Assembly: GCF_022867795.2 (NCBI RefSeq)
Contig: NZ_CP107006.1
Location: 744,001-808,000 of the forward strand
Source: Chitinophaga horti
Lineage (GTDB): Bacteria > Bacteroidota > Bacteroidia > Chitinophagales > Chitinophagaceae
Direction: 5' to 3'
DNA: 64,000 bases
Shown in pieces: positions 1 to 64,000 of the stretch. Under the pieces are notes generated by a model. The model made no database searches. It saw only the letters and a program-made list of their open reading frames with translations, and was not told where the DNA came from. The translations under genes and the position numbers were made by a program. Position 1 is the first letter of the stretch, and each line of letters begins with the position of its first letter.

Positions 1-1
1 G

Positions 2-253
2 TTTTTGGGACAGGAGGAAGTGGTGCTTTCGCGCAAGGAGTTCGACCTGTTAAGTTATATGTTGCTGCACAAAAACCGGCCGCTTACGCGGATGCAGCTC
101 AGTGAACACATCTGGGGTAACTTCACCGATGATGATTACGATTCCAATTACATTGACGTACATATTAAAAACATCCGCAGGAAATTGTCTGCCTTCGGTT
201 CGGTGGAATGGTTGCAGACGATCCGCCATGTAGGATATAAAATCAAGATATAG
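2..253 (+). CDS. OmpR/PhoB-family response regulator, C-terminal fragment
   Basis: This is the 3' end of a two-component response regulator; the receiver domain lies left of the window. The visible part, about 83 residues, is a winged-helix DNA-binding domain of the Trans_reg_C type. It shows the usual order of a strand with a conserved KEFDLL helix, a recognition region around DSNYIDVHIKNIRRKL, and the closing RHVGYKI hairpin. The frame is open to the window edge, so the TTG at position 5 is not a real start. The stop is one base before the start of the histidine kinase, so the two are an operon and presumably cognate partners. The regulated genes cannot be told from the sequence. Confidence 0.9.
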   Translation, partial: FLGQEEVVLSRKEFDLLSYMLLHKNRPLTRMQLSEHIWGNFTDDDYDSNYIDVHIKNIRRKLSAFGSVEWLQTIRHVGYKIKI

Positions 254-254
254 C

Positions 255-1580
255 TTGAAGCTATTTACCAAACTTACGCTGTTCATCACGCTGTCGAAAC
301 TGGCAGTGGTGGTGCTATTTGTGCTGCTGCTACCTGGTTTGGTAGACAGCATTGCCAGTCGTTATACCGACTATTACCTCAGCCAGCAAAAGAATAAGGT
401 GTTGCAGGTGATCGATAAAAACGGGATCGATTATTACCTGGAAGGAGAAGCGGACTACGGCAGCTATACGATGTTAAAGGAGGAATACATCTCGCTGGAG
501 CCCGTCGGTAAAAACATCCTGCCCGATACGATTGCCACGATGCGCAGGTTGGTGGAAGACGATACGCTCACTTACCGCATTCTCAGTCATGTGTTTTCGA
601 ACAACGGTAAAAGTTATATGCTGGAAGTTGGTAAAACCTCCGCCAGTATTGGTCAGTACAATCGTCCCTTGCAAAAGATGGCGCTATATGTACTGATCGG
701 GCTTATCGTCATTACCATCGTTACCGATCTTATTTTCACGCGCCTGTTATTGAAGCCATTGGGTGTAATTATCCATAACCGATTGTTGAACCGCCGTTTT
801 CCCTTCAAAGAAACTGCGCCGCCTATTCAAACCAGCACTACTGACTTTAAGTATCTCGACGCCTCCCTGGTGGACCTGATGACCCAAATCCGCGAGGCAT
901 TCGAGAAGGAGCGCGAGTTTACCTCCAACGCCTCGCATGAACTGATGACGCCTGTAAGCATTCTTCAAACCAAAATGGAAAACCTGCTGGGAGAAGGAGA
1001 GTTGCCGGAAGAAACAGAAAAACAGGTAGTCGGCATGATGAAAACCCTCAACCGGTTGAAGAAGATCGTCAACTCCCTGTTATTCATCTCCCGCATCGAA
1101 AATGACCAGTTCCCAAAGTCGGATACGTTTGCTATGCATACACTCGTGGAGGAAGTGATGGAGGAGCTTGATCACCGCCTGCCGGAGAAGCGCTTACAGT
1201 TTTCTGCCAGCATTTCTCGTAACGCTATCCTGCGCGGACTTAATCACGATCTTATTTTCCAGCTGATCTATAACCTGCTGAATAATGCGGTGCGTTATAA
1301 CCGGGAGGGTGGTAGCATTCATGTAACAGACAGCTACAAAGCCGGTGAACCTTACCATTTATCATTGCAGGATACGGGCATTGGCATCCCGGAGCAGGAA
1401 CTGGTGAACATTTTTAACCGGTTCAAAAAAGTGGAGAAGACGGGCAACGAAGGTTATGGACTCGGTTTATCGATCGTTAGTACCATTGCCCGCTACCATG
1501 ATATCCAGATCGAAGTAACATCGCAGGTAGGAGAGGGCACCACTTTTACATTGGTCTTCCCGGAGGATCAGCTGGTTTGA
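255..1580 (+). CDS. Two-component sensor histidine kinase
   Basis: Membrane-bound sensor kinase of 441 residues, expected to phosphorylate the upstream response regulator. There is a first membrane segment at about residues 12-32, a periplasmic sensor region of about 105 residues without a recognisable domain, and a second membrane segment at about 142-164. A HisKA dimerisation domain follows, with the phospho-acceptor His228 in SNASHELMTP. The HATPase domain has its N-box around LLNNAVRYN (341-349), G1 motif DTGIG (373-377) and G2 motif GYGLGL (400-405). All catalytic motifs are intact. The start is TTG, one base after the regulator's stop; no ATG fits better without losing the first membrane segment. 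Confidence 0.92.
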   Translation: MKLFTKLTLFITLSKLAVVVLFVLLLPGLVDSIASRYTDYYLSQQKNKVLQVIDKNGIDYYLEGEADYGSYTMLKEEYISLEPVGKNILPDTIATMRRLVEDDTLTYRILSHVFSNNGKSYMLEVGKTSASIGQYNRPLQKMALYVLIGLIVITIVTDLIFTRLLLKPLGVIIHNRLLNRRFPFKETAPPIQTSTTDFKYLDASLVDLMTQIREAFEKEREFTSNASHELMTPVSILQTKMENLLGEGELPEETEKQVVGMMKTLNRLKKIVNSLLFISRIENDQFPKSDTFAMHTLVEEVMEELDHRLPEKRLQFSASISRNAILRGLNHDLIFQLIYNLLNNAVRYNREGGSIHVTDSYKAGEPYHLSLQDTGIGIPEQELVNIFNRFKKVEKTGNEGYGLGLSIVSTIARYHDIQIEVTSQVGEGTTFTLVFPEDQLV

Positions 1581-1649
1581 CCAGGGCTGCACCCCGCATT
1601 TACCCAGTTTCCCGGGCAGTCATAAATTCGGTGTTCGCGGTGGGCAATA

Positions 1650-2072
1650 CTACACGCCCCAGGCCGTAATTACCAACCTTCTCGCACCACCATAGTCCCT
1701 GTGCTCACAAAGGTAAATGCCCTGCCAGGTACCTAGTAACGGTCGGCCGTTGTGTACCGGTATGAGCATAGAACTACCGAGCATCGCGGCTTTCAGGTGC
1801 GCCGGCATATCATCCGGCCCTTCATCATTATGAACATAATCGGGATCGTTCTGGGGGACGGCCTTGTTAAAGTAGGTTTCAAAGTCTTTGCGAACGGTAG
1901 GATCGGCATTTTCGTTGATGGTTAATGACGCGGAAGTATGTTGTATAAACACCTGCAGCATGCCGGTTTTGATTTCGCTCAACTGTGGCAGTGATTGTAA
2001 TACTTCCGGGGTAATGATATGGAACCCGCGCTTACGGGCGCTGAGTTGTATGATTTGCTGGAACATTTTCAT
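1650..2072 (-). CDS. YjbQ-family (UPF0047) protein
   Basis: Compact 140-residue protein of the YjbQ/UPF0047 family, at full family length. The family signatures are all present: HTSASLTINENADP (45-58), HNDEGPDDMPAHLK (81-94) and the C-terminal GTWQGIYLCEHRD (114-126), which carry the conserved histidines and acidic residues of the active-site pocket. Family members have been reported to have weak thiamine-phosphate synthase activity, but the physiological role is unsettled. It is convergent with the histidine kinase operon and lies downstream of the lipoprotein gene on the same strand, with a possible weak terminator between them. Confidence 0.88.
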   Translation of the reverse strand: MKMFQQIIQLSARKRGFHIITPEVLQSLPQLSEIKTGMLQVFIQHTSASLTINENADPTVRKDFETYFNKAVPQNDPDYVHNDEGPDDMPAHLKAAMLGSSMLIPVHNGRPLLGTWQGIYLCEHRDYGGARRLVITAWGV

Positions 2073-2092
2073 GCCGCTAAAATAGGTATTCT

Positions 2093-2117
2093 AAAAGCAA
2101 CAGGGCCCGCAGGCCCC
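2093..2117 (-). terminator. Possible weak terminator of the lipoprotein gene
   Basis: On the minus strand a short GC hairpin (GGGCC/GGCCC arms, about 2103-2117) sits just after the stop of the lipoprotein gene. It is followed by GTTGCTTTT, which is only moderately U-rich. It may separate the lipoprotein gene from the YjbQ gene or only reduce read-through. Confidence 0.35.
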
Positions 2118-2124
2118 GTCGTAT

Positions 2125-3237
2125 TTATTTTCCACGTTTAATCGTATTGTCAATCTTCGCTTTGCTAAAAGTCATTTTGTTTTCCCCTTCGCCGAGGTAG
2201 AGATGCTCGCCATCCAGCACATACGTTATCTTTTGGCCGGTGAGCAGCTTCAGGTAACGAGCTTCCACATCCGAGTTGGCGCAAGCCATTTCGGTAGACA
2301 TCAGGGGGCCGAATACCAATTGCCCGTTCTCCAGTTTAACATCACCACCAAATCGGTTGCAGCCGCCATAGCCGTACACCTTGCCCTCCACCAGTTGTAA
2401 TTCCAGGGTAGGACTACCTTTAGGCGACTCCTTCGGATCGATCGCCTGGTTGCCTATCTTCTCCAAAGCCCACAGCGTATTAAGGCGATATGCCCCCAGG
2501 AAATGTCCGCAGCCGGTGTATTGCTTATAATCAGTATCGCCTTTAAACTTCACATCTACTGTTACGCTGTACGCCGATTGCTCGCCCGACATGTCGTTCT
2601 CGCAGGTCTGGCGGAACAGCTGCACGGTGAGTGAGCCTTGTTCCGTTTCCGCATGATAGCGTGTTACAGGCGCATCTGCCGCCCGCTCGCCCTGGCTTGC
2701 CGGGGTCACGATCTCCGCACCATCCACGTTCTTAAAGTGCATCGACTTATCGAAATCTATTTCCAGCGACCAGAAAGGTTCGTTGCCACTGGCGGTGAAA
2801 TCAACGGTGTTGGGCGTTTGTACGTTTGATAGCGTCGTTCTTTCCAGTTTATACTTCGCGGCGAGCGATGAGGTAATCGGTTTCGCATCTTTATCCAGCA
2901 ACTCAAGTTTTTCACCACGAAAGGCAAGAAACTTGGTTTCACCCGCTACGTTATGCAGGGTAACCAAGCTGTCTGAGCTCATTTCCCAGGTGCCTTTGTC
3001 TACAAACGCATCGCCGGGTTTACCAAGGTAAATAGAGCGTTCGTAAAAGGTATCATTAGGTTGCAGTTGCAACAGGTAAGCGATGCCTTCGCAATCGGCG
3101 CAGGGTAATTCGCCTTTCCAGTTGGTGGCAGTGGCTTGCTTAAGCGCTTCCGGCGCAGGTTGGGCGCCGGTTTTCGGAGCACCGTTGTTGCAGGCCATCA
3201 GGCTGGCCGCGGCAAATAAGGAGAGGGTCCTTTTCAT
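2125..3237 (-). CDS. NlpE-like / COG3650 / META three-domain lipoprotein
   Basis: Secreted lipoprotein of 370 residues from the ATG at 3237. An upstream in-frame start would add 40 residues ahead of the signal peptide and is less likely. The signal peptide ends at a lipobox with Cys16 (LMAC). Three regions follow. An NlpE-like region (about 40-135) has a CADC pair at 46-49. A COG3650-type region (about 145-245) opens with the signature GNEPFWSLE. A C-terminal META/HslJ domain (about 252-365) contains YGGCNRFGG and the matching MACAN segment. NlpE and META domains are linked to envelope stress and copper or antibiotic tolerance in other bacteria; the role here is inferred only. It is divergent from cassette 1 across a 194-bp gap. 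Confidence 0.85.
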   Translation of the reverse strand: MKRTLSLFAAASLMACNNGAPKTGAQPAPEALKQATATNWKGELPCADCEGIAYLLQLQPNDTFYERSIYLGKPGDAFVDKGTWEMSSDSLVTLHNVAGETKFLAFRGEKLELLDKDAKPITSSLAAKYKLERTTLSNVQTPNTVDFTASGNEPFWSLEIDFDKSMHFKNVDGAEIVTPASQGERAADAPVTRYHAETEQGSLTVQLFRQTCENDMSGEQSAYSVTVDVKFKGDTDYKQYTGCGHFLGAYRLNTLWALEKIGNQAIDPKESPKGSPTLELQLVEGKVYGYGGCNRFGGDVKLENGQLVFGPLMSTEMACANSDVEARYLKLLTGQKITYVLDGEHLYLGEGENKMTFSKAKIDNTIKRGK

Positions 3238-3431
3238 GTAACGTATTTTAGTTTCCGTATGCATAAAGATAAGCTGTTGTGCAAAAATATAGCCAGTCTC
3301 TGCATCGTATAATAAGACAATGATAACAAGGCATTTGTTCACTGATGACGCATGCATCTACCTGAAAAACTAAGCGAACGCCCGAAAAAATATGTAGATT
3401 TATCCCGCGTGAGTAACACTTTTTATACTGA

Positions 3432-4034
3432 ATGATAGTACAACCCTTACATAACGAACCGGAGATGTTAAAAGACATGCAGGAAGGTGATGCTGCTGCT
3501 TTTACCGCTTTGTACCGTCATTACAGTCCGCCCATCTACACCGTTACACTTCGTATGGTAAAAGATCCCGGTGCCGCCCAGGAAATCATCCAGGACATCT
3601 TCTCCGACATCTGGAAAAACCGCGAAGTGTTGGAAATCGAGAATTTAGCCGCCTATCTCTATCGCGCCGGCCAAAACCGGGTACTTAACTTCTTTAAGAA
3701 ACTCCAGCACGACCGCCAGCGGCTTGAAGACTTCCGGGTGTTTGCGGAAGAACATTACTCGCATATCGAAGAAGCCCTCCATTATCGCGAAAGCGCCGAG
3801 ATGCTGCGTGACGTGTTACAGGATTTGTCGCCCAAACAACGGCAGGTGTACGAACTGTGCCGCATCGAAGGCCGCTCGTACAAAGAAGCGGCCGCTATTA
3901 TGGGTATTTCCAGCCATACAGTGAAGGAATATCTCGTGGAAGCCAACAAACGTATCCGCGCCGGTTTTGGCAACAATCCCGCGCTGGTATTCGCTTTGCT
4001 TTACCTGGCCGCCGCCCGCCCGGTATTTTTTTAA
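3432..4034 (+). CDS. ECF RNA polymerase sigma factor (FecI-like), cassette 1
   Basis: A 200-residue extracytoplasmic-function sigma factor. The sigma-2 region (about 20-95) contains ALYRHYSPPIYTVTLRM and the acidic QEIIQDIFSDIWKNRE helix that contacts core polymerase and the -10 element. The sigma-4 helix-turn-helix (about 125-178) contains LSPKQRQVYELCRIEGRSYKEAAAIMGISSHTVKEYL. It should transcribe the following susCD operon when released by its FecR partner, which starts 52 bp downstream. A TAnnTTTA sequence at 3395-3402, 30 bp before the start, resembles the Bacteroidota -7 box, but no clear -33 element is visible. Confidence 0.93.
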   Translation: MIVQPLHNEPEMLKDMQEGDAAAFTALYRHYSPPIYTVTLRMVKDPGAAQEIIQDIFSDIWKNREVLEIENLAAYLYRAGQNRVLNFFKKLQHDRQRLEDFRVFAEEHYSHIEEALHYRESAEMLRDVLQDLSPKQRQVYELCRIEGRSYKEAAAIMGISSHTVKEYLVEANKRIRAGFGNNPALVFALLYLAAARPVFF

Positions 4035-4086
4035 AAAACTTAACTTTGCCTCCCCCTTTCTTCCATTGCCGTTGTCATATTAATAG

Positions 4087-5247
4087 ATGGAACAACCTGG
4101 ATTCTATATAAACCTGTTCAACAGGCTGCTGGAAGGCAATTGTACTGCGTCGGATACGGAGAAGCTGGTAAGTTGGCTGGGAAGCGAACATCCCGACCCG
4201 CTGGCTGCAGAACTTATCCTGCGTCAGTATGAACAATCGTCCGCAGACGTAGATCCGGCTGTAAGGCAGTTACTGGATGATATGCTGCCTGCTATCCTGG
4301 ACGCACCACCCGCCAAAGTTGTTGCTATTCGTAAACGCCGTTACTGGCCAGCTGTTGCAGCTGCCGTTGTAGCGCTCGGAATCGTTGGCGCAGGTTTATT
4401 CTGGCAGCAGCGTACCAGCAAACCAACGGTGCAAACTGAAGATCAGCTGGTGATTGGTCCGGATGTGATGCCCGGCAGCAACAAAGCTTTGCTCACACTG
4501 GCCGACGGCCGACAGGTACCCTTAGACAGTACCGGCTCCGGCGCCTGGCAGCAGGGTGGGGCAGCGGTGAACCAGCAGGGGGGAGAACTGGTGTACGATA
4601 ACAACGCCGGCGAAGTGGTGTACAATACACTTACAACGCCCCGTGGCGGACAGTTTCGCGTGGTACTGCCGGATGGCAGTAAGGTATGGCTCAATGCCTC
4701 GTCGTCACTGCGTTTCCCCGTGGCCTTCTCCGGAAAGGAGCGTGTAGTGGAGGTGGAAGGCCAGGCTTATTTTGAAGTAACGGCCAGCGCCGAACATCCC
4801 TTCATCGTAAATACGCCTGCAGGGCCGGTAACCGCTTTGGGTACGAGCTTCGATATCATGGCTTATAAAGATGAGCCGACAGTAAATACCACCCTGGTCA
4901 CGGGAAATGTGCAGGTAAAAGGCAGTGGGGTAATCAATATGCGCCCGGGGTCGCAGGTGCAGGTGAAACCTGCTACGGGCGCGATGAATCTGAGAACAAC
5001 AGTGAACGTTAATAATATAACAGCCTGGAAGAACGGCTACTTTATTTTCGATAACGATCCCATTCAATCGGTGATGCGCCAGATACAACGCTGGTACGAT
5101 GTGGAGGTACGTTACGAGGGAACTATGGCAGAAGGACATATTAATGGTGAATTTCCAAGAGACTACACCTTGTCGGAAGTACTGAATATACTTATTACCA
5201 GCGGCGTGAATTGCAGGCTGGAAAATGGAACGTTAATAGTTAAATAG
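4087..5247 (+). CDS. FecR-family anti-sigma factor / signal transducer, cassette 1
   Basis: Single-pass inner-membrane protein of 386 residues. The cytoplasmic N-terminus (1-85) is the sigma-binding part, and the membrane segment is at about 87-106. The periplasmic FecR domain contains the family hallmark NTLTTPRGGQFRVVLPDGSKVW, then VEVEGQAYFEV and ALGTSFDI. The C-terminal DUF4974 region (about 315-386), with RQIQRWYDVEV, is the part expected to meet the STN domain of SusC. It holds the upstream sigma factor inactive until the transporter signals. It follows the sigma gene and is separated from susC by a 236-bp leader carrying the antisense-type hairpin. Confidence 0.93.
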   Translation: MEQPGFYINLFNRLLEGNCTASDTEKLVSWLGSEHPDPLAAELILRQYEQSSADVDPAVRQLLDDMLPAILDAPPAKVVAIRKRRYWPAVAAAVVALGIVGAGLFWQQRTSKPTVQTEDQLVIGPDVMPGSNKALLTLADGRQVPLDSTGSGAWQQGGAAVNQQGGELVYDNNAGEVVYNTLTTPRGGQFRVVLPDGSKVWLNASSSLRFPVAFSGKERVVEVEGQAYFEVTASAEHPFIVNTPAGPVTALGTSFDIMAYKDEPTVNTTLVTGNVQVKGSGVINMRPGSQVQVKPATGAMNLRTTVNVNNITAWKNGYFIFDNDPIQSVMRQIQRWYDVEVRYEGTMAEGHINGEFPRDYTLSEVLNILITSGVNCRLENGTLIVK

Positions 5248-5384
5248 GACAAGCAGCCAACTGAGAAAAGTTAATTATCAATCAAAATCAAGAGAAAAAA
5301 TGATCTGTGTATTGCAACAATGTATGACTGACCGAGTCTGGCGGTAATATCAACCTGTAAAAAATCGTCAGGGATACCACCCGT

Positions 5385-5420
5385 AAAGAAAAAGGCCGCA
5401 ATGTTGGAGCATTACGGCCT
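5385..5420 (-). terminator. Predicted antisense terminator in the susC leader, cassette 1
   Basis: On the plus strand an A-rich tract (5385-5393) runs into an 11-bp stem: left arm 5393-5403, six-base loop, right arm 5410-5420, all pairing with one G-U. No T-tract follows on the plus strand. Read on the minus strand it is a GC-rich hairpin followed by a U-rich tail, which is the shape of an intrinsic terminator. It would end an RNA coming out of susC about 60 bp upstream of the susC start. Equivalent elements occur in all five cassettes. Confidence 0.65.
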
Positions 5421-5483
5421 GTGTCTGGGTGAGTAATCTCGTTTTGCGTAACTGTAATTCTCAAAACCAAACATTTCAAATCT

Positions 5484-8400
5484 ATGCAATTTCTTGCAAA
5501 CTGCAAGGCCAGGCCTTTTATGTACATAAGGGGTTTGGGCTCATTACGATGTACAGCACAAATACTGCTGATTATGAGATTAACTTTTTGCCTGATTTTA
5601 GGGTTTACCTTACAGCTCAGCGCCGCCAGTTATGCGCAACAGGTGTCAATATCCGCTAAAGACGCCCGGCTGGAAACTGTTTTCCGCCAGATAAAAGAGC
5701 AAACGGGTTACACTTTTGTATACCGCACCGAGTGGATGCAAAACGCCAACCCGGTAGATATTAGTTTGAAGAACGCTTCGCTGGACGAGGCGCTCAACCT
5801 GTGTTTCAAAGACCAACCATTTACATACGCGATCACGCGCCGCACCATCGTGCTAAAGCAACGGCAGCCGGGTACACCGGCCACGCCCGTTGTAGTAGCC
5901 GATCCGATCGTGGTGAAAGGGCAGGTGGTGAATGCGGATGGCGACCCGGTGCCGGGGGCTTCTGTGTTACTGGCCGGCGCCAAAAATGGTGTGGTAACCG
6001 ATGCAAATGGTTACTTCTCGATCACTGCCCCTGAAGAGGGCGCAAAAATCAGGGTGTCGTTTATTGGCTTTGAAGACGCCGAGTTTAAGGCAAACACCAA
6101 AGGCAGCATTAAAATAAAACTGCAATTGAAAGACCAGAAGCTCGAGCAGGTGGTGGTAACGGGTATGATGAACCGCGATCGCAAAACGTTTTCCGGCGCT
6201 ACGGCTATGTACACCGGCGAACAACTGAAAACGGTAAGCAACGTGAACGTGATCCAGGGCTTGCGTACGCTCGATCCATCATTCCTGGTACTGGAAAATA
6301 ACCTGCAGGGCAGCAACCCGAATACCTTGCCTACTATCGAGCTGCGCGGACAAACGAGTATCTCTACTACGGCGCTGCGCGATGAATTTTCCATCGACCC
6401 GAATCAACCCTTATTCATTCTCGATGGTTTCCAGGCAAGCCTGCAACAGATCGTAGATCTCGATATAAACCGTGTGGCTTCTATCACTATCCTGAAAGAT
6501 GCGGCGTCTACGGCGATTTACGGTTCAAGAGCTTCCAACGGTGTGGTTGTCGTAGAAACGATCCGTCCGAAATCGGGACTCACTTCGGTATCGTATACGA
6601 ACGATATGACGTTCGAGTTCCCTGATCTGACCAGCTATAATCGTATGGATGCAGCGGAAAAACTTGAATTTGAGAGGCTTTCCGGTCGCTACCAGAACGG
6701 GCGTTTCGATAAAGCAGAAAGAAATCATTCGTTTTACCAGCCGCTCTATGCTTTCCGCCGTGCCGAGGTAGAGCGGGGTGTAAACTCTTACTGGCTCAGT
6801 GATCCTGTGCGCAACGGGGTGTCGCAACGGCACTCGCTGTACGTTGGCGGTGGCAACGATGCACTCACATTTGACATCGGGGGCAACTTCCGCAAGCAGG
6901 ATGGTGTAATGAAAGGCAGTGGTAAGCAGGATTGGGGAACCCGCCTGAATCTGTCTTACCGGAACAAAAACCTGCGTGTGAACAACAACCTGTATGTGGC
7001 CGGCGTAAAATCCACCGAGTCTCCTTACGGTTCCTTTGCTACCTGGGTAAACATGAATCCCTATTACCGCAAGGCGGATGCTTCGGTGCCCAACCTGGAG
7101 GAGTTCTTCGATCAGACTACGGGCGAGAGTGGTTTTATCACCAACCCATTGTACAATGCCATGCTTGCCAGCTACGATCGCGGTCGCACACTCTCCATTA
7201 CCAATAACCTGCAGGCGAACTACGACATCATGCCGGGGCTGCGGGCACAGGGTTCGTTACAGGTGGTGAAAAACACCAGTGAAGACAATACGTTCGTATC
7301 CCCACTCGATACCCGGTATCGCGAAACTTCGAATGAAGAAAAGGGGCAGTATACCATGAGGGGAGGCAACTCATTCTCTTATACAGCGGCAGGTCAGCTT
7401 ACCTACTACAAAAACATCAACAAAAATACGTTCAACGTAAACCTGCGCGCAGAAATGCAGGAATCAAAAAACCGTTCCGAGGGCTTTACTGCGATCGGTT
7501 TCCCGGCGGCGAGCAATGGTAATCCGCGTTTCGCCTACGGTTTTAAGGAAGGCAGTGCGCCCAGTGCCGCCAGCAGCATGTCACGCAGAAATTCTCTGGT
7601 AAGCACTTTCGCCTATTCTTACGATATGCGTTACAATGTGGATGCTACTTTTTCTTATGATGGATCTACTGCCTTCGGTATTGCCAATCCTTACTCTCCG
7701 TTCTACTCCCTCGGGGGCAGCTGGAACATGGAAAAGGAACGATTCATGCGCGACCTGCCCTGGGTAAACTCCCTGCGCCTGCGTGCAAACGCCGGGTTGA
7801 CGGGTAACCAGAACTTCAGTGCTACATCTTCTGTATCTACTTACAATTATACTGCTGCCTTTAATTACTTCGGTCAGGGTGTAACACTCACTACGCTCGG
7901 TAACCCGAACCTGAAGTGGCAGAACACCTTACAATACAGTGCTGGTCTGGACGCAAGCCTGTTCGAAAACCGTGTTTCCTTACAGGTGAACGCCTACCAG
8001 AAACTCACAGACCCACTGGTGGTGGCGATCACCCTGCCTTCCTCTACAGGTTTGAGTGATTATCCTTTTAACGCCGGCGACCTTACCGTGAGAGGCGTGG
8101 AGTTTACAGCGCGCGTGTCACCTGTCTTCAATCCCCGCGACCGTAAGGTGTGGACGATCGGCATTACGGGTTCCAAATACAGCCAGGTGTACGACCACTT
8201 CGATAACAGGCTGAGAGGCATGAACGAAAAACTGCGTAACAGCAATTCACTCACCCGCTACCGTGATGGCTATTCGCCGGACGATATATGGGCCGTACCC
8301 TCACTGGGCATCGATCCTGCTACCGGCCGCGAACTATTCCGCAAAATGGATGGTACGACCACATTTGACTTCGACTATGACGACCAGGTGGTGGTGGGTA

Positions 8401-8876
8401 ACACCAGGCCGATGTTACAGGGCGTACTCACCAACTCTGTTACTTTCAAAGGATTGTTCTGTACCCTCAACTTTCGCTACATCCTGAACCAGGACATCTT
8501 TAATAATGTACTGTATAACCGTGTGGAGAACATCAGTATGGCCAGCCTCATCCAGAATAACCAGGATAAACGTGCTTTGTACGAGCGTTGGAAAAAAACC
8601 GGTGACCAGTCGGAGTTCAAAAGTATATCGATCACGGACTATACGCCGATATCATCCCGCTTTGTGCAGCGCGAAAATACATTCACCATGGAAGCGGCCA
8701 ATATTGGTTACCAATTCCAGGACGCGCCATGGCTGAAGAAAGCCCGGTTGTCGAACCTGAAGGTGAGTGGTTATACGAACGAGATATTCCGCATATCCAA
8801 TATCAGGCGCGAAAGAGGAACGGAGTATCCTTACGCAAGGTCGTTTTCCTTTAGCCTGACTGCCAATTTTCAATAA
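5484..8876 (+). CDS. SusC/RagA-family TonB-dependent transporter with STN domain, cassette 1
   Basis: Outer-membrane TonB-dependent transporter of 1130 residues. A 30-residue leader precedes the signal peptide, which begins MRLTF at residue 31 and ends near ASYAQ. Then come the STN signalling domain (about 60-125), a carboxypeptidase-D-like beta-sandwich (about 145-215), the plug with the family motif ILKDAASTAIYGSRASNGVVVVET, and the 22-strand barrel ending in an aromatic residue region (SFSLTANFQ). It takes up substrate bound by the SusD partner and signals to FecR. The ATG at 5484 is preferred because the block before MRLT is conserved as protein in all five SusC copies. The substrate is unknown. 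Confidence 0.95.
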   Translation: MQFLANCKARPFMYIRGLGSLRCTAQILLIMRLTFCLILGFTLQLSAASYAQQVSISAKDARLETVFRQIKEQTGYTFVYRTEWMQNANPVDISLKNASLDEALNLCFKDQPFTYAITRRTIVLKQRQPGTPATPVVVADPIVVKGQVVNADGDPVPGASVLLAGAKNGVVTDANGYFSITAPEEGAKIRVSFIGFEDAEFKANTKGSIKIKLQLKDQKLEQVVVTGMMNRDRKTFSGATAMYTGEQLKTVSNVNVIQGLRTLDPSFLVLENNLQGSNPNTLPTIELRGQTSISTTALRDEFSIDPNQPLFILDGFQASLQQIVDLDINRVASITILKDAASTAIYGSRASNGVVVVETIRPKSGLTSVSYTNDMTFEFPDLTSYNRMDAAEKLEFERLSGRYQNGRFDKAERNHSFYQPLYAFRRAEVERGVNSYWLSDPVRNGVSQRHSLYVGGGNDALTFDIGGNFRKQDGVMKGSGKQDWGTRLNLSYRNKNLRVNNNLYVAGVKSTESPYGSFATWVNMNPYYRKADASVPNLEEFFDQTTGESGFITNPLYNAMLASYDRGRTLSITNNLQANYDIMPGLRAQGSLQVVKNTSEDNTFVSPLDTRYRETSNEEKGQYTMRGGNSFSYTAAGQLTYYKNINKNTFNVNLRAEMQESKNRSEGFTAIGFPAASNGNPRFAYGFKEGSAPSAASSMSRRNSLVSTFAYSYDMRYNVDATFSYDGSTAFGIANPYSPFYSLGGSWNMEKERFMRDLPWVNSLRLRANAGLTGNQNFSATSSVSTYNYTAAFNYFGQGVTLTTLGNPNLKWQNTLQYSAGLDASLFENRVSLQVNAYQKLTDPLVVAITLPSSTGLSDYPFNAGDLTVRGVEFTARVSPVFNPRDRKVWTIGITGSKYSQVYDHFDNRLRGMNEKLRNSNSLTRYRDGYSPDDIWAVPSLGIDPATGRELFRKMDGTTTFDFDYDDQVVVGNTRPMLQGVLTNSVTFKGLFCTLNFRYILNQDIFNNVLYNRVENISMASLIQNNQDKRALYERWKKTGDQSEFKSISITDYTPISSRFVQRENTFTMEAANIGYQFQDAPWLKKARLSNLKVSGYTNEIFRISNIRRERGTEYPYARSFSFSLTANFQ

Positions 8877-8895
8877 TCGTTAAAGTTATATACGG

Positions 8896-10293
8896 ATGAT
8901 ATCCAGGAACAAAATAACGCTTGTAGTGCTGGTGCTGGTGATGTTCAGCTCCTGTAAAAAATGGCTGGACGTGCAGCCCGAAGACAAGTTTACGGAAGAT
9001 ATGATTTATGCGAACGAGGAAGGGTTCTTGTCTGCCCTGAACGGCGTGTACATTCTCATGGCCGATAATAAACTGTACGGGGCCAGCATGACCATGACCA
9101 CACTCGATCTCTTCTCTCAACGTTACTACAGTACTTCTTCCGAATCGCGCTGGCAGCAGTATACGAGGCTCAACTACCTCGATGATGGTGTGCGCGCTAA
9201 CCTGCAGTCCATCTGGGAAACGTCGTACCTGTGTATCGCTAACCTTAATCGCTACCTGTACAACTTTTCCGTATACGGCAATAAGCTTAACCCGGCCGAA
9301 CAAAGCTACTTTAAAGGACAGGCTTATGCACTGCGCGCCTTGCTGTACTCGGATCTGCTAAGGATGTGGGGGCCGCGTTACGTATCAGATTCCACCGGCT
9401 TATGCATTCCGCTGTACGATAAGGTAGGCGCGGACGTAGGTGAATACATGCCTGCCAACAAAGTGATGGATTTCATTATGAACGACATCGCCCAGGCGGA
9501 GCAAATGTTACAGGCCGATCCGGTGCTGATCAACGGCCACAAAGATGGCAACAACTTCCGCATGAATCTCTTCGCCGTAAAAGCGTTAAAAGCAAGGATG
9601 CAATTGTATCGTAATGATAAGGCGGGTGCGCTGGCAACGGCAAAGGAAGTGATCGCCCAGCAGGAAAAATTTCCATGGGTAACACGAGCCGCCGTAACGA
9701 GCAACCGCGATTATCCCGACCGTATCTTCGCTACGGAAGTGTTGTTCGGGCTGTATTCCAGGAGCATGTACGAAAACTTCGAGAACTTCTTTGCTTCGGA
9801 TAATACCGTAGAAAATATCCTGGCGCCGCAAAGTGCCACCTACCTCGAAACCTTGTTCGAGAGCCAGGCAGATTTCCGTTACTCCTATTGGTGGCTGTTA
9901 CCTTCTACTGGCGTAAACTTCCGGGTGCTGTATAAGTTTTCGGACGTGAACCTCAAAGACAGGTACGCCTTCCGTTTCATGATGCCGATGATTCGCATGA
10001 GCGAAATGTATATGATCGCAGCTGAGTGCGAGCCGGATCCTGCAGAAGGGTTGAAACATATCAATGCGATCCGCGCGCACCGCGGCTATGATGCCGACCT
10101 GGGCAGCGCTGCTAATCTCGATAACGAGATCAGGAAGGAATATATGAAAGAGTTTTTTGGCGAAGGACAGCTGTGGTTCTTTTACAAACGCAAAGGCATT
10201 ACCAGTGTGGCCGGTGCCAATACGGCTACGGTGAACATTCCGTTAAGTGCTTACCGCTTCCCGCTGCCGGAGTCTGAAACCATCGTGCGGTAG
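8896..10293 (+). CDS. SusD/RagB-family nutrient-binding outer-membrane lipoprotein, cassette 1
   Basis: Surface lipoprotein of 465 residues that forms the lid of the SusC barrel. The signal peptide ends at a lipobox Cys20 (FSSCKKWLDVQP). The N-terminal region shows the SusD signature KKWLDVQPEDKFTEDM and GFLSALNGVYILM. TPR-like helices follow (SYFKGQAYALRALLYSDLLRMWG), and the C-terminus has the RMSEMYMIAAECEP segment typical of the family. It starts 19 bp after susC, so the two are co-transcribed. It is slightly short for the family (usually 470-600 residues) but not broken. Confidence 0.94.
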   Translation: MISRNKITLVVLVLVMFSSCKKWLDVQPEDKFTEDMIYANEEGFLSALNGVYILMADNKLYGASMTMTTLDLFSQRYYSTSSESRWQQYTRLNYLDDGVRANLQSIWETSYLCIANLNRYLYNFSVYGNKLNPAEQSYFKGQAYALRALLYSDLLRMWGPRYVSDSTGLCIPLYDKVGADVGEYMPANKVMDFIMNDIAQAEQMLQADPVLINGHKDGNNFRMNLFAVKALKARMQLYRNDKAGALATAKEVIAQQEKFPWVTRAAVTSNRDYPDRIFATEVLFGLYSRSMYENFENFFASDNTVENILAPQSATYLETLFESQADFRYSYWWLLPSTGVNFRVLYKFSDVNLKDRYAFRFMMPMIRMSEMYMIAAECEPDPAEGLKHINAIRAHRGYDADLGSAANLDNEIRKEYMKEFFGEGQLWFFYKRKGITSVAGANTATVNIPLSAYRFPLPESETIVR

Positions 10294-10327
10294 TCGATTT
10301 GATCATAGTCTTTAAAATCAATATAAG

Positions 10328-11152
10328 ATGAAAAATATTGTTACTGGTTTACTCATCAGCTGCCTGATCGCAACCGGTCTTGCAGGTTGCAGCGAAGACA
10401 GGCTCGATTTGTACAATCAAAACACAGAGGGCGCGAGCATTTACTTCAAGGAAAAGTTCGATAACCTTTCGGACCGCAACGCGTCCACACCATTTGAGAA
10501 TAAATACATTACCATGGGCTACACGCCGCTTACCCTCACCGATACCATTATTATCGTGCCGGTGGCGTTCACCGGCCTGGCGGCGGATACCGATCGCACT
10601 TACGAAGTAGAGGTGATCGACAGCTTAACGAGCATGGAGCAGGGCGTGGATTACGAATTTATGAAGCCTTTCGTGATGAAGGCCGGCCGCTACATAGACA
10701 CTATCCAGATTCGCCTGTTTCGCAGCCAGCGTATGAGAGATACTACGCTGGACCTGCGGCTCTTGCTGAAGGCGAACGGTAATTTCAATACGAACGTACC
10801 GTTAAAGATGAATTACGCGGGCACTTACCAGGGAAATGTGGTAACGTACGCCGTAAGCGCCAACGACATCACCGGTAAGCCGTTCCTCTGGACAAGCCCT
10901 ACCTATAAAACCTTCACAGAGGGCTATTTCGGCACGTATTCCAAAACGAAACTGCTGTTGATGCTGGATGTACTTAATGTTAAGCTGGAAACCGTTACGA
11001 TCGAGCCAACACCTCCCGCCCGCTTCAGTCTCGATTATTTCCTGGTGTGGAGCCAGTATATGGTGTATTGGCTGGGTAAAGAAAAAGGCGAAGGCCGTAT
11101 TTACTACGACGAGTTTGGTGCAGAAATCAAAATGGGACCGAACGCGAAATAG
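10328..11152 (+). CDS. DUF4843-family lipoprotein, cassette 1
   Basis: A 274-residue lipoprotein with a signal peptide ending at Cys21 (GLAGCSEDRL). The body matches the DUF4843 pattern: a YFKEKFD-type N-terminal strand, a stretch of beta-sandwich with DRTYEVEVIDSLTSMEQGVDYEF, and a conserved RYIDTIQIRLFRS segment. Members of this family are found almost only next to SusC/SusD pairs in Bacteroidota and are thought to be surface accessory proteins; no activity is known. It lies 34 bp after susD and 26 bp before the PKD-like gene, in the same operon. Confidence 0.82.
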   Translation: MKNIVTGLLISCLIATGLAGCSEDRLDLYNQNTEGASIYFKEKFDNLSDRNASTPFENKYITMGYTPLTLTDTIIIVPVAFTGLAADTDRTYEVEVIDSLTSMEQGVDYEFMKPFVMKAGRYIDTIQIRLFRSQRMRDTTLDLRLLLKANGNFNTNVPLKMNYAGTYQGNVVTYAVSANDITGKPFLWTSPTYKTFTEGYFGTYSKTKLLLMLDVLNVKLETVTIEPTPPARFSLDYFLVWSQYMVYWLGKEKGEGRIYYDEFGAEIKMGPNAK

Positions 11153-11178
11153 GTTGTTTACATTTTAAAGATGCGATC

Positions 11179-12735
11179 ATGAATTTTAAATGGATCAGAT
11201 ATATCGGTTGCCTGGCATTGGTCATCAGCTTTGCAACTGCCTGTAAAAAAGATTTGGGTAACTACGATTATAAAGACATTAACGAACTGGTTATCGCTAA
11301 TATCCCGGATACGATGAACCTGGTAATCGGGCAGCGTTTTACCGTAATACCACAACTGGATTTTACAAAAGATACGGTAACTGCCCATTACACTTACCAA
11401 TGGGCCTGTTACGATCCGCGCCAGGTAGATGCATATACCCTCAGGATCCTCGATTCAACTAAAACACTGGACATGGACCTGCCGCTGACTGTAGGTGAGT
11501 ATATCATCTATTATACGGTAAAAGAAAAGGCGACCGGCATCAGCTGGCGGAAAAAGTTTATCGTCATAGTCACTGGTACGATTAAACGAAGGGGATGGTT
11601 CGTATTGTCTGACGTGGATGCGCAGTCAAAGCTCGATTATTTCGAGGAAGACATGGCGGCTCCGGGCACTTACGTGAAAGAGTACCGCAATTTACTGGGC
11701 CTGATAAAAGACCGTGTTACCGGCAAGCCTATCGAGATAAAAGGTAAGCCGAAGTTCCTGGAGGCGGTAACGAATACAGTGTTAGGTGTTACGGGTGCCA
11801 AAACGTGGATTTACATCGGCGCTGAACTGAGCGGTGAAAAAATCAACGTTACCGATGGCTTTACCTGGGAGAACCCGCTTTACTCGATCAAGAGCGAAAC
11901 GGCGACGGGCGAACCGGCATTGCCTTCTATGGTGCGTGGCTACGCGCAGCAGGTATATGCTTTCGATAACGGTGAGGTCCACTTTTCTTATCCTGCGCAG
12001 CGTTACGTGTGGGGCATACCCATCAGCAGGCTGTCTGGCGGAGTACCTTTCAAAGTGGCACCGTCGTTTGCAATGGCTACCGGTGGCGTGGCGCTCTTCT
12101 ATGATGCCACCAACAAACGTTTCGTACGGCATCTTTATAACACTTACCTGACCACCCTTACACCTAAACGTTTCGATCCAAACAATATGGATAAGGATGT
12201 CGTGTGGATGGGCTGGACCTCCGCGTTCGCCGGTCAGGCCATTGCGATCATGAAGGATGCGGCCGACAAGCGTTATCTCGCCAGGATGACCTTTACCACT
12301 GCGGGTACTTTCTCCGCAGATTCGCTGAAGGAGGTAAACATGACGGATCTCGCCGGTGCAGAGAATTTTGTAATGGACCACCAGTTTGGCTATTTGCTGT
12401 ACAGCAAAGGCAGCAAACTATACCGCTATAACCTGGATACCGAGGAACTACAAATGATCAAAGATTATGGCAGTGGTGTGCAGATTACGATGCTGAAAAG
12501 CAGGATACTCCAGGCCCCACTCTGGTTCCAGGTGGAGGCGCGGCCCGACCTTTACAACAAAGTGCATCTCGAGCCATTGATCCTCGGTATTACCGTGGCC
12601 GTGTATGAACCGGCTAATCCATCAACTTCAGGAAAACTCGATGTAATAAAAATAAGTGGCACCCCAGGGGTATCTTATTATACCCTCACTGGTTTTGGTA
12701 AGGTGGTAGACGCAGTCTACACCAATTTGAACTAA
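11179..12735 (+). CDS. PKD-like family surface lipoprotein, cassette 1
   Basis: A 518-residue lipoprotein with a lipobox Cys22 (FATACKKDLG). It has the family hallmark KKDLGNYDYKDINE directly after the lipidated cysteine. An Ig/PKD-like sandwich follows (about 40-140; YTYQWACYDPRQ, YTVKEKATGISW), then a long beta-rich C-terminal part without catalytic motifs that may form a propeller (repeated W/Y and G-rich strands). It is usually partnered with SusD and DUF4843 proteins, as here. It is probably a surface binding protein that captures ligand for the SusC/SusD pair. It is the last gene before a strong terminator. Confidence 0.8.
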   Translation: MNFKWIRYIGCLALVISFATACKKDLGNYDYKDINELVIANIPDTMNLVIGQRFTVIPQLDFTKDTVTAHYTYQWACYDPRQVDAYTLRILDSTKTLDMDLPLTVGEYIIYYTVKEKATGISWRKKFIVIVTGTIKRRGWFVLSDVDAQSKLDYFEEDMAAPGTYVKEYRNLLGLIKDRVTGKPIEIKGKPKFLEAVTNTVLGVTGAKTWIYIGAELSGEKINVTDGFTWENPLYSIKSETATGEPALPSMVRGYAQQVYAFDNGEVHFSYPAQRYVWGIPISRLSGGVPFKVAPSFAMATGGVALFYDATNKRFVRHLYNTYLTTLTPKRFDPNNMDKDVVWMGWTSAFAGQAIAIMKDAADKRYLARMTFTTAGTFSADSLKEVNMTDLAGAENFVMDHQFGYLLYSKGSKLYRYNLDTEELQMIKDYGSGVQITMLKSRILQAPLWFQVEARPDLYNKVHLEPLILGITVAVYEPANPSTSGKLDVIKISGTPGVSYYTLTGFGKVVDAVYTNLN

Positions 12736-12758
12736 TTATTGTGATCAACCTGTTCCCC

Positions 12759-12793
12759 GGCATATGATGGCTTGCCATCATATGCCTTTTTTT
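12759..12793 (+). terminator. Strong intrinsic terminator ending cassette 1
   Basis: A perfect 12-bp stem (12759-12770 pairing with 12775-12786, loop CTTG) is followed directly by seven T. It lies 24 bp after the stop of the PKD-like gene and separates cassette 1 from the sigma gene of cassette 2. Confidence 0.93.
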
Positions 12794-12881
12794 ATACCCC
12801 TTGGCATCCTGTACTATCCTGCTCCTGCATACCTCGTAAGATAAAATTTCCTAAGTTTAGGTAGCCAAAGCCGCCCATCCC

Positions 12882-13448
12882 TTGTCCAGTTCACGTTATA
12901 ACGACCAATTGCTGCTCTCGCAAATAGCCGCCGGAAGCGAACCTGCCTTCTGTGCGCTGTTCGATCGTTATTGGCATAAGGTGTTCACCACGGCATTACT
13001 CTTCACCCGCTCCGAGCCTGTAGCGCAGGACATTGCGCAGGAGGTGTTCTTACAATTATGGCAACATCGCGAACGGGCAGCTACCATCGAAAAGGCGGAG
13101 AGTTACCTTTTTATCAGCGCCCGTAATCTCATTTTTAAGAAGATGAGCCGCCTGAAACTCGAAGATGCCTATCAACAATACGTTGCCGCGCAAGGTGTAC
13201 GCCAGGCAGCACCGTCGACCGGCACCACCGAATACAAAGAACTGCATTCCCTTGTGGAAACGGCCATCCGCCGCCTGCCCCCACAGCAGCAAAAGGCCTT
13301 TCGGTTAAGCCGGGAAGGTGGGCTAAGTCATGAAGAGATCAGCGCCCGGATGGGGGTAAGCCGCGCGGCGGTGAAAGATTACATCGTCCGGTCCATTTCT
13401 TTCCTGCGGAAATACCTGCGCGAACAGGCCTTATTCTGGCTGTTCTAA
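12882..13448 (+). CDS. ECF RNA polymerase sigma factor (FecI-like), cassette 2
   Basis: A 188-residue ECF sigma factor. The sigma-2 region contains ALFDRYWHKVFTTALLF and AQDIAQEVFLQLWQHRE. The sigma-4 region contains LPPQQQKAFRLSREGGLSHEEISARMGVSRAAVKDYIV. The start is TTG at 12882; there is no in-frame ATG nearby, and the N-terminus from this codon has normal family length. A short perfect inverted repeat, CCTAA/TTAGG (12850-12861), lies 20 bp upstream and overlaps a TAnnTTTA box at 12852-12859, possibly the promoter. The FecR partner follows 82 bp later. Confidence 0.92.
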   Translation: MSSSRYNDQLLLSQIAAGSEPAFCALFDRYWHKVFTTALLFTRSEPVAQDIAQEVFLQLWQHRERAATIEKAESYLFISARNLIFKKMSRLKLEDAYQQYVAAQGVRQAAPSTGTTEYKELHSLVETAIRRLPPQQQKAFRLSREGGLSHEEISARMGVSRAAVKDYIVRSISFLRKYLREQALFWLF

Positions 13449-13530
13449 AAGACCGGAAAAAATATTTTTATCCCGGCACTTCCTTTCTGCTTTTTCAGCG
13501 GTCTTTATATTACAGGCCAGCTTGTACGTT

Positions 13531-14697
13531 ATGAAAGAAGCGGATTTTCAATCACTCATGGAAAAATACGTGGCGAACGAACTCACGAAACAGGAGTTCG
13601 ATCAGCTATGGACTGCATTGCAGGAGCCGGGCCGCCGTGCTGCCTGGACGGCCTTCATGCACCAGGCCTGGGATGCCGCGGCATTCACAGAGCAGGGCAA
13701 GGCGGCGGCACTGGAGCAGCTGCTGCCACAAGTGCGAAAACGCCGCAGCGGTGTCGTAAAGAAACTCTCCTGGTGGGCCGCAGCCGCCTGTATGTTAAGC
13801 TTCGCCGCCGGCATCTTCTACTTCCAGGGCAAAAAAAAACTACCACCTTCCGGTCAGGTGGCCAGCGCCACGTCACCCAACACCGACATCCAACCCGGTC
13901 GTAACCGTGCCTTGCTGACATTGGCCGACGGCAGCATAGTGGAGCTGGACAGCACCGCCAATGGACTGGTAGGGCAGCAGGGTGGTACGAATGTGACCAA
14001 ACAATCCAACGGCCGCCTGGTGTACGAGCAGCAGGGCGCCGCCGCAGAAAATATGTACAACACGATGCGCACACCACGGGGCGGACAGTACCAGGTAGTA
14101 TTACCCGATGGCTCCAGGGTATGGCTGAATGCTGCATCTGCCGTAACTTACCCCGTCTCTTTCGGTAAAAAGGAGCGAAAGGTGAAGATCTCCGGCGAAG
14201 TGTATTTCGAAGTAGCGGCGAACGCAGCCAACCCTTTTGTCGTACAAATAATGAGCGAAACCGGCGAGGAGAAAGGCGTAGTCACGGTATTGGGAACGCG
14301 GTTCAATATCAACGCTTATGACAATGAAGGCGCTGCCACCACCACGCTGCTGAACGGCGCTGTAATCGTATCCCGCCAGGAAGAGCGCAAGCAATTGCAA
14401 CCGGGACAAAGAGCCGCGATGGGTAAGATCATAGAAGTGACGAGACCCGAAGACCTGGAGGGTGTAACGGCCTGGAAGGATGGCTATTTCAAATTTACAC
14501 AGGCAGACATTGGCTCGGTGATGCGGCAGGCAGAGCGATGGTACGATATAGAAGTACTTTATCCCAAAGGTGCGCCCGATGAGATATTCAGCGGTACACT
14601 GCCCCGAAACGTAAACCTGACACAGTTTTTAGATATCATGGTATACAGCGACGTAAAAGCGACTATACGCAGCAGGCAAGTAATCATAGAACAGTAA
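13531..14697 (+). CDS. FecR-family anti-sigma factor / signal transducer, cassette 2
   Basis: Inner-membrane anti-sigma factor of 388 residues from the ATG at 13531; a TTG three codons earlier is less likely. The cytoplasmic part is about 1-80, with a membrane segment around residues 82-98 (WWAAAACMLSFAAGIFYF). The FecR domain contains MRTPRGGQYQVVLPDGSRVWLNAAS and VKISGEVYFEV. The C-terminal DUF4974 part has MRQAERWYDIEV and ends in VIIEQ. It is paired with the upstream sigma gene and with the rhamnoglycan-type SusC downstream. Confidence 0.93.
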   Translation: MKEADFQSLMEKYVANELTKQEFDQLWTALQEPGRRAAWTAFMHQAWDAAAFTEQGKAAALEQLLPQVRKRRSGVVKKLSWWAAAACMLSFAAGIFYFQGKKKLPPSGQVASATSPNTDIQPGRNRALLTLADGSIVELDSTANGLVGQQGGTNVTKQSNGRLVYEQQGAAAENMYNTMRTPRGGQYQVVLPDGSRVWLNAASAVTYPVSFGKKERKVKISGEVYFEVAANAANPFVVQIMSETGEEKGVVTVLGTRFNINAYDNEGAATTTLLNGAVIVSRQEERKQLQPGQRAAMGKIIEVTRPEDLEGVTAWKDGYFKFTQADIGSVMRQAERWYDIEVLYPKGAPDEIFSGTLPRNVNLTQFLDIMVYSDVKATIRSRQVIIEQ

Positions 14698-14728
14698 TCA
14701 ATCAATATCTACCATAAACGGGTAAGAC

Positions 14729-14760
14729 AAAAAAGCCGGAAGTACGGGGGTACTGCCGGC
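14729..14760 (-). terminator. Predicted antisense terminator in the susC leader, cassette 2
   Basis: Six A (14729-14734) are followed by an 11-position stem: left arm 14735-14745, GGGG loop, right arm 14750-14760, one mismatch. On the minus strand it reads as a GCCGGC-type hairpin followed by six U, a standard intrinsic terminator shape. It lies 76 bp before the susC start. Confidence 0.7.
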
Positions 14761-14836
14761 ACGATGAGAACACCCGTATTTACAGCCAATTCAACAACCG
14801 TAGAACAGGGGAGCATCCCCAACAAACCACTAAGTT

Positions 14837-17800
14837 ATGAAATTTAAATTCGGCAATTCCACTGAAAAGGGCCGCGCTGCGCTGCTGTTGCAAAGATGGC
14901 GGCCATCCGGAAAAACGATCTTGGTTATGAAGCTCACAACGATTTTGTTGCTTGTTGCCTTACTCCAGTTAAAAGCAGAAGGCTTTAGCCAGCAGATTAC
15001 GCTGCAGGTTAAAAACGGCTCGCTGGACAAGGTGTTTGCCCAGCTGGGTAAACAAAGCGGGTATCACTTCTTTTTTAATGAAAGACTGATCAAAGACGCC
15101 CGCAAGGTATCTCTCAATTTACAGAACGCTACGTTGCAGGAAGCGCTGGACGCCTGTTTTACTGGCCAGCCCTTTAACTATGCAATTATTGATAAAACAG
15201 TGGTGGCCCGTAAAAAGACAGACCCGGGCCCCACGCCGAGGGCCGCTGCCGCGCCAGTGGTGATCACGATCAAAGGTCGTATCACCAGCGAAAAAGGCGA
15301 ACCCTTGCCCGGCGCCAGCGTAAAGCTGAAAAACAGCACGAAAGGCGCTACGTCCGATGCAAAGGGCGAATTCTCTTTTACCATTCCCGATGGTACGGAA
15401 GTCGTGCTGGAAGTAAGTATGCTGGGCTACAAACTGCAAACGATTACGCCCTCCGATCCCGCAAACGTGGTGATCGTATTAAAAGAAGAAGCAACTACGC
15501 TCGATAACCTCGTGGTAATCGGTTATGGTACGGCGCGCCGCCAGGACTTTACCGGTTCGGTAAGCTCTGTGAAAATGGAAGGTTCGCCGCTCGCCAGTCT
15601 GCCCAATATGAACGCGCTGGAAGTACTGAAAGGCAACGTATCGGGCCTGAGCATCGGTGCGACCAACTCCGCCGGTGGACAACCTTCTATGGTCATTCGC
15701 GGGCAGAACTCGATCAGCGGTAATAATGATCCGATGATTATCCTGGACGGTGTAGTATTCCTGGGCAGCATCGGTGATATCAACCCTAACGACATCGCCA
15801 GCTTTGATATATTGAAAGATGCTACGTCTGCTGCGGCTTACGGTTCCCGTTCTGCGAACGGCGTAATTGCCATCACCACCAAAAAAGGTCGTATCGGTAA
15901 GCCATCCATTTCATTTAACACTTCTACCGGCTTCCAGACCTGGCAAAATGAGCCGGAGATGATGAGGGGCGAAGAGTGGCTGGAAGTGGTGAACGCCCGT
16001 AACCGCTACGCTCCCGGTTCTACCAACTGGCTGAAGGCGGGAGAACTGGCCAACCGGGCTGCCGGCAAAGAAACCGTTTGGCTGGATGAAGTTACCCGTA
16101 CCGGTATTATCCAGAGCTACCAGGCGGCTGTTTCAGGCGCTACACAGCAAACGAACTATTACCTCTCTACTTCCTTCGATCAGAATAAAGGCATCATTAA
16201 AGGAGATGACTTTAAACGTGTTTCCCTGCTCGCGAAGCTGAATATGAACATTACTTCCTGGCTGGAAGTAGGGGCGGATGGTAGCTATACCAAACGTGAC
16301 TATTCCGGGGTGGCTGCCAATATAGGCGAGGCGCAGATGATGTCGCCGTACGGTGTAATGTACCGCGACAGCCTCGGTAATCTAGAAAAGTACCCGTATA
16401 CACAGGCGGCCATCAATCCGCTGTGGGGTGTGCAGGATGGTACCCGCGACAACATGGACATCGGCAACAACTTCCGCCTGAATGCCCATGCGCTGGTGAA
16501 AGTGCCGTGGATCGATGGGTTGAGCTATCGTGCTAACCTGGCGCTGAACCTGGATAAAGACAGGTCGGGCAACTTCTATTACGAGACTAACTTTGTCCAG
16601 GAAGGAGAAGGCATTGGCCGTTATTCGCCGTCTACCGTACAGGGCTTCCTGTCGAGGGCGAACGGCAATATCAATAACTACAGCAATTACAGCTACGTAA
16701 TCGATAACATCCTCAACTACCGCAAAACATTTGGTAAACACAGTGTTGATGCAACGGCAGTGTATACACGCGATTACTTTAAGTACGAGTCGGAAAACTC
16801 AACCGGCTCCGACTTCCAGGCGAATGGTAATACAGCGTTAGGTATGTATGGTTTGCAGACGGCAACCGTGCAGCGCGCAACAGTAGATATATGGGAACGC
16901 GCCAATATCGGTTACCTCATACGCGGTAACTACAATTACAACAATCGCTATTTCCTCACCGGGTCTTTCCGTCGCGATGGGGCTTCTGTATTCGGAGCGA
17001 ATAACAAGTGGGCAGATTTTGCCGCTGTGGGCGTGGCCTGGCGTATTACCGAGGAGGCGTTCATGAAAAACCTGCACTATCTCAATCACCTGAAACTGAA
17101 GTTTTCCTGGGGCCAGAATGGTAACCAGGGCATCGGCCCCTATGGTACCCTGTCGACCGTTGGCAACGGTGCGTCGGGCGGTGTGCGTTACCAGTTCTCA
17201 AATACAGGTAGCCAGATGTTTTATGGCCTCTTCCAGCGCGACCTCGGCAACTCCGACCTCGGTTGGGAAACAACAGAGTCCTGGAACGCGGGGTTCGAAT
17301 CTTCCTGGTTTAACGAACGCCTGTTCGTAGATCTCGATATGTATAAAGGTAAAACTACCGACCAGCTCTTTACCCGCAACATCCCGGTGATGACTGGTTT
17401 TAAGACCATGCGCACCTCCATGGGCCAGGTAGATAATAAGGGCGTTGAAATAACGGTACGTTCCGTAAACGTTAAACATTCGGATTGGGGTTGGACTACC
17501 GCAGCAACTTTCTGGCTGAACCGCAACAAACTGGTGAAGCTGTATGGTGAAGACAGGGATGGCGATGGTAAAGAAGACGATGACGTGTCCAGCGGCCTGT
17601 TCATCGGTCAGCCACTCTACGCTATCTATGGCTATGAACAAATCGGTATCGTTCAGGAAAGTGATACCACTTACACCCGCCTCACCGGCGCCGCGCCGGG
17701 TTCGCCGATGTACCGCGATTTTGATAAAACGCCCGGCATCAGCGCTACCGACCGTAAAATACTCGGCTACGCCCAGGATAATTTCCGCCTGAGCATGAGC

Positions 17801-18247
17801 AATACGGTTAATTACAAGGAATTTGACCTGTATGTGATGGTCTCCGGCAACTTCGGCGGTAATGGTTATTATAAAAGGTCGAACGCCGCTGCTTACCTCA
17901 CATCCGGTACCAGCCGCTTTAACGATAACATGACGTCCAAGCCTTACTGGACGCCCGAAAACAAAAGCAATACCTATCCATCTGCCTTCTTTTCCGGTGA
18001 TGGCCGCTTCCTCGGACTGCAAAGCCGTACGTTCGTGCGTTTGCAGGATGTTACCTTGTCGTATCGCCTGAAACAAAGTTTGCTGACGCCATTGCGCCTC
18101 AACTCCGCGAAGTTTTTCGTGAGTGCCAAGAACCTGGCCACCTTCACCAACTGGTTTGGCGGCGATCCGGAAACAGGTACGCCTGTACGGGAGAATACTT
18201 TCCCCGTGCCCAGCACGTATTCCTTTGGCGCAAACATCAGCTTCTAA
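14837..18247 (+). CDS. SusC/RagA-family TonB-dependent transporter with STN domain, cassette 2
   Basis: Transporter of 1136 residues. A 30-residue basic leader is followed by the signal peptide starting MKLTT at residue 31 and ending near GFSQQ. The STN domain is at about 60-125, the carboxypeptidase-D-like domain at about 150-220 and the plug at about 225-350, with the classical VVIGYGTARRQDFTGSVSSV TonB-box-like and plug entry, and ILKDATSAAAYGSRSANGVIAITTKKG. The barrel runs to a C-terminal phenylalanine (SFGANISF). The rhamnosidases downstream suggest that it imports oligosaccharides from a rhamnose-containing glycan. The ATG at 14837 follows an A-rich CAACAAACCACTAAGTT leader. Confidence 0.95.
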   Translation: MKFKFGNSTEKGRAALLLQRWRPSGKTILVMKLTTILLLVALLQLKAEGFSQQITLQVKNGSLDKVFAQLGKQSGYHFFFNERLIKDARKVSLNLQNATLQEALDACFTGQPFNYAIIDKTVVARKKTDPGPTPRAAAAPVVITIKGRITSEKGEPLPGASVKLKNSTKGATSDAKGEFSFTIPDGTEVVLEVSMLGYKLQTITPSDPANVVIVLKEEATTLDNLVVIGYGTARRQDFTGSVSSVKMEGSPLASLPNMNALEVLKGNVSGLSIGATNSAGGQPSMVIRGQNSISGNNDPMIILDGVVFLGSIGDINPNDIASFDILKDATSAAAYGSRSANGVIAITTKKGRIGKPSISFNTSTGFQTWQNEPEMMRGEEWLEVVNARNRYAPGSTNWLKAGELANRAAGKETVWLDEVTRTGIIQSYQAAVSGATQQTNYYLSTSFDQNKGIIKGDDFKRVSLLAKLNMNITSWLEVGADGSYTKRDYSGVAANIGEAQMMSPYGVMYRDSLGNLEKYPYTQAAINPLWGVQDGTRDNMDIGNNFRLNAHALVKVPWIDGLSYRANLALNLDKDRSGNFYYETNFVQEGEGIGRYSPSTVQGFLSRANGNINNYSNYSYVIDNILNYRKTFGKHSVDATAVYTRDYFKYESENSTGSDFQANGNTALGMYGLQTATVQRATVDIWERANIGYLIRGNYNYNNRYFLTGSFRRDGASVFGANNKWADFAAVGVAWRITEEAFMKNLHYLNHLKLKFSWGQNGNQGIGPYGTLSTVGNGASGGVRYQFSNTGSQMFYGLFQRDLGNSDLGWETTESWNAGFESSWFNERLFVDLDMYKGKTTDQLFTRNIPVMTGFKTMRTSMGQVDNKGVEITVRSVNVKHSDWGWTTAATFWLNRNKLVKLYGEDRDGDGKEDDDVSSGLFIGQPLYAIYGYEQIGIVQESDTTYTRLTGAAPGSPMYRDFDKTPGISATDRKILGYAQDNFRLSMSNTVNYKEFDLYVMVSGNFGGNGYYKRSNAAAYLTSGTSRFNDNMTSKPYWTPENKSNTYPSAFFSGDGRFLGLQSRTFVRLQDVTLSYRLKQSLLTPLRLNSAKFFVSAKNLATFTNWFGGDPETGTPVRENTFPVPSTYSFGANISF

Positions 18248-18268
18248 TCACCTACAAATCAGATCAAC

Positions 18269-19993
18269 ATGAAACACACGATATATAAGATGAAATGGGC
18301 GCTGTTACTGTCGATGGCTACAGTGTCCGCCTGTAAATCAGATATGGATTTTCTGCGGGAACGACCTGCTACTTTTTATACAGTGGACAATGCGTTTTCT
18401 ACCTCTTCGCAGGTAGACCAGGTGTTGGTATCTGTATACTCACAACTGCGCGACCTTTGGGCGAATCCGGCAGAAGAAGGCTGGATCATGGTGTTCCGCG
18501 GTAATGGTACGGATATGTATGATGTGCCCAGCATCCGCAGAGGCAGTTCCTTCAATAACTATGGTAACATCAACGCGGAGAATGCGGTGTTCTTCAACTG
18601 TTACAGCACCTGGTACCAGCTGATATCCAAAGCTAATATGGCATTGTACGCGGCCGACTTGTCACATATCACCTGGGCGTCTGATGCAGAAAAGGCCTAT
18701 GTTAAAGCACAGGCGCGTTTCTTTCGCGCGTTCGCTTATCGTAACCTCGGCGAGTTGTTTGGAGGCGTTCCCCTGGTGACCGAAATTTTCAACACACCCC
18801 GTTTTGATTTCAAACGTAGTACCCGCATAGAAACCTACCAGTTCGCCATTGATGAACTGCTGGCGATCGAGAATGACCTGCCAGAAACCACCACCCGTGG
18901 CGGTAGAGTCGTAAGAGGTGCTGCACAACATAACCTGGCCGAATTATATCTGGCACTGGGCACGCAGCTAAAAGAAGAGGGCAGGGCCGCAGAAGCAACG
19001 ACGGCGTTCACGCAGTCCATCGCCTATGCCAATAAAGTAATCGACGGTGGTACGTATTCGCTGATGAACGCCCGCTTTGGCTCCCGCAGAACAGAAGCAC
19101 AGGGCAATGTATACTGGGATCTTTTCCAGGAAAACAACGTGAACTACCAGGATGGTAATAAGGAATGTGTGTGGGGCCTGCAAATTGATTATGCGGCTTA
19201 CCGCACGGAGGACGGCAAATCGAAGCTTCCTTACTCCCGCGCATACAGCCCCGTGTTCCGCGATGGTGCCAAGGACCATCTTACCGGCACTGGTCCTGAT
19301 GTAGGCGGACGTGGCGTATCGTTCATGATGCCTACGATGTATACCCGCGACGATATTTATAACGGCGCATTCAGCGGTGATATGCGTAATACCGATATCG
19401 TTTTCCGCCGTGTATTCCGGGGCAATGTGGCCTCATCGCCTTACTTCGGCGTGCCTATCCCATGGGATGTAATGTACTACGGCAGTGCGAATGCGACCAC
19501 CAATATGAATAACCGCAGCCTGTGTTACCCGGTTTCCTGCAAAATTGCGACCGATAAATATACAGGTGTGGCTGATGGAGAGAACATGAGTAACTTGTTC
19601 CGCGATGACTATTTTATCCGCCTCTCCGAAACGATCCTGTTACGTGCAGAAGCCAAACAGCGTAACGGCGATAAGCCCGGTGCAGCTGCTGATATCAACC
19701 TGCTGCGCACCCGCGCACAATGTACGTACATGGTGTCGGCCGCCGATATGGACGATAATTTCAACACGATACTGGATGAGCGTGCCAGGGAATTGATCTA
19801 CGAAGAATGTCGCTGGAACACGTTGTTGCGTATGGGTGGCACTATTGCTGTAGATCGTATCCGCAAATATGCCTACTGGCCGGAAGCGCAGGCTACGCTT
19901 ACTTTTAACTACAACCTGTGGCCCATTCCGCAAACGGTGATAGATACGAATAAAGACGAACCGCTGGATCAGAACGACGGTTGGAAACGCTAA
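18269..19993 (+). CDS. SusD/RagB-family nutrient-binding outer-membrane lipoprotein, cassette 2
   Basis: A 574-residue SusD-type lipoprotein with lipobox Cys22 (VSACKSDMDF). The family signature at the N-terminus (DFLRERPATFYTVDNAF and QVDQVLVSVYSQLRDLW) is followed by TPR-like helices (AYVKAQARFFRAFAYRNLGELFGGVPLV). The C-terminus has IRLSETILLRAEAKQRNGDKPGAAADINLLRTRAQ and ends with the WPIPQTVIDTNK motif. It starts 21 bp after susC. It probably binds rhamnose-containing oligosaccharides, inferred from the neighbouring enzymes. Confidence 0.95.
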   Translation: MKHTIYKMKWALLLSMATVSACKSDMDFLRERPATFYTVDNAFSTSSQVDQVLVSVYSQLRDLWANPAEEGWIMVFRGNGTDMYDVPSIRRGSSFNNYGNINAENAVFFNCYSTWYQLISKANMALYAADLSHITWASDAEKAYVKAQARFFRAFAYRNLGELFGGVPLVTEIFNTPRFDFKRSTRIETYQFAIDELLAIENDLPETTTRGGRVVRGAAQHNLAELYLALGTQLKEEGRAAEATTAFTQSIAYANKVIDGGTYSLMNARFGSRRTEAQGNVYWDLFQENNVNYQDGNKECVWGLQIDYAAYRTEDGKSKLPYSRAYSPVFRDGAKDHLTGTGPDVGGRGVSFMMPTMYTRDDIYNGAFSGDMRNTDIVFRRVFRGNVASSPYFGVPIPWDVMYYGSANATTNMNNRSLCYPVSCKIATDKYTGVADGENMSNLFRDDYFIRLSETILLRAEAKQRNGDKPGAAADINLLRTRAQCTYMVSAADMDDNFNTILDERARELIYEECRWNTLLRMGGTIAVDRIRKYAYWPEAQATLTFNYNLWPIPQTVIDTNKDEPLDQNDGWKR

Positions 19994-20006
19994 CTACTTC
20001 AGAAGT

Positions 20007-20034
20007 CCGGGGTCTTGGCAGGCCCCGGCTTTTT
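20007..20034 (+). terminator. Intrinsic terminator between susD and the rhamnosidase genes
   Basis: An 8-bp GC stem (20007-20014 with 20021-20028, one G-U pair, loop TTGGCA) is followed by C and five T. It lies 14 bp after the susD stop and 15 bp before the GH78-like start. It would cut enzyme expression relative to susCD, or make the enzyme genes a separate unit. Confidence 0.8.
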
Positions 20035-20049
20035 AACTATTTTGACGAC

Positions 20050-22326
20050 ATGCTTAGAAGAGTATTGATCCTGTTTTTCCTGATTGGTATTGTGACAGTT
20101 GCAAAAGCGCAAACGTTGTTCACCCCTGATGGCCTGATGTGTGACCTGATCGCGAATGGCGGCTACCAGTCTGTAAATGGTTACCTGGCCCAGCCAGAGT
20201 GGAGCAAGGCAGCCTTTCTCGCCACTAACTCCGTCCGCATCCGTAATGCCCGCCCGGCTTTCAGCTGGATGCTGACCTCCGTAAAAAACAATACGATGCA
20301 AAGCGCCTACCGCATCCTGGTAGCCGATCATCCTGACAGCCTCGCGAAAAATACCGGTAACATGTGGGATTCCCGCAAGGTGTTGTCGCCACGATCTAAT
20401 GCGGTATTGTATTTCGGTAAACCATTACGTGCGCATACGCTCTACTATTGGAAAGTAATGGTATGGGATAAAAACAGCGCGCAAAGTGCCTTCTCCGAGC
20501 CTGCTGCATTTTTTACCGACACGCTGCTGGCCGACTATGCCACCACCCAGTACCCATTGCAGAAAACCGACCAGTTCCCTGAGCGGTTTTCAGTAAGTGA
20601 TACGATGGTGTTTGCAGACTTTGGCAAAGCGGCTTTTGGTCAGTTAAAGCTGGAATTAACGGGTACGGGCACACGCGATACCGTGGAAGTGCACCTGGGT
20701 GAAGCGATTACTGCCTGGGGTACGATCAATCGCCGGCCAGGTGGTACGATCCGCTACCAGCGGTACCGGTTGCCTTTGCGGCCGGGTACACACACGTATT
20801 ATGTAAACATTCGCAAGGATGCGCGGAATACGGGTCCGCAGGCGGTATTGATGCCGGGTTACATCGGCGAGGTGTTGCCTTTCCGGTACTGTGAGTTGCG
20901 GAAGTATGGGCAGCCGATGGAAGAAACGCAGATCGTGCGAACGGCGGTGAATTACCCGTTTGATGAAACGGCGGCTTCCTTTCATAGTTCCGACAGCATC
21001 CTGAACCAGGTGTGGGACATGTGTTATTATACGATGAAAGCCACGTCCTTCGCCGGTATATTCGTTGATGGCGATCGTGAGCGTATTCCGTATGAAGCAG
21101 ATGCGTACATCAACCAGTTAGGCTATTATGCTGCCGATCGCGAGTATACGCTGGCACGAGCGTCGCAGGAATACCTGTTGCATCACGCTACCTGGCCAAC
21201 GGAGTGGATCTTACAATCGGTGCTGATGGCGTATAACGATTACCTATACACGGGCGACAGCCGGTCGGCCCGCCACTTCTATAACGACCTGAAGGCGAAA
21301 CTATTGATGCCGCTGGAAATGCCGAATGGCCTGATCAGCACCCGTACCGGCAAACAAAATCCTGCCCTTATGAAAGCCATTCATTTTAATGGCGGGTTAT
21401 TGAGGGATATTGTGGACTGGCCACATACGGGCATCTTAGGCCTGGCTAAGTCAGAAGGTGGGGAGACGGACGGCTTCGTGTTCCGTGATTACAACGCGGT
21501 GGTGAACGCTTACTACTATAAGGCTTTGCGGGATATGCAGTCGATTGCTGCCACGCTTAACCGCGATGCAGACGCTAAACTTTTTGAGACGAAGGCGGAT
21601 AAGCTGAAAGACGATTACCGCAAACAATTCTGGGACCGCAAACAACGCGTGTTCATGGATGCGCCGGACACCTTACATGCCTCGCTGCATACGAATATGT
21701 TTGCGCTGGCCTTTGGACTGGTGGAAGATAGATACAAGGACGATGTAGCCTCGTTCATCCGCTCCCGTGGTATGGCCTGTAGTGTGTACGGCAGCCAGTT
21801 CCTGATGGATGCGGTGTACGATGGCAACGACGAAGCGTATGGCTTACAACTGCTCACCTCCACCGCCGACCGCAGCTGGTACAATATGATCCGCGAAGGA
21901 AGTACAATGGCGATGGAAGCCTGGGGTAACAAATACAAGCCGAACCAGGATTGGAACCATGCCTGGGGTGCGGTGCCGATCAATATCATCAGTCGTAAAC
22001 TAATGGGTATCGAACCGTTAACGCCCGGCTGGGAGGTGTATCGCATCAAACCACAAACCAGCAGCCTGCAATTCGCTATCATCACCGTACCCACGATCAA
22101 AGGAAAAATCATTGCGCAGTATGAAAAGAAAGAGGAGGATTTCCTGATGACGTTGACGCTGCCGGCCAATGCCACCGCGCAAGTTGTGTTGCCTGCCGCC
22201 TTCGCCCGCGGCCGGTTCGAGGTGTACCTGGGCGAAGAACGCATCAAACCGGTGAAGAAGAACGGCGAATATATCGTCACCATTGCTGGTGGCGGCGCTT
22301 ATAAATTATCTGTAGGTCCACGTTAA
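20050..22326 (+). CDS. GH78-like alpha-L-rhamnosidase (six-hairpin glycosidase)
   Basis: Secreted or periplasmic glycosidase of 758 residues from the ATG at 20050. The longer frame would start inside the terminator and carry a poor leader. The signal peptide ends near VAKAQ. An N-terminal fibronectin-like sandwich (about 60-160; RIRNARPAFSWML, YRILVADHPDSL, YYWKVMVWDKN) precedes accessory beta domains. The (alpha/alpha)6 catalytic domain begins near residue 300. The acidic motif DGDRERIPYEAD (340-351) is in the place of the catalytic acid region of family GH78, and MAMEAWGN with WNHAWGAVP matches the family's general-base region. It should release terminal alpha-L-rhamnose; other terminal deoxy-sugars are possible. 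Confidence 0.85.
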   Translation: MLRRVLILFFLIGIVTVAKAQTLFTPDGLMCDLIANGGYQSVNGYLAQPEWSKAAFLATNSVRIRNARPAFSWMLTSVKNNTMQSAYRILVADHPDSLAKNTGNMWDSRKVLSPRSNAVLYFGKPLRAHTLYYWKVMVWDKNSAQSAFSEPAAFFTDTLLADYATTQYPLQKTDQFPERFSVSDTMVFADFGKAAFGQLKLELTGTGTRDTVEVHLGEAITAWGTINRRPGGTIRYQRYRLPLRPGTHTYYVNIRKDARNTGPQAVLMPGYIGEVLPFRYCELRKYGQPMEETQIVRTAVNYPFDETAASFHSSDSILNQVWDMCYYTMKATSFAGIFVDGDRERIPYEADAYINQLGYYAADREYTLARASQEYLLHHATWPTEWILQSVLMAYNDYLYTGDSRSARHFYNDLKAKLLMPLEMPNGLISTRTGKQNPALMKAIHFNGGLLRDIVDWPHTGILGLAKSEGGETDGFVFRDYNAVVNAYYYKALRDMQSIAATLNRDADAKLFETKADKLKDDYRKQFWDRKQRVFMDAPDTLHASLHTNMFALAFGLVEDRYKDDVASFIRSRGMACSVYGSQFLMDAVYDGNDEAYGLQLLTSTADRSWYNMIREGSTMAMEAWGNKYKPNQDWNHAWGAVPINIISRKLMGIEPLTPGWEVYRIKPQTSSLQFAIITVPTIKGKIIAQYEKKEEDFLMTLTLPANATAQVVLPAAFARGRFEVYLGEERIKPVKKNGEYIVTIAGGGAYKLSVGPR

Positions 22327-22337
22327 TGTAATTGTTT

Positions 22338-25325
22338 ATGCTGATGAATAAACGACTGGCCGGAGCATTGCTCATCGGTCTATGTGCCGCATGTTCACAC
22401 CCCAGGCAACTTCCTGTAAAACCCGCTGCTGCTAATACATTAGAAGCCGGGTTTATTAATCCGCCCGACGAAGCAAAGCCCCGTGTATTCTGGTGGTGGC
22501 TCGAAGGCAATCAAAGCAAAAAAGGGATCGGGGCAGATCTGATCGCGATGAAGGCCGCCGGCATTCAAGGCGCCATCATCTTTGATGCAGGCTCCTCATC
22601 TTATAAAAATATGGAGAAAACCGCCAGCGGCCCTTCGTTCATGGGGCCGGAGTGGCAGGCATTGTTCCATCATACCTGTAAGATCGCCGACAGCCTCAAT
22701 ATGGAACTGAGCCTCAACATCGGCAGCGGCTGGAACGATGGCGGTCCCTGGGTGACGCCCGAACTGGCCTCGCAGAAACTGGTGTGGAGCGATACGTTGG
22801 TGGAAGGCGCGCGTACGATCGATATGCAACTGGCCATGCCGGCTAAGTTGTTCACCGATGAAAACAAACGGGTACATTATCGGCCCATCGTTACGCTGGC
22901 CGTGAAGTTGCACGATCAATATGAAAAGGTGCAGCGGCTGGAAAACTTCGAGATCAAAGCGGTGCATAGCATTTACAGCATTCCGTTTACAAAAAGTGGT
23001 TTAGGGTACGACTGGAATATTTTTATGAAACCCGAAGCATCGCCCGCGCATGAGGCGCATGCGGATGTGGAAGATGTGACGGATGTAAGCGATAAGGTAG
23101 ATGCACAGGGCCGCATTCGCTGGCAGGCACCGGCGGGTAGATATTTACTGATGCGGTTTGGATATACGCCTACGGGCATTCATGTATCCACGCACAGCCC
23201 AGGGGGCGGCGGCCTCGCGATCGATTATATGAGCCGCGAAGCGATGGACCTGCAATATTTTAAGACAGTAGGGGTACTCACGCGCGGCAAAAAAGCCAAC
23301 AGTCTCAAATACCTGCACGACGATAGCTGGGAGCTTGGTGCCAGCAACTGGACGCCGACTTTTGCGGAGGCCTTCAAAGCAGCTAATGGTTATGACATCT
23401 ACAAGTACCTGCCCGTGCTTACCGGCCGCATCCTGGGTAACCGTGATGTGTCCAACAACTTCCTGTTCGACTTTCGCCGTACGATCGCAGACCTGATTTA
23501 CACCAACCATTACCAACGTTTTGCCGACCTGGCCGCTAAAGACGGCATGGGTATCCATTCCGAAAGCGGCGGGCCACATCCCGCGCCGGTAGACGCTTTG
23601 AAGAACCTTGGATTAAACGCTGTGCCGATGGGTGAGTTCTGGATAAGGGCAAATACCCATCGCGTGGAAGCACATCGCCGCCTGTATGTAAAGCAGCCTG
23701 CATCTGCCGCCCATATTTACGGTAAACAGTTCGCACAGGCAGAGGGACCGACGAGCATTGGTCCGCATTGGGAAGAAGATTTTTATTACATGAAACCCAC
23801 GCTTGACCGTGTGTATTGCGAAGGCCTGAACCGCCTGGTGATCCACACCTTCACACATTCGCCGGAAGAAGCGGGCAAACCCGGTAACGAATATTTTGCC
23901 GGTACACACTTTAACCCCAACGTCACCTGGTGGGCACAGGCGCCCGCATTCCTGCGATGGAATACGCGCGTGTCGTATATGCTGTCCCGTGGTTTGTTCG
24001 TGGGTGATGTGTGTTACTATTACGGCGATAATGTACCTAACCAGGTGCCGCTAAAACATATTGATCCGCAGCTGGGTGAAGGATATGACTATGATGTGTG
24101 TAACACCGATGTGATCTTACATCGCATGCAGGTGAAGGACGGTCGTATCGTATTGCCCGATGGCATGTCATATGCCGTTCTCGTGCTGCCCGATTGGGAA
24201 GTAATTACGCCGGAAGTGTTGGCGAAACTGGCATCGATGGTGCGGCAGGGTGCCACGATCATCGGCCCCAAACCTAAATCGGCTGCAGGTTTAAGAAATA
24301 CGGCTAAAGACATTCGCCCGCTGGCAGACGAAGTATGGAAGTCTGTGCGCAACGATCGCAGCATCCGCGAAACACTGCTCGCCAAAAACATTCAGCCGGA
24401 CTTTACTTACGAGGGCCGCAAACCCCATACGCTCATTGATTACATACACCGCAGTACACCTGATGCCGAGATTTACTATGTCGTAAACCGGAACGAGCGG
24501 CCGGAATACGTAAACGTATCATTCCGTGTAAACGACCGACAGCCCGAGCTTTGGGACGCTGACAAGGGCACCATAATATCACAACCTTTGTACACCACCC
24601 GCGACGGCCGCGTGCAAATGCCATTGTTCCTCGATCCGTTCGGATCAACGTTCGTCGTGTTCCGGAAAAAGGCCGGCGCGCACATGGTGCAGCTGCAAAA
24701 GGATGGCAAAGAACTGTTTCCGGCTTTACCTGCAGACACTTTCGACACAGCGCCCTTTATCGCCATGGAGAACGGCCGTATGTTGTGGACAGCGAACGGG
24801 CGGTATGTGTGGACAGGCAGCGATGGCAAAACACACAGCGCCGACCACCAGGTGAGCGCACAAATCATCGATGGCCCCTGGACGGTTCGTTTCGACAAAG
24901 CCTGGGGCGGCCCGGAACAAACGATCTTCCACCAGCTGATGTCATGGACCGATCACAAAGACGAGGGAATTAAATACTACTCCGGCACCGCCATCTATAG
25001 TAAAAAATTTACCCTGTCACCCACCAATAAAAGCATCTTCCTCGACCTGGGCGAGGTGGCTAACATCGCCGAAGTAACGATCAATGGCCGCTCTGCCGGC
25101 GTATGGTGGACGCATCCGTTTATCGCCGACGTCACCAGCTACCTGCAACCCGGCGAAAACAACATCGAGATCAAAGTCGTGAACCTCTGGCCGAACCGCA
25201 TTATCGGCGATCAGCGCCTGCCCGCAGCGAAGCGTTTTACCCGCACCAACGTCCAAAAGTTCAAAGCGGACGACCCGCTGCGGACATCAGGTTTACTCGG
25301 GCCGGTGAAGTTGCATTTGAGATAA
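22338..25325 (+). CDS. GH106-like alpha-L-rhamnosidase with C-terminal sugar-binding domain
   Basis: Large secreted enzyme of 995 residues from the ATG at 22338. The signal peptide ends at LCAAC, a non-canonical lipobox, so lipidation is likely but not certain. The GH106 opening PRVFWWWLEGNQSKKGIGADLIAMKAAGIQGAIIFD follows in the first 80 residues, then the long catalytic region with NIGSGWNDGGPWVTPE and HSESGGPHPAPVDALKN. The C-terminal jelly roll (about 880-995) resembles the sugar-binding domain of GH2 enzymes (VTINGRSAGVWWTHPF and LWPNRIIGD). It follows the GH78-like gene by 11 bp. Together they point to stepwise removal of rhamnose in different linkages, as on rhamnogalacturonan-type or decorated glycans. 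Confidence 0.87.
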   Translation: MLMNKRLAGALLIGLCAACSHPRQLPVKPAAANTLEAGFINPPDEAKPRVFWWWLEGNQSKKGIGADLIAMKAAGIQGAIIFDAGSSSYKNMEKTASGPSFMGPEWQALFHHTCKIADSLNMELSLNIGSGWNDGGPWVTPELASQKLVWSDTLVEGARTIDMQLAMPAKLFTDENKRVHYRPIVTLAVKLHDQYEKVQRLENFEIKAVHSIYSIPFTKSGLGYDWNIFMKPEASPAHEAHADVEDVTDVSDKVDAQGRIRWQAPAGRYLLMRFGYTPTGIHVSTHSPGGGGLAIDYMSREAMDLQYFKTVGVLTRGKKANSLKYLHDDSWELGASNWTPTFAEAFKAANGYDIYKYLPVLTGRILGNRDVSNNFLFDFRRTIADLIYTNHYQRFADLAAKDGMGIHSESGGPHPAPVDALKNLGLNAVPMGEFWIRANTHRVEAHRRLYVKQPASAAHIYGKQFAQAEGPTSIGPHWEEDFYYMKPTLDRVYCEGLNRLVIHTFTHSPEEAGKPGNEYFAGTHFNPNVTWWAQAPAFLRWNTRVSYMLSRGLFVGDVCYYYGDNVPNQVPLKHIDPQLGEGYDYDVCNTDVILHRMQVKDGRIVLPDGMSYAVLVLPDWEVITPEVLAKLASMVRQGATIIGPKPKSAAGLRNTAKDIRPLADEVWKSVRNDRSIRETLLAKNIQPDFTYEGRKPHTLIDYIHRSTPDAEIYYVVNRNERPEYVNVSFRVNDRQPELWDADKGTIISQPLYTTRDGRVQMPLFLDPFGSTFVVFRKKAGAHMVQLQKDGKELFPALPADTFDTAPFIAMENGRMLWTANGRYVWTGSDGKTHSADHQVSAQIIDGPWTVRFDKAWGGPEQTIFHQLMSWTDHKDEGIKYYSGTAIYSKKFTLSPTNKSIFLDLGEVANIAEVTINGRSAGVWWTHPFIADVTSYLQPGENNIEIKVVNLWPNRIIGDQRLPAAKRFTRTNVQKFKADDPLRTSGLLGPVKLHLR

Positions 25326-25371
25326 AATAGTATCAGGATGGAGCGTGATTTTCGGGTTCCGGGAGGGGCTG

Positions 25372-25437
25372 GATAACTCTCAGATAACTCTCATATAACT
25401 CTCAGGTAACTCTCGCATAACGCTAACATAACTTAAA
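25372..25437. repeat. Six tandem 11-bp repeats
   Basis: Six consecutive 11-bp units start at 25372, 25383, 25394, 25405, 25416 and 25427. The first two are identical (GATAACTCTCA), the third differs by one base, and the last three decay progressively while keeping a TAAC core. The period is close to one helical turn. There is no coding frame through it. Confidence 0.9.
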
Positions 25438-25541
25438 CACAGCCTAAATGTAGTGCTAAGGTATTTTTTTATGATGCAGTATTACCATAACGCGTGCGAC
25501 TATCCGTACCTGACTTGCTATTTCCCGGCGGTTTAAAAAAG

Positions 25542-25595
25542 GCGACAATTGCGACATTTCGCGGTAGTTACGACATCAGGCGACACATGGCGACA
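25542..25595. repeat. Cluster of GCGACA hexamers
   Basis: GCGACA occurs at 25542, 25551, 25580 and 25590, with a variant ACGACA at 25570. The intervals are 9, 19, 10 and 10 bp, so the copies sit on nearly the same face of the helix. It is not part of a supported gene. Confidence 0.65.
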
Positions 25596-25633
25596 GGTGC
25601 TGTTCGAAACGGCAAAAGCGGTTGTATCTTCGC

Positions 25634-25661
25634 AAAAAAAGCCGCACCTTACGGTACGGCT
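25634..25661 (-). terminator. Intrinsic terminator of mqo
   Basis: On the minus strand a 9-bp stem (25653-25661 with 25640-25648, one G-U, loop of four) is followed by six or more U. It lies 24 bp after the mqo stop. Confidence 0.85.
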
Positions 25662-25685
25662 TTCTAAATATAACCATCTTAAAAG

Positions 25686-27203
25686 TTATGCGTTTACTGG
25701 CTTGCTCTCTTCGATCTTGAGTACCCGGCCGGTCCATTCACGGAGGTTATCGCACAGGGCGGGATCGGATGCGAGCGACTGACCGTAGGATGGGATCATT
25801 TCCTTCAGTTTGGCCTGCCATTGGGCTGACTTCATTTGCTGAGGGAAACATTTGTTCATGAGGTCGAGCATGATGGATACGGAGGTAGAAGCTCCCGGTG
25901 ATGCGCCAAGCAGGGCGGCGATGCTGCCATCTGCCGCACTTACCACTTCGGTGCCGAATTCCAGGATGCCACCTTCTTCTTCGTCCTTTTTGATCACCTG
26001 TACACGGTAGCCGGCCACTTCCAGTTCCCAGTCTTCCAGTTTGGCGTCGGGCAGGAAGTCACGCAGGGCTTCGAGGCGGTCCTCGGGCGACTGGCGTACC
26101 TGGTCAATGAGGTACTTCGTGAGCGGCAGGTTATGTGCGCCGGCGGAAAGCATCGGGCGGATGTTGGCGAAACGGATGCTGAGGATCAGGTCGAGGAACG
26201 AGCCCTTTTTCAGGAACTTGGTCGTGAAGCCGGCGTAGGGGCCGAACAGCAGTTCCTTTTTGCCTTTGATGATCCTGGTATCCAGGTGTGGTACCGACAT
26301 GGGAGGGGAGCCGATGGGCGCTTTACCATACACTTTGGCATAGTGCTTTTCCACCAGTTCCGGGTTTTTACATTTGAGCCACTGTCCGCTCACCGGGAAA
26401 CCGCCAAAGCCCTTGCTTTCGGGGATCCTGGATTTGAGCAACAGGGGAAGGGAGCCGCCGCCGGCGCCGATAAATACGAAGCGGGATTTTACCAGCCTGC
26501 GTTTACCGGTGGCGAGGTCTTTCACCTCAATATACCAATGGCCATCTTTCTGGCGCAGTGTTTTTACGTCGTGGTTGAAGAAGAGCGACACCTTATCGTC
26601 CTGCTTCATTCTTTCGAAGATGTGACGGGTGAGGGAGCCGAAGTTCACGTCGGTGCCGATTTCCATGCGGGTGGCGGCTACCTTCTGTTGAGGATCACGC
26701 CCCTGCATGACGATAGGCATCCAGGAAGCCAGCTGCTGCTGATCTTCGGAGTACTTCATGTCGGCAAAGAGGTGACATGAAGTAAGCGCTTCGTGTCTCT
26801 TTTTGAGGAAATCTACCCCATCTTCTCCCCATACGAAACTCATGTGCGGCGTACGGCGGATAAAGGATTCGGGGAGGGAGATGTGATTGCTTTCGATCAG
26901 ATAGGCCCAGAACTGCTTGGACTGTTCGAAAGATTCGGCAATTTTCACTGCCTTTTTGATCTCTACGGAACCGTCTTTGGCCTGCGGGGTGTAGTTCAGT
27001 TCGCAGAAGGCGGAGTGGCCCGTGCCGGCGTTGTTCCAGGCATCAGAGCTTTCGGCTGCGGCTACATCGAGTCGTTCGAAAACCTGTACCGAAATACCGG
27101 GTTCCAGTTCTTTCAGCATCATGCCAAGCGTTGCGCTCATGATGCCTGCGCCGATCAATACTACATCAGCTTCGTCCCTACCTGCGTTCGTGTCAATACT
27201 CAT
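25686..27203 (-). CDS. mqo: Malate:quinone oxidoreductase
   Basis: A 505-residue FAD enzyme that oxidises malate to oxaloacetate and passes the electrons to quinone, a peripheral membrane step of the citric acid cycle. The N-terminal dinucleotide fold VVLIGAGIMSATLG is present. The family segments ERLDVAAAESSDAWNNAGTGHSAFCELNYTPQ, VFIGAGGGSLPLLLKS and the C-terminal LLGASPGASTSVSIMLDLM are clear and span the full family length. The ATG at 27203 is preferred to a TTG two codons upstream. It is a single-gene unit with its own terminator and a long AT-rich upstream region shared with the divergent unknown pair. Confidence 0.96.
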   Translation of the reverse strand: MSIDTNAGRDEADVVLIGAGIMSATLGMMLKELEPGISVQVFERLDVAAAESSDAWNNAGTGHSAFCELNYTPQAKDGSVEIKKAVKIAESFEQSKQFWAYLIESNHISLPESFIRRTPHMSFVWGEDGVDFLKKRHEALTSCHLFADMKYSEDQQQLASWMPIVMQGRDPQQKVAATRMEIGTDVNFGSLTRHIFERMKQDDKVSLFFNHDVKTLRQKDGHWYIEVKDLATGKRRLVKSRFVFIGAGGGSLPLLLKSRIPESKGFGGFPVSGQWLKCKNPELVEKHYAKVYGKAPIGSPPMSVPHLDTRIIKGKKELLFGPYAGFTTKFLKKGSFLDLILSIRFANIRPMLSAGAHNLPLTKYLIDQVRQSPEDRLEALRDFLPDAKLEDWELEVAGYRVQVIKKDEEEGGILEFGTEVVSAADGSIAALLGASPGASTSVSIMLDLMNKCFPQQMKSAQWQAKLKEMIPSYGQSLASDPALCDNLREWTGRVLKIEESKPVNA

Positions 27204-27832
27204 GATCAATTAAATAATTATTTCTCCAAAATATTGTGCCATGCTTTTTCCTGCTCTGCTTTGCCGATTCCGGCGCTGCGTTGTTCGATTTCAGTGCGTG
27301 AGGCCGTTGCCGGCCACCTGCCAATTACCTTTCAGTTCAATTTTTCCTAACGTGTCATATGCGTGGAACAAATAAAGAATGAAATGTGTCCTTTCGACAC
27401 CAACTTTCATTTCTTCCGAAAAGTTGCAAAACCATCTATAATGGGATGCAAAATGTCGGTTGAAGGAATACTATTTTGAAAACCGATGCATTATAAATTG
27501 CAATATTTTAAATCTAAAGTGAAAATTCCAGGTTTTTTCAACGATGGTTGGTGATAAAAAGCCTTGGAACCGCAAAATTAATACTCATTAGGGAGTTCAC
27601 CAATATATTTTATAATTATTAATGAATTTTGACTGATGGTTGATAAATTTTAACAAATACTAAGGTTAGGTAGATGATTTTCAATGGTCGAACTCTAGGT
27701 GCTGATTTTCAAGGCATTGTGTGTAGTGAGCCTAAACAATGCGGTAATGCGAAAAATAGCGTAATTTGCCGCGCTTGAAGCAGCCAATTATCTAAGACGA
27801 TCCCAAATAAAAACAATTTTAAACTCCCCAAA
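27204..27832. other. Long AT-rich divergent intergenic region
   Basis: This 629-bp gap lies between the divergent mqo and the unknown gene pair. It becomes strongly AT-rich from about 27350 to 27720 and has no frame that looks coding on either strand. It presumably holds both promoters, but I could not assign -33/-7 boxes with confidence. No clear repeat or hairpin is visible. Confidence 0.6.
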
Positions 27833-28363
27833 ATGGCAAAACGTGTGTATTACCTCTCTCCGGTAAAGCCCACCGCAAAAATAAGCTGCGAAGTAAAAAT
27901 GCGTTCGCAGGCATTTAACACTTCTACGGCTAAACTGAAACGTTCCGGCTCCCAGGTAATTATCGGTCGTACCGGCAACAAAGGCGAACAGGCCGGCAGC
28001 GGCAATTTGTTCGAATCGCAGGTAGGCGTTACGCAGGACATTATCGGCAGCAAAGTCATTTTTGCGCATTCGCTCGATCTTGGCTTTGCGACCGACGACG
28101 ACCTGAAGGTGATCCTGCAGGCGGCTACCGACGAAGAGTATGAAGCAAAATGGGCGGCGTACCTCAAGCTGGTAGAAGAAGAAAAATGGGAAGATGTGTT
28201 TGACATCCTGCGCCTTTCCATCAACTATGTTTTTCGCGGTGGCATCGACGGCGAGCAGTCATTCGAATATGATTACGACGATGTATTCGACCACAGCGAC
28301 GATGGCATGGTGATCATCCTTTCCAAAGCGGTACAATTTGTTTATCCAAACCCCCAACTTTAA
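27833..28363 (+). CDS. Conserved-looking protein of unknown function
   Basis: A 176-residue protein that I do not recognise. It has no signal peptide or membrane segment, so it is probably cytoplasmic. The N-terminal half is basic and beta-rich (KRVYYLSPVKPTAKISCEVKMRSQAF; SQVIIGRTGNKGEQ). The C-terminal half is strongly acidic and helical (DDDLKVILQAATDEEYEAKWAAYLKLVEEEKWEDVF), followed by an FEYDYDDVFDHSDDG acidic patch that could bind a metal ion. The start follows an A/C-rich AACTCCCCAAA leader typical of the phylum. The next gene begins 2 bp after its stop, so they are translationally coupled and probably work together. Confidence 0.75.
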   Translation: MAKRVYYLSPVKPTAKISCEVKMRSQAFNTSTAKLKRSGSQVIIGRTGNKGEQAGSGNLFESQVGVTQDIIGSKVIFAHSLDLGFATDDDLKVILQAATDEEYEAKWAAYLKLVEEEKWEDVFDILRLSINYVFRGGIDGEQSFEYDYDDVFDHSDDGMVIILSKAVQFVYPNPQL

Positions 28364-28365
28364 CG

Positions 28366-29502
28366 ATGCGCCGGATTATATGCAGCCTACTGATGCTCGG
28401 CAGCCTTACCGCCGCCGCACAGCAAAAACAGGAACTGGACCTCTCCAACCTCAAACCGCCCGTATCGCCCGGCTTTACGATACTGGACGTGAGCCCGGCC
28501 GCGATCGAACGACCTAAAACGATCCGCGAGTTTACAGTGTCTACCACGAGTTTATTCGACAATGGCCTCAGTATCCCGAAAAACTTCGCCTTCGAGTTTG
28601 CACCGGGTTGGATGTTGAATAACAAAGGCTATACATTTTACCAGATCACCGGGCTGAATAAAGTAGGGAAGGCGTTAAAGGAGAATGTGTTCTCCGATGC
28701 GAAGTTCGCCAGCCTGAGTATTGCTTCGGTGTATAACGAGGATTCCGTAAGTACGCCCACGCTGGCGGCTAACAGCAATCATATCAGTTACGGCGCGAAG
28801 GTGAACCTCATCAAAGTGTATGGTAAAAAGCGCCTGGCATTGATGAATATATTTTTGGAAGATGCGATGGATTCTACTTCCGCCGTGCTGGAAGATATCG
28901 ATCCCGATGAACCGGCAGCCGGACAAGCGAACGCTTTACGGGCCAAAACAAAAGCCGCATGGGATAAACTGAAGGATCTCCGCTCTATCCGCCCGTTGTT
29001 CCAGATGCAATTCGCGGCAGCGTCTTCACTGGCGTTCCCGGATAATAAAGGCGGTCGTCATCAACGCACCGGTGTTTGGACGAACATTGGTTTTTCATTC
29101 CCCCTTACTAATTTAGGGAAGGATGCGACGCTCGAATCGGCCAACGCTTTCCTGTCTAACAAAAACTTCATCAACCTCATCGCCCTCGCGCGCTGCACGA
29201 ATGCGAGCTTCGACAGCCTTTACCTGCCTGATAACCGCTCGGTGATCGACCTGGGCGCGCGGGCAGAGTTTGAGTTGGACCGGTTGATGATCGGGGTGGA
29301 ATACGTGTACCGCAATGGCAACAACGACTTCGTTAAAACGGACCGTGTAGCCGGCATGATCGAGTACCGCATCTGGGAAAACCTGTATGTGGTGGGCTCT
29401 TTCGGGCGCAACTTCGGAGAATACAATAATGTGATCTCGATGCTTGGTTTAAATATGGGCTTTGGTAAACAGAGCGCTTATACGCCGTTTAAGTTGAGGT
29501 AA
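28366..29502 (+). CDS. Secreted, probably outer-membrane protein of unknown function
   Basis: A 378-residue protein with a clear signal peptide (MRRIICSLLMLGSLTAAAQQ). The mature part is beta-rich with alternating patterns and closing strands such as MIEYRIWENLYVVGSFGRNF and MLGLNMGFGK. Together with an N-terminal ISTTSLFDNG-like strand region this suggests a small outer-membrane beta barrel. No family is recognised. It begins 2 bp after the preceding unknown gene. Confidence 0.75.
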   Translation: MRRIICSLLMLGSLTAAAQQKQELDLSNLKPPVSPGFTILDVSPAAIERPKTIREFTVSTTSLFDNGLSIPKNFAFEFAPGWMLNNKGYTFYQITGLNKVGKALKENVFSDAKFASLSIASVYNEDSVSTPTLAANSNHISYGAKVNLIKVYGKKRLALMNIFLEDAMDSTSAVLEDIDPDEPAAGQANALRAKTKAAWDKLKDLRSIRPLFQMQFAAASSLAFPDNKGGRHQRTGVWTNIGFSFPLTNLGKDATLESANAFLSNKNFINLIALARCTNASFDSLYLPDNRSVIDLGARAEFELDRLMIGVEYVYRNGNNDFVKTDRVAGMIEYRIWENLYVVGSFGRNFGEYNNVISMLGLNMGFGKQSAYTPFKLR

Positions 29503-29534
29503 CGTCTTTCGCGCGGCGTCATCGTATGTTGCGA

Positions 29535-29652
29535 ACGCGGAGACTGGTGCGGAAGTTTGCTTCCCTGCGGTCGCAATGACGGTGGGGAGACGATCACACT
29601 TTGATCGTCATTGCGAGCAGCGCGAAGCAAACTTCGTGTGTAGTCTCCGCGT
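29535..29652. repeat. REP-like nested palindrome
   Basis: A 118-bp imperfect palindrome built of four nested arm pairs: 29535-29545 with 29642-29652, 29552-29563 with 29624-29635, 29571-29580 with 29607-29616, and a small central hairpin at about 29591-29606. The inner block GTCATTGCGA plus GAAGCAAAC resembles the GTCATTGCGAG...GAAGCAA repeats seen in many bacterial genomes. It fills the convergent gap between the unknown pair and the permease gene and could act as a bidirectional terminator or mRNA end. Confidence 0.85.
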
Positions 29653-29666
29653 TAGGCATAACGTAG

Positions 29667-32051
29667 TTACTCCGCCCGCAAACTTTTCACCGGATTGGCC
29701 AGTGCAGCCTTAATACCCTGGTAGCTAATCGTCACTAACGTAATCGTCAGCGCGAACAGTGCCACCATGGCGATCGTAGACCAGGTGATATCCGTACGAT
29801 AATCGTACCTGCCCAGCCAACGTTCCATCAGCAACCAGGCCGTGGGCGTGGCGATGAATAGGGCAATGCCTACGAGCAGCACGAACTCTCGCGATAACAG
29901 CGCCCACAGTTGTGCGATAGAGGCGCCCAGTATTTTGCGCACGCCGATCTCCTTCACTTTTTGTTCCGCCATGAATGTGGCCATACCAAACATGCCCAGG
30001 CAGCTGATGAAGATCGCGAGTACCGCAAAGAAGGCAGACAGTTTGCCGATGCGTTGTTCCGCATCGAACTTCTTCGCATACTGGTCGTCCACAAATGCAT
30101 AACTGAATGGTGTGGCAGGATTATGTTTTTTAAAGATCTTTTCTGCAATGGCCAGTGCTTCCGCCGTAGTTTTGGCAGGATTCAGCCTGGCGTTGATCAC
30201 ACTGCCGCCGGAGTAACCTAAAGTAATAGCAGTACGGAATGCGGGTGCATAAGGTGATTCCATCACCATATCTTTAATTACACCAACTACATTATACGGC
30301 CGCCCGTCAATTTTCACCACTTCGCCTATGGGGTGTTGCAGGCCCATGAATTTCACGGCGGCCTCGTTTAAAATCATGGCCGACGAGTCGGAAGCGTATT
30401 CGCGCGAGAAATCGCGGCCCTCTTTAATCTGCCAGCCGATCGTTTTGCCGAAATCGTGTGTAGCCCCCATAGCTATGAAGTTACCCTGCGCACTTGGTTC
30501 CATGCCCCTCCACGTGTAGCCGTTGTTGATAGCATTAACGTCGGTGGTGGAGGCTGTAGAATAAGCCATTTCGGTAACCGCGCCGCTGGCCTTCATTTCA
30601 TCGCGGATTACGGCAAAGTTTTTTTCCAGCTCAGGAGTGTTCATGTCAATAGCGATCAATCCCTCGCGATTGTACGCCGCCGGACGATTTTTCGCAAACC
30701 GGATCTGTTTAAACACAACGACGGTACCGATCATGAGCATGACGGATACCGCGAATTGCAGTACCACGAGTAGTCGTCGTGGCGTAACGGCGCGGTTGCC
30801 TGCCTTATAAGTGCCTTTTAATACTTTCACCGGGGCAAAGGAAGATAGATATAATGCAGGATAACTGCCGGCAAGGACCCCTGTCAGCACCGCGAAGCCC
30901 AGTCCTGTCAGCCAGAAGAGCGGAGACGGCAGGGGCAGCGTAACGCGCTTGTCGGCCACTTCGTTGAACAGCGGGAGACTGAGTTGTACGAGCACTAAAG
31001 CGATGGCGAAACTGATCAGCGCCAGTAAAATGGATTCCGAAAAAAACTGCATCAGCAGCTGGCTGCGCACAGATCCGATGGATTTACGGATGCCTACTTC
31101 CTTCGCTCGTTTCTCGGATCGGGCGGTGCTGAGGTTCATAAAATTGATGCAGGCGAGCAGCAATACAAAGGCACCGATGATGCCGAACAGCCAAACGAAT
31201 TGTATGCGCCCGCCGGTGTTGAAGCCGTCTTTCCAGTCACCGTACAAATGCCATTTGCTCATGGGGTGAAGGAATATCTCCGGCTTAAAGGCCGCGTCAT
31301 CCGCCCGTACTTTATGCAGTTTTACATCTTTTATTTTAGCAGATACTTTTTCCAGGTCGGCATGATCGGCCAGTTGTCCGTACGCGCACACGAAATTAGA
31401 GCGCCAGGGATTTTCCATTTCCCGTATCCAGGTTTGGGAACTCAGAAACAGTTCGAACGGCATGATTACCGACAGCTCGCGGAACGCGGTGTTGTAAGGT
31501 AAATCCTCGTAAACGCCTGTCACCTTTACAGTAAGCTGGTTGGCTACTTTTAATACTTTACCGATCGGGTCCTGGTCGCCGAACAATGCTTTTGCGGTGG
31601 ATGCGGACAGCATTGCGGAGTGCGGGTCTGTGAGTCCGGCGCGGGTACCGTTCAACATATTCAGCGACATCATTTCCGGGAAGGCGGGTTCAAAGAAGCA
31701 GCTTTTGGCGCTGATGGCATTGTCCCCGTAATTAACTGAAAGCGTGTTCATCCACGAACTCATGACCACATGTTTAAAGTCCGGCCCATACTTCTGGCGT
31801 ATCTCGTCGCCCAACAGGTAAGGCACCGCAGACTGTGTTCCCTTCACGCCGTTGAAGGTCTGGTGCTGCATGATGGCCACGATGCGGTCGTGGTTTTCGT
31901 GCGCGCGATTGAACGTTACCTCATCGTGCATCCATAGCCCGATGAGTAATGCTACGGCCATACCGAGTGACAGGCCCGCAATATTGACCAGCGAGAAGGT
32001 CTTATTTTTCAGGAGATTTCTCCAGGCGATTTTGAGATAGTTCTTGATCAT
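29667..32051 (-). CDS. FtsX/MacB-type ABC transporter permease
   Basis: Inner-membrane permease of 794 residues from the ATG at 32051 (MIKNYLKIAWRNLLKNKTFS); seven extra upstream codons are unlikely. It has the layout typical of Bacteroidota MacB-like permeases. An N-terminal membrane helix is followed by a periplasmic MacB_PCD domain (about 50-260). A first FtsX domain carries ARSEKRAKEVGIRKSIGSVRSQLL, a second periplasmic domain follows (about 430-640), and a second FtsX domain carries AEQKVKEIGVRKILGAS. No ATPase gene is adjacent, so it must share one encoded elsewhere. Substrate unknown; such permeases often act in export or envelope mechanics. Confidence 0.9.
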   Translation of the reverse strand: MIKNYLKIAWRNLLKNKTFSLVNIAGLSLGMAVALLIGLWMHDEVTFNRAHENHDRIVAIMQHQTFNGVKGTQSAVPYLLGDEIRQKYGPDFKHVVMSSWMNTLSVNYGDNAISAKSCFFEPAFPEMMSLNMLNGTRAGLTDPHSAMLSASTAKALFGDQDPIGKVLKVANQLTVKVTGVYEDLPYNTAFRELSVIMPFELFLSSQTWIREMENPWRSNFVCAYGQLADHADLEKVSAKIKDVKLHKVRADDAAFKPEIFLHPMSKWHLYGDWKDGFNTGGRIQFVWLFGIIGAFVLLLACINFMNLSTARSEKRAKEVGIRKSIGSVRSQLLMQFFSESILLALISFAIALVLVQLSLPLFNEVADKRVTLPLPSPLFWLTGLGFAVLTGVLAGSYPALYLSSFAPVKVLKGTYKAGNRAVTPRRLLVVLQFAVSVMLMIGTVVVFKQIRFAKNRPAAYNREGLIAIDMNTPELEKNFAVIRDEMKASGAVTEMAYSTASTTDVNAINNGYTWRGMEPSAQGNFIAMGATHDFGKTIGWQIKEGRDFSREYASDSSAMILNEAAVKFMGLQHPIGEVVKIDGRPYNVVGVIKDMVMESPYAPAFRTAITLGYSGGSVINARLNPAKTTAEALAIAEKIFKKHNPATPFSYAFVDDQYAKKFDAEQRIGKLSAFFAVLAIFISCLGMFGMATFMAEQKVKEIGVRKILGASIAQLWALLSREFVLLVGIALFIATPTAWLLMERWLGRYDYRTDITWSTIAMVALFALTITLVTISYQGIKAALANPVKSLRAE

Positions 32052-32321
32052 GGTAAGCTGGGTTACGAACATCCTGCCAGTATGACCGGGTATTTGAAAA
32101 TAGTGGATTATGTATGATGTAAATATAGCAAATGTCCGGATTTAGTACATCGATGTACGAAAGTGACAGGTTACCGGGTGCAAAACCTGCTTATCCGCCA
32201 GGGGCGGGGCGTGAAGCAGGGCGACTGACGGGCGGTTGCGGGGAAAAATGATAGACGGCTATTAGGATTCATTTTTACTTTGTATCATTATCAGTAATAA
32301 GGAAGCTCACACGGTATTTAA

Positions 32322-32738
32322 ATGCAATCTATGAAATCGAAACAAGGTCTGTTATTGGTAGCAGCATTGGCGGCTGCCGTTACGTTATGTTCTCTTTCTC
32401 CCACGCAGGAATCGAAGGAACCAGGATTTAAGAACCTGAAGGTATTGTCGAAAAAGACGACTAAAAGGGAGATGGACAGTGTGATGCAGGAGTTTAAGGT
32501 AGCATTGGGCGTGCGTTGTAATTTTTGTCATGCCGCCAGCAAAGACGATCCGCGTAAGATGGACTTTGCCAGTGATGCGAACAGGCATAAAGAAATTACA
32601 CGCGATATGATGCGGATGACGAACAGGATCAGCAAAAAGTACCTGGAAGTGACTTGTTACACCTGTCACCGCGGTAAAGAAGAACCGTTGCTGGCGCCAG
32701 AGCGGCCAATACGGGCGAAACGAAAAAGTAAACATTAA
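32322..32738 (+). CDS. Small dihaem c-type cytochrome
   Basis: Exported cytochrome of 138 residues with an N-terminal signal peptide. It has two CxxCH haem-binding sites, CNFCH starting at Cys66 and CYTCH starting at Cys112, with several Met residues between them that could serve as axial ligands. The spacing and the MDSVMQEFKVALGVRCNFCHAASKDDPRKMDFASD context resemble the small proteins related to the photosynthetic reaction-centre cytochrome subunit that are common in Bacteroidota. An alternative ATG lies three codons later (32331). It is 20 bp upstream of the Gfo/Idh gene, and the two are probably co-transcribed. Confidence 0.88.
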   Translation: MQSMKSKQGLLLVAALAAAVTLCSLSPTQESKEPGFKNLKVLSKKTTKREMDSVMQEFKVALGVRCNFCHAASKDDPRKMDFASDANRHKEITRDMMRMTNRISKKYLEVTCYTCHRGKEEPLLAPERPIRAKRKSKH

Positions 32739-32758
32739 AACTGATACAAAAAACGAGT

Positions 32759-34177
32759 ATGAACTCAAGACGATCGTTCCTAAAACAGGCCATGCTGGCC
32801 TCCGCTGCGTTAGCCACTCCTGGTATATTGCTGGCGGGCCCCAGGCGTAATCCACGTAAAATAGGCGCCAATGATAAAGTTAACCTGGCATGTATCGGCA
32901 TCGGGAATCGCGGTGGCGAAATCATCAAAGAGTTTGCAAAAACCGGCCTGGCAAACATCGTAGCGCTTTGTGACGTTGACATGGGCGCACCGCATACGAC
33001 CGAGGTGATGAAGATGTTCCCGAACGCACGTCGTTTCCAGGACTTCCGCGAAATGTTCGATAAGATGGGCAAGGAGATCGACGCCGTAACAGTAGGTGTG
33101 CCTGACTTCTCCCACTTCCCGATCACGATGATGGCGATTGGCCTGGGTATTCACGTTTACGTGGAAAAGCCGATGGCACGCACGTTCAACGAGGTAGAGC
33201 TGATGATGAAGGCAGCTGAGAAGCACCCGAAAGTGGTTACCCAGATGGGCAACCAGGGTCACTCCGAAGGCAACTACTTCCAGTTTAAAGCCTGGAAGGA
33301 TGCCGGCATCATTAAAGATGTAACTGCTATTACCGCACACATGAACTCTCCCCGCCGCTGGCATGGCTGGGACCCGAACATAAAATCCTTCCCGCCGGCC
33401 GAGCAGTTACCCTCCACGTTAGATTGGGATGTTTGGCAGATGGCGACCAAAGGCCACGAGTATAACAAAGACTTCGTAAACGGTCAATGGCGCTGCTGGT
33501 ACGACTTTGGTATGGGCGCACTGGGCGACTGGGGTGCACACATCCTGGATACCGCGCACCAGTTCCTGGACCTGGGGCTGCCAACAGAGGTAAATCCAGT
33601 GAAGCTGACAGGACATAATAAGTTCTTCTACCCGATGTCGAGCACCCTGGTGTTTAAGTTCCCTGCCCGTCAGAACATGCCCGCGCTGGACGTTACCTGG
33701 TACGATGGCGTCGATAACCTGCCGCCGATCCCTGCCGGCTATGGCGTTCAGGGCCTCGATCCAAACATTCCGCCGCCGAGCAACGGCCCGATCAAGGAAG
33801 CGAAACTGAACCCGGGTAAGATCATCTACGGTAAAGACCTCACCTTTAAAGGAGGCAGCCACGGCACCACGCTGTCGATCATCCCGAAGGAAAAGGCAAA
33901 AGAAATGGAGGGTAAACTGCCGGAAGTACCGAAGAGCCCATCCAACCACTTTAAGAACTTCCTGCTGGCATGTAAGGGCGAAGAGCAAACCCGCTCACCG
34001 TTCTCCGTGGCCGGTCCGCTCAGCCAGGTATTTTGCCTGGGCGTGTTAGCGCAGTGGACAGGAGAGAAGATCGTGTTTGATCGTAACCGCAAGGTGATTA
34101 CCAGCAGTAAGAAAGCGAATGATTTATTAGTAGGCCCTCCGCCGAGAAAAGGCTGGGAGCAGTACTACAAAGTATAA
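32759..34177 (+). CDS. Tat-exported Gfo/Idh/MocA-family oxidoreductase
   Basis: A 472-residue NAD(P)-dependent sugar-type dehydrogenase. The N-terminus is a twin-arginine signal (NSRRSFLKQAMLASAALATPG). A Rossmann fold with ACIGIGNRGGEI and the D-ending strand VALCDVD follows. The family EKP motif is present (HVYVEKPMARTFNEVELMM). The C-terminal beta-sheet domain contains YDFGMGALGDWGAHILDTAHQFLDLG. Export in folded form with bound cofactor is known for glucose-fructose oxidoreductase of Zymomonas, a member of this superfamily. The cytochrome gene just upstream suggests periplasmic redox chemistry on a carbohydrate, but this is inference. Confidence 0.92.
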   Translation: MNSRRSFLKQAMLASAALATPGILLAGPRRNPRKIGANDKVNLACIGIGNRGGEIIKEFAKTGLANIVALCDVDMGAPHTTEVMKMFPNARRFQDFREMFDKMGKEIDAVTVGVPDFSHFPITMMAIGLGIHVYVEKPMARTFNEVELMMKAAEKHPKVVTQMGNQGHSEGNYFQFKAWKDAGIIKDVTAITAHMNSPRRWHGWDPNIKSFPPAEQLPSTLDWDVWQMATKGHEYNKDFVNGQWRCWYDFGMGALGDWGAHILDTAHQFLDLGLPTEVNPVKLTGHNKFFYPMSSTLVFKFPARQNMPALDVTWYDGVDNLPPIPAGYGVQGLDPNIPPPSNGPIKEAKLNPGKIIYGKDLTFKGGSHGTTLSIIPKEKAKEMEGKLPEVPKSPSNHFKNFLLACKGEEQTRSPFSVAGPLSQVFCLGVLAQWTGEKIVFDRNRKVITSSKKANDLLVGPPPRKGWEQYYKV

Positions 34178-34186
34178 CTATCTTTA

Positions 34187-34210
34187 GGAAGCCGCAGCGA
34201 TGCGGCTTCC
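34187..34210 (+). terminator. Hairpin after the Gfo/Idh gene
   Basis: A perfect 10-bp stem (34187-34196 with 34201-34210, loop GCGA) lies 9 bp after the stop. The following tail is TTCGTATCC, not a full T-run, so termination may be partial and the NamZ-like gene may receive read-through. Confidence 0.6.
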
Positions 34211-34225
34211 TTCGTATCCACAATC

Positions 34226-35665
34226 ATGTTTATGAGACGAATGTATCTTATTCCATTGCTGGCTGTTTGTATGGCCTGTGCTGCCCCGAAGGCGGGAGCG
34301 GGCGGTGTTAACACGGGAACACCGACATCCTCTGGCGGCCCATCGGGCGGTTTTAACACAACAACACCGACATCGGACAATACATCAGATGCCGGTGCTA
34401 CGAGTTCCGCGGGCAATACACCAGGTGGCGGTGCTACGACTTCGACGAGCAACGCATCCGCAGGTGCCGGTGCTGCAAGTTCCACGAACGCATCTGCAGC
34501 TGGTGCTAACACTGCAACACCACCAACAGGCAACCCCGCCCCACTCCAAACCGGCGCGGACCAAACCGAAAAATACCTGCCTTACCTGAAAGGCAAACGC
34601 GTCGCCATCCTCGGCAACCAAACTTCCGTAATAGGCAACACTCACCTGGTGGACAGCCTGCAGTCACTCGGCGTGAAGATCGTTAAGGTCTTCGGCCCCG
34701 AACATGGCTTCCGCGGTAATAACAGCGCGGGTGTAGTGGTGAAGGACGAGGTAGACAGGAAAACAGGCATCCCGATCATCTCCCTGTACGGCGCAAAAAG
34801 GAAACCCAGCAAGCAAGACCTGGCCGACGTGGACGTGATGATCTACGATGTGCAGGACGTAGGCTGCCGGTTCTACACCAACATTAACGCACTTGCAGAA
34901 CTCATGGAAGCCTGTGCGGAAAATAACAAAGAGCTGCTGATCCTCGACCGGCCCAATCCCAATGCTTATTTCATAGACGGCCCCGTGCTGGACATGAAGC
35001 TGAAATCCGGTATCGGTCAGTTCCCGATCCCTATCACCCATGGCATGACCATCGCGGAATTTGCGCAGATGGTGAACGGGGAACACTGGCTGCCGCGCAA
35101 CCTGCAATGTAAACTGAAGATCATACCCGTAACGAATTATACGCACGACACCTATTACACGCTGCCCGTAAAACCATCGCCCAACCTGAATACACAGATC
35201 GCGATCATGTTATACCCGACCACCTGTATTTTCGAGGGCACGACGCTGAACTACGGCCGTGGCACCTACTTCCCGTTCTCCATCGTGGGCGCGCCGAAGC
35301 TGAAAGGCAAGTACGAATTTTCGTTTACGCCAGTCGGCATCAAAGGCATGTCGGAAACACCGCTTTATATGAACCAGGTGTGTTACGGCATCGATCTGCG
35401 TAAGACGGACTTGCAGCAGCTGTTAAAGGAAAAGAAGATCAACATCGCGCTGATCAAGGAGCTGTATGCAGCTTACCCTGACAAGAAAGAGTTTTTCGAT
35501 TATACGATCAGCAAAGAGATCGGCAATGTAGATTTCAGAACGGGAGATGCGAAGTTCAGGCAGCAGATCATTGACAATGTGCCGGAGGAAGAGATCCGGA
35601 AAAGCTGGGAACCGGCTTTGAGTAATTACAAGCAGATGCGGACAAAGTATTTGATTTACCCATAA
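34226..35665 (+). CDS. DUF1343 / NamZ-like lipoprotein with long low-complexity linker
   Basis: A 479-residue protein. The N-terminus is a signal peptide with a likely lipobox (LLAVCMAC). Residues about 20-115 are a low-complexity Gly/Ala/Ser/Thr/Asn/Pro linker. The DUF1343 domain fills the rest, with signatures GKRVAILGNQTSV, KIVKVFGPEHGFRG, IYDVQDVGCRFYTNI, DRPNPN and ITHGMTIAEFAQM. NamZ of Bacillus, from this family, is an exo-beta-N-acetylmuramidase that removes terminal MurNAc from peptidoglycan fragments, so a role in murein recycling is likely. The linker would let a lipid-anchored enzyme reach away from the membrane. It ends at a strong terminator. Confidence 0.88.
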   Translation: MFMRRMYLIPLLAVCMACAAPKAGAGGVNTGTPTSSGGPSGGFNTTTPTSDNTSDAGATSSAGNTPGGGATTSTSNASAGAGAASSTNASAAGANTATPPTGNPAPLQTGADQTEKYLPYLKGKRVAILGNQTSVIGNTHLVDSLQSLGVKIVKVFGPEHGFRGNNSAGVVVKDEVDRKTGIPIISLYGAKRKPSKQDLADVDVMIYDVQDVGCRFYTNINALAELMEACAENNKELLILDRPNPNAYFIDGPVLDMKLKSGIGQFPIPITHGMTIAEFAQMVNGEHWLPRNLQCKLKIIPVTNYTHDTYYTLPVKPSPNLNTQIAIMLYPTTCIFEGTTLNYGRGTYFPFSIVGAPKLKGKYEFSFTPVGIKGMSETPLYMNQVCYGIDLRKTDLQQLLKEKKINIALIKELYAAYPDKKEFFDYTISKEIGNVDFRTGDAKFRQQIIDNVPEEEIRKSWEPALSNYKQMRTKYLIYP

Positions 35666-35672
35666 AAAAAAG

Positions 35673-35695
35673 GCCGGCACATTGCCGGCTTTTTT
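35673..35695 (+). terminator. Bidirectional-type intrinsic terminator
   Basis: A 7-bp stem (35673-35679 with 35683-35689) is flanked by eight A on the left and six T on the right. It ends the NamZ-like gene and isolates the sigma gene of cassette 3 downstream. Confidence 0.9.
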
Positions 35696-35750
35696 GCTGG
35701 AGAAAATCGTTTTTCGGTCAAACAAGGTGCTTTGCTTATCTTGCAGGAGA

Positions 35751-36365
35751 TTGGCCACTAATTCAGAACATCCGAAGTTGCACCGGGCAGTACTCAGTAA
35801 CGAACACCTTTTGGTGCGGACAGCCGCCGATGGCGATCAGCTGGCCTATGCGCAGCTTTACACCCATTACTACCCCAGTTTACAGGCAGCCATCAACTTC
35901 ATTACCCAAAACAGCGACGAAACAGACGAACTGCTGCAGGAAACCTTTCTGCGCATCTGGAAGGTGCGGGAAAAACTGTTGCTGGTTAAGTCTTTCGAGA
36001 ACTATGCCTTTAAGATCGCCCGCAACCTGTTATTCGACCAGCTACGGCGGCAGAAGGTGCATCTTCGGGCCATAGAAGCCCTGGCCCATCGTGCCGCGTC
36101 GCCCGAGCCAGATCATCTCGAATACAAGGAACTGCACGACCTGGCCACCGGTGCTATCGATCGCCTGGATCCCCAGCGGCGGGAAATCTTCCTTTTGCGT
36201 ACAGAGGAGGGACTCAGTTTTGAAGATATCGCCGCCCGTTACGGGCTGGCCGTCGTAACGGTCAAAAAACATTATTACGCAGCCTATCACTCGCTAAAAT
36301 CGCTGCTGGAGCAGCATGGCGGCCCACTTTCCCTCATTTTCCTCCTCTGGATCGGGAAAAAATAA
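35751..36365 (+). CDS. ECF RNA polymerase sigma factor (FecI-like), cassette 3
   Basis: A 204-residue ECF sigma factor from the TTG at 35751; longer frames run back into the terminator hairpin. The sigma-2 region has AQLYTHYYPSLQAAINFI and TDELLQETFLRIWKVRE. The sigma-4 region has LDPQRREIFLLRTEEGLSFEDIAARYGLAVVTVKKHYYAAYHSL. A TATCTTGC stretch about 12 bp upstream may be the promoter -7 box, which would give a very short leader. The FecR partner follows 63 bp later. Confidence 0.9.
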   Translation: MATNSEHPKLHRAVLSNEHLLVRTAADGDQLAYAQLYTHYYPSLQAAINFITQNSDETDELLQETFLRIWKVREKLLLVKSFENYAFKIARNLLFDQLRRQKVHLRAIEALAHRAASPEPDHLEYKELHDLATGAIDRLDPQRREIFLLRTEEGLSFEDIAARYGLAVVTVKKHYYAAYHSLKSLLEQHGGPLSLIFLLWIGKK

Positions 36366-36428
36366 AAAATCTGCAGAAAGGCGTATACGAATCGGCTGCT
36401 TCTTCGTCTGAAGTATACAAGCGCCTAT

Positions 36429-37553
36429 ATGACCGACCAAACAAAACTATCACTCATTAACAAATATAAAGCGGGTCAACTTACCGAGGAGGAAGAAGCG
36501 TCGTTCTTCGCCTGGTACCGGGAGGTGACCCTTGACGAACTGCATCAGCTGTTACAAATGGGCGACCAACCGCCTGCTTACCAGGAGGCAAGCCCGGAGT
36601 TCCTGGCCGCCATGCAGCAACGTTTGCAGGAGCCGGCCAAAGTACGTAAGCTGCAACCCCGCTTGTGGTGGGCTGCCGCAGCGGTGTTGCTGGTGGCCGG
36701 AAGTGTTTACCTGCTCCGTCCCGCAACAAAGCCGGTGGATGTAGTGGTGACAGCTTCGGCGGATGTGGCGCCCGGCAAAAACGGCGCGGTGCTCACCCTC
36801 GCCAACGGCCAGCAGGTATCGCTGGACAGTTTGGCTGATGGTGTTGTAGCCAATCAGCAAGGTACGAACGTAGTGATGCAGAATGGTAGTCTGCACTACC
36901 ATGCAGATGAGGCAAGCGGCAGTGCTTATAACACGATCAGCACGCCACCGGCCCGCCAGTTCCGGCTCACGCTACCCGACGGCTCGCTGGTATGGCTGAA
37001 TGCAAAAAGCTCCATTCGCTATCCAACGGCCTTTACAGGCGCGAACAGAACGGTGGAAGTAAACGGAGAAGCCTACTTCGAAGTAGCTAAAAACGCTGCC
37101 CGTCCATTCCGCGTACAATTAAAGAACGCGACGGTAGAAGTGCTGGGCACACATTTCAATCTCAATGCTTATGATGATGAGCCTTCGGTGCGTGCAACCT
37201 TGCTGGAAGGCAGCATCCGCGCGGTGAAAGGAACGGAAGGAGTAGTGTTGCAACCGGGGCAGCAGGCAGACATAGAAACGAGTATCAGGGTAAAAGAAAA
37301 TATCAACACAAACCAGGTAGTGGCCTGGAAGGACGGCACTTTCAACTTTGACCAATTAGGAGTAGAAGAAGTAATGCGGCAATTGTCGCGGTGGTACGAC
37401 ATCGAGATCGTTTATGAGAAAGGCGTACCAGTGAACAAATTTTATGGGGAAATCGGCCGCAACCTGAACCTTTCACAGGTGTTAGACGGCTTAAAAGCAT
37501 CGGGTGTGAATTTCAGAATAGAAGAAAATAAGCGGCTGATCGTATTGCCGTAA
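36429..37553 (+). CDS. FecR-family anti-sigma factor / signal transducer, cassette 3
   Basis: Inner-membrane anti-sigma factor of 374 residues. The cytoplasmic N-terminus is about 1-75, with a membrane segment at about 78-95 (LWWAAAAVLLVAGSVYLL). The FecR domain contains FRLTLPDGSLVWLNAKSS, VEVNGEAYFEV and VEVLGTHFNLNAY. The hallmark TPRGG is changed to TPPAR here, a deviation from the other four copies in the window. The DUF4974 C-terminus has MRQLSRWYDIEI and ends in RLIVLP. Confidence 0.93.
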   Translation: MTDQTKLSLINKYKAGQLTEEEEASFFAWYREVTLDELHQLLQMGDQPPAYQEASPEFLAAMQQRLQEPAKVRKLQPRLWWAAAAVLLVAGSVYLLRPATKPVDVVVTASADVAPGKNGAVLTLANGQQVSLDSLADGVVANQQGTNVVMQNGSLHYHADEASGSAYNTISTPPARQFRLTLPDGSLVWLNAKSSIRYPTAFTGANRTVEVNGEAYFEVAKNAARPFRVQLKNATVEVLGTHFNLNAYDDEPSVRATLLEGSIRAVKGTEGVVLQPGQQADIETSIRVKENINTNQVVAWKDGTFNFDQLGVEEVMRQLSRWYDIEIVYEKGVPVNKFYGEIGRNLNLSQVLDGLKASGVNFRIEENKRLIVLP

Positions 37554-37574
37554 CCAGTAAGGAGTTTTATCCCT

Positions 37575-37610
37575 AAAACCAAAACCGCTCTGAGGTAGGA
37601 TTCAGAGCGG
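37575..37610 (-). terminator. Predicted antisense terminator in the susC leader, cassette 3
   Basis: Two A4 blocks (37575-37578 and 37581-37584) precede a perfect 9-bp stem (37585-37593 with 37602-37610, eight-base loop). On the minus strand this is a GC hairpin followed by UUUU-GG-UUUU, a somewhat weaker U-tract than in the other cassettes. Confidence 0.55.
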
Positions 37611-37721
37611 CGAAAGTCAGGGTGAACGATAGACAATTATTTAAGGGAAACTGTTTTTTCAATCAACCTAACCAATTGCAAGTTATGCAAAAAATTGCTT
37701 TGTAACCGGCAGGGCCGTGCT

Positions 37722-40700
37722 ATGTCCGTATGCAGCATAGACCGCCACCGGTTCTCAACCAGATCTGTAAGTAACGAAGAGGCGAGGGGCCTCACAACCA
37801 AAATTCTGTTAGTGATGAAACTAACCATCTTACTTTTAACCGTTGCATTTATGGGGGTAAGTGCAAAAGGTGTTTCGCAGGCAGTGACGCTTTCCGGCAA
37901 AAACATCCGTTTAGAGAAAGCATTTGAAACCATCCGTACCCAAACGGGCTATCATGTGTTTTGTGATCTGCAGCTGTTGAAAGATGCGCAGCTCGTAAAC
38001 GTATCCGCCACCAGCATGCCGCTCAACCAATTCCTCGACCTGATCTTTAAGGATCAATCGCTGGACTTTATCGTTCGGGAACAAACCATTTTCGTAAGCA
38101 AGAAAGTAAATGTACCGTACGTGGCGCCTGCACCCGCAGCCGTGCCGGTACAGGGTATCGTGACAGATGGCCACAATCCGTTGTTCGGCGCTACTATCAA
38201 AGTAAAAGGCACTTCCCGTTCCATTATCAACAAAGAAGATGGCCGGTTTGACATTACCGTGAATATAGGCGACGTACTGGTGATCAGTTACGTGGGCTTC
38301 AAATCGCAGGAGGTTAAGATCGCGAATAGCACAGATCTCACGATCGTACTACAACGCGAATCTATCGAGATAGATGCCGTGGATATTAAAGTATCTACCG
38401 GTTACCAGACGATCTCCAAAGAACGCGCCACGGGCTCCTACAGCGTGGTGACGGCAAAAGAACTGGAAAAGGTGCCTACGCCCGACCTGCTCGAAAGCCT
38501 GGAAGGAAAAGTGCCCGGCGTGCGATTCGATGTAAAATCGGGCATTATCCAGATTCGTACGACCAATACCTATGCAGCTGCCGGCAGCGAGCCGCTGATC
38601 GTGATCGACGGGTTTCCGCAGATACCTTCCGGTGACAGGCAGCGCCTTACAACGCGCAGCAATTCGGTGATGTCGAATAACGCGATCTTAAGTTCCTTTA
38701 ACCCGAGAGATATTGAGCAGATCACTTTTCTGAAAGATGCGGTGGCTACGTCGATATGGGGTGCCCGTGGCGCTAACGGCGTAATCGTGATTGAAACGAA
38801 GAAAGGTAAAAGAGGTACTTCGCCGTCCATTAATGTATCCGCCACACTTGGCGTATCTAAACCTCCGGCCATGAAAGACCTGGACTGGATGAGTACTGCG
38901 GAATACGTAGACCTCGAATTGGAGATGCTGCAAAAAGGTTTCCTGATCGATGCGAAATCGCAGCCCGGCTACCAGTGGTCAATGTTGCAAACACCCAATC
39001 CGAGTGATGTGCAGGAATGGTATTACAAAGCCAAAAGAGGTGAGGTGACGCAGGCCGCGGCAGATGCGGCTATTGCTGCCATTGCGCAGCGTAGTAACTA
39101 CGGGCAGATTGAAAAATACCTGCTCCGTAACGCAGTAAGCCAGCAATACAACCTGTCTGTTTCCGGCGCAGGCGACAACAGCTCCTATTATATATCAGGC
39201 GGCTACACGAACGATGCTCCGATCTATCGTGCTAACAAGTCGACGAATACGTTTGTGACGGCTAACTTTACGAACGACTTCTATAAGAAATATGTGAAAC
39301 TGAGAACAGGGTTCGCCTACCAGGCCAGCAAATCCATCACCAACCTGTCTGCCACCAATGCGCTGAGCCAGTTTGGTACAGGCCTTCGTCCGTATGACAT
39401 GCTGGTGGATGAAAGCGGCGATCGCATCCGTCGTTCGATCACCATGCGCGAAGAAGTGAACGACAGCCTGGTTCGCCGCGGCTACCTGCCCTTTACATAC
39501 AACGCAATCGACGAGCTGCAATACTCCAGCGGCACTGCTACCGGCCAGCAGATACGCCTGACCGCAGGTTTGGCTATCAAACTTACGAATTGGGCGAACA
39601 TCGATGTATCGGGCATGTACCAGCGCGTAAACACTAATAATAAGTACATTGACGAGGTAAACAGTTATGCCGGCCGCGTGTTGCTGAACACTTATACCAC
39701 GTTGCATCCCACCACGGGTAAACCTGTGTACAATCTTCCTTACGGCGGCCGTTACGCACTCAACGATGGTACTGCCTATGATTACAACTTCCGTGGCGTG
39801 CTGAATATCAACCACAGTTTTAGTACCGATCATCAGCTGAATGCCATTGCCGGTGCGGAAATCAGGGAAACGTACAATAAAAATTACGGCACCACCCGTT
39901 ATGGTTACGATGCAGATGCGAATAGCTTTGCAACGATCAACCCGACCGCACAGCTGCCCACCATGTTCGGCTGGTCGCAGCAACTGGGCGACAATGTGGG
40001 CGGCGTAGGAGAGCAGAAGAATCGTTACCTGAGCTATTTTGGTAATGCCGCTTATACTTACAAAAATCGCTATAACGTATCCGCCAGCGTGCGCTTTGAC
40101 GACTATACATTGTTGGGCCTCGAGCGCAGCAAACGTGCGAAGCCGTTCTGGTCGGCCGGCGCCAAATGGAGCCTGGCCCAGGAAGCCTTCCTGCAGGGAG
40201 CTGCCTGGATGGATGCATTGGATGTACGCGTAACTTACGGTACCGGCGGCGCTGTGCCTTTGCTGGGTAACAACGTAACCATCATACAGCTGAACACAAC
40301 GGATCCCAGTACGCAACTGCCCACCGGTACGATCGCTTTCCCGGCTAACCAGGAACTGGGATGGGAGCTGACGAAGACGCTGAACTTTGGTGCCGACCTG
40401 CGACTGCTTCAGAACCGTTTATCGATTACTGCGGATGCGTATATGAAAAACAGTGAAGGCATCATGGTGAGCCTGCCGTTTAATCCTACTTACGGTTGGG
40501 GAACGATGACTTTCAATACGGCTACACTTAAAAGCCATGGCGTGGAGTTCAGTATTTCGGGCAGACCGCTGAACGAAAAGAACTGGAGCATTCAGTCAAC
40601 GTTCAACCTAGGCTATGGCAGAACGAAAGTAACCGACAGCCGTTATAAAAATACGGTAGCTAACAACGTGCTTTCCGGTGTGCCGGTAGAGGGCTACCAG

Positions 40701-41360
40701 CTGGGTTCGGCCTTCGTATACCGTTCAGCCGGATTGGATGATAAAGGACAAACGCAGATCTACGATCGGGATAACAAGATCATCAACAATACAACTAACC
40801 TTACCTCGGCCTTCACTATTAAAGACCTGAAGTATGCAGGATTGCGCGTAGCGCCTTATCATGGCGGCTTCTTCAACAACTTCCGTTACAAAAACTTCGA
40901 CCTGGGTGTGCAGATGACTTACTACATGGGGCATATCTTCATGAAACCAGCCATTACCAATTATCCCAATTTCGCAGGCCAGTATTATGGTTCATTAGGC
41001 CGCCAGCAGGCTTTGGCTGAGCGTTGGCGCGAACCGGGCGACGAGGCGAATACCACGGTTCCTGGCCTCAGTAATGTAAACTTCAACAGTATTAACCGTT
41101 ATGCCAATTCCGACAACCTGGTAAGAAATGCGAACAACATCCGCCTGCAACAGATATCTCTTGCTTATTCGGTGCCACAGCATCTGCTGCCGCGCGGTGT
41201 ATTTAAAAGTCTTACTGCCAGTGCGAATGCCCGTAACCTCGGCCTGATCTGGAGAGCGAACAAAGACGGGATTGATCCGGAGTACGTGAACACCAACGGC
41301 AACTATTATTCGATGCCGCCGGTAACGAGCTTCCTGTTTAACATTAATGCAACCTTCTAA
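37722..41360 (+). CDS. SusC/RagA-family TonB-dependent transporter with STN domain, cassette 3
   Basis: Transporter of 1212 residues from the ATG at 37722; an in-frame TTG at 37695 would add nine residues. The conserved TKILLVMKLT block is followed by the signal peptide ending near GVSQA. Then come the STN domain (about 60-125), a carboxypeptidase-D-like domain (about 145-215), a plug with the variant VSTGYQTISKERATGSYSVV and FLKDAVATSIWGARGANGVIVIETKKG, and the barrel ending FLFNINATF. It is clearly closer to the cassette 5 SusC than to the others. The TlpA-like and peptidase genes downstream suggest import of peptides or a peptide-linked substrate. Confidence 0.94.
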   Translation: MSVCSIDRHRFSTRSVSNEEARGLTTKILLVMKLTILLLTVAFMGVSAKGVSQAVTLSGKNIRLEKAFETIRTQTGYHVFCDLQLLKDAQLVNVSATSMPLNQFLDLIFKDQSLDFIVREQTIFVSKKVNVPYVAPAPAAVPVQGIVTDGHNPLFGATIKVKGTSRSIINKEDGRFDITVNIGDVLVISYVGFKSQEVKIANSTDLTIVLQRESIEIDAVDIKVSTGYQTISKERATGSYSVVTAKELEKVPTPDLLESLEGKVPGVRFDVKSGIIQIRTTNTYAAAGSEPLIVIDGFPQIPSGDRQRLTTRSNSVMSNNAILSSFNPRDIEQITFLKDAVATSIWGARGANGVIVIETKKGKRGTSPSINVSATLGVSKPPAMKDLDWMSTAEYVDLELEMLQKGFLIDAKSQPGYQWSMLQTPNPSDVQEWYYKAKRGEVTQAAADAAIAAIAQRSNYGQIEKYLLRNAVSQQYNLSVSGAGDNSSYYISGGYTNDAPIYRANKSTNTFVTANFTNDFYKKYVKLRTGFAYQASKSITNLSATNALSQFGTGLRPYDMLVDESGDRIRRSITMREEVNDSLVRRGYLPFTYNAIDELQYSSGTATGQQIRLTAGLAIKLTNWANIDVSGMYQRVNTNNKYIDEVNSYAGRVLLNTYTTLHPTTGKPVYNLPYGGRYALNDGTAYDYNFRGVLNINHSFSTDHQLNAIAGAEIRETYNKNYGTTRYGYDADANSFATINPTAQLPTMFGWSQQLGDNVGGVGEQKNRYLSYFGNAAYTYKNRYNVSASVRFDDYTLLGLERSKRAKPFWSAGAKWSLAQEAFLQGAAWMDALDVRVTYGTGGAVPLLGNNVTIIQLNTTDPSTQLPTGTIAFPANQELGWELTKTLNFGADLRLLQNRLSITADAYMKNSEGIMVSLPFNPTYGWGTMTFNTATLKSHGVEFSISGRPLNEKNWSIQSTFNLGYGRTKVTDSRYKNTVANNVLSGVPVEGYQLGSAFVYRSAGLDDKGQTQIYDRDNKIINNTTNLTSAFTIKDLKYAGLRVAPYHGGFFNNFRYKNFDLGVQMTYYMGHIFMKPAITNYPNFAGQYYGSLGRQQALAERWREPGDEANTTVPGLSNVNFNSINRYANSDNLVRNANNIRLQQISLAYSVPQHLLPRGVFKSLTASANARNLGLIWRANKDGIDPEYVNTNGNYYSMPPVTSFLFNINATF

Positions 41361-41373
41361 AGCCTGAGCAACC

Positions 41374-42741
41374 ATGAAACAACTTATATATATCATAGCC
41401 GCGGCAGCGATGATCGCCACCGGATGCCGCAAATACGTAGAGATAGATCAGATCGGCAAACGAACGCTGACCTACACCAAAGACTATCGCGCCATCCTGG
41501 ATAACAACTCACAGCTGGAAGCCGGCTTCTTCATGCCGATTTACTCCGGCGATGATACCCGCATTCTCGACTCCCTTAAACAGGTACAGCTGCTGGATAT
41601 CCCGGGCAACGTATATTCCTGGCAGGCCCAGTACTGGGGCGATACTCAGAGTGACAGCGATTGGGAAAAGCTGTATAAAGCGATTTATACCTGCAACGAA
41701 GTATTGGCAGGTGTGATGGACAGCAAAAACGGTACAGATGCCGACAAACGCCAGTTGTACGCCGAAGCGCTCACACATCGTGCCTACGCTTACTGGTGCC
41801 TGGTGAATATTTATGGTCCGCAATACGATAGCGCCACGGCCGCCAAAGACCTGGGCGTGCCGGTATTGCTCACACCCGACTTGTTTACGCCGTTGAACAG
41901 GGCTTCTGTAGCGATCGTGTATGACCGCATTATTACTGATCTGAAAGCAGCGGCCGCCGATCTGCCAACGTTGCCTGATTACAATACGCGCCCGTCCAAA
42001 GCGGCAGTGTACAGCCTGCTGGCCCGTACTTACCTGATGACACGGGATTTTACGAATGCGCGCAGTTATGCGGAACAAACACTCGCACTGCAAAGTGGCC
42101 TGCTCGATTTGCGTACCTACCAAACCAGCGCAACAGGCTTCCCGTATCGCCTGGCAGATCCTGAAGTGATCTTTTCGAAAGTAAACGCAAACGCGTATCC
42201 CTTCGCCGGCGTACAACTGGATACTGCCCTGCTGTCGCTGCTTGGCACCAAAGACCTTCGGTATACGCTGTTCGTAAGGCCAGGTGCCAGCTTCTCACCG
42301 GCCTTTACCGGCTTCGGTTACTGGCGGCAGAAGTATAGCCGCGAAACGAACATGGTAACGCAGGGACCGGGTGTGCCAGAAATGATGCTGATCAAAGCAG
42401 AATGCGCGGCCCGTTCCAACGACGCGGCTACGGCGACGGATATACTCAATACGATCCGTACCAGAAGATTCCGCACCGCCGATTATGTAGCACTCACGCC
42501 AGGCACCGCACAGCAGGCGCTGGAGAACGTGGTGAACGAACGTAAACGCGAGTTCTTCGGCACGGGTCTAAGGTGGTTCGATCAGAAACGACTGAATAAA
42601 GATGCAGCTTTCGCCAGGACAGTCACCCGCCGCTTCAAAGGCGTAGAATACATATTGGAGCCTAATAGTCCCCGGTATACTTATCCGATTGGCACCAAGT
42701 ACATTTTGCTGAACCCGGAAATTGAACAAAGCATCCGTTAA
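41374..42741 (+). CDS. SusD/RagB-family nutrient-binding outer-membrane lipoprotein, cassette 3
   Basis: A 455-residue lipoprotein with lipobox Cys18 (IATGCRKYVEIDQ). The body has the SusD-like pattern of TPR helices (YAEALTHRAYAYWCLVNIYGPQYD; TRPSKAAVYSLLARTYLMTRDF) and the C-terminal MLIKAECAARSNDAATATDILNTIRTRRF, then VVNERKREFFGTGLRWFDQKRLNKD. It is shorter than classical SusD. The first mature residues are nearly identical to those of the cassette 5 SusD. It starts 13 bp after susC. Confidence 0.93.
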   Translation: MKQLIYIIAAAAMIATGCRKYVEIDQIGKRTLTYTKDYRAILDNNSQLEAGFFMPIYSGDDTRILDSLKQVQLLDIPGNVYSWQAQYWGDTQSDSDWEKLYKAIYTCNEVLAGVMDSKNGTDADKRQLYAEALTHRAYAYWCLVNIYGPQYDSATAAKDLGVPVLLTPDLFTPLNRASVAIVYDRIITDLKAAAADLPTLPDYNTRPSKAAVYSLLARTYLMTRDFTNARSYAEQTLALQSGLLDLRTYQTSATGFPYRLADPEVIFSKVNANAYPFAGVQLDTALLSLLGTKDLRYTLFVRPGASFSPAFTGFGYWRQKYSRETNMVTQGPGVPEMMLIKAECAARSNDAATATDILNTIRTRRFRTADYVALTPGTAQQALENVVNERKREFFGTGLRWFDQKRLNKDAAFARTVTRRFKGVEYILEPNSPRYTYPIGTKYILLNPEIEQSIR

Positions 42742-42768
42742 TTAAAATCCAATCATAACCATGGCCGG

Positions 42769-42796
42769 CCCGGAAGAGCGTAACGACGCTCCCGGG
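42769..42796 (+). other. Intercistronic hairpin between susD and the TlpA-like gene
   Basis: A 10-bp GC-rich stem with an AA bulge (42769-42780 with 42787-42796, loop TAACGA) sits in the 81-bp gap. No T-run follows, so it is more likely an RNA-stabilising or processing hairpin that lowers downstream expression than a terminator. Confidence 0.5.
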
Positions 42797-42822
42797 GATG
42801 CCATGCTAAAAACGATCCTGAG

Positions 42823-44784
42823 ATGAGAAAATGGTTAAGTATCCTGGCAACGCTGGCAACCGTTCATAGTGCCGCCAATGCGCAGGAAGACAGTGCCCGT
42901 TTAAGAGGCTGGGAAATCCCGGTGGCGGGTACCCCAATGAATCTTCGCTACTTCCCCGCGGGCGGTCCGCTGGAAGGCAAACAGCAGGTGAACGGTACCA
43001 TTTACCTGTTCAATAACTATCACTGGCAGCTGGACGATGTAAATTTTACAAAGCATGGCAGCCAATGGACCGGCAGTTACCATGTGCCTGCAAACTGTGC
43101 GTTCGTCGCCATCAAGCTGACCGATAACGAGGGCAATGCCGATAACAATAACGACCGTGGTTTCGTAGCGACAGCCATTCGCAAAGAAGGTGGCCGCCTG
43201 CCCGGTGGTGCATTGGCCTGGGCTACGTTCCGCAAACCTTCCTTTAACAAAGCTCCCGGTGGTTACTTCGAAAAGTTCGACCTGAACAACGAAGCGCTGG
43301 AAATGTGGATCAGGAAAGAGATGCAGGAATTCCCGGACAGTATGCCGCGTTTCTTCGACAGTTACATCGCTATGCTGAAAATCAGTACGGGCGATGAGTT
43401 TGAAGAAAAGGCACCACGTAACCTGGAGAAGTTCGGCCGGTTCCACAATATAACCGAGGCAGGTTACAACACGATCTACAACGTTTACAAGTTTCAGCTG
43501 AAGAACAATGAAAAGGCCGATTCTATCCGCAAAGTGATATTGACGAAATACCCGAAAGGCAGCACGGCCCGTTTCCTGCGTTACAATGAAGTGTTTCTTG
43601 GGGGAGAGATGAATGAAGCGAAGATGGCGGCAATGGAACAGTTCCTGAAAGACTTTCCCATCAGCGAAGCAAAAAAGGATACGCCGTTTACGCAACACTA
43701 CCAATATCATAACATCCAGCGTACCCTGGCAGCAGCCTATGTCGCTCGGAACGAAACGGCCAAACTCGCGGCGCTGGTGCCGGAAATGGATTTTACCACG
43801 CTTACGGAAGTGTACCATCATAATTTCGTGGGAGCGTTCCTGATCGGCAAAATTCCTATCGAAAAGTTATACGATAAGTCGGTTATTGTAATGACGGAGT
43901 TTCTCAAAAAGCGGAACGACCTCTCTTACATGGAAGACCGTTACACGCCAAAACAAGCATTGGCACTGGCCGCCCGGCAGGTGGACGAGAAGTTGGCCGT
44001 ACACATCGGCATGCTCACCCGTAAAGGTGAATACAAAACAGCCGCTTCCCTGCTTCCTTACATTTCTGAAGCAGGCACTTATAAAAATGCAAGCCTCAAC
44101 GAAGCGCGTGTGACCATCTTCGAGCGTATGGGCCGTAAAAAAGAGGTATTGCCTGCCATGGAAGCGAGTGTGCGGGCCAATGCAGCCACACCGGTTATCC
44201 TCGAAAAACTGAAAAAGTCTTACAAGGGCAAGGCGGACGCTTTCGACACGTACCTCACTTCGCTGAAACCTGCTGTGGATAAAGAGAAGATCAAAAGTGA
44301 ACTGATAAACGAGCCGTACACCGCGTTTTCACTGGAAAACATGGAGGGTAAGCAGGTGAGCAGCGCCGATTGGAAAGATAAGATCGTGGTGATCGATTAC
44401 TGGGCTACCTGGTGTTTTCCGTGCAAGGCAGCATTCCCAGGTATGCAGCTGGCAGTTAACAAGTTTAAGAACGATCCGGCTGTCGGCTTCTATTTCGTAG
44501 CAACGATGGAGCGTGGCGATCACTACAAAGCAGATATCAAAAAATATATCACTTCTTCCGGCTATACGTTTAATGTATTGTACGATGATGAGAACCCGGC
44601 CACCGAGGGCAAAGACCGTGTGTTTAAAAGCATGACGCCTGTTTTTAAATCTGCTGCTATTCCACGTAAAGTGATCCTGAAAAACGGGTTGATCCGCTAT
44701 ACATCCGAAGGGTACCTGGGTAGCCCGAGTGGTTTGGCAGATGAACTGTCATACGTAATTGAATTATTAAAAGCAGAAAAGTAA
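42823..44784 (+). CDS. TlpA-like thioredoxin-domain protein, cassette 3
   Basis: Periplasmic protein of 653 residues with a signal peptide (ending near ANAQ). The first 480 residues are a helical and beta region without a recognised domain, containing TPR-like helices. The C-terminal thioredoxin fold (about 500-653) has the redox motif WCFPC (Cys531 and Cys534), the TlpA-type start FSLENMEGKQVSSADWKDKIVVIDYWATW, and the cis-proline region AAIPRKVIL. It should reduce or isomerise disulfides. Its stop overlaps the start of the peptidase gene by one base, so the products are made in coupled amounts. Confidence 0.9.
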   Translation: MRKWLSILATLATVHSAANAQEDSARLRGWEIPVAGTPMNLRYFPAGGPLEGKQQVNGTIYLFNNYHWQLDDVNFTKHGSQWTGSYHVPANCAFVAIKLTDNEGNADNNNDRGFVATAIRKEGGRLPGGALAWATFRKPSFNKAPGGYFEKFDLNNEALEMWIRKEMQEFPDSMPRFFDSYIAMLKISTGDEFEEKAPRNLEKFGRFHNITEAGYNTIYNVYKFQLKNNEKADSIRKVILTKYPKGSTARFLRYNEVFLGGEMNEAKMAAMEQFLKDFPISEAKKDTPFTQHYQYHNIQRTLAAAYVARNETAKLAALVPEMDFTTLTEVYHHNFVGAFLIGKIPIEKLYDKSVIVMTEFLKKRNDLSYMEDRYTPKQALALAARQVDEKLAVHIGMLTRKGEYKTAASLLPYISEAGTYKNASLNEARVTIFERMGRKKEVLPAMEASVRANAATPVILEKLKKSYKGKADAFDTYLTSLKPAVDKEKIKSELINEPYTAFSLENMEGKQVSSADWKDKIVVIDYWATWCFPCKAAFPGMQLAVNKFKNDPAVGFYFVATMERGDHYKADIKKYITSSGYTFNVLYDDENPATEGKDRVFKSMTPVFKSAAIPRKVILKNGLIRYTSEGYLGSPSGLADELSYVIELLKAEK

Positions 44785-47360
44785 TGAAGAAGTTAGTGCT
44801 TTTGTTCATTGCCGGCTGCCTCTCCGGCGGCATAGCCCTCGCGCAGAAGCCGGCATTGGATACCACGGCTTACAAACTGTGGAAACGGACGAGCCCCCCG
44901 GTAATGTCGTGGGATGGCAACTGGGTGGTGTACGGCGTCTCAGGTGATTATACGACGAAAGAAGTGCATCTCGTCAACATCGCTTCCGGTAAAAATACCA
45001 TCATGCCCGGCATGTCCGACCCCACTTTCTTTAACCTGGGTAAGTGGATGAAGTATTCGGTAAACGATTCGTTGATGCTGATGCGAATGAAGGATGGTAA
45101 AAGGCTGCATTGGAAGAACAGTAGTTTTATTCTCACGGCAGATGCATCTCCCTTCGTTACTTATAGCAACCGCTCGCAACTCGTAGTGTGGAACGTGGAT
45201 ACGAATGATAGCACGGTGTTCGCAGGCGTAAGCCGGGTGACACTGTTCGACCAGGAACGTTCCGTTATTTATCAGCAGGATAAACAACTGAAAGCGGGCC
45301 CGTTAAAGGGTAAACATGCCGTCGTATCCAATGGAGAAGTGAGCGATTTCTCTTTCGATAAAGATAAGCAGGAGGGTACTTTTGTGGCTGGCGCGCAACT
45401 GTACTATTTTTCGCTGAAAGGCAGACAACCTCAGTTGTTACTGGACTTTAACGATGTAAAGGTGCCCGCCGGCTACCAATTACGCCAAAGGGCATACGAA
45501 ATTACACCTGCCACCAAACAGATGGTGCTGGACATTAGTTCGCCATTCAAACAAAAGCCCCCGGCGAAAGCTGATCCTAACGCAGTAGATCTGGAGCTGT
45601 GGACCTGGAACGAGCCTGTGTCGCAGCGCCGGCAGCGGCGTGGTTCGGGCAGCCGGAGTGTAATGGACGATGCGAAATTTGTCTATGACCTGCAAAGCAA
45701 ACAGCTGGCAGAAGCGGCCCCTGAGTTTACCGGGCAGTTTTATGCGCCGGGTGCTTCTTCCTTCGAGTATGTATTATATAGTGATCCATCGCCCTACAAA
45801 TTGGAAGTAGACTGGGTATACGATGCGCATTTTGATATCTGGATGTCCAACATCAAAACAGGTGAACGTAAGCTGGTCGCCAAACACGGCCTCGAAAACC
45901 CGCAATGGAGCCCGAACGGCCGTTTCGCTGTGTTGTACGATCATGCCGAAAAGGCCTGGATGCTGCTGAACACGAAAGCGGGTAAATTCGAGAATGTGTC
46001 CGCCCAAATTGGCCACCCCGTTCACAAAGAGGATGTAGATATGGTGCGGTTGGAAACGTCTTATGGTTTGGCTGGTTGGCTGAACGGCGGCAACACTGCC
46101 GTATTCTACGACCGCTACGACCTGTGGGCCGTTGACCTTACCGGTGCGGAAAAGCCGCGCAGCCTGACGAACGGTTACGGTCGTGCGCACAACATCTCGT
46201 TCCGGTTGCTGAATACGCCTTATGGCGGCGAGTTGGATCTATCCAAACCCTTGCTGCTGCAAAGTTTCAACGAGCGTACCAAGTCCGGCGGCGTATACCG
46301 GCTTACGGCATTTAAGAAAGTGGACGCGTTAGTAGACGAGGCTGCGTACTCCGTAAAAGTGAATGCTGTTGCCGGTAATCGCAACGCCTTCCTCTTCACG
46401 CGCGGCAGCTTCTCTCAGTACCCCGATCTTTGGTGGGCCAATGGTAATATGCAGGCAGCCAAACGCCTGACGGACATTAACCCGCATCAACAGCAATACA
46501 GCTGGGGTACAGCAAAGGTGTTCGAATGGAAAAACACGAACGGTAAAGCCCAGCAAGGCTTGCTGTATGTGCCGGAGCACTATGATCCTGCGAAAAAATA
46601 CCCGGTGATCGTCAATTTCTACGAGACGCATTCAGACGATTTGCACGAGTACTTCACCCCCCACTACAGCACCTGCACGATCGATATTCCGACTTTCGTG
46701 AGCAATGGGTATGTGGTATTTCGTCCGGATGTACACTTTGGTGTGGGCCAGCCTGGCGAGGATGCGACTAATGCCGTAGTGAGTGGCACCCGGGCGCTGA
46801 TCGCCGCAGGCATCGCAGATAAAGATCGTATCGGATTACAGGGACATAGCTTCTCTGGTTTCGAAGTGGCCTACATCGCGACGAAAACATATTTGTTCAA
46901 GTGTGTGAACGTAGGCGCGGGAGTGGTAAACATGACTTACAACTATACCTCGATGCGTTCGAACGGCGCGCCCGGGCTGTTTAAGCCGGAGGTAGATCAG
47001 TATCGTATCGGTAAAACCATGTGGGAGGACAAAGCGGCCTATCTGCTTAATTCCCCCATCCTTAACGCCGATAAGATTACCAGTCCGCTACTGATCCTGC
47101 ATAACGACAAAGATGGCGCAGTGGCCTTTACACAGGGCCTGGACTTATTTTACGCGATGCGTCGCATGCAAAAGCCGGCGTGGTTGCTGAACTACAAAGG
47201 GCAGAACCATACGTTAGAGGAATTAGGCCCCCAGCAGGACTGGACTGCCCGTATGACCCAATACTTCGACCACTATCTGAAGGGCAAACCTATGCCAAGG
47301 TGGATGAAAGAAGGCATTGGGGTGGATGATCGTAAGGTAGATATGAAGCTGGACTATTAA
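44784..47360 (+). CDS. S9-family (prolyl oligopeptidase-type) serine peptidase, cassette 3
   Basis: Secreted peptidase of 858 residues with a signal peptide (ending near ALAQ). The N-terminal beta-propeller spans about residues 40-560. The C-terminal alpha/beta-hydrolase domain carries the complete triad: nucleophile Ser689 in GHSFSG, Asp777 in HNDKDGAV, and His809 in GQNHTLEE. S9 enzymes cleave short peptides, often next to proline or at the N-terminus. Here it probably trims peptides for uptake, with the TlpA-like partner reducing disulfides. The ATG overlaps the previous stop (TAATG). Confidence 0.93.
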   Translation: MKKLVLLFIAGCLSGGIALAQKPALDTTAYKLWKRTSPPVMSWDGNWVVYGVSGDYTTKEVHLVNIASGKNTIMPGMSDPTFFNLGKWMKYSVNDSLMLMRMKDGKRLHWKNSSFILTADASPFVTYSNRSQLVVWNVDTNDSTVFAGVSRVTLFDQERSVIYQQDKQLKAGPLKGKHAVVSNGEVSDFSFDKDKQEGTFVAGAQLYYFSLKGRQPQLLLDFNDVKVPAGYQLRQRAYEITPATKQMVLDISSPFKQKPPAKADPNAVDLELWTWNEPVSQRRQRRGSGSRSVMDDAKFVYDLQSKQLAEAAPEFTGQFYAPGASSFEYVLYSDPSPYKLEVDWVYDAHFDIWMSNIKTGERKLVAKHGLENPQWSPNGRFAVLYDHAEKAWMLLNTKAGKFENVSAQIGHPVHKEDVDMVRLETSYGLAGWLNGGNTAVFYDRYDLWAVDLTGAEKPRSLTNGYGRAHNISFRLLNTPYGGELDLSKPLLLQSFNERTKSGGVYRLTAFKKVDALVDEAAYSVKVNAVAGNRNAFLFTRGSFSQYPDLWWANGNMQAAKRLTDINPHQQQYSWGTAKVFEWKNTNGKAQQGLLYVPEHYDPAKKYPVIVNFYETHSDDLHEYFTPHYSTCTIDIPTFVSNGYVVFRPDVHFGVGQPGEDATNAVVSGTRALIAAGIADKDRIGLQGHSFSGFEVAYIATKTYLFKCVNVGAGVVNMTYNYTSMRSNGAPGLFKPEVDQYRIGKTMWEDKAAYLLNSPILNADKITSPLLILHNDKDGAVAFTQGLDLFYAMRRMQKPAWLLNYKGQNHTLEELGPQQDWTARMTQYFDHYLKGKPMPRWMKEGIGVDDRKVDMKLDY

Positions 47361-47435
47361 TATTTCTCATAAACGAACAGGCTAACGGCCCGGGGTTGTT
47401 TAGCCCGGAGGCACTATGTAGATTTTGGTAACAGA

Positions 47436-47472
47436 AGCATCCCGTCCCCCTCAGGACGGGATGCTGTTTTTA
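47436..47472 (+). terminator. Strong intrinsic terminator ending cassette 3
   Basis: A 12-bp stem (47436-47447 with 47454-47465, loop of six) is followed by G and five T, about 75 bp after the peptidase stop. It overlaps the stop codon end of the convergent OmpA-family gene by a few bases. Confidence 0.88.
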
Positions 47473-48585
47473 TATCTTCACAAATTCCACCCGCCTGTTA
47501 TTCGCCTTACCCAATACCGTTTTATTATCGCCTACTGGTACGCTTGCACCCTTACCGTCTGTACTCAGCAGCGTCGCATCGATACCAAATTGTTCCACCA
47601 GGTAAGTTTTTACCGCTTCTGCTCTTTTCTTTGATAAAGCAACATTGGCGGCGGGTACGCCGTCTGCATCCGTATGGCCGACGATCTTTACTTTGAGTTC
47701 CGGGTTCTCCGTAAGCACTGCCGCTATTTCCTTCAGCGTACCATGTGAAGTCGCTTTGATCTTGTCGGAGTTCACGTCGAACAAAATGCCCGTCGTCGAA
47801 AACTTGCCGGTGGTTACGAGTTTAGAGCGCGTGTCGGGCAGGCCGGCAGCCACTTTGATGTTGCCTACCAGGTACTGGAACGCCTCGTCCGGAAAGCCGC
47901 CTGTCGTTTCCACGCGGAAGTACAACTGGTTAAAAGGCGTGCTGGTATTCACACCGCGAGGCAGGTCGAACACTTTATCTTCATTGATCCAGATACGCAG
48001 CCGGGTGCCTTGTACCGAAATGGCATAATGGGCCACCTTACGCAGCGTTGCACCATATTTGCTCACTTTCTTTTCTCCAAAAAAGGTTTCTTTTTTGTTT
48101 TCATAACTGTGGATGCGCGCCATCGTATTTTCATTCTCCTTAGGATCGATCTTTACAGAAAACGAGTTGTACTGGAACTGGTGCGTGAGGAAGGGGTTGG
48201 CACCCGGATCTTCTTTACCGGAAGCAAACAAGCCGAAGGTGAGTGGCGGCAGGTAGTAGCCCATTTTAGGGACTACGTTCAGCAACATGTCAAATTCTAC
48301 GGTGAAGTTCGGGCCGAAGTCTTTGGCTTTCGTGCCACTCAGATAATTGCCGACCGCCAGGTGCAGCCATTTACTTTTATCTGCCATAGCAATCACGGAG
48401 CCGTTTGCATTAGTATTCCAGTTTACAGGCAATTCGCCCGTAGCATCGGAGGCAAAATCTTCGGCGTAAATCACCTTTTCACCAGGCACGAAGTCAAACC
48501 GGGAGTAAGTCGCCAGCAGGGTATCCTGGGCGTTGAGTGGCTGCCATAAACAGGCCAGCAGGGGCAAAATAATCAGTTTTCGCAT
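47470..48585 (-). CDS. OmpA-family outer-membrane/peptidoglycan-binding protein
   Basis: A 371-residue exported protein with a signal peptide (ending near LNAQ). The N-terminal 240 residues form a beta-sandwich region that looks like a concanavalin-type lectin fold (FTVEFDMLLNVVP; YAISVQGTRLRIWINEDKVFDLP). The C-terminal OmpA domain (about 260-371) has ILFDVNSDKI, VKIVGHTDADG, LSKKRAEAVKTYL and NNRRVEFVKI, including the Asp and Arg that bind diaminopimelate. It probably anchors a surface or periplasmic module to peptidoglycan. It is monocistronic and convergent with cassette 3. Confidence 0.9.
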   Translation of the reverse strand: MRKLIILPLLACLWQPLNAQDTLLATYSRFDFVPGEKVIYAEDFASDATGELPVNWNTNANGSVIAMADKSKWLHLAVGNYLSGTKAKDFGPNFTVEFDMLLNVVPKMGYYLPPLTFGLFASGKEDPGANPFLTHQFQYNSFSVKIDPKENENTMARIHSYENKKETFFGEKKVSKYGATLRKVAHYAISVQGTRLRIWINEDKVFDLPRGVNTSTPFNQLYFRVETTGGFPDEAFQYLVGNIKVAAGLPDTRSKLVTTGKFSTTGILFDVNSDKIKATSHGTLKEIAAVLTENPELKVKIVGHTDADGVPAANVALSKKRAEAVKTYLVEQFGIDATLLSTDGKGASVPVGDNKTVLGKANNRRVEFVKI

Positions 48586-48795
48586 ATTGTCGGGGTTGTA
48601 GATGCAAAGCTATCTTTTCACTTAGGTAGAAAACGCAGTACTATCCTTAGGTTCATTAATTCAGTGATTCTACGGAGGCTGTAACCATTTGTGGTGGCCG
48701 TTTTAAGTGTGCTGTTCGGTGTCTGAAATGCAGCATTCGGGGGATCGGTTGCTGAAATCGGCGGATGAATAATTATGTTTCGTAAGTAATTATTT

Positions 48796-48813
48796 TTTGT
48801 ACTTTAGTACAAA
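48796..48813. promoter_or_regulatory. Perfect inverted repeat upstream of the cassette 4 sigma gene
   Basis: TTTGTAC and GTACAAA flank a four-base TTTA spacer, 26 bp before the sigma ATG. The spot is where an operator or a promoter core would be expected; the TACTTTA inside resembles a -7 box. Confidence 0.45.
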
Positions 48814-48839
48814 CTGAGTGAACCCATCCACGTTGTAAC

Positions 48840-49442
48840 ATGATGCAGTATCTTCCACATAGTGAAAGTACCTTGTTACGCCTGCTTGCAGGTGGTGACC
48901 AGCATGCATACCAGCTCCTCTTCGAACGTTACTGGGACCCAATTTACTCCACCGCCTTAATACTGACCAAATCGCCATCACTGGCCGAAGATGTGGCGCA
49001 GGATGTGTTTACCATGCTTTGGGAAAAACGCGCGTCCATGGCTGCAGTGGAAAAGCTGGAGAACTTCCTGTTCATCGCCGCCCGCAACACCATCTACACC
49101 CGCCTGCGTAAACTTTCTTCCGGCAAGGCCTACCGCGACTACCTGCTGCAAACTTTCCGGGAAACGGAAGGGGCGGGGGTAGACGAGCAGGCAGAGTTCC
49201 GGGAACTGGAGCAGCGTGTGATGCACGTGATCCAACAGTTGCCGCCGCAGCAGCAAAAGGCTTTTAAACTGAGTCGCTTCGAGGGCATGCGCCACGAGGA
49301 GATTGCCGTGGCCATGGGTTTATCGCGGGTCACGATCAAAAGTTATATTGTGCAGGCCATCGCCACGCTACGTAAAGCGCTGGCTAACAATCCTTCCGGG
49401 GCACTTATACTCTTATGGGGACTTCTCTTTTGGGGCAGATAA
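48840..49442 (+). CDS. ECF RNA polymerase sigma factor (FecI-like), cassette 4
   Basis: A 200-residue ECF sigma factor. The sigma-2 region contains QLLFERYWDPIYSTALIL and AEDVAQDVFTMLWEKRA. The sigma-4 region contains LPPQQQKAFKLSRFEGMRHEEIAVAMGLSRVTIKSYIVQAIATLRKAL. It is most like the cassette 2 sigma factor within the window (shared FERYW/FDRYW and QQQKAFxLSR). The ATG start is in a typical context. The FecR partner follows 72 bp later. Confidence 0.93.
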   Translation: MMQYLPHSESTLLRLLAGGDQHAYQLLFERYWDPIYSTALILTKSPSLAEDVAQDVFTMLWEKRASMAAVEKLENFLFIAARNTIYTRLRKLSSGKAYRDYLLQTFRETEGAGVDEQAEFRELEQRVMHVIQQLPPQQQKAFKLSRFEGMRHEEIAVAMGLSRVTIKSYIVQAIATLRKALANNPSGALILLWGLLFWGR

Positions 49443-49514
49443 AAATATTTTTACCCCCGGCACCTCCCTTCTTTATGTTGATGCGTCTTTAATCTGTAAC
49501 CGGTATTTCACGTT

Positions 49515-50657
49515 ATGGACCAGCACACATTTTCCGCTTTACTGGAAAAGTATCTCAACGACGACCTGAGCCAGGAAGAGCTTTCCCGGCTGCTGGACTC
49601 ATTGCAGGACGAAAATCTCCGCCGGCAATGGGAATCTGCAATTGGCGGCATGCTCGCCAATCCGCAGCTGCACGGACTATCCGATCGTGCGCAGATGGAC
49701 CGGGTGCGTAAGGCCATTCTCCGTAAACCACTTTATCGCAGACTGTTACCGTATGCCGCCGCCGCTGCCGTGTTATTCCTGGCTGCTGCCGGGCTTTTCT
49801 ATATGAACGTTACGCCCACTGTCAAGCCGCTGATGCCCACGGCGCAACAAGCTCCGGCAGTTCTTCCGGGTGGTAATAAGGCCATGCTGACGCTGGCTGA
49901 TGGCAGCCAGATCACACTTGACAGTGCCGGTAATGGTGCCATTGCCAGTCAGGGTAACGTACAGGTTATCAAACTGAATAATGGTCAACTCGCCTACCAG
50001 GCCAACGGCGCCAAACAGGCGGCCGGGTATAATACACTGGTAACGCCCCGCGGCGGCCAGTACCGCATTCAGCTGCCCGATGGTTCGGAAGTATGGTTGA
50101 ACGCCGCTTCCAGCCTGCGTTTTCCTACGGTATTTGACGGGCCTGAGCGCGAAGTGCAGTTGAAGGGCGAGGCCTATTTCGAAATCGCGCAGAACAGTCA
50201 GCAACCTTTCAGGGTAAAGGTGGATGATATGACCGTACAGGTGTTGGGTACACACTTTAACGTGATGGCTTATGCGGACGAGCAGCATGTGCGCACCACT
50301 TTGTTACAAGGGGCGGTGAAGGTCATGCAGGGGAGCAGTTCCCTGCATCTGCGGCCGGGCCAGCAGGCGGAAGCGCGCGGTACACAGGCGTTACAGTTAC
50401 GCGAAGGGGTGAACCTGGAGCAGGTAGTCGCCTGGAAAAACGGGTACTTCCAGTTTAACCACGAACCGTTAGAAGGGGTACTGCGGCAGATCGGCCGCTG
50501 GTATGATGCGGAAATAGTCTATGAAGGAAAAGTGCCCGACCGCGAATTTGGCGGACAAATATCCCGCAACAGCAGTATCACAGAAGTGCTTAAGATGTTA
50601 GAACTCACGAATGTACGCTTCCGGGTAGAAGGAAAGCGGATTGTCGTCACGCAATAG
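49515..50657 (+). CDS. FecR-family anti-sigma factor / signal transducer, cassette 4
   Basis: Inner-membrane anti-sigma factor of 380 residues. The cytoplasmic part is about 1-75, with a membrane segment at about 78-96 (LLPYAAAAAVLFLAAAGLFYM). The FecR domain contains TLVTPRGGQYRIQLPDGSEVWLNAASSLRFP and VQLKGEAYFEIA. The DUF4974 C-terminus has LRQIGRWYDAEIVY and ends in RIVVTQ. It is followed by an unusually long 280-bp leader with repeated sequence before susC. Confidence 0.93.
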   Translation: MDQHTFSALLEKYLNDDLSQEELSRLLDSLQDENLRRQWESAIGGMLANPQLHGLSDRAQMDRVRKAILRKPLYRRLLPYAAAAAVLFLAAAGLFYMNVTPTVKPLMPTAQQAPAVLPGGNKAMLTLADGSQITLDSAGNGAIASQGNVQVIKLNNGQLAYQANGAKQAAGYNTLVTPRGGQYRIQLPDGSEVWLNAASSLRFPTVFDGPEREVQLKGEAYFEIAQNSQQPFRVKVDDMTVQVLGTHFNVMAYADEQHVRTTLLQGAVKVMQGSSSLHLRPGQQAEARGTQALQLREGVNLEQVVAWKNGYFQFNHEPLEGVLRQIGRWYDAEIVYEGKVPDREFGGQISRNSSITEVLKMLELTNVRFRVEGKRIVVTQ

Positions 50658-50689
50658 AATATCCGGTTTAAAATATGTCTACCGCCAGG

Positions 50690-50799
50690 GATCAACGCAC
50701 GTTATCAGTAAGTAGAATTTCCAACATTAAGATCAACGCACGCTATCAGTAACTAAAAAAATATCCACCATGAAAAAGATCAACGCACAACATTAGGAA
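50690..50799 (+). repeat. Triplicated direct repeat in the cassette 4 leader
   Basis: Three copies of a roughly 22-bp unit begin with GATCAACGCAC at 50690, 50731 and 50778 (intervals 41 and 47 bp). Copies 1 and 2 continue with G(C/T)TATCAGTAA; copy 3 diverges after the core. Copy 3 lies inside a mini-frame (50770-50796) encoding MKKINAQH. The repeats lie only in this fecR-susC gap. Confidence 0.8.
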
Positions 50800-50809
50800 C
50801 AAAGCCCAT

Positions 50810-50841
50810 AAAAAACCGGAACCGATGGCCGTCGGTCCCGG
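50810..50841 (-). terminator. Predicted antisense terminator in the susC leader, cassette 4
   Basis: Six A (50810-50815) are followed by a 10-position stem (50816-50825 with 50832-50841, one mismatch, loop of six). On the minus strand it is a CCGGGACCGA-type hairpin ending in six U. It lies 96 bp before the susC start. Confidence 0.7.
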
Positions 50842-50937
50842 CGAAATTTATCAGGGCAATCACCAGCTGTTAATTGGCATCTCCACGTCCACTGGCAAAA
50901 GCCGGGCGGGATTTTATTACCCTAACAAACCAAAATT

Positions 50938-53900
50938 ATGCTTTTTAGTATTATTCATGCGCGGTATTTAAAAAGGCGCCCGTACGCACAAACACTGCTC
51001 GTTATGAAGCTAACCGTTTTACTCTTATTGTCTGCCTGCCTGCAACTCAGCGCCCGGGGTTACGCGCAGCAGGTTACGTTGTCGGAGCGTAATATATCCC
51101 TGGAGCGGTTGTTCCGCTATTTTGAAAAACAAACCGGCTACGGATTTTTCTATGATCATCAACTGATCGACAAAGCGCCGAAGGTAACGGTAGACTTTAA
51201 AAACACACCGCTCGAAAAAGCGATGGAAACCGCACTGAAAGATCAGCTGCTGGCCTATTCCATCGTAGGCAAAAATGTAGTCATCAAACAGAAAGACCTA
51301 TACATGAACCTGGGACCAGTGAAAGTGCTGCTCCAGGATACGACGGTGAAAGCCGAAGGGCGCGTCACCGATTCGAAAAACGAACCTTTGCCCGGTGCTA
51401 CCGTGGTAGACAAAGCCACGGGGAAAGGTACCGCTACCGATGTGAAAGGCTTCTTTTCCCTTCGGGTGGCACGTGGTGCTGTACTTACCATTTCTTACCT
51501 GGGTTACAAAAGTCAGGATGTACAGGTGGTAAATGCGCAGCCCATTGAAATACAGTTGGCTGACCAGGTGAATGTGACAGACGAAATTGTAGTGGTAGGT
51601 TATGGCACCGTGCGTAAAAGCGATCTTACCGGTTCGCTGTCGCAGGTAAAGTCTAAAGACATTACAGCTTTCCCCACTACGAACGTGATGCAGGCCCTGA
51701 ATGGCCGCGCTGCCGGCGTAAGGGTAATGCAGAACGGTGGCGCACCGGGTGGCGGCGTCAGCATCAGGATAAGAGGTACGAACTCTATTCTTGGTGGCAA
51801 CGATCCGCTTTATGTGATCGACGGATTTCCTTACAATGGTAATCCTACGTTCCTTCAAAACTCCGATATCGCCTCCGTCGAAATTCTGAAAGATGCATCT
51901 TCAACAGCTATCTACGGCTCCCGTGGCGCAAACGGTGTGGTGATGATCACGACCAAAAGCGGGCGTAAAAATGATTTTACTTCGGTAGATATCGATGCCA
52001 GTTACACACAGCAGATGGTATCTAAAAAGATGCCTTTGATGAACGCGCAGCAATACGCGTTACTGTATAACGAGCAGGCGAAGAACGACGGACTGGCACC
52101 TTATTTCACCCAACCGTATATCGATAGCCTGGGTGGCGTAAAAGGCACCGACTGGCAGGACCTGGTATTGCGTAAAGCACCTATCTACACCGTAAATGCT
52201 ACTGTGAACGGCGGTACACAAAAAACAAAATTCTCACTCGGTACCAGCGCATTCCTGCAGGAAGGTATTATCCGTTCCAGCGACTACAAACGTTATAACC
52301 TGCGCGCCAACATCGAGCATGACATCAATAAAGTATTCACCGTATCGTTCAACAGCATTCTTACCCGCCTGAACAGCGCGCGCCAGAACTCAGGTTTGGG
52401 CAACCGCGGTAGCGACCTGATATCTGCCATGCTGATGGCGCCGCCTTCTGTAACGCCTTATCTTCCCAATGGTACGTATCGCAGGCTGAATACGGCTTAT
52501 CCGTTTATCTCCAACGCAATCATCAACCCACTGGTCTTTATTAACGAACAGCGCGACGTGATTAAAAGCGATCGGGTATTTGCGAATGCAGCAGTGATGA
52601 TTAAACCGTTGGATGGCCTGACCATTCGTCTTTCCGGCGGTATAGATAATATCAACGATCGCACAGACCAATACTCGAATATTGAGCCGACTGTAAACTC
52701 TGTAGGTAACGCAAATATCGCTACCACGCAGCAAACAGGTATGCTGAGCGAAAACACCGCTACTTATCAGAAGGAGTTTGGCAAACATTCATTTACCGCG
52801 CTGGCTGGGTTCACTTACCAGGATAACGTAACCACCAGCCTCAATGGCTCTGGTGCCGGCTTCCTGAGTGATGTGTTGGGCACTGGAAACATCCAGGGGG
52901 CCAGTACGCCAGGCATTCCGGGTAGTGGATATTCCAAATGGGTGCTGTTATCTTATCTCGGCAGGTTAAATTATACGCTGAATGATAAATACCTTTTCAC
53001 GGCGAGCATCCGTCGCGATGGTTCTTCCCGCTATTCGAAACAGAACCAGTGGGAGAATTTTCCGTCTGCAGCCGTGGCCTGGAAAGCTTCTAACGAGGAA
53101 TTTCTGAAGAAATCCGAATTGATTTCTGATTTGAAGGTGAGAGCGACTTACGGCCTCTCCGGTAATACATCGCTGGGTCCTTATCAAACGTTGAACCTCT
53201 TGGGGTCCAATAACACCATTTTCGGAGATGCGCTATTCGTATCCTACGCACCTGGCACCGTATTGCCCGGCGACCTTAAATGGGAAGTAACCCGCCAGAT
53301 GGATATTGGTGCGGAAGTAGGTTTGTTTAAAAACGATTTGCGTCTGACATTCGACTATTATCGCAAGAAAACCGTGAACGTACTCAATACCGTATTCCTG
53401 CCACGTTCCTCCGGTTATCAAACCACACTGAAGAACGTAGGGGAGATGGAAAACAAAGGCATCGAACTGGGCATTGATGCGGTGATCCTGAAAAACGATG
53501 TAAGCTGGACAATGAACGGTAACATCGCGTTCAACCGTAATAAAGTTGTGAAATTGTACGATGGGCAAGACATTTACGGTAGCGCGTTCTACACCGGTTC
53601 GTTAAACGATGCCGTAAACCTGTTACGGGAAGGCGAGCCGTTAGGCGTATTTTACGGTTATAAAGAAATTGGTTATACCTCTACAGGCAACCTGGCTTAT
53701 GAAGATGTAACGAAAGATGGCGCCATCAGTGCAGCCGATAAAATGATCATCGGCGATCCCAACCCAGACTTCATTTACGGCCTCAACTCCGTAACCAGTT
53801 GGAAAGGATTGGAGCTGACCGTATTCGTGCAAGGTTCGTATGGTAACGACATATTCAACCTGAACAAGGCATCCTCCATGGACCTTGGCATGGGTCTGAA

Positions 53901-54261
53901 CCTCCCGAAGGAAGTATTCGAAGATCACTGGACAGCGGAGAATCCTAACGCGAAGTATCCGAAGATCAGTCGTACACTGTCGGCTAATATGTCGACCCGT
54001 TTCGTGGAAGACGGTACTTACCTGCGCTTTAAAAACATCCAGCTGGCTTACAACCTGCCTGTGAAGGACTGGGGCTGGAAAGGGTTTAAATCTGCCCAAG
54101 TATATGCCAGCGGCCAGAACCTGATCACGTTTACCAAATACTCCTGGTACGATCCGGAAGTAAATGCGTATGGAGGATCTAACTCTATTAACCAGGGTAT
54201 CGATTACGCGATCTATCCAACGAATAAGTCTGTCACATTCGGCATCCGTTGCGGGTTCTGA
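50938..54261 (+). CDS. SusC/RagA-family TonB-dependent transporter with STN domain, cassette 4
   Basis: Transporter of 1107 residues. A short basic leader of 22 residues (MLFSIIHARYLKRRP) is followed by the conserved AQTLLVMKLT block and the signal peptide ending near GYAQQ. The STN domain is at about 50-115 and the carboxypeptidase-D-like domain at about 135-205. The plug has VVVGYGTVRKSDLTGSLSQV and ILKDASSTAIYGSRGANGVVMITTKSG. The barrel ends SVTFGIRCGF. It is a classical SusC of the carbohydrate-uptake type. The ATG follows CTAACAAACCAAAATT. Confidence 0.95.
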   Translation: MLFSIIHARYLKRRPYAQTLLVMKLTVLLLLSACLQLSARGYAQQVTLSERNISLERLFRYFEKQTGYGFFYDHQLIDKAPKVTVDFKNTPLEKAMETALKDQLLAYSIVGKNVVIKQKDLYMNLGPVKVLLQDTTVKAEGRVTDSKNEPLPGATVVDKATGKGTATDVKGFFSLRVARGAVLTISYLGYKSQDVQVVNAQPIEIQLADQVNVTDEIVVVGYGTVRKSDLTGSLSQVKSKDITAFPTTNVMQALNGRAAGVRVMQNGGAPGGGVSIRIRGTNSILGGNDPLYVIDGFPYNGNPTFLQNSDIASVEILKDASSTAIYGSRGANGVVMITTKSGRKNDFTSVDIDASYTQQMVSKKMPLMNAQQYALLYNEQAKNDGLAPYFTQPYIDSLGGVKGTDWQDLVLRKAPIYTVNATVNGGTQKTKFSLGTSAFLQEGIIRSSDYKRYNLRANIEHDINKVFTVSFNSILTRLNSARQNSGLGNRGSDLISAMLMAPPSVTPYLPNGTYRRLNTAYPFISNAIINPLVFINEQRDVIKSDRVFANAAVMIKPLDGLTIRLSGGIDNINDRTDQYSNIEPTVNSVGNANIATTQQTGMLSENTATYQKEFGKHSFTALAGFTYQDNVTTSLNGSGAGFLSDVLGTGNIQGASTPGIPGSGYSKWVLLSYLGRLNYTLNDKYLFTASIRRDGSSRYSKQNQWENFPSAAVAWKASNEEFLKKSELISDLKVRATYGLSGNTSLGPYQTLNLLGSNNTIFGDALFVSYAPGTVLPGDLKWEVTRQMDIGAEVGLFKNDLRLTFDYYRKKTVNVLNTVFLPRSSGYQTTLKNVGEMENKGIELGIDAVILKNDVSWTMNGNIAFNRNKVVKLYDGQDIYGSAFYTGSLNDAVNLLREGEPLGVFYGYKEIGYTSTGNLAYEDVTKDGAISAADKMIIGDPNPDFIYGLNSVTSWKGLELTVFVQGSYGNDIFNLNKASSMDLGMGLNLPKEVFEDHWTAENPNAKYPKISRTLSANMSTRFVEDGTYLRFKNIQLAYNLPVKDWGWKGFKSAQVYASGQNLITFTKYSWYDPEVNAYGGSNSINQGIDYAIYPTNKSVTFGIRCGF

Positions 54262-54287
54262 TTTGTTTTACCATATAATCATCTTGT

Positions 54288-55736
54288 ATGAAAAGATATT
54301 TGATTTTACTATTTACAGCCGCAACGCTCACATCCTGCTCCGACCTGTTGGTGGAGGCGCCGCAGGCTATTGATGCCGGTGCTTTCTATAATACGCCTGC
54401 CGAAGTGGAGGCGGGCCTCAACGCGATTTACACCCCTACGCGCGGTTCCGGCGTAATGGGGGCGTTGTACGAATGTCAGCAGGAAATATATGCCGAGTAC
54501 CTGTACGGTCGTGGTAGCCATGCGCCGTTGAACGACTATAACGGTCTCGATAATACGAACATTACCCGCACCGGCGATATGTGGGGCGCCTTTTACCAGG
54601 CCATCCGTAACGCCAATATCGTGATCCAGAAAACACCCGCGGGTACACAACTGACTGATCTGCAGAAGCAGCAGTACGTGGCTGAAGCCCGTTTCATGCG
54701 TGCGCTGTCTTACTTCTTCCTGGTGCGCAACTTTGCAGGCGTGCCTATCCGTACAGAAAATAATATGGATTCGCTGAACGTGATCCGTGCTACGCAGGCG
54801 GAAGTGTATGACTTTATGATCACCGATCTGCTGTCGGCGGAACAAAACTTGCCGGATAATCCCAGGTTGCTGGGGGCCCCGTCAAAATTAGTCGCTAAAA
54901 CCGTGTTGGCAGATGTGTATATGAACGTTTACCAGTATGACAAAGCGCGCGATAAAGCGTTAGAAGTAATCAATGCGGGTAAGTTTTCGCTGGTGAAAGT
55001 GGCTGTCGCGAATGATTTTGATAAGATATTCGGCGCCGAAGCCAACGGCACGCCCGAAGAGATTTTTTATGTGAAATATTCCCGCACACCGGCTTCACAG
55101 GGTTTTCAATACCCGCAGTATTGCCACTATCCAGGCACGGCTTATTATAAGCCAGGCGGCTTTTACACCTTTTACAGCGATTCTGTACAAAATCCAATGC
55201 TCCGCAATTGGGACAAGGCAGATCTCCGCTATCGGTTTAACTGGTACAGCCAAACCTTTGGTCTTGGCAATACCACCGTACTGCTGAAAAAATTCAGTGA
55301 TCCCGTAACAACGACTGCAGGTGGCAACGACTATCCGATGTACCGCTACGCCGATGTGTTATTATTTTATGCAGAATCTGTGGCCCAGGCAGCAGGCGCA
55401 CCGAACGCGGATGCGATGGAAAAGCTGAACATGGTACACCGCCGCGCGTATGGCAAAGATCCGTTAATTGCTGATCCGACCGTTGATTTCAATCTGGCGG
55501 ATTATGCGGGTAAGCAGGCGTTCATCGACCTGGTGATGAAAGAAAGAGGGTACGAAACTGTTGGTGAGGCGAAGCGCTGGTTCGATCTTAAACGTTTAGG
55601 CATTGCGCAGCAGGCCATTAAGGCGGCAAAGGGGAAAGATATGACCCAACGCCATTTATTATGGCCTATACCTGTTTCAGAAACGAACTATAACAAGTAT
55701 ATTGATCCTGTGAAAGATCAAAACCCAGGTTACTAA
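54288..55736 (+). CDS. SusD/RagB-family nutrient-binding outer-membrane lipoprotein, cassette 4
   Basis: A 482-residue SusD-type lipoprotein with lipobox Cys17 (TLTSCSDLLVEAPQ). It has the N-terminal signature AFYNTPAEVEAGLNAIYTP, TPR-like helices (QYVAEARFMRALSYFFLVRNFAGVPI), YADVLLFYAESVAQAAG, and the C-terminal FIDLVMKERGYETVGEAKRWFDLKRLG with the closing WPIPVSETNYNKYIDPVKDQNPGY. It starts 26 bp after susC. Confidence 0.95.
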   Translation: MKRYLILLFTAATLTSCSDLLVEAPQAIDAGAFYNTPAEVEAGLNAIYTPTRGSGVMGALYECQQEIYAEYLYGRGSHAPLNDYNGLDNTNITRTGDMWGAFYQAIRNANIVIQKTPAGTQLTDLQKQQYVAEARFMRALSYFFLVRNFAGVPIRTENNMDSLNVIRATQAEVYDFMITDLLSAEQNLPDNPRLLGAPSKLVAKTVLADVYMNVYQYDKARDKALEVINAGKFSLVKVAVANDFDKIFGAEANGTPEEIFYVKYSRTPASQGFQYPQYCHYPGTAYYKPGGFYTFYSDSVQNPMLRNWDKADLRYRFNWYSQTFGLGNTTVLLKKFSDPVTTTAGGNDYPMYRYADVLLFYAESVAQAAGAPNADAMEKLNMVHRRAYGKDPLIADPTVDFNLADYAGKQAFIDLVMKERGYETVGEAKRWFDLKRLGIAQQAIKAAKGKDMTQRHLLWPIPVSETNYNKYIDPVKDQNPGY

Positions 55737-55753
55737 TCAATCAATATAACAGA

Positions 55754-57715
55754 ATGAATAAAAGATGGAATGTATTGTTGTGCCTCGCGCTGCTCTCCGG
55801 CAGCGTGACGGCGCAACAGGTAAAGCAGGTGGATATCTGCATTTACGGTGGTTCGTCTGCTGGTATTATCGCGGGCTACACTGCTAAAAAACTGAACAAA
55901 ACCGTACTGGTGCTGGAGCCGGGCAAACGGGTGGGCGGTCTTACGACAGGCGGCCTGGGTTTTACCGATATCGGCAACAAGTACGCCATCACCGGTTTAT
56001 CCCGCGACTTCTATCGCCGCGTGGGTAAACATTACGGCAAGTTCGAGCAATGGATTTTTGAGCCCAGTGTAGCACTCGCCACATTTCAGCAATACATCCG
56101 CGAGTCCAGCCTGGACATCCTTTACGACAAGCCCCTCGAAAGCCTGAAGAAGGCCAACGGGCAGGTGACAGAGATCAAGGCCGGCGACGTGATCGTTCGT
56201 GCCAAGATGTTCATCGACTGTAGTTACGAAGGCGACCTGATGGCGAAAGCCGGTATTTCGTATACGGTTGGCCGTGAGGCGAACGCATTGTATAAAGAAG
56301 ATTTCAATGGCGTGCAAATGCACCAGAAGCACCAATTCCCGGACGGTATTGATCCGTATAAGACGCCAGGTAAACCCGAAAGCGGCCTGTTATGGGGCAT
56401 CAGCAGCGAGGTCATGGCCCCGCAGGGCAGTGGCGATAAAAAAGTGCAGGCGTACAACTTCCGCATCTGCCTTACGAATCAGCCATCTAACATGATCCCG
56501 ATTACGCAGCCCGCAGGATATGATGCGTCGCGTTACGAGCTGCTGTTACGCGTTATCGAAAAAACAAACCCAAAGAACCTGAACGCGTTCCTGAAGTTTG
56601 ACCTGATGCCGAACCACAAGACCGACATCAATAACAACGGTGCTTTTTCTACCGACATGATCGGCATGAACTACGACTACCCGGAGGCTGATCACGCCAC
56701 CCGTGCGAAGATTACAAAAGAGCATGAGTTGTATAATAAAGGCTTGCTGTACTTCATCGGCCACGATCCACGTATGCCCGAAAAGCTGCGTAAGGATATG
56801 CTGAACTGGGGCTACCCTAAAGATGAATACCAGGAGTTTGGCAACTGGTCGCCGCAAATGTATGTACGCGAAGCGCGTCGCATGATAGGTGCTTATGTGA
56901 TGACGCAGGCCAACTGCCAGGGTAAAGAAGTAGTGAAAGATGGCGTTGGTATGGCCGCTTACACCATGGATTCGCATAACTGCCAGCGCATCGTGCATAA
57001 TGGCATGGTGAAGAATGAAGGCGATGTGCAGATGGGGGGCTTTGGTCCTTACCCGATCGCTTACCGGTCAATTATTCCGAAAGCGGAAGATTGTAAAAAT
57101 GTATTGGTGCCCGTATGTTTATCTGCCAGCCACATTGCGTACGGCAGCATTCGTATGGAGCCCGTGTTCATGGTGCTGGGTCAATCGGCCGCCACCGCCG
57201 CTTCACTGGCCATCGATAATAAACAATCTGTGCAGGATGTAGATATCAGTAAACTACAAGCCCTGCTGACCCAACGTCCGCTTGCTACCGGCGCTACCGC
57301 TGAAATACTGGTGGATAACGATGACGATGCGCAAGTCGTGCGTACCGGTAACTGGAAGCGTGAAACCAAAGGCGCCTACGGTCCATCCGTTCACCAGGCG
57401 GCTGCGGGAGAAAAGGCCAGCATCCGGTTTACGCCGGAGGTGTTGAAAACAGGCAATTATAAAATTTATACGTACGTGCCTAAACAAAGCGGCCTGTCTT
57501 CCAAAACCAATATTACATTGGCAGCAAATGGTAAAACTACCCCGGTAAGTTACACAGCAGCCTCCGTTCGGGTGGAGGGACAAACCTCCGGCGAATGGGT
57601 AGAGCTGGGTACGGTGAAGCTTACAAAGGGAGCGAAAGGTTATGTAGAGATTACCAACGAAGGTGCAGATGGCATTGTAGTGGCAGACGCTGTATTGTTT
57701 ATTCCGGTACCGTAA
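55754..57715 (+). CDS. Secreted FAD-dependent oxidoreductase with C-terminal golvesin-like domain, cassette 4
   Basis: Exported flavoprotein of 653 residues with a signal peptide (ending near VTAQQ). The FAD-binding fold opens with VDICIYGGSSAGIIAGYTAKK and VLVLEPGKRVGGLTTGGLG. The family segments FIDCSYEGDLMAKAGISYTVGRE and EARRMIGAYVMTQ follow, and the cofactor-binding region is ACLSASHIAYGSIRMEPVFMVLGQSAATAA-like. Residues about 515-653 form a separate beta-sandwich (EILVDNDDDAQVVRTGNWKRE to GIVVADAVLFIPV) resembling golvesin or xanthan-lyase carbohydrate-binding domains. It probably oxidises a glycan or sugar bound by its C-terminal domain; the substrate is unknown. It is in the susCD operon, 17 bp after susD. 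Confidence 0.87.
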   Translation: MNKRWNVLLCLALLSGSVTAQQVKQVDICIYGGSSAGIIAGYTAKKLNKTVLVLEPGKRVGGLTTGGLGFTDIGNKYAITGLSRDFYRRVGKHYGKFEQWIFEPSVALATFQQYIRESSLDILYDKPLESLKKANGQVTEIKAGDVIVRAKMFIDCSYEGDLMAKAGISYTVGREANALYKEDFNGVQMHQKHQFPDGIDPYKTPGKPESGLLWGISSEVMAPQGSGDKKVQAYNFRICLTNQPSNMIPITQPAGYDASRYELLLRVIEKTNPKNLNAFLKFDLMPNHKTDINNNGAFSTDMIGMNYDYPEADHATRAKITKEHELYNKGLLYFIGHDPRMPEKLRKDMLNWGYPKDEYQEFGNWSPQMYVREARRMIGAYVMTQANCQGKEVVKDGVGMAAYTMDSHNCQRIVHNGMVKNEGDVQMGGFGPYPIAYRSIIPKAEDCKNVLVPVCLSASHIAYGSIRMEPVFMVLGQSAATAASLAIDNKQSVQDVDISKLQALLTQRPLATGATAEILVDNDDDAQVVRTGNWKRETKGAYGPSVHQAAAGEKASIRFTPEVLKTGNYKIYTYVPKQSGLSSKTNITLAANGKTTPVSYTAASVRVEGQTSGEWVELGTVKLTKGAKGYVEITNEGADGIVVADAVLFIPVP

Positions 57716-57743
57716 ACCCACGTTCACTGCGGTCTTAAAGATA

Positions 57744-57771
57744 GCGGGTGCCTTCTTGCGGGGGCACCCGC
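57744..57771 (+). terminator. Hairpin ending cassette 4
   Basis: A perfect 9-bp GC stem (57744-57752 with 57763-57771, loop of ten) lies 28 bp after the stop. The tail is TTGTCTGTG, so termination may be incomplete. Confidence 0.6.
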
Positions 57772-57837
57772 TTGTCTGTGGCATCCTTTCCCCCGAAAAA
57801 TTATTATTTTTAACCCTGGTTTTAATTAAATGGTCAA

Positions 57838-58494
57838 TTGTCCGGGCAAGGGTTAAATAACGAAAGTGAATTGTTGTCGAGAACCGCGGGTGGCGATGAG
57901 TACGCCTTTCGGGAACTAATGCTTGCTTATCAGCCCCTGTTACTTACCTACGTATACCAGCTCACCCGCTCCGAAAGTCATACGGAAGAGATCGTGCAGG
58001 ATGTTTTCCTCAAGATCTGGATGGGTCGCGAAGCGCTCGAAGGGGTGCATCGCTTCAAAAACTATCTCTTTATCATTTGTCGCAACTACGCACTCGACCA
58101 GCTTCGCAAGCTGGTACGGGAACGCGAACTTGCGGCTGAATGGGAAACCGAGCAAGAGCATACGGCCGCCGGCAGCCCGGCAGACACCGACGAACAGGTG
58201 TACACCCTGCTCGATGAAGCCGTGAACCACTTACCGCCGCAGCAACAAAAAGTTTACCTGATGGCCCGCCGCCAGGGACTACCGCATGCCGAGATTGCAC
58301 GGCAAACTGGCTTGTCGGTACTTACCGTCAAGAAATATATGAAGCTGGCGATCGCCGCCATTACCGAATACATCCGTTCGCGCCTGCCGGGCGTTTCGCT
58401 GGTATGGATAGCCATGCTCACCGGACTCGATATTATTTTTAAAAAAATTTCAGGAGCGATGGCCCCCCGGCCACTTTTTTTCCGTCTTTATTAA
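57838..58494 (+). CDS. ECF RNA polymerase sigma factor (FecI-like), cassette 5
   Basis: A 218-residue ECF sigma factor from the TTG at 57838. The sigma-2 region contains ELMLAYQPLLLTYVYQLT and TEEIVQDVFLKIWMGREAL. The sigma-4 region contains LPPQQQKVYLMARRQGLPHAEIARQTGLSVLTVKKYMKLAIAAITEYI. A hydrophobic C-terminal tail (about 185-205, GVSLVWIAMLTGLDIIF) ends the protein; short hydrophobic tails are also seen in other sigma genes of this window. No in-frame ATG fits better. The FecR gene follows 17 bp later, the closest spacing of the five cassettes. Confidence 0.9.
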   Translation: MSGQGLNNESELLSRTAGGDEYAFRELMLAYQPLLLTYVYQLTRSESHTEEIVQDVFLKIWMGREALEGVHRFKNYLFIICRNYALDQLRKLVRERELAAEWETEQEHTAAGSPADTDEQVYTLLDEAVNHLPPQQQKVYLMARRQGLPHAEIARQTGLSVLTVKKYMKLAIAAITEYIRSRLPGVSLVWIAMLTGLDIIFKKISGAMAPRPLFFRLY

Positions 58495-58511
58495 TAGCAG
58501 CCAGATAGATT

Positions 58512-59657
58512 ATGCAAGAGAAAGCGATCCAGGAATTATTCCACCGTTACATGAACGGCACTGCCTCCCCGGAAGAGGAGCAGCTGCTGAAAGCCTCGCT
58601 GCGTGAGCGTAACGATGAACATCGCCTGGAGCTGCTGGAAGCTGAGTGGGAAGGTTTAACACAGCCGGACGAGCGTTATGCGCAGTACGACGTGGAAGCC
58701 TCCTGGCGTAAAATTACGGCGCAACAGCCCGCGCGTGTGTTTACGATGCGCCGCTGGGCATGGGCAGCCGCAGCAGCTTTGCTCGTAGCGACGGGCGGCA
58801 CGTACCTGTTAACGCGTGAGCAGCCGGTTCAACAGGTGGTGGTTACTGCACCAATGCCGGATGTGGCGCCTGGTACGAATAAAGCCGTGCTGGTATTGGC
58901 CGATGGATCTACGGTTAGGCTCGATAGTGCAGGCAATCAGGTGTTGCAGCAGGGCGCCACTACCGTGAAGCAACAAGGCGGCCAGTTAGTATATGACGAA
59001 AACGGAAGCGCTGCTTCTGTAACTTATAATACCCTGCAAACGCCCCGTGGAGGCTTATTCCGCGTGACCTTGCAGGATGGAACGAATGTGTGGCTGAATG
59101 CTGCATCGGCTCTCCGTTATCCCACCGCGTTTGTTGGTAAGGAAAGAGTGGTGGAGATAACGGGTGAGGCTTACTTTGAAGTGGCCCGGGATGTGCGCCG
59201 GCCGTTTAAAGTACAAATGGGAAAAGAGGCCGCTATTGAGGTCTTGGGTACCAGTTTTAACGTAAATAACTATGCCAGCGAAACCGCCTCCCGTACAACC
59301 CTGTTGAGCGGAGCGATCCGTGTAACGGCAGGCGGGCAGGCGGTTACTTTAAAACCAGGCCAGCAGGCCAGTCTGGCACCAGATATAAAGATTGCGCAGG
59401 ATGCGGACCTGGGTAAGGTGGTCGCCTGGAAGAACGGCGTATTTGACTTTGATGATGTAAGTTTGCAGGATGCCATGCGCCAGATAGAGCGCTGGTATGA
59501 TATAGATGTTGTTTATGAGCACGGAATACCGGGAATTGTTTTTGGAGGAAAATTACCTAGAAATATCAGCCTGAAAGAGCTGCTGGCAGCCTTAGAGGAG
59601 TCAGGCGTTCAGTTTAGAATAGATGGGGAAAAACTTATCGTAACAAATAAACAATAA
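58512..59657 (+). CDS. FecR-family anti-sigma factor / signal transducer, cassette 5
   Basis: Inner-membrane anti-sigma factor of 381 residues. The cytoplasmic part is about 1-80, with a membrane segment at about 82-98 (WAWAAAAALLVATGGTYLL). The FecR domain contains TLQTPRGGLFRVTLQDGTNVWLNAASALRYP, VEITGEAYFEVA and IEVLGTSFNVNNY. The DUF4974 C-terminus has MRQIERWYDIDVVY and KLPRNISLKELLAALEESGVQF. Confidence 0.93.
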   Translation: MQEKAIQELFHRYMNGTASPEEEQLLKASLRERNDEHRLELLEAEWEGLTQPDERYAQYDVEASWRKITAQQPARVFTMRRWAWAAAAALLVATGGTYLLTREQPVQQVVVTAPMPDVAPGTNKAVLVLADGSTVRLDSAGNQVLQQGATTVKQQGGQLVYDENGSAASVTYNTLQTPRGGLFRVTLQDGTNVWLNAASALRYPTAFVGKERVVEITGEAYFEVARDVRRPFKVQMGKEAAIEVLGTSFNVNNYASETASRTTLLSGAIRVTAGGQAVTLKPGQQASLAPDIKIAQDADLGKVVAWKNGVFDFDDVSLQDAMRQIERWYDIDVVYEHGIPGIVFGGKLPRNISLKELLAALEESGVQFRIDGEKLIVTNKQ

Positions 59658-59681
59658 TCAATAAGCGGAGAATGCATAACA

Positions 59682-59698
59682 ATCATGTTTTACATGAT
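59682..59698. promoter_or_regulatory. Perfect short inverted repeat in the cassette 5 leader
   Basis: ATCATGT and ACATGAT flank TTT, 25 bp after the fecR stop and 44 bp upstream of the antisense-type terminator. It could be an operator or a small RNA hairpin. Confidence 0.4.
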
Positions 59699-59741
59699 AT
59701 AGGAAAGCTATGCCTAGAGTATAAAAAATCTGTCAACCAAT

Positions 59742-59770
59742 AAAAAACCGGAAGTGGTCAGACTCCCGGT
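59742..59770 (-). terminator. Predicted antisense terminator in the susC leader, cassette 5
   Basis: Six A (59742-59747) lead into a 9-position stem (59747-59755 with 59762-59770, one mismatch, loop of six). On the minus strand it is a GC hairpin followed by six U. It lies 56 bp before the susC start. Confidence 0.7.
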
Positions 59771-59826
59771 AAAGACTGATCAATTTAAAACGAGTAGTCT
59801 AGTCTCATTTTTAAACCTTCAATCAA

Positions 59827-62800
59827 ATGCAATTTATGCAAAAAACTGCTATTGCGTCAGGGGCTTCCTATGCCCTGGACCATTCGGGGCCTGGTCAGGG
59901 TCTGAGTGGGTCAGCGGCCGGGAAGAAGCCGGGTGCTTTAACCAAAATCTTGTTAGTAATGAAGCTTACCTTCATTTTGATGACGGCATTTCTTTTACAA
60001 TTGCATGCCAACACTTATTCGCAATCTGTTTCTATCAGCGTACGTAATGTGCCATTGAAACAAGTTTTTTCTGAGATAGAAAAGCAGACAGGGTTCACTG
60101 TTTTCTACAACCGTGATGTGCTGGACAATACACGCCCGGTAACGGTTTCCGTACAGAACTTACCGCTAAGGAATTTCCTGGACGTAAGCCTGGCTGGCCA
60201 ACCTGTGGATTATATCATAAAAGATAATTTCATCCTGTTAAAGGAGAAGAAGGCAACAAGCGTAACCACGGCTCCCGTTGCCCAGCAGGCGATACAGGGG
60301 ATGTTGAAAGACGAACGCGGACAACCGGTGCCCAATGCGTCGGTATTGCTGGTGCCCTCCCGCAGGGTGGCGACTACCAATGCGGCTGGTTGGTTTTCTT
60401 TCAATGATGTATCACCGGGTGAATACACTTTAGAAATATCGCACGTGAGCTTTCAGCGCATGACGCATAAAGTAACCGTGGGTAATGCGCCTATTACCGT
60501 GACGATCAATATGCGTGTAACGCAGTTGCAGCTGGAAGGGGTTACGGTGAGTACCGGTTACCAGCGCATTGATAAAAAACAGATTACCGGTTCCGCCACG
60601 GTCGTTACAGCGAAGGAACTTCAACAAAGTCCGGCGTTGAACATCATGGAACGCCTGGAAGGCATGGTGCCCGGCGTAGTATTCGATGTACGCACGAACA
60701 CGATCAAAATGAGAACACCTAACAGTTATTCTACATTAGGCGCCGAAAGGATGCCACTGATCGTGATCGATGGTTTCCCTGCGCTGGAGAATACACTCGT
60801 CAGCAATCCATCTACCGGTATTGGTCGTACGGACAGGTCTACCAACAATTCTGTCATTAATAATATCAACCCGAACGATATCGAAAGCATTTCTTTCCTG
60901 AAAGATGCCGCAGCGGCAGCCATCTGGGGTTCCCGGGCAGCAAATGGCGTTATCGTCATCGAAACGAAAAAGGGTAAACAAGGTACGCCATCGGTGAGCC
61001 TTTCTACCGCCGTGAGCGTGTCGCAGCCTGCTGATCTCAGCAACCTGAACGTGATGAGCGCGAAGGACTATATCGAGTTTGAACAGGAGTTGTTCGACAA
61101 AAACTTCTTTGCCGATCCTTTTACCCACTGGCGTAACCAGGGTGTAAGCCGCGCACAGGAAATCATGTTCCAGGCGAAGAGAGGACAAATTACCACTGCG
61201 GAACGCGATGCCATGCTGGCTCAACTGGGACAGCGTGATAACAAAAAGCAGCTGCGTGATGTCATGCTGCAGAACGCTGTTACGCAACAATACGGACTGT
61301 CCGTATCGGGCGGCGCAGGTAATGCGGATTACTACATTTCCGGTAACTACGCCAATGATCGCCCGGTTTTTAAAGCCAACGGCACAGAAACCTATTTCGC
61401 GAACATGCGGGTGAATAACCGCTTCTTCCGGAATAAACTCACCATGTCGGTAAACATCGCACAAAATTATTCTAAAAGCGAAGTGAATAATGCCGCCGTA
61501 ACCTCTATCAGTACTGGTTTGCAGGGCCTTCGTCCATATGAAGATATTTTCGATCAGAAGTATAATATGTTCTCGAAAGCAGTGACCGACAGCTTTACGC
61601 GTATGGGCTATTTCCCATGGTCGTACAATGCAGTGGATGAGCTGAATGCGAGCACCACCACTTATCGTAAAAACAGCAGCCGTATCAACGTGATGCTTAC
61701 CGGTAAAGTAACCGATTGGCTCGATCTTGAAGCTTCCGGTACATACCAGCGCAACGGTACAACTGTTGATGAACTGGCGCGCGAAAACGCGTACAGCACT
61801 AAACACCTGGTAAATGAAGGTACTTCCCGCGAAGCAAATGGCCGCCTGACTTATGGTGTGCCTAAAGGCGCTATCCTGAAAACGAGTAATACGCTCATGC
61901 AGGATTACACCATGCGTTTCGGATTCAATTTCCACAAGCAATTTGGTGATGATCATAACGTGGGCCTCGTAGCTGGTAACGAATTCCGCGAAGCAAAAGG
62001 CGAGGGCTATACGCAAACGTTTTATGGTTACGACCTGATGGCGAGTAACTCGGCCGTGGTAAACCCGACGACGCCTTATAAAACGTATTTGTCTACACCT
62101 ACAGTGGCGCAAACCAGGACATTGGGTTTTAGTGATAACATCATCAACCGCCCGATTACCCGTTACCTGTCGTACTACGCTGCCGGTAACTATGATTTCA
62201 AACGCCGTTACTTCCTGTCTGGTAGCCTTCGTTTCGATGACTATACAGAACTGGGACTCGAGAGGAGAAACCGTGCAAAACCTTTCTGGTCGGCAGGTGT
62301 GAAGTGGGACCTTACGCAGGAATCATTTATGGACGCTATCACACCGATCAACTACGCGGCGGTTAGGTTCACGGTGGGTACCGCTGGTAAAGTGCCTAGC
62401 AATGGTATCCCATTATCCCTGTATAACTATTCCGGTATCGACCAAAACAGTACGTTGCCTTACGGCTCTATCAGTCTCCCGGGCAACCCTGATCTGCGTT
62501 GGGAAACTTCCCGTACGTTCAACACAGGCCTCGACCTGCGTATGCTGCAGCAGCGGCTGCAGTTTACGTTCGATGTGTACCAGCGCCGTTCCAATGGTAT
62601 CCTGGTGAGCATGAACGTGAACCCTACGTTGGGCTGGACGAACCTCACGTACAATACAGGTAACATGAAGAGCAACGGTTTTGAGCTGGCAGTGAGTGGC
62701 GAAGTGATTCGCACGAGGGATTGGAAATGGACGCCGTCATTCAACATCGCACATACTTCGACAAATGTGTCTGACGATCGCTTCGGTACACAGTTCGTAA

Positions 62801-63483
62801 CCTCGCCTACTTATGCAGGACAAATCTCCGGTTACCCGGTAGACAGGATGTTTGCTTATCGTTGGGCTGGTCTGGATGATAAAGGTCAGGCGCAGATCTA
62901 TAATGCAAAAGGTGAGATCATCAGTTCTCTGGCTCCTAAGCCTATCACCTTTGATGATCTGGTATATGTAGGAAATTCACAGGCGCGTACAACGGGCGGT
63001 TTAACCCAAACCGTTAGCTATAAGAAATTCACTCTTGTAGCCAGAATTGCTTATTACTTAGGTTATAAAATCATGTACGACCCGATCGATTCAAGAAGCC
63101 TGCCTACCGGCTCACAGGCCAGCGGCTATCTGAGTGCAGCGAAAGGTATGGTGAACCGTTGGCGCCAGCCGGGCGATGAAGCGCGTACGGACATTATTGG
63201 TATCAGCAATATCAACTTCAACTCTGTGAACTGGTTTGCGCAATCAGATATCAACGTGATCGATGGCGACAATATCCGTTTCCAGCAGTTAAGTCTGAGC
63301 TACGCGGTGGGCAATATCGGCACCTTTATAAAGAATGTGAATGTGGGAATAACCGCGGCAAATCTCGGCCTGATCTGGAAAAAGAATGATGTGGGTGTAG
63401 ATCCGCAGTACATCTTTACCAGCCATTACAGCAGCCTGCGTCCGGCGCCGAATTACAACTTTTCCCTCAACGTTAATTTCTAA
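59827..63483 (+). CDS. SusC/RagA-family TonB-dependent transporter with STN domain, cassette 5
   Basis: Transporter of 1218 residues. A 44-residue leader begins MQFMQKTAIASG; an in-frame ATG lies at 59836. The leader runs through the conserved TKILLVMKLT block into the signal peptide ending near TYSQS. The STN domain is at about 75-140, the carboxypeptidase-D-like domain at about 160-225, and the plug has VSTGYQRIDKKQITGSATVV and FLKDAAAAAIWGSRAANGVIVIETKKGKQG. The barrel ends NYNFSLNVNF. It is a diverged relative of the cassette 3 SusC along its whole length, including a FWSAGxKWxLxQExF segment and the C-terminal region. Confidence 0.95.
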   Translation: MQFMQKTAIASGASYALDHSGPGQGLSGSAAGKKPGALTKILLVMKLTFILMTAFLLQLHANTYSQSVSISVRNVPLKQVFSEIEKQTGFTVFYNRDVLDNTRPVTVSVQNLPLRNFLDVSLAGQPVDYIIKDNFILLKEKKATSVTTAPVAQQAIQGMLKDERGQPVPNASVLLVPSRRVATTNAAGWFSFNDVSPGEYTLEISHVSFQRMTHKVTVGNAPITVTINMRVTQLQLEGVTVSTGYQRIDKKQITGSATVVTAKELQQSPALNIMERLEGMVPGVVFDVRTNTIKMRTPNSYSTLGAERMPLIVIDGFPALENTLVSNPSTGIGRTDRSTNNSVINNINPNDIESISFLKDAAAAAIWGSRAANGVIVIETKKGKQGTPSVSLSTAVSVSQPADLSNLNVMSAKDYIEFEQELFDKNFFADPFTHWRNQGVSRAQEIMFQAKRGQITTAERDAMLAQLGQRDNKKQLRDVMLQNAVTQQYGLSVSGGAGNADYYISGNYANDRPVFKANGTETYFANMRVNNRFFRNKLTMSVNIAQNYSKSEVNNAAVTSISTGLQGLRPYEDIFDQKYNMFSKAVTDSFTRMGYFPWSYNAVDELNASTTTYRKNSSRINVMLTGKVTDWLDLEASGTYQRNGTTVDELARENAYSTKHLVNEGTSREANGRLTYGVPKGAILKTSNTLMQDYTMRFGFNFHKQFGDDHNVGLVAGNEFREAKGEGYTQTFYGYDLMASNSAVVNPTTPYKTYLSTPTVAQTRTLGFSDNIINRPITRYLSYYAAGNYDFKRRYFLSGSLRFDDYTELGLERRNRAKPFWSAGVKWDLTQESFMDAITPINYAAVRFTVGTAGKVPSNGIPLSLYNYSGIDQNSTLPYGSISLPGNPDLRWETSRTFNTGLDLRMLQQRLQFTFDVYQRRSNGILVSMNVNPTLGWTNLTYNTGNMKSNGFELAVSGEVIRTRDWKWTPSFNIAHTSTNVSDDRFGTQFVTSPTYAGQISGYPVDRMFAYRWAGLDDKGQAQIYNAKGEIISSLAPKPITFDDLVYVGNSQARTTGGLTQTVSYKKFTLVARIAYYLGYKIMYDPIDSRSLPTGSQASGYLSAAKGMVNRWRQPGDEARTDIIGISNINFNSVNWFAQSDINVIDGDNIRFQQLSLSYAVGNIGTFIKNVNVGITAANLGLIWKKNDVGVDPQYIFTSHYSSLRPAPNYNFSLNVNF

Positions 63484-63496
63484 CCAAGTCTGAACA

Positions 63497-64000
63497 ATGA
63501 GAAAATCATTTTTGATATATACTTTCGGTGCCCTGATGCTGGTTGCAGCAGGTTGCCGTAAATACGTGGAGATCGATCAGCCCGGAAGACGAGTGCTGAA
63601 GCTGACCGCTGACTTTGATGCGTTGCTGAACAACACATTTATCATGAACAACGGCTATACCTTACCGCTGCTGATGAATGATGATATGGACATCGCCGAT
63701 CCGATACTGCAACAACGTATCACCAACACCAACCGCATGGCTTACACCTGGTCCGAAAACCTTTACGGGGATTTGAACGATGCGGATTGGGACCGTTATT
63801 ACAAGATGATCTATACCGCCAACCAGATCACCGATGCGGTAATGGAAAGCGAAGGTGGAACGGAAGATCAGAAGCGGGCTATTCATGCCGAAGCGCGTAT
63901 GTTTCGGGCCGCCGCTTACCTGGATCTGGTGAACATTTATGCTAAACATTATAACGAAGCAACGGCTGCCACAGATCTCGGTGTGCCTATGCTGCTGAAA
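63497..64000 (+). CDS. SusD/RagB-family lipoprotein, partial at window end, cassette 5
   Basis: The first 168 residues of a SusD-type lipoprotein; the frame is open to the window edge. The signal peptide ends at lipobox Cys20 (VAAGCRKYVEIDQPGRR), almost the same as in the cassette 3 SusD (GCRKYVEIDQIGKR). TPR-like helices follow (AIHAEARMFRAAAYLDLVNIYAKHYNEATAATDLGVPMLL). It starts 13 bp after susC, the same spacing as in cassette 3. Confidence 0.9.
   Translation, partial: MRKSFLIYTFGALMLVAAGCRKYVEIDQPGRRVLKLTADFDALLNNTFIMNNGYTLPLLMNDDMDIADPILQQRITNTNRMAYTWSENLYGDLNDADWDRYYKMIYTANQITDAVMESEGGTEDQKRAIHAEARMFRAAAYLDLVNIYAKHYNEATAATDLGVPMLLK

Follow-up and report, generated by a model that had tools for sequence, protein, structure and literature searches.

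The closest described systems are found in Bacteroides, where the PUL-associated cis-antisense RNAs of the DonS family are given a length of 78-128 nt (PMC7366714) and where 32 PUL-associated antisense RNAs have been annotated in B. thetaiotaomicron (PMC10994844). According to the latter source, both anticorrelation and positive correlation are seen between the antisense RNA and its susC partner, and the mechanism of DonS itself is called unknown in another report (PMC11697453). The Sigma-ABfr promoters of Bacteroidota are described as carrying TAnnTTTG at -7 and TTTG at about -33 (PMC7366714), and a TAnnTTGY box corresponds to motif SM5 of Flavobacterium psychrophilum (PMC9723704). Our literature search, judged by titles and abstract openings, found no work describing RNAs of this kind for Chitinophaga or Pedobacter.

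The window analysed here, a stretch of 64,000 nt of Chitinophaga horti (NZ_CP107006.1, 744,001-808,000), contains five sigma-fecR-susC cassettes; all positions below follow the window numbering. Three genomes were compared, the host and the relatives G015 and G001. Names such as G015_L190 denote ortholog loci in these relatives, G001_L145 being a plus-strand locus.

Results

In each of the five cassettes the genes of an ECF sigma factor and of a FecR anti-sigma factor, recognised by their Pfam domains, lie upstream of susC, all on the plus strand. The sigma factor genes (3432-4034 in cassette 1; 12882-13448, 35682-36365, 48840-49442 and 57838-58494 in cassettes 2-5) encode sigma-70 regions 2 and 4, and the fecR genes (4087-5247; 13522-14697, 36429-37553, 49515-50657 and 58512-59657) encode FecR and FecR_C domains. 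The susC genes encode STN, carboxypeptidase-regulatory-like and Plug domains; that of cassette 1, the presumed antisense target, occupies 5484-8876, and those of cassettes 2-5 start at 14837, 37695, 50938 and 59827. At the gene level this agrees with a DonS-type locus under ECF sigma/anti-sigma control, a trait ascribed to DonS loci in the earlier note considered below, the control itself being predicted from the sequence. The position agrees as well, all five predicted RNAs lying opposite a SusC-domain gene and adjoining its 5' end.

An earlier note on this DNA had claimed an A-tract followed by a GC-rich hairpin in every fecR-susC gap, and this was confirmed in 5/5 gaps: read on the minus strand, every gap shows a hairpin directly before a U-tract, as in an intrinsic terminator, with energies from -12.5 to -18.8 kcal/mol. 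The hairpin of cassette 1 (5393-5420, minus strand as all the others) has 11 pairs, -17.3 kcal/mol and the tail TTTTCTTTAC, and is kept in G015_L190 and G001_L145. That of cassette 2 (14735-14760, -14.5 kcal/mol, tail TTTTTTGTCT) has 10/10 pairs unaltered in G015_L200, and that of cassette 3 (37584-37611, -17.2 kcal/mol) has 10/10 pairs unaltered in G015_L110. The hairpin of cassette 4 (50815-50842, -18.8 kcal/mol) is kept in G015_L104 with 8 pairs the same, one one-sided change, one double change and one broken pair, and that of cassette 5 (59747-59770, -12.5 kcal/mol) is kept in G015_L109. The terminator reading applies to the minus strand only, since the plus side of all five hairpins lacks a T-run, just as had been claimed; the gap of cassette 4, however, has a further hairpin at about 50882-50911 that resembles a terminator on the plus strand, T-run included. 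The hairpin-to-susC distance of 56 to 112 proposed in the same note was roughly right, the values from the hairpin end to the starts chosen there being 63, 76, 83, 95 and 56 nt. Its statement that the stems differ between cassettes holds for the most part, although CCGGAA (plus strand) is common to cassettes 2, 4 and 5. On visual inspection, several stems at other genomic sites fit GCCGG..GTG..CAC..CCGGT.

Across the host genome, a strict antisense terminator hairpin is present in 33 of the 63 fecR-susC gaps and missing from the other 30. Among gaps of 80-500 nt, antisense terminators were detected in 27/46 fecR-susC gaps versus 11/157 other codirectional gaps (Fisher p 4.8e-13). Sense terminators were biased in the opposite way (2/46 versus 44/157). 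Within the stems, G-U wobble pairs agree with the minus strand by 119 to 30 in the three genomes and by 45 to 9 in the host genome. The 11 antisense hairpins in the other gaps could be taken to mean that such structures arise by chance; this enrichment, the retention of the hairpin by 20/24 ortholog pairs and the recurrence of hairpin units beyond Chitinophaga, in Pedobacter and relatives, leave that view next to no credence, and we regard it as refuted by the gap controls and the orthologs.

No convincing minus-strand promoter had been recognised by eye in the earlier note; the one missed there is predicted from the Bacteroidota -7 box TAnnTTTG, which overlaps the susC start codon on the minus strand at 19 of 62 fecR-linked susC starts versus 2 of 761 other starts. 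The string CAAANNTATG, that is, the box at the start, was seen in none of the 19 susC genes away from fecR. Within the window the exact box is present in cassettes 1 and 4, the TAnnTTGY form in cassettes 3 and 5, and a version with one mismatch to TAnnTTTG in cassette 2. In cassette 1 the minus-strand box (5477-5484) reads TAGATTTG (CAAATCTA on the plus strand), shares the A of the susC ATG and is identical in the G015 ortholog. The imperfect box of cassette 2 (TAACTTAG, 14830-14837, minus strand) has the same sequence in its G015 ortholog, and the -7-like box of cassette 3 (TAACTTGC, 37678-37685, minus strand) is likewise identical; in this cassette the frame after the box ATG is shifted in the host, and box and stem are kept all the same. 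Cassette 4 carries TAATTTTG (50931-50938, minus strand), and the -7-like box of cassette 5 (TAAATTGC, 59829-59836, minus strand), identical in the G015 ortholog, lies at a second in-frame ATG at 59836.

The -33 element is weak. Cassette 1 alone among the five has a TTG at N19 spacing (5504-5506, minus strand, reading CTTG, with a 19-nt spacer to the -7 box), and [CT]AA at +20 was counted in 19/70 motif loci versus 6/60 controls, orthologs being counted separately; the top count of [CT]AA, 33, falls at +3 and reflects codon 2. A sigma-70 promoter scan, which is ill-suited to this phylum, returned promoter-like sites at the chance level (20 versus 20.9). With the promoter in the first susC codons, the predicted +1 falls some 12 nt before the ATG, so that the earlier proposal of an RNA starting inside susC was wrong.

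Box and hairpin occur together. Counting either form of the box, it accompanies 22/35 gaps with a hairpin versus 2/28 without one in the host genome, 25/36 versus 6/28 in G015 and 13/17 versus 2/13 in G001. The hairpin could have been a mere insulating terminator that keeps stray antisense transcription off fecR and the sigma factor gene, which would account for a minus-strand terminator at such a spot. Neither the presence of a -7 box on the start codon, nor its co-occurrence with the hairpin, nor the 5' stem of the predicted RNA described below is explained in this way, and we consider such a role very improbable.

The sequence around the susC start is conserved in step with the unit. The box, in either form, is unaltered in 18/18 ortholog pairs (144/144 nt identical), and the pairs with a box are 94% identical in the block from -20 to +26 around the ATG versus 74% beyond it. 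Nine pairs with a hairpin and without the exact box show 92% and 78%, respectively, and the values are 72% and 70% in the 17 pairs that lack the unit. The pairs without the unit also retain early synonymous codons over late ones (54/72 versus 288/589).

The RNAs predicted from these signals, all on the minus strand, are 85-119 nt long in the window, and the median over 59 loci is 90 nt (range 70-159, mostly 70-130). In cassette 1 the predicted RNA (5386-5472, 87 nt), whose 5' end at 5472 is placed from the -7 box and whose 3' U-tract lies at 5386, consists of a 5' stem and the terminator; its folding z-score is -5.67 on the minus strand and -2.15 on the plus strand. The corresponding z-scores are -2.95 and -2.34 in cassette 2 (14728-14825, 98 nt), -5.93 and -2.43 in cassette 3 (37577-37673, 97 nt), -3.44 and -1.47 in cassette 4 (50808-50926, 119 nt) and -4.01 and -1.76 in cassette 5 (59740-59824, 85 nt). 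The 5' end of the predicted RNA pairs with the segment that precedes the terminator, usually from the first base on, and the resulting stem is separated from the terminator hairpin by mostly 2-8 nt. An alignment of the five window RNAs carried no meaning.

The fold favours the antisense strand. The mean z of the 5' domain in the three genomes is -2.13, -2.44 and -2.50 for antisense and -0.27, -0.29 and -0.93 for sense, and the native pairing of the 5' with the 3' part exceeds that obtained by swapping parts between loci in each of the three genomes (0/5000 permutations); on the sense strand the native advantage is present too and smaller (p 0.007, 0.006 and <0.001). When the boundary was moved in 1-nt steps, the pairing advantage was maximal at ATG-12, ATG-11 and ATG-10 in the three genomes, i.e., within 2 nt of the predicted start, and it was lost by ATG-20 and ATG+0 in the two genomes scanned so far out. 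When the 5' domains of orthologs are aligned, 98 pairs are broken versus 76 kept through a change, and the cassette-1 ortholog in the nearest relative (L069) has a poor 5' stem (z -0.3). For 10 cassette-1 relatives aligned with MAFFT, RNAalifold gave 4 pairs, all in the terminator, and did not recover the 5' stem. A search against Rfam at the gathering score gave no matches in the window or in 20 related loci; two sub-threshold matches at 5300-5600 have E >1.

A function of the same sequences on the sense strand, with the hairpin acting as a leader hairpin or attenuator of the susC mRNA and CAAANNTATG as a translation-start signal, has some appeal. The box overlaps the start codon, A-rich upstream sequence aids translation in Bacteroidota, and sense folding and pairing are slightly over background. 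The wobbles, however, fit the minus strand (119 versus 30), the plus side has no T-run, in two of the three genomes the 5' domain folds close to background when read as sense, the box is absent from 759/761 other gene starts, and cassette 3 retains box and stem despite its shifted frame. We find this reading extremely unlikely and reject it as the main explanation on the grounds of wobble direction, sense folding, sense pairing and sense terminators.

When 45 gap bodies and their upstream parts were searched for a sense ECF promoter by two-block and 6-mer counts, the yield consisted for the most part of a CAACCAAA-type string and of pairs rich in A/T. An inverted repeat around the susC ATG was also considered as an operator; it is clear in locus 687713 and its ortholog, and it is not general (native versus swapped p 0.025, 0.036 and 0.62).

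Discussion

Taken as a whole, the data are best explained by a DonS-like antisense RNA that is made while FecR holds the sigma factor and that keeps susC down, a reading to which we assign a probability of about 0.72. Each unit very likely represents a dedicated, structured, DonS-like antisense RNA gene opposite susC, as judged from its sequence features. The earlier proposal that a DonS-like cis-antisense RNA terminates at every hairpin thus receives strong comparative support from the tie between box and hairpin, the strand-biased structure and the conservation. The sequence comparison shows the promoter box, the terminator, the strand-biased structure, their conservation and the link to fecR-susC pairs; production of the RNA and repression of susC are our inference. 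By analogy, the RNA probably provides a second off-switch for the transporter, and the suggestion that it is a second, glycan-specific brake on susC, likened to DonS, is plausible.

Under the proposed mechanism, a housekeeping-type Bacteroidota promoter, with its -7 box over the susC start codon and a weak -33 element in codons 7-8, would drive an antisense RNA from about ATG-12 across the susC leader toward fecR, with its end at the hairpin. Synthesis would take place as long as FecR retains the cognate ECF sigma factor, and leaky susC expression may be kept low through pairing of the RNA with the susC leader, through convergent transcription across the susC promoter, or both.

Transcription rather than the RNA might be what matters: polymerase starting from the susC start codon would occlude the ECF-dependent susC promoter or collide there, and the terminator would shield fecR. 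In 13 pairs with a box, represented by plus-strand or correctly oriented loci, identity is higher from the terminator to the ATG (78%) than in the part of the gap that precedes the hairpin (61%), as if a sense promoter lay inside the antisense gene, and the former stretch is below 40 nt in some loci of the host genome, which would leave little leader for pairing. We nevertheless hold this to be unlikely, because selection for an antisense-favouring fold with its start at the predicted +1 implies a role for the RNA product itself, beyond mere antisense transcription.

The RNA may also be real and have its main target elsewhere, acting in trans as a small RNA or through protein binding, so that its site opposite susC would set only the timing. 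A unit with its own promoter, terminator and fold would suit such a role, as would the AACCAA found in 20/45 units (UUGGUU near the RNA 5' end), a count that leaves out some minus-strand loci of relatives. The tie to fecR-susC pairs, the near absence before the 19 other susC genes and the locus-specific 5' stems speak against it and make it distinctly improbable.

If the reading of a cis-acting, DonS-like RNA is extended to all the loci, Chitinophaga and its relatives may possess a large class of structured RNAs, encoded in cis and so far undescribed, that would be present in about half of the fecR-susC gaps at about 20-35 per genome. Each would have an individual 5' stem, maintained through pairing between the partner strands of the same locus, so that the RNAs could act as mutually insulated switches and form a second, RNA-level threshold on transporters under sigma/anti-sigma control; with the promoter sharing the start codon, antisense initiation and susC expression could be mutually exclusive. 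We put this wider picture forward tentatively, as the less probable outcome.

The PUL antisense RNA arrangement known from gut Bacteroides is hereby extended, as a prediction, to Chitinophaga, Pedobacter and relatives, and the analysis supplies predicted RNA ends, a promoter placed on the susC start codon and a strand-biased structure. Since selection for the fold implies that the RNA product matters, the mechanism is directly testable by point mutations. The combination of CAAANNTATG at the start with an A-tract hairpin upstream offers a sequence rule for finding such RNAs without RNA-seq.

Plasmid RNAI and CopA are structured antisense RNAs, and the units resemble them as short cis-antisense RNAs of stem-loops opposite a leader; the units described here lie beside a transporter gene, not a replication gene. 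The likeness to Sigma-ABfr promoters rests on the exact minus-strand -7 box in cassettes 1 and 4 and at 19/62 fecR-linked susC starts, whereas the -33 element is weak here and cassettes 3 and 5 match TAnnTTGY (SM5) instead. With the DonS family, as it appears in the published description, the predicted RNAs share their short length, divergent orientation and position opposite a susC homolog of a glycan locus. The lengths given there, 78-128 nt (PMC7366714), compare with 85-119 nt in the window and a median of 90 nt over 59 loci, a few of which fall outside. The box sharing the susC start codon, the 5' stem usually closed at nucleotide 1 and the terminator are features of the units described here, DonS being compared by description only. 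In contrast to DonS, these units occur in Chitinophaga, Pedobacter and relatives, with 33 strict hairpin cases in one genome.

Results

ECF sigma, FecR and SusC domains were found in all five cassettes of the window (positions 744001-808000 of a single-contig 6.3-Mb genome), and the best match beyond the own genome was a SusC with 77% identity in G015, a comparison genome of the same genus. Genome-wide, FecR_C matches occupy 79 places, 66 of them in fecR-sized frames, and a susC-sized frame begins less than 1 kb downstream of 63 of these 66. Thirteen of the 79 matches lie inside susC-sized frames directly downstream of a fecR gene (e.g., 845083-845283 and 1093706-1093894 of the own contig, G000:C1); since the STN domain sits N-terminally in SusC proteins, the FecR_C and STN domains may resemble each other.

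The earlier description of the fecR-susC gaps holds: in all five an A-tract is followed directly by a strong hairpin, and only on the minus strand does this form an intrinsic terminator. A strict antisense terminator (at most 34 nt, -12 kcal/mol or better, good U-tract) is present in 33 of the 63 fecR-susC gaps of the own genome, in 35 of 64 examined in G015 and in 18 of 30 in a second comparison genome, G001. Within roughly 1.25 Mb that were sampled, antisense terminators occur in 27/46 fecR-susC gaps vs. 11/157 other codirectional gaps (80-500 nt), while sense terminators follow the opposite trend (2/46 vs. 44/157). Roughly one in two fecR-susC gaps has no antisense unit; in the own genome these are shorter (median 106 vs. 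173 nt), and 9 of 30 measure less than 75 nt compared to 1 of 33 with the unit. Several antisense terminator stems genome-wide have GCCGG..GTG..CAC..CCGGT in common, which could reflect copying from cassette to cassette or a shared constraint. ATCAAC/CAACCA strings are enriched in the 5' part of many gaps, upstream of the hairpin, and beside the 5' end of the predicted antisense RNA. The cassette 4 gap has an extra plus-strand terminator-like hairpin with a T-run (window 50882-50911, -13.8 kcal/mol); it sits between susC and the antisense terminator and may act as a sense attenuator.

A minus-strand promoter had escaped inspection by eye in the earlier note, but a candidate is found at the susC ATG: when the gaps are aligned there, CAAANNTATG emerges, which on the minus strand reads TAnnTTTG, given in PMC7366714 as the -7 box of the Bacteroidota housekeeping sigma factor. 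Accepting any in-frame ATG within the first 40 codons, this box occurs at 19 of 62 fecR-linked susC starts vs. 2 of 761 other starts. Twenty susC genes away from fecR were picked among 56 listed of 200 candidates; none of the 19 readable ones has TAnnTTTG, one has TAnnTTGY and one an antisense hairpin. TAnnTTGY is presented in PMC9723704 as a separate promoter motif, SM5, of Flavobacterium psychrophilum. Cassettes 1 and 4 carry the exact box on the minus strand, cassettes 3 and 5 the TAnnTTGY form and cassette 2 a box with one mismatch. With both forms counted and hairpins defined strand-neutrally, gaps with a hairpin have the box more often than those without in the own genome (22/35 vs. 2/28), G015 (25/36 vs. 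6/28) and G001 (13/17 vs. 2/13); in six G015 loci the box is found but a strict hairpin is not. The signal for a -33 element is weak, with [CT]AA at +20 in 19/70 motif loci of the three genomes vs. 6/60 control loci, and the sole higher count, 33 at +3, corresponds to codon 2. An inverted repeat of the type TTACAAAAGT..ACTTTTTGTAA, possibly an operator, was noticed by eye across the susC ATG and antisense promoter at own-genome loci 687713, 3523264 and 1003080; of these, only 687713 scores above the cut, as does its ortholog.

Because the Flavobacterium box lies at -12 to -5 (PMC9723704), +1 was set 12 nt upstream of the ATG, with the 3' end in the U-tract. The predicted minus-strand RNAs of cassettes 1-5 are then 87, 98, 97, 119 and 85 nt long, with a median of 90 nt (70-159 nt) across 59 loci, next to 78-128 nt stated for the DonS family in PMC7366714. 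Scanning the assumed 5' end in 1-nt steps, the native pairing advantage was maximal at ATG-12 for the own genome (20 loci, -4.36 kcal/mol), ATG-11 for G015 (25 loci, -3.21 kcal/mol) and ATG-10 for G001 (14 loci, -3.20 kcal/mol), and for the first two it had vanished by ATG-20 and ATG+0. Pairing begins with nucleotide 1 in 44/59 loci. Promoter geometry and fold, which are separate predictions, thus point to the same RNA 5' end within 2 nt.

A strand-neutral search after A-tracts gave 88 stems in 157 loci of the three genomes, with 119 G-U wobbles on the minus strand and 30 on the plus (45 vs. 9 in the own genome), although these loci include orthologs and paralogs, so that p-values overstate independence; ordinary sense terminators in other gaps likewise favour their own strand (65 vs. 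23). Folded without the terminator against dinucleotide shuffles, taking the first ATG past the hairpin where the box is missing, the antisense RNA had a mean z of -2.13 in the own genome (32 loci), -2.44 in G015 (33) and -2.50 in G001 (17), as compared to -0.27, -0.29 and -0.93 for the matching sense stretch. Its first nucleotides pair with those directly before the terminator in 27/32, 31/33 and 15/17 loci, respectively, and own-end pairing exceeded pairing swapped between loci in 5000/5000 permutations in each genome; the sense strand had a native advantage too, but a smaller one. With the terminator included, cassettes 1-5 all fold better on the minus strand (z -5.67, -2.95, -5.93, -3.44 and -4.01) than on the plus (z -2.15, -2.34, -2.43, -1.47 and -1.76). 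A search with cassette 1 SusC gave 14 loci, 11 with box, hairpin and a two-stem RNA of the same shape and three without. RNAalifold on a sequence alignment of ten cassette 1 relatives returned no 5' stem, and the stem is weak in the cassette 1 ortholog of the nearest relative (z -0.3). Across 26 ortholog pairs, 307 antisense 5'-domain base pairs were unchanged, 76 kept through change, 98 broken and 37 gapped, vs. 215, 38, 92 and 35 for sense-strand stems; pair retention is better for the antisense strand, yet not clean.

Of 44 reciprocal ortholog pairs compared with G015, 20 have the strict hairpin in both members, 17 in neither and 7 in one. Where the box is present (18 pairs), all 144 box positions agree, and identity over the -20 to +26 stretch spanning the ATG is 94% (794/846) vs. 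74% farther out. The corresponding values are 92% and 78% in nine pairs that have a hairpin yet lack the exact box, and 72% and 70% in the 17 pairs without the unit. The same synonymous codon is retained in 107/113 cases at codons 2-9 vs. 374/616 later, an effect partly shared by pairs without the unit (54/72 vs. 288/589). In size, this conserved stretch matches a core promoter directed out of susC. In cassette 3, two bases present in its G015 ortholog (G015_L110) are missing directly after the conserved ATG (window 37685-37705), which shifts the frame into a TAA stop; the antisense box and terminator are unchanged, and susC must start downstream. In cassette 1, a second in-frame ATG at window 5574-5576, 30 codons in, may precede the signal peptide, so translation could either include or skip the N-terminal extension; the surrounding TTATGARRYTNAC-like string recurs in cassettes 2 and 4.

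Outside the genus, a strict antisense hairpin was found at 7/27 loci from 16 genomes, four of them also with the box (L226 and L233 in G065, L224 in G060, L230 in G093). When the hairpin threshold was relaxed, a hairpin was found in 9 of 18 additional gaps of g29, which is a genus from a different family of the same class, six of these with the box, and the family of G093 has both in 2/13 readable gaps (L230, L241). Complete units whose 5' stems are strong occur in Pedobacter sp. MR2016-24 (z -3.8) and ASV28 (z -2.6); the distance between box and hairpin is larger in P. nyackensis, and the stretch scanned in Sphingobacterium cellulitidis contains no box. Of 23 loci from outside the genus, the 18 foldable ones have mean z values of -2.73 for the antisense and -1.05 for the sense strand, but their RNA ends pair in just 8 of 18; the 5'-closed stem may thus be specific to Chitinophaga and some Pedobacter.

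Discussion

The likeliest reading of the unit is a DonS-like brake on susC. The housekeeping sigma factor would drive the antisense RNA, which would keep susC expression low until FecR frees the ECF sigma factor; we infer this repression by analogy. It could act by pairing with the susC leader or by collision at the susC promoter, and the antisense preference of the fold makes a role for the RNA product itself probable. In B. thetaiotaomicron, a positive correlation is described for some asRNA-susC pairs (PMC10994844).

Our literature searches, covering titles and the starts of abstracts, returned no report of such RNAs for Chitinophaga or Pedobacter. For Bacteroides, DonS is known, ten further DonS-like susC antisense RNAs were reported in 2020 (PMC7366714) and 32 in 2024 (PMC10994844), and PMC9723704 cites asRNAs for 15 PULs of B. 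fragilis. The arrangement opposite to susC is already known from Bacteroides; here it is predicted from sequence in Chitinophaga, Pedobacter and relatives.
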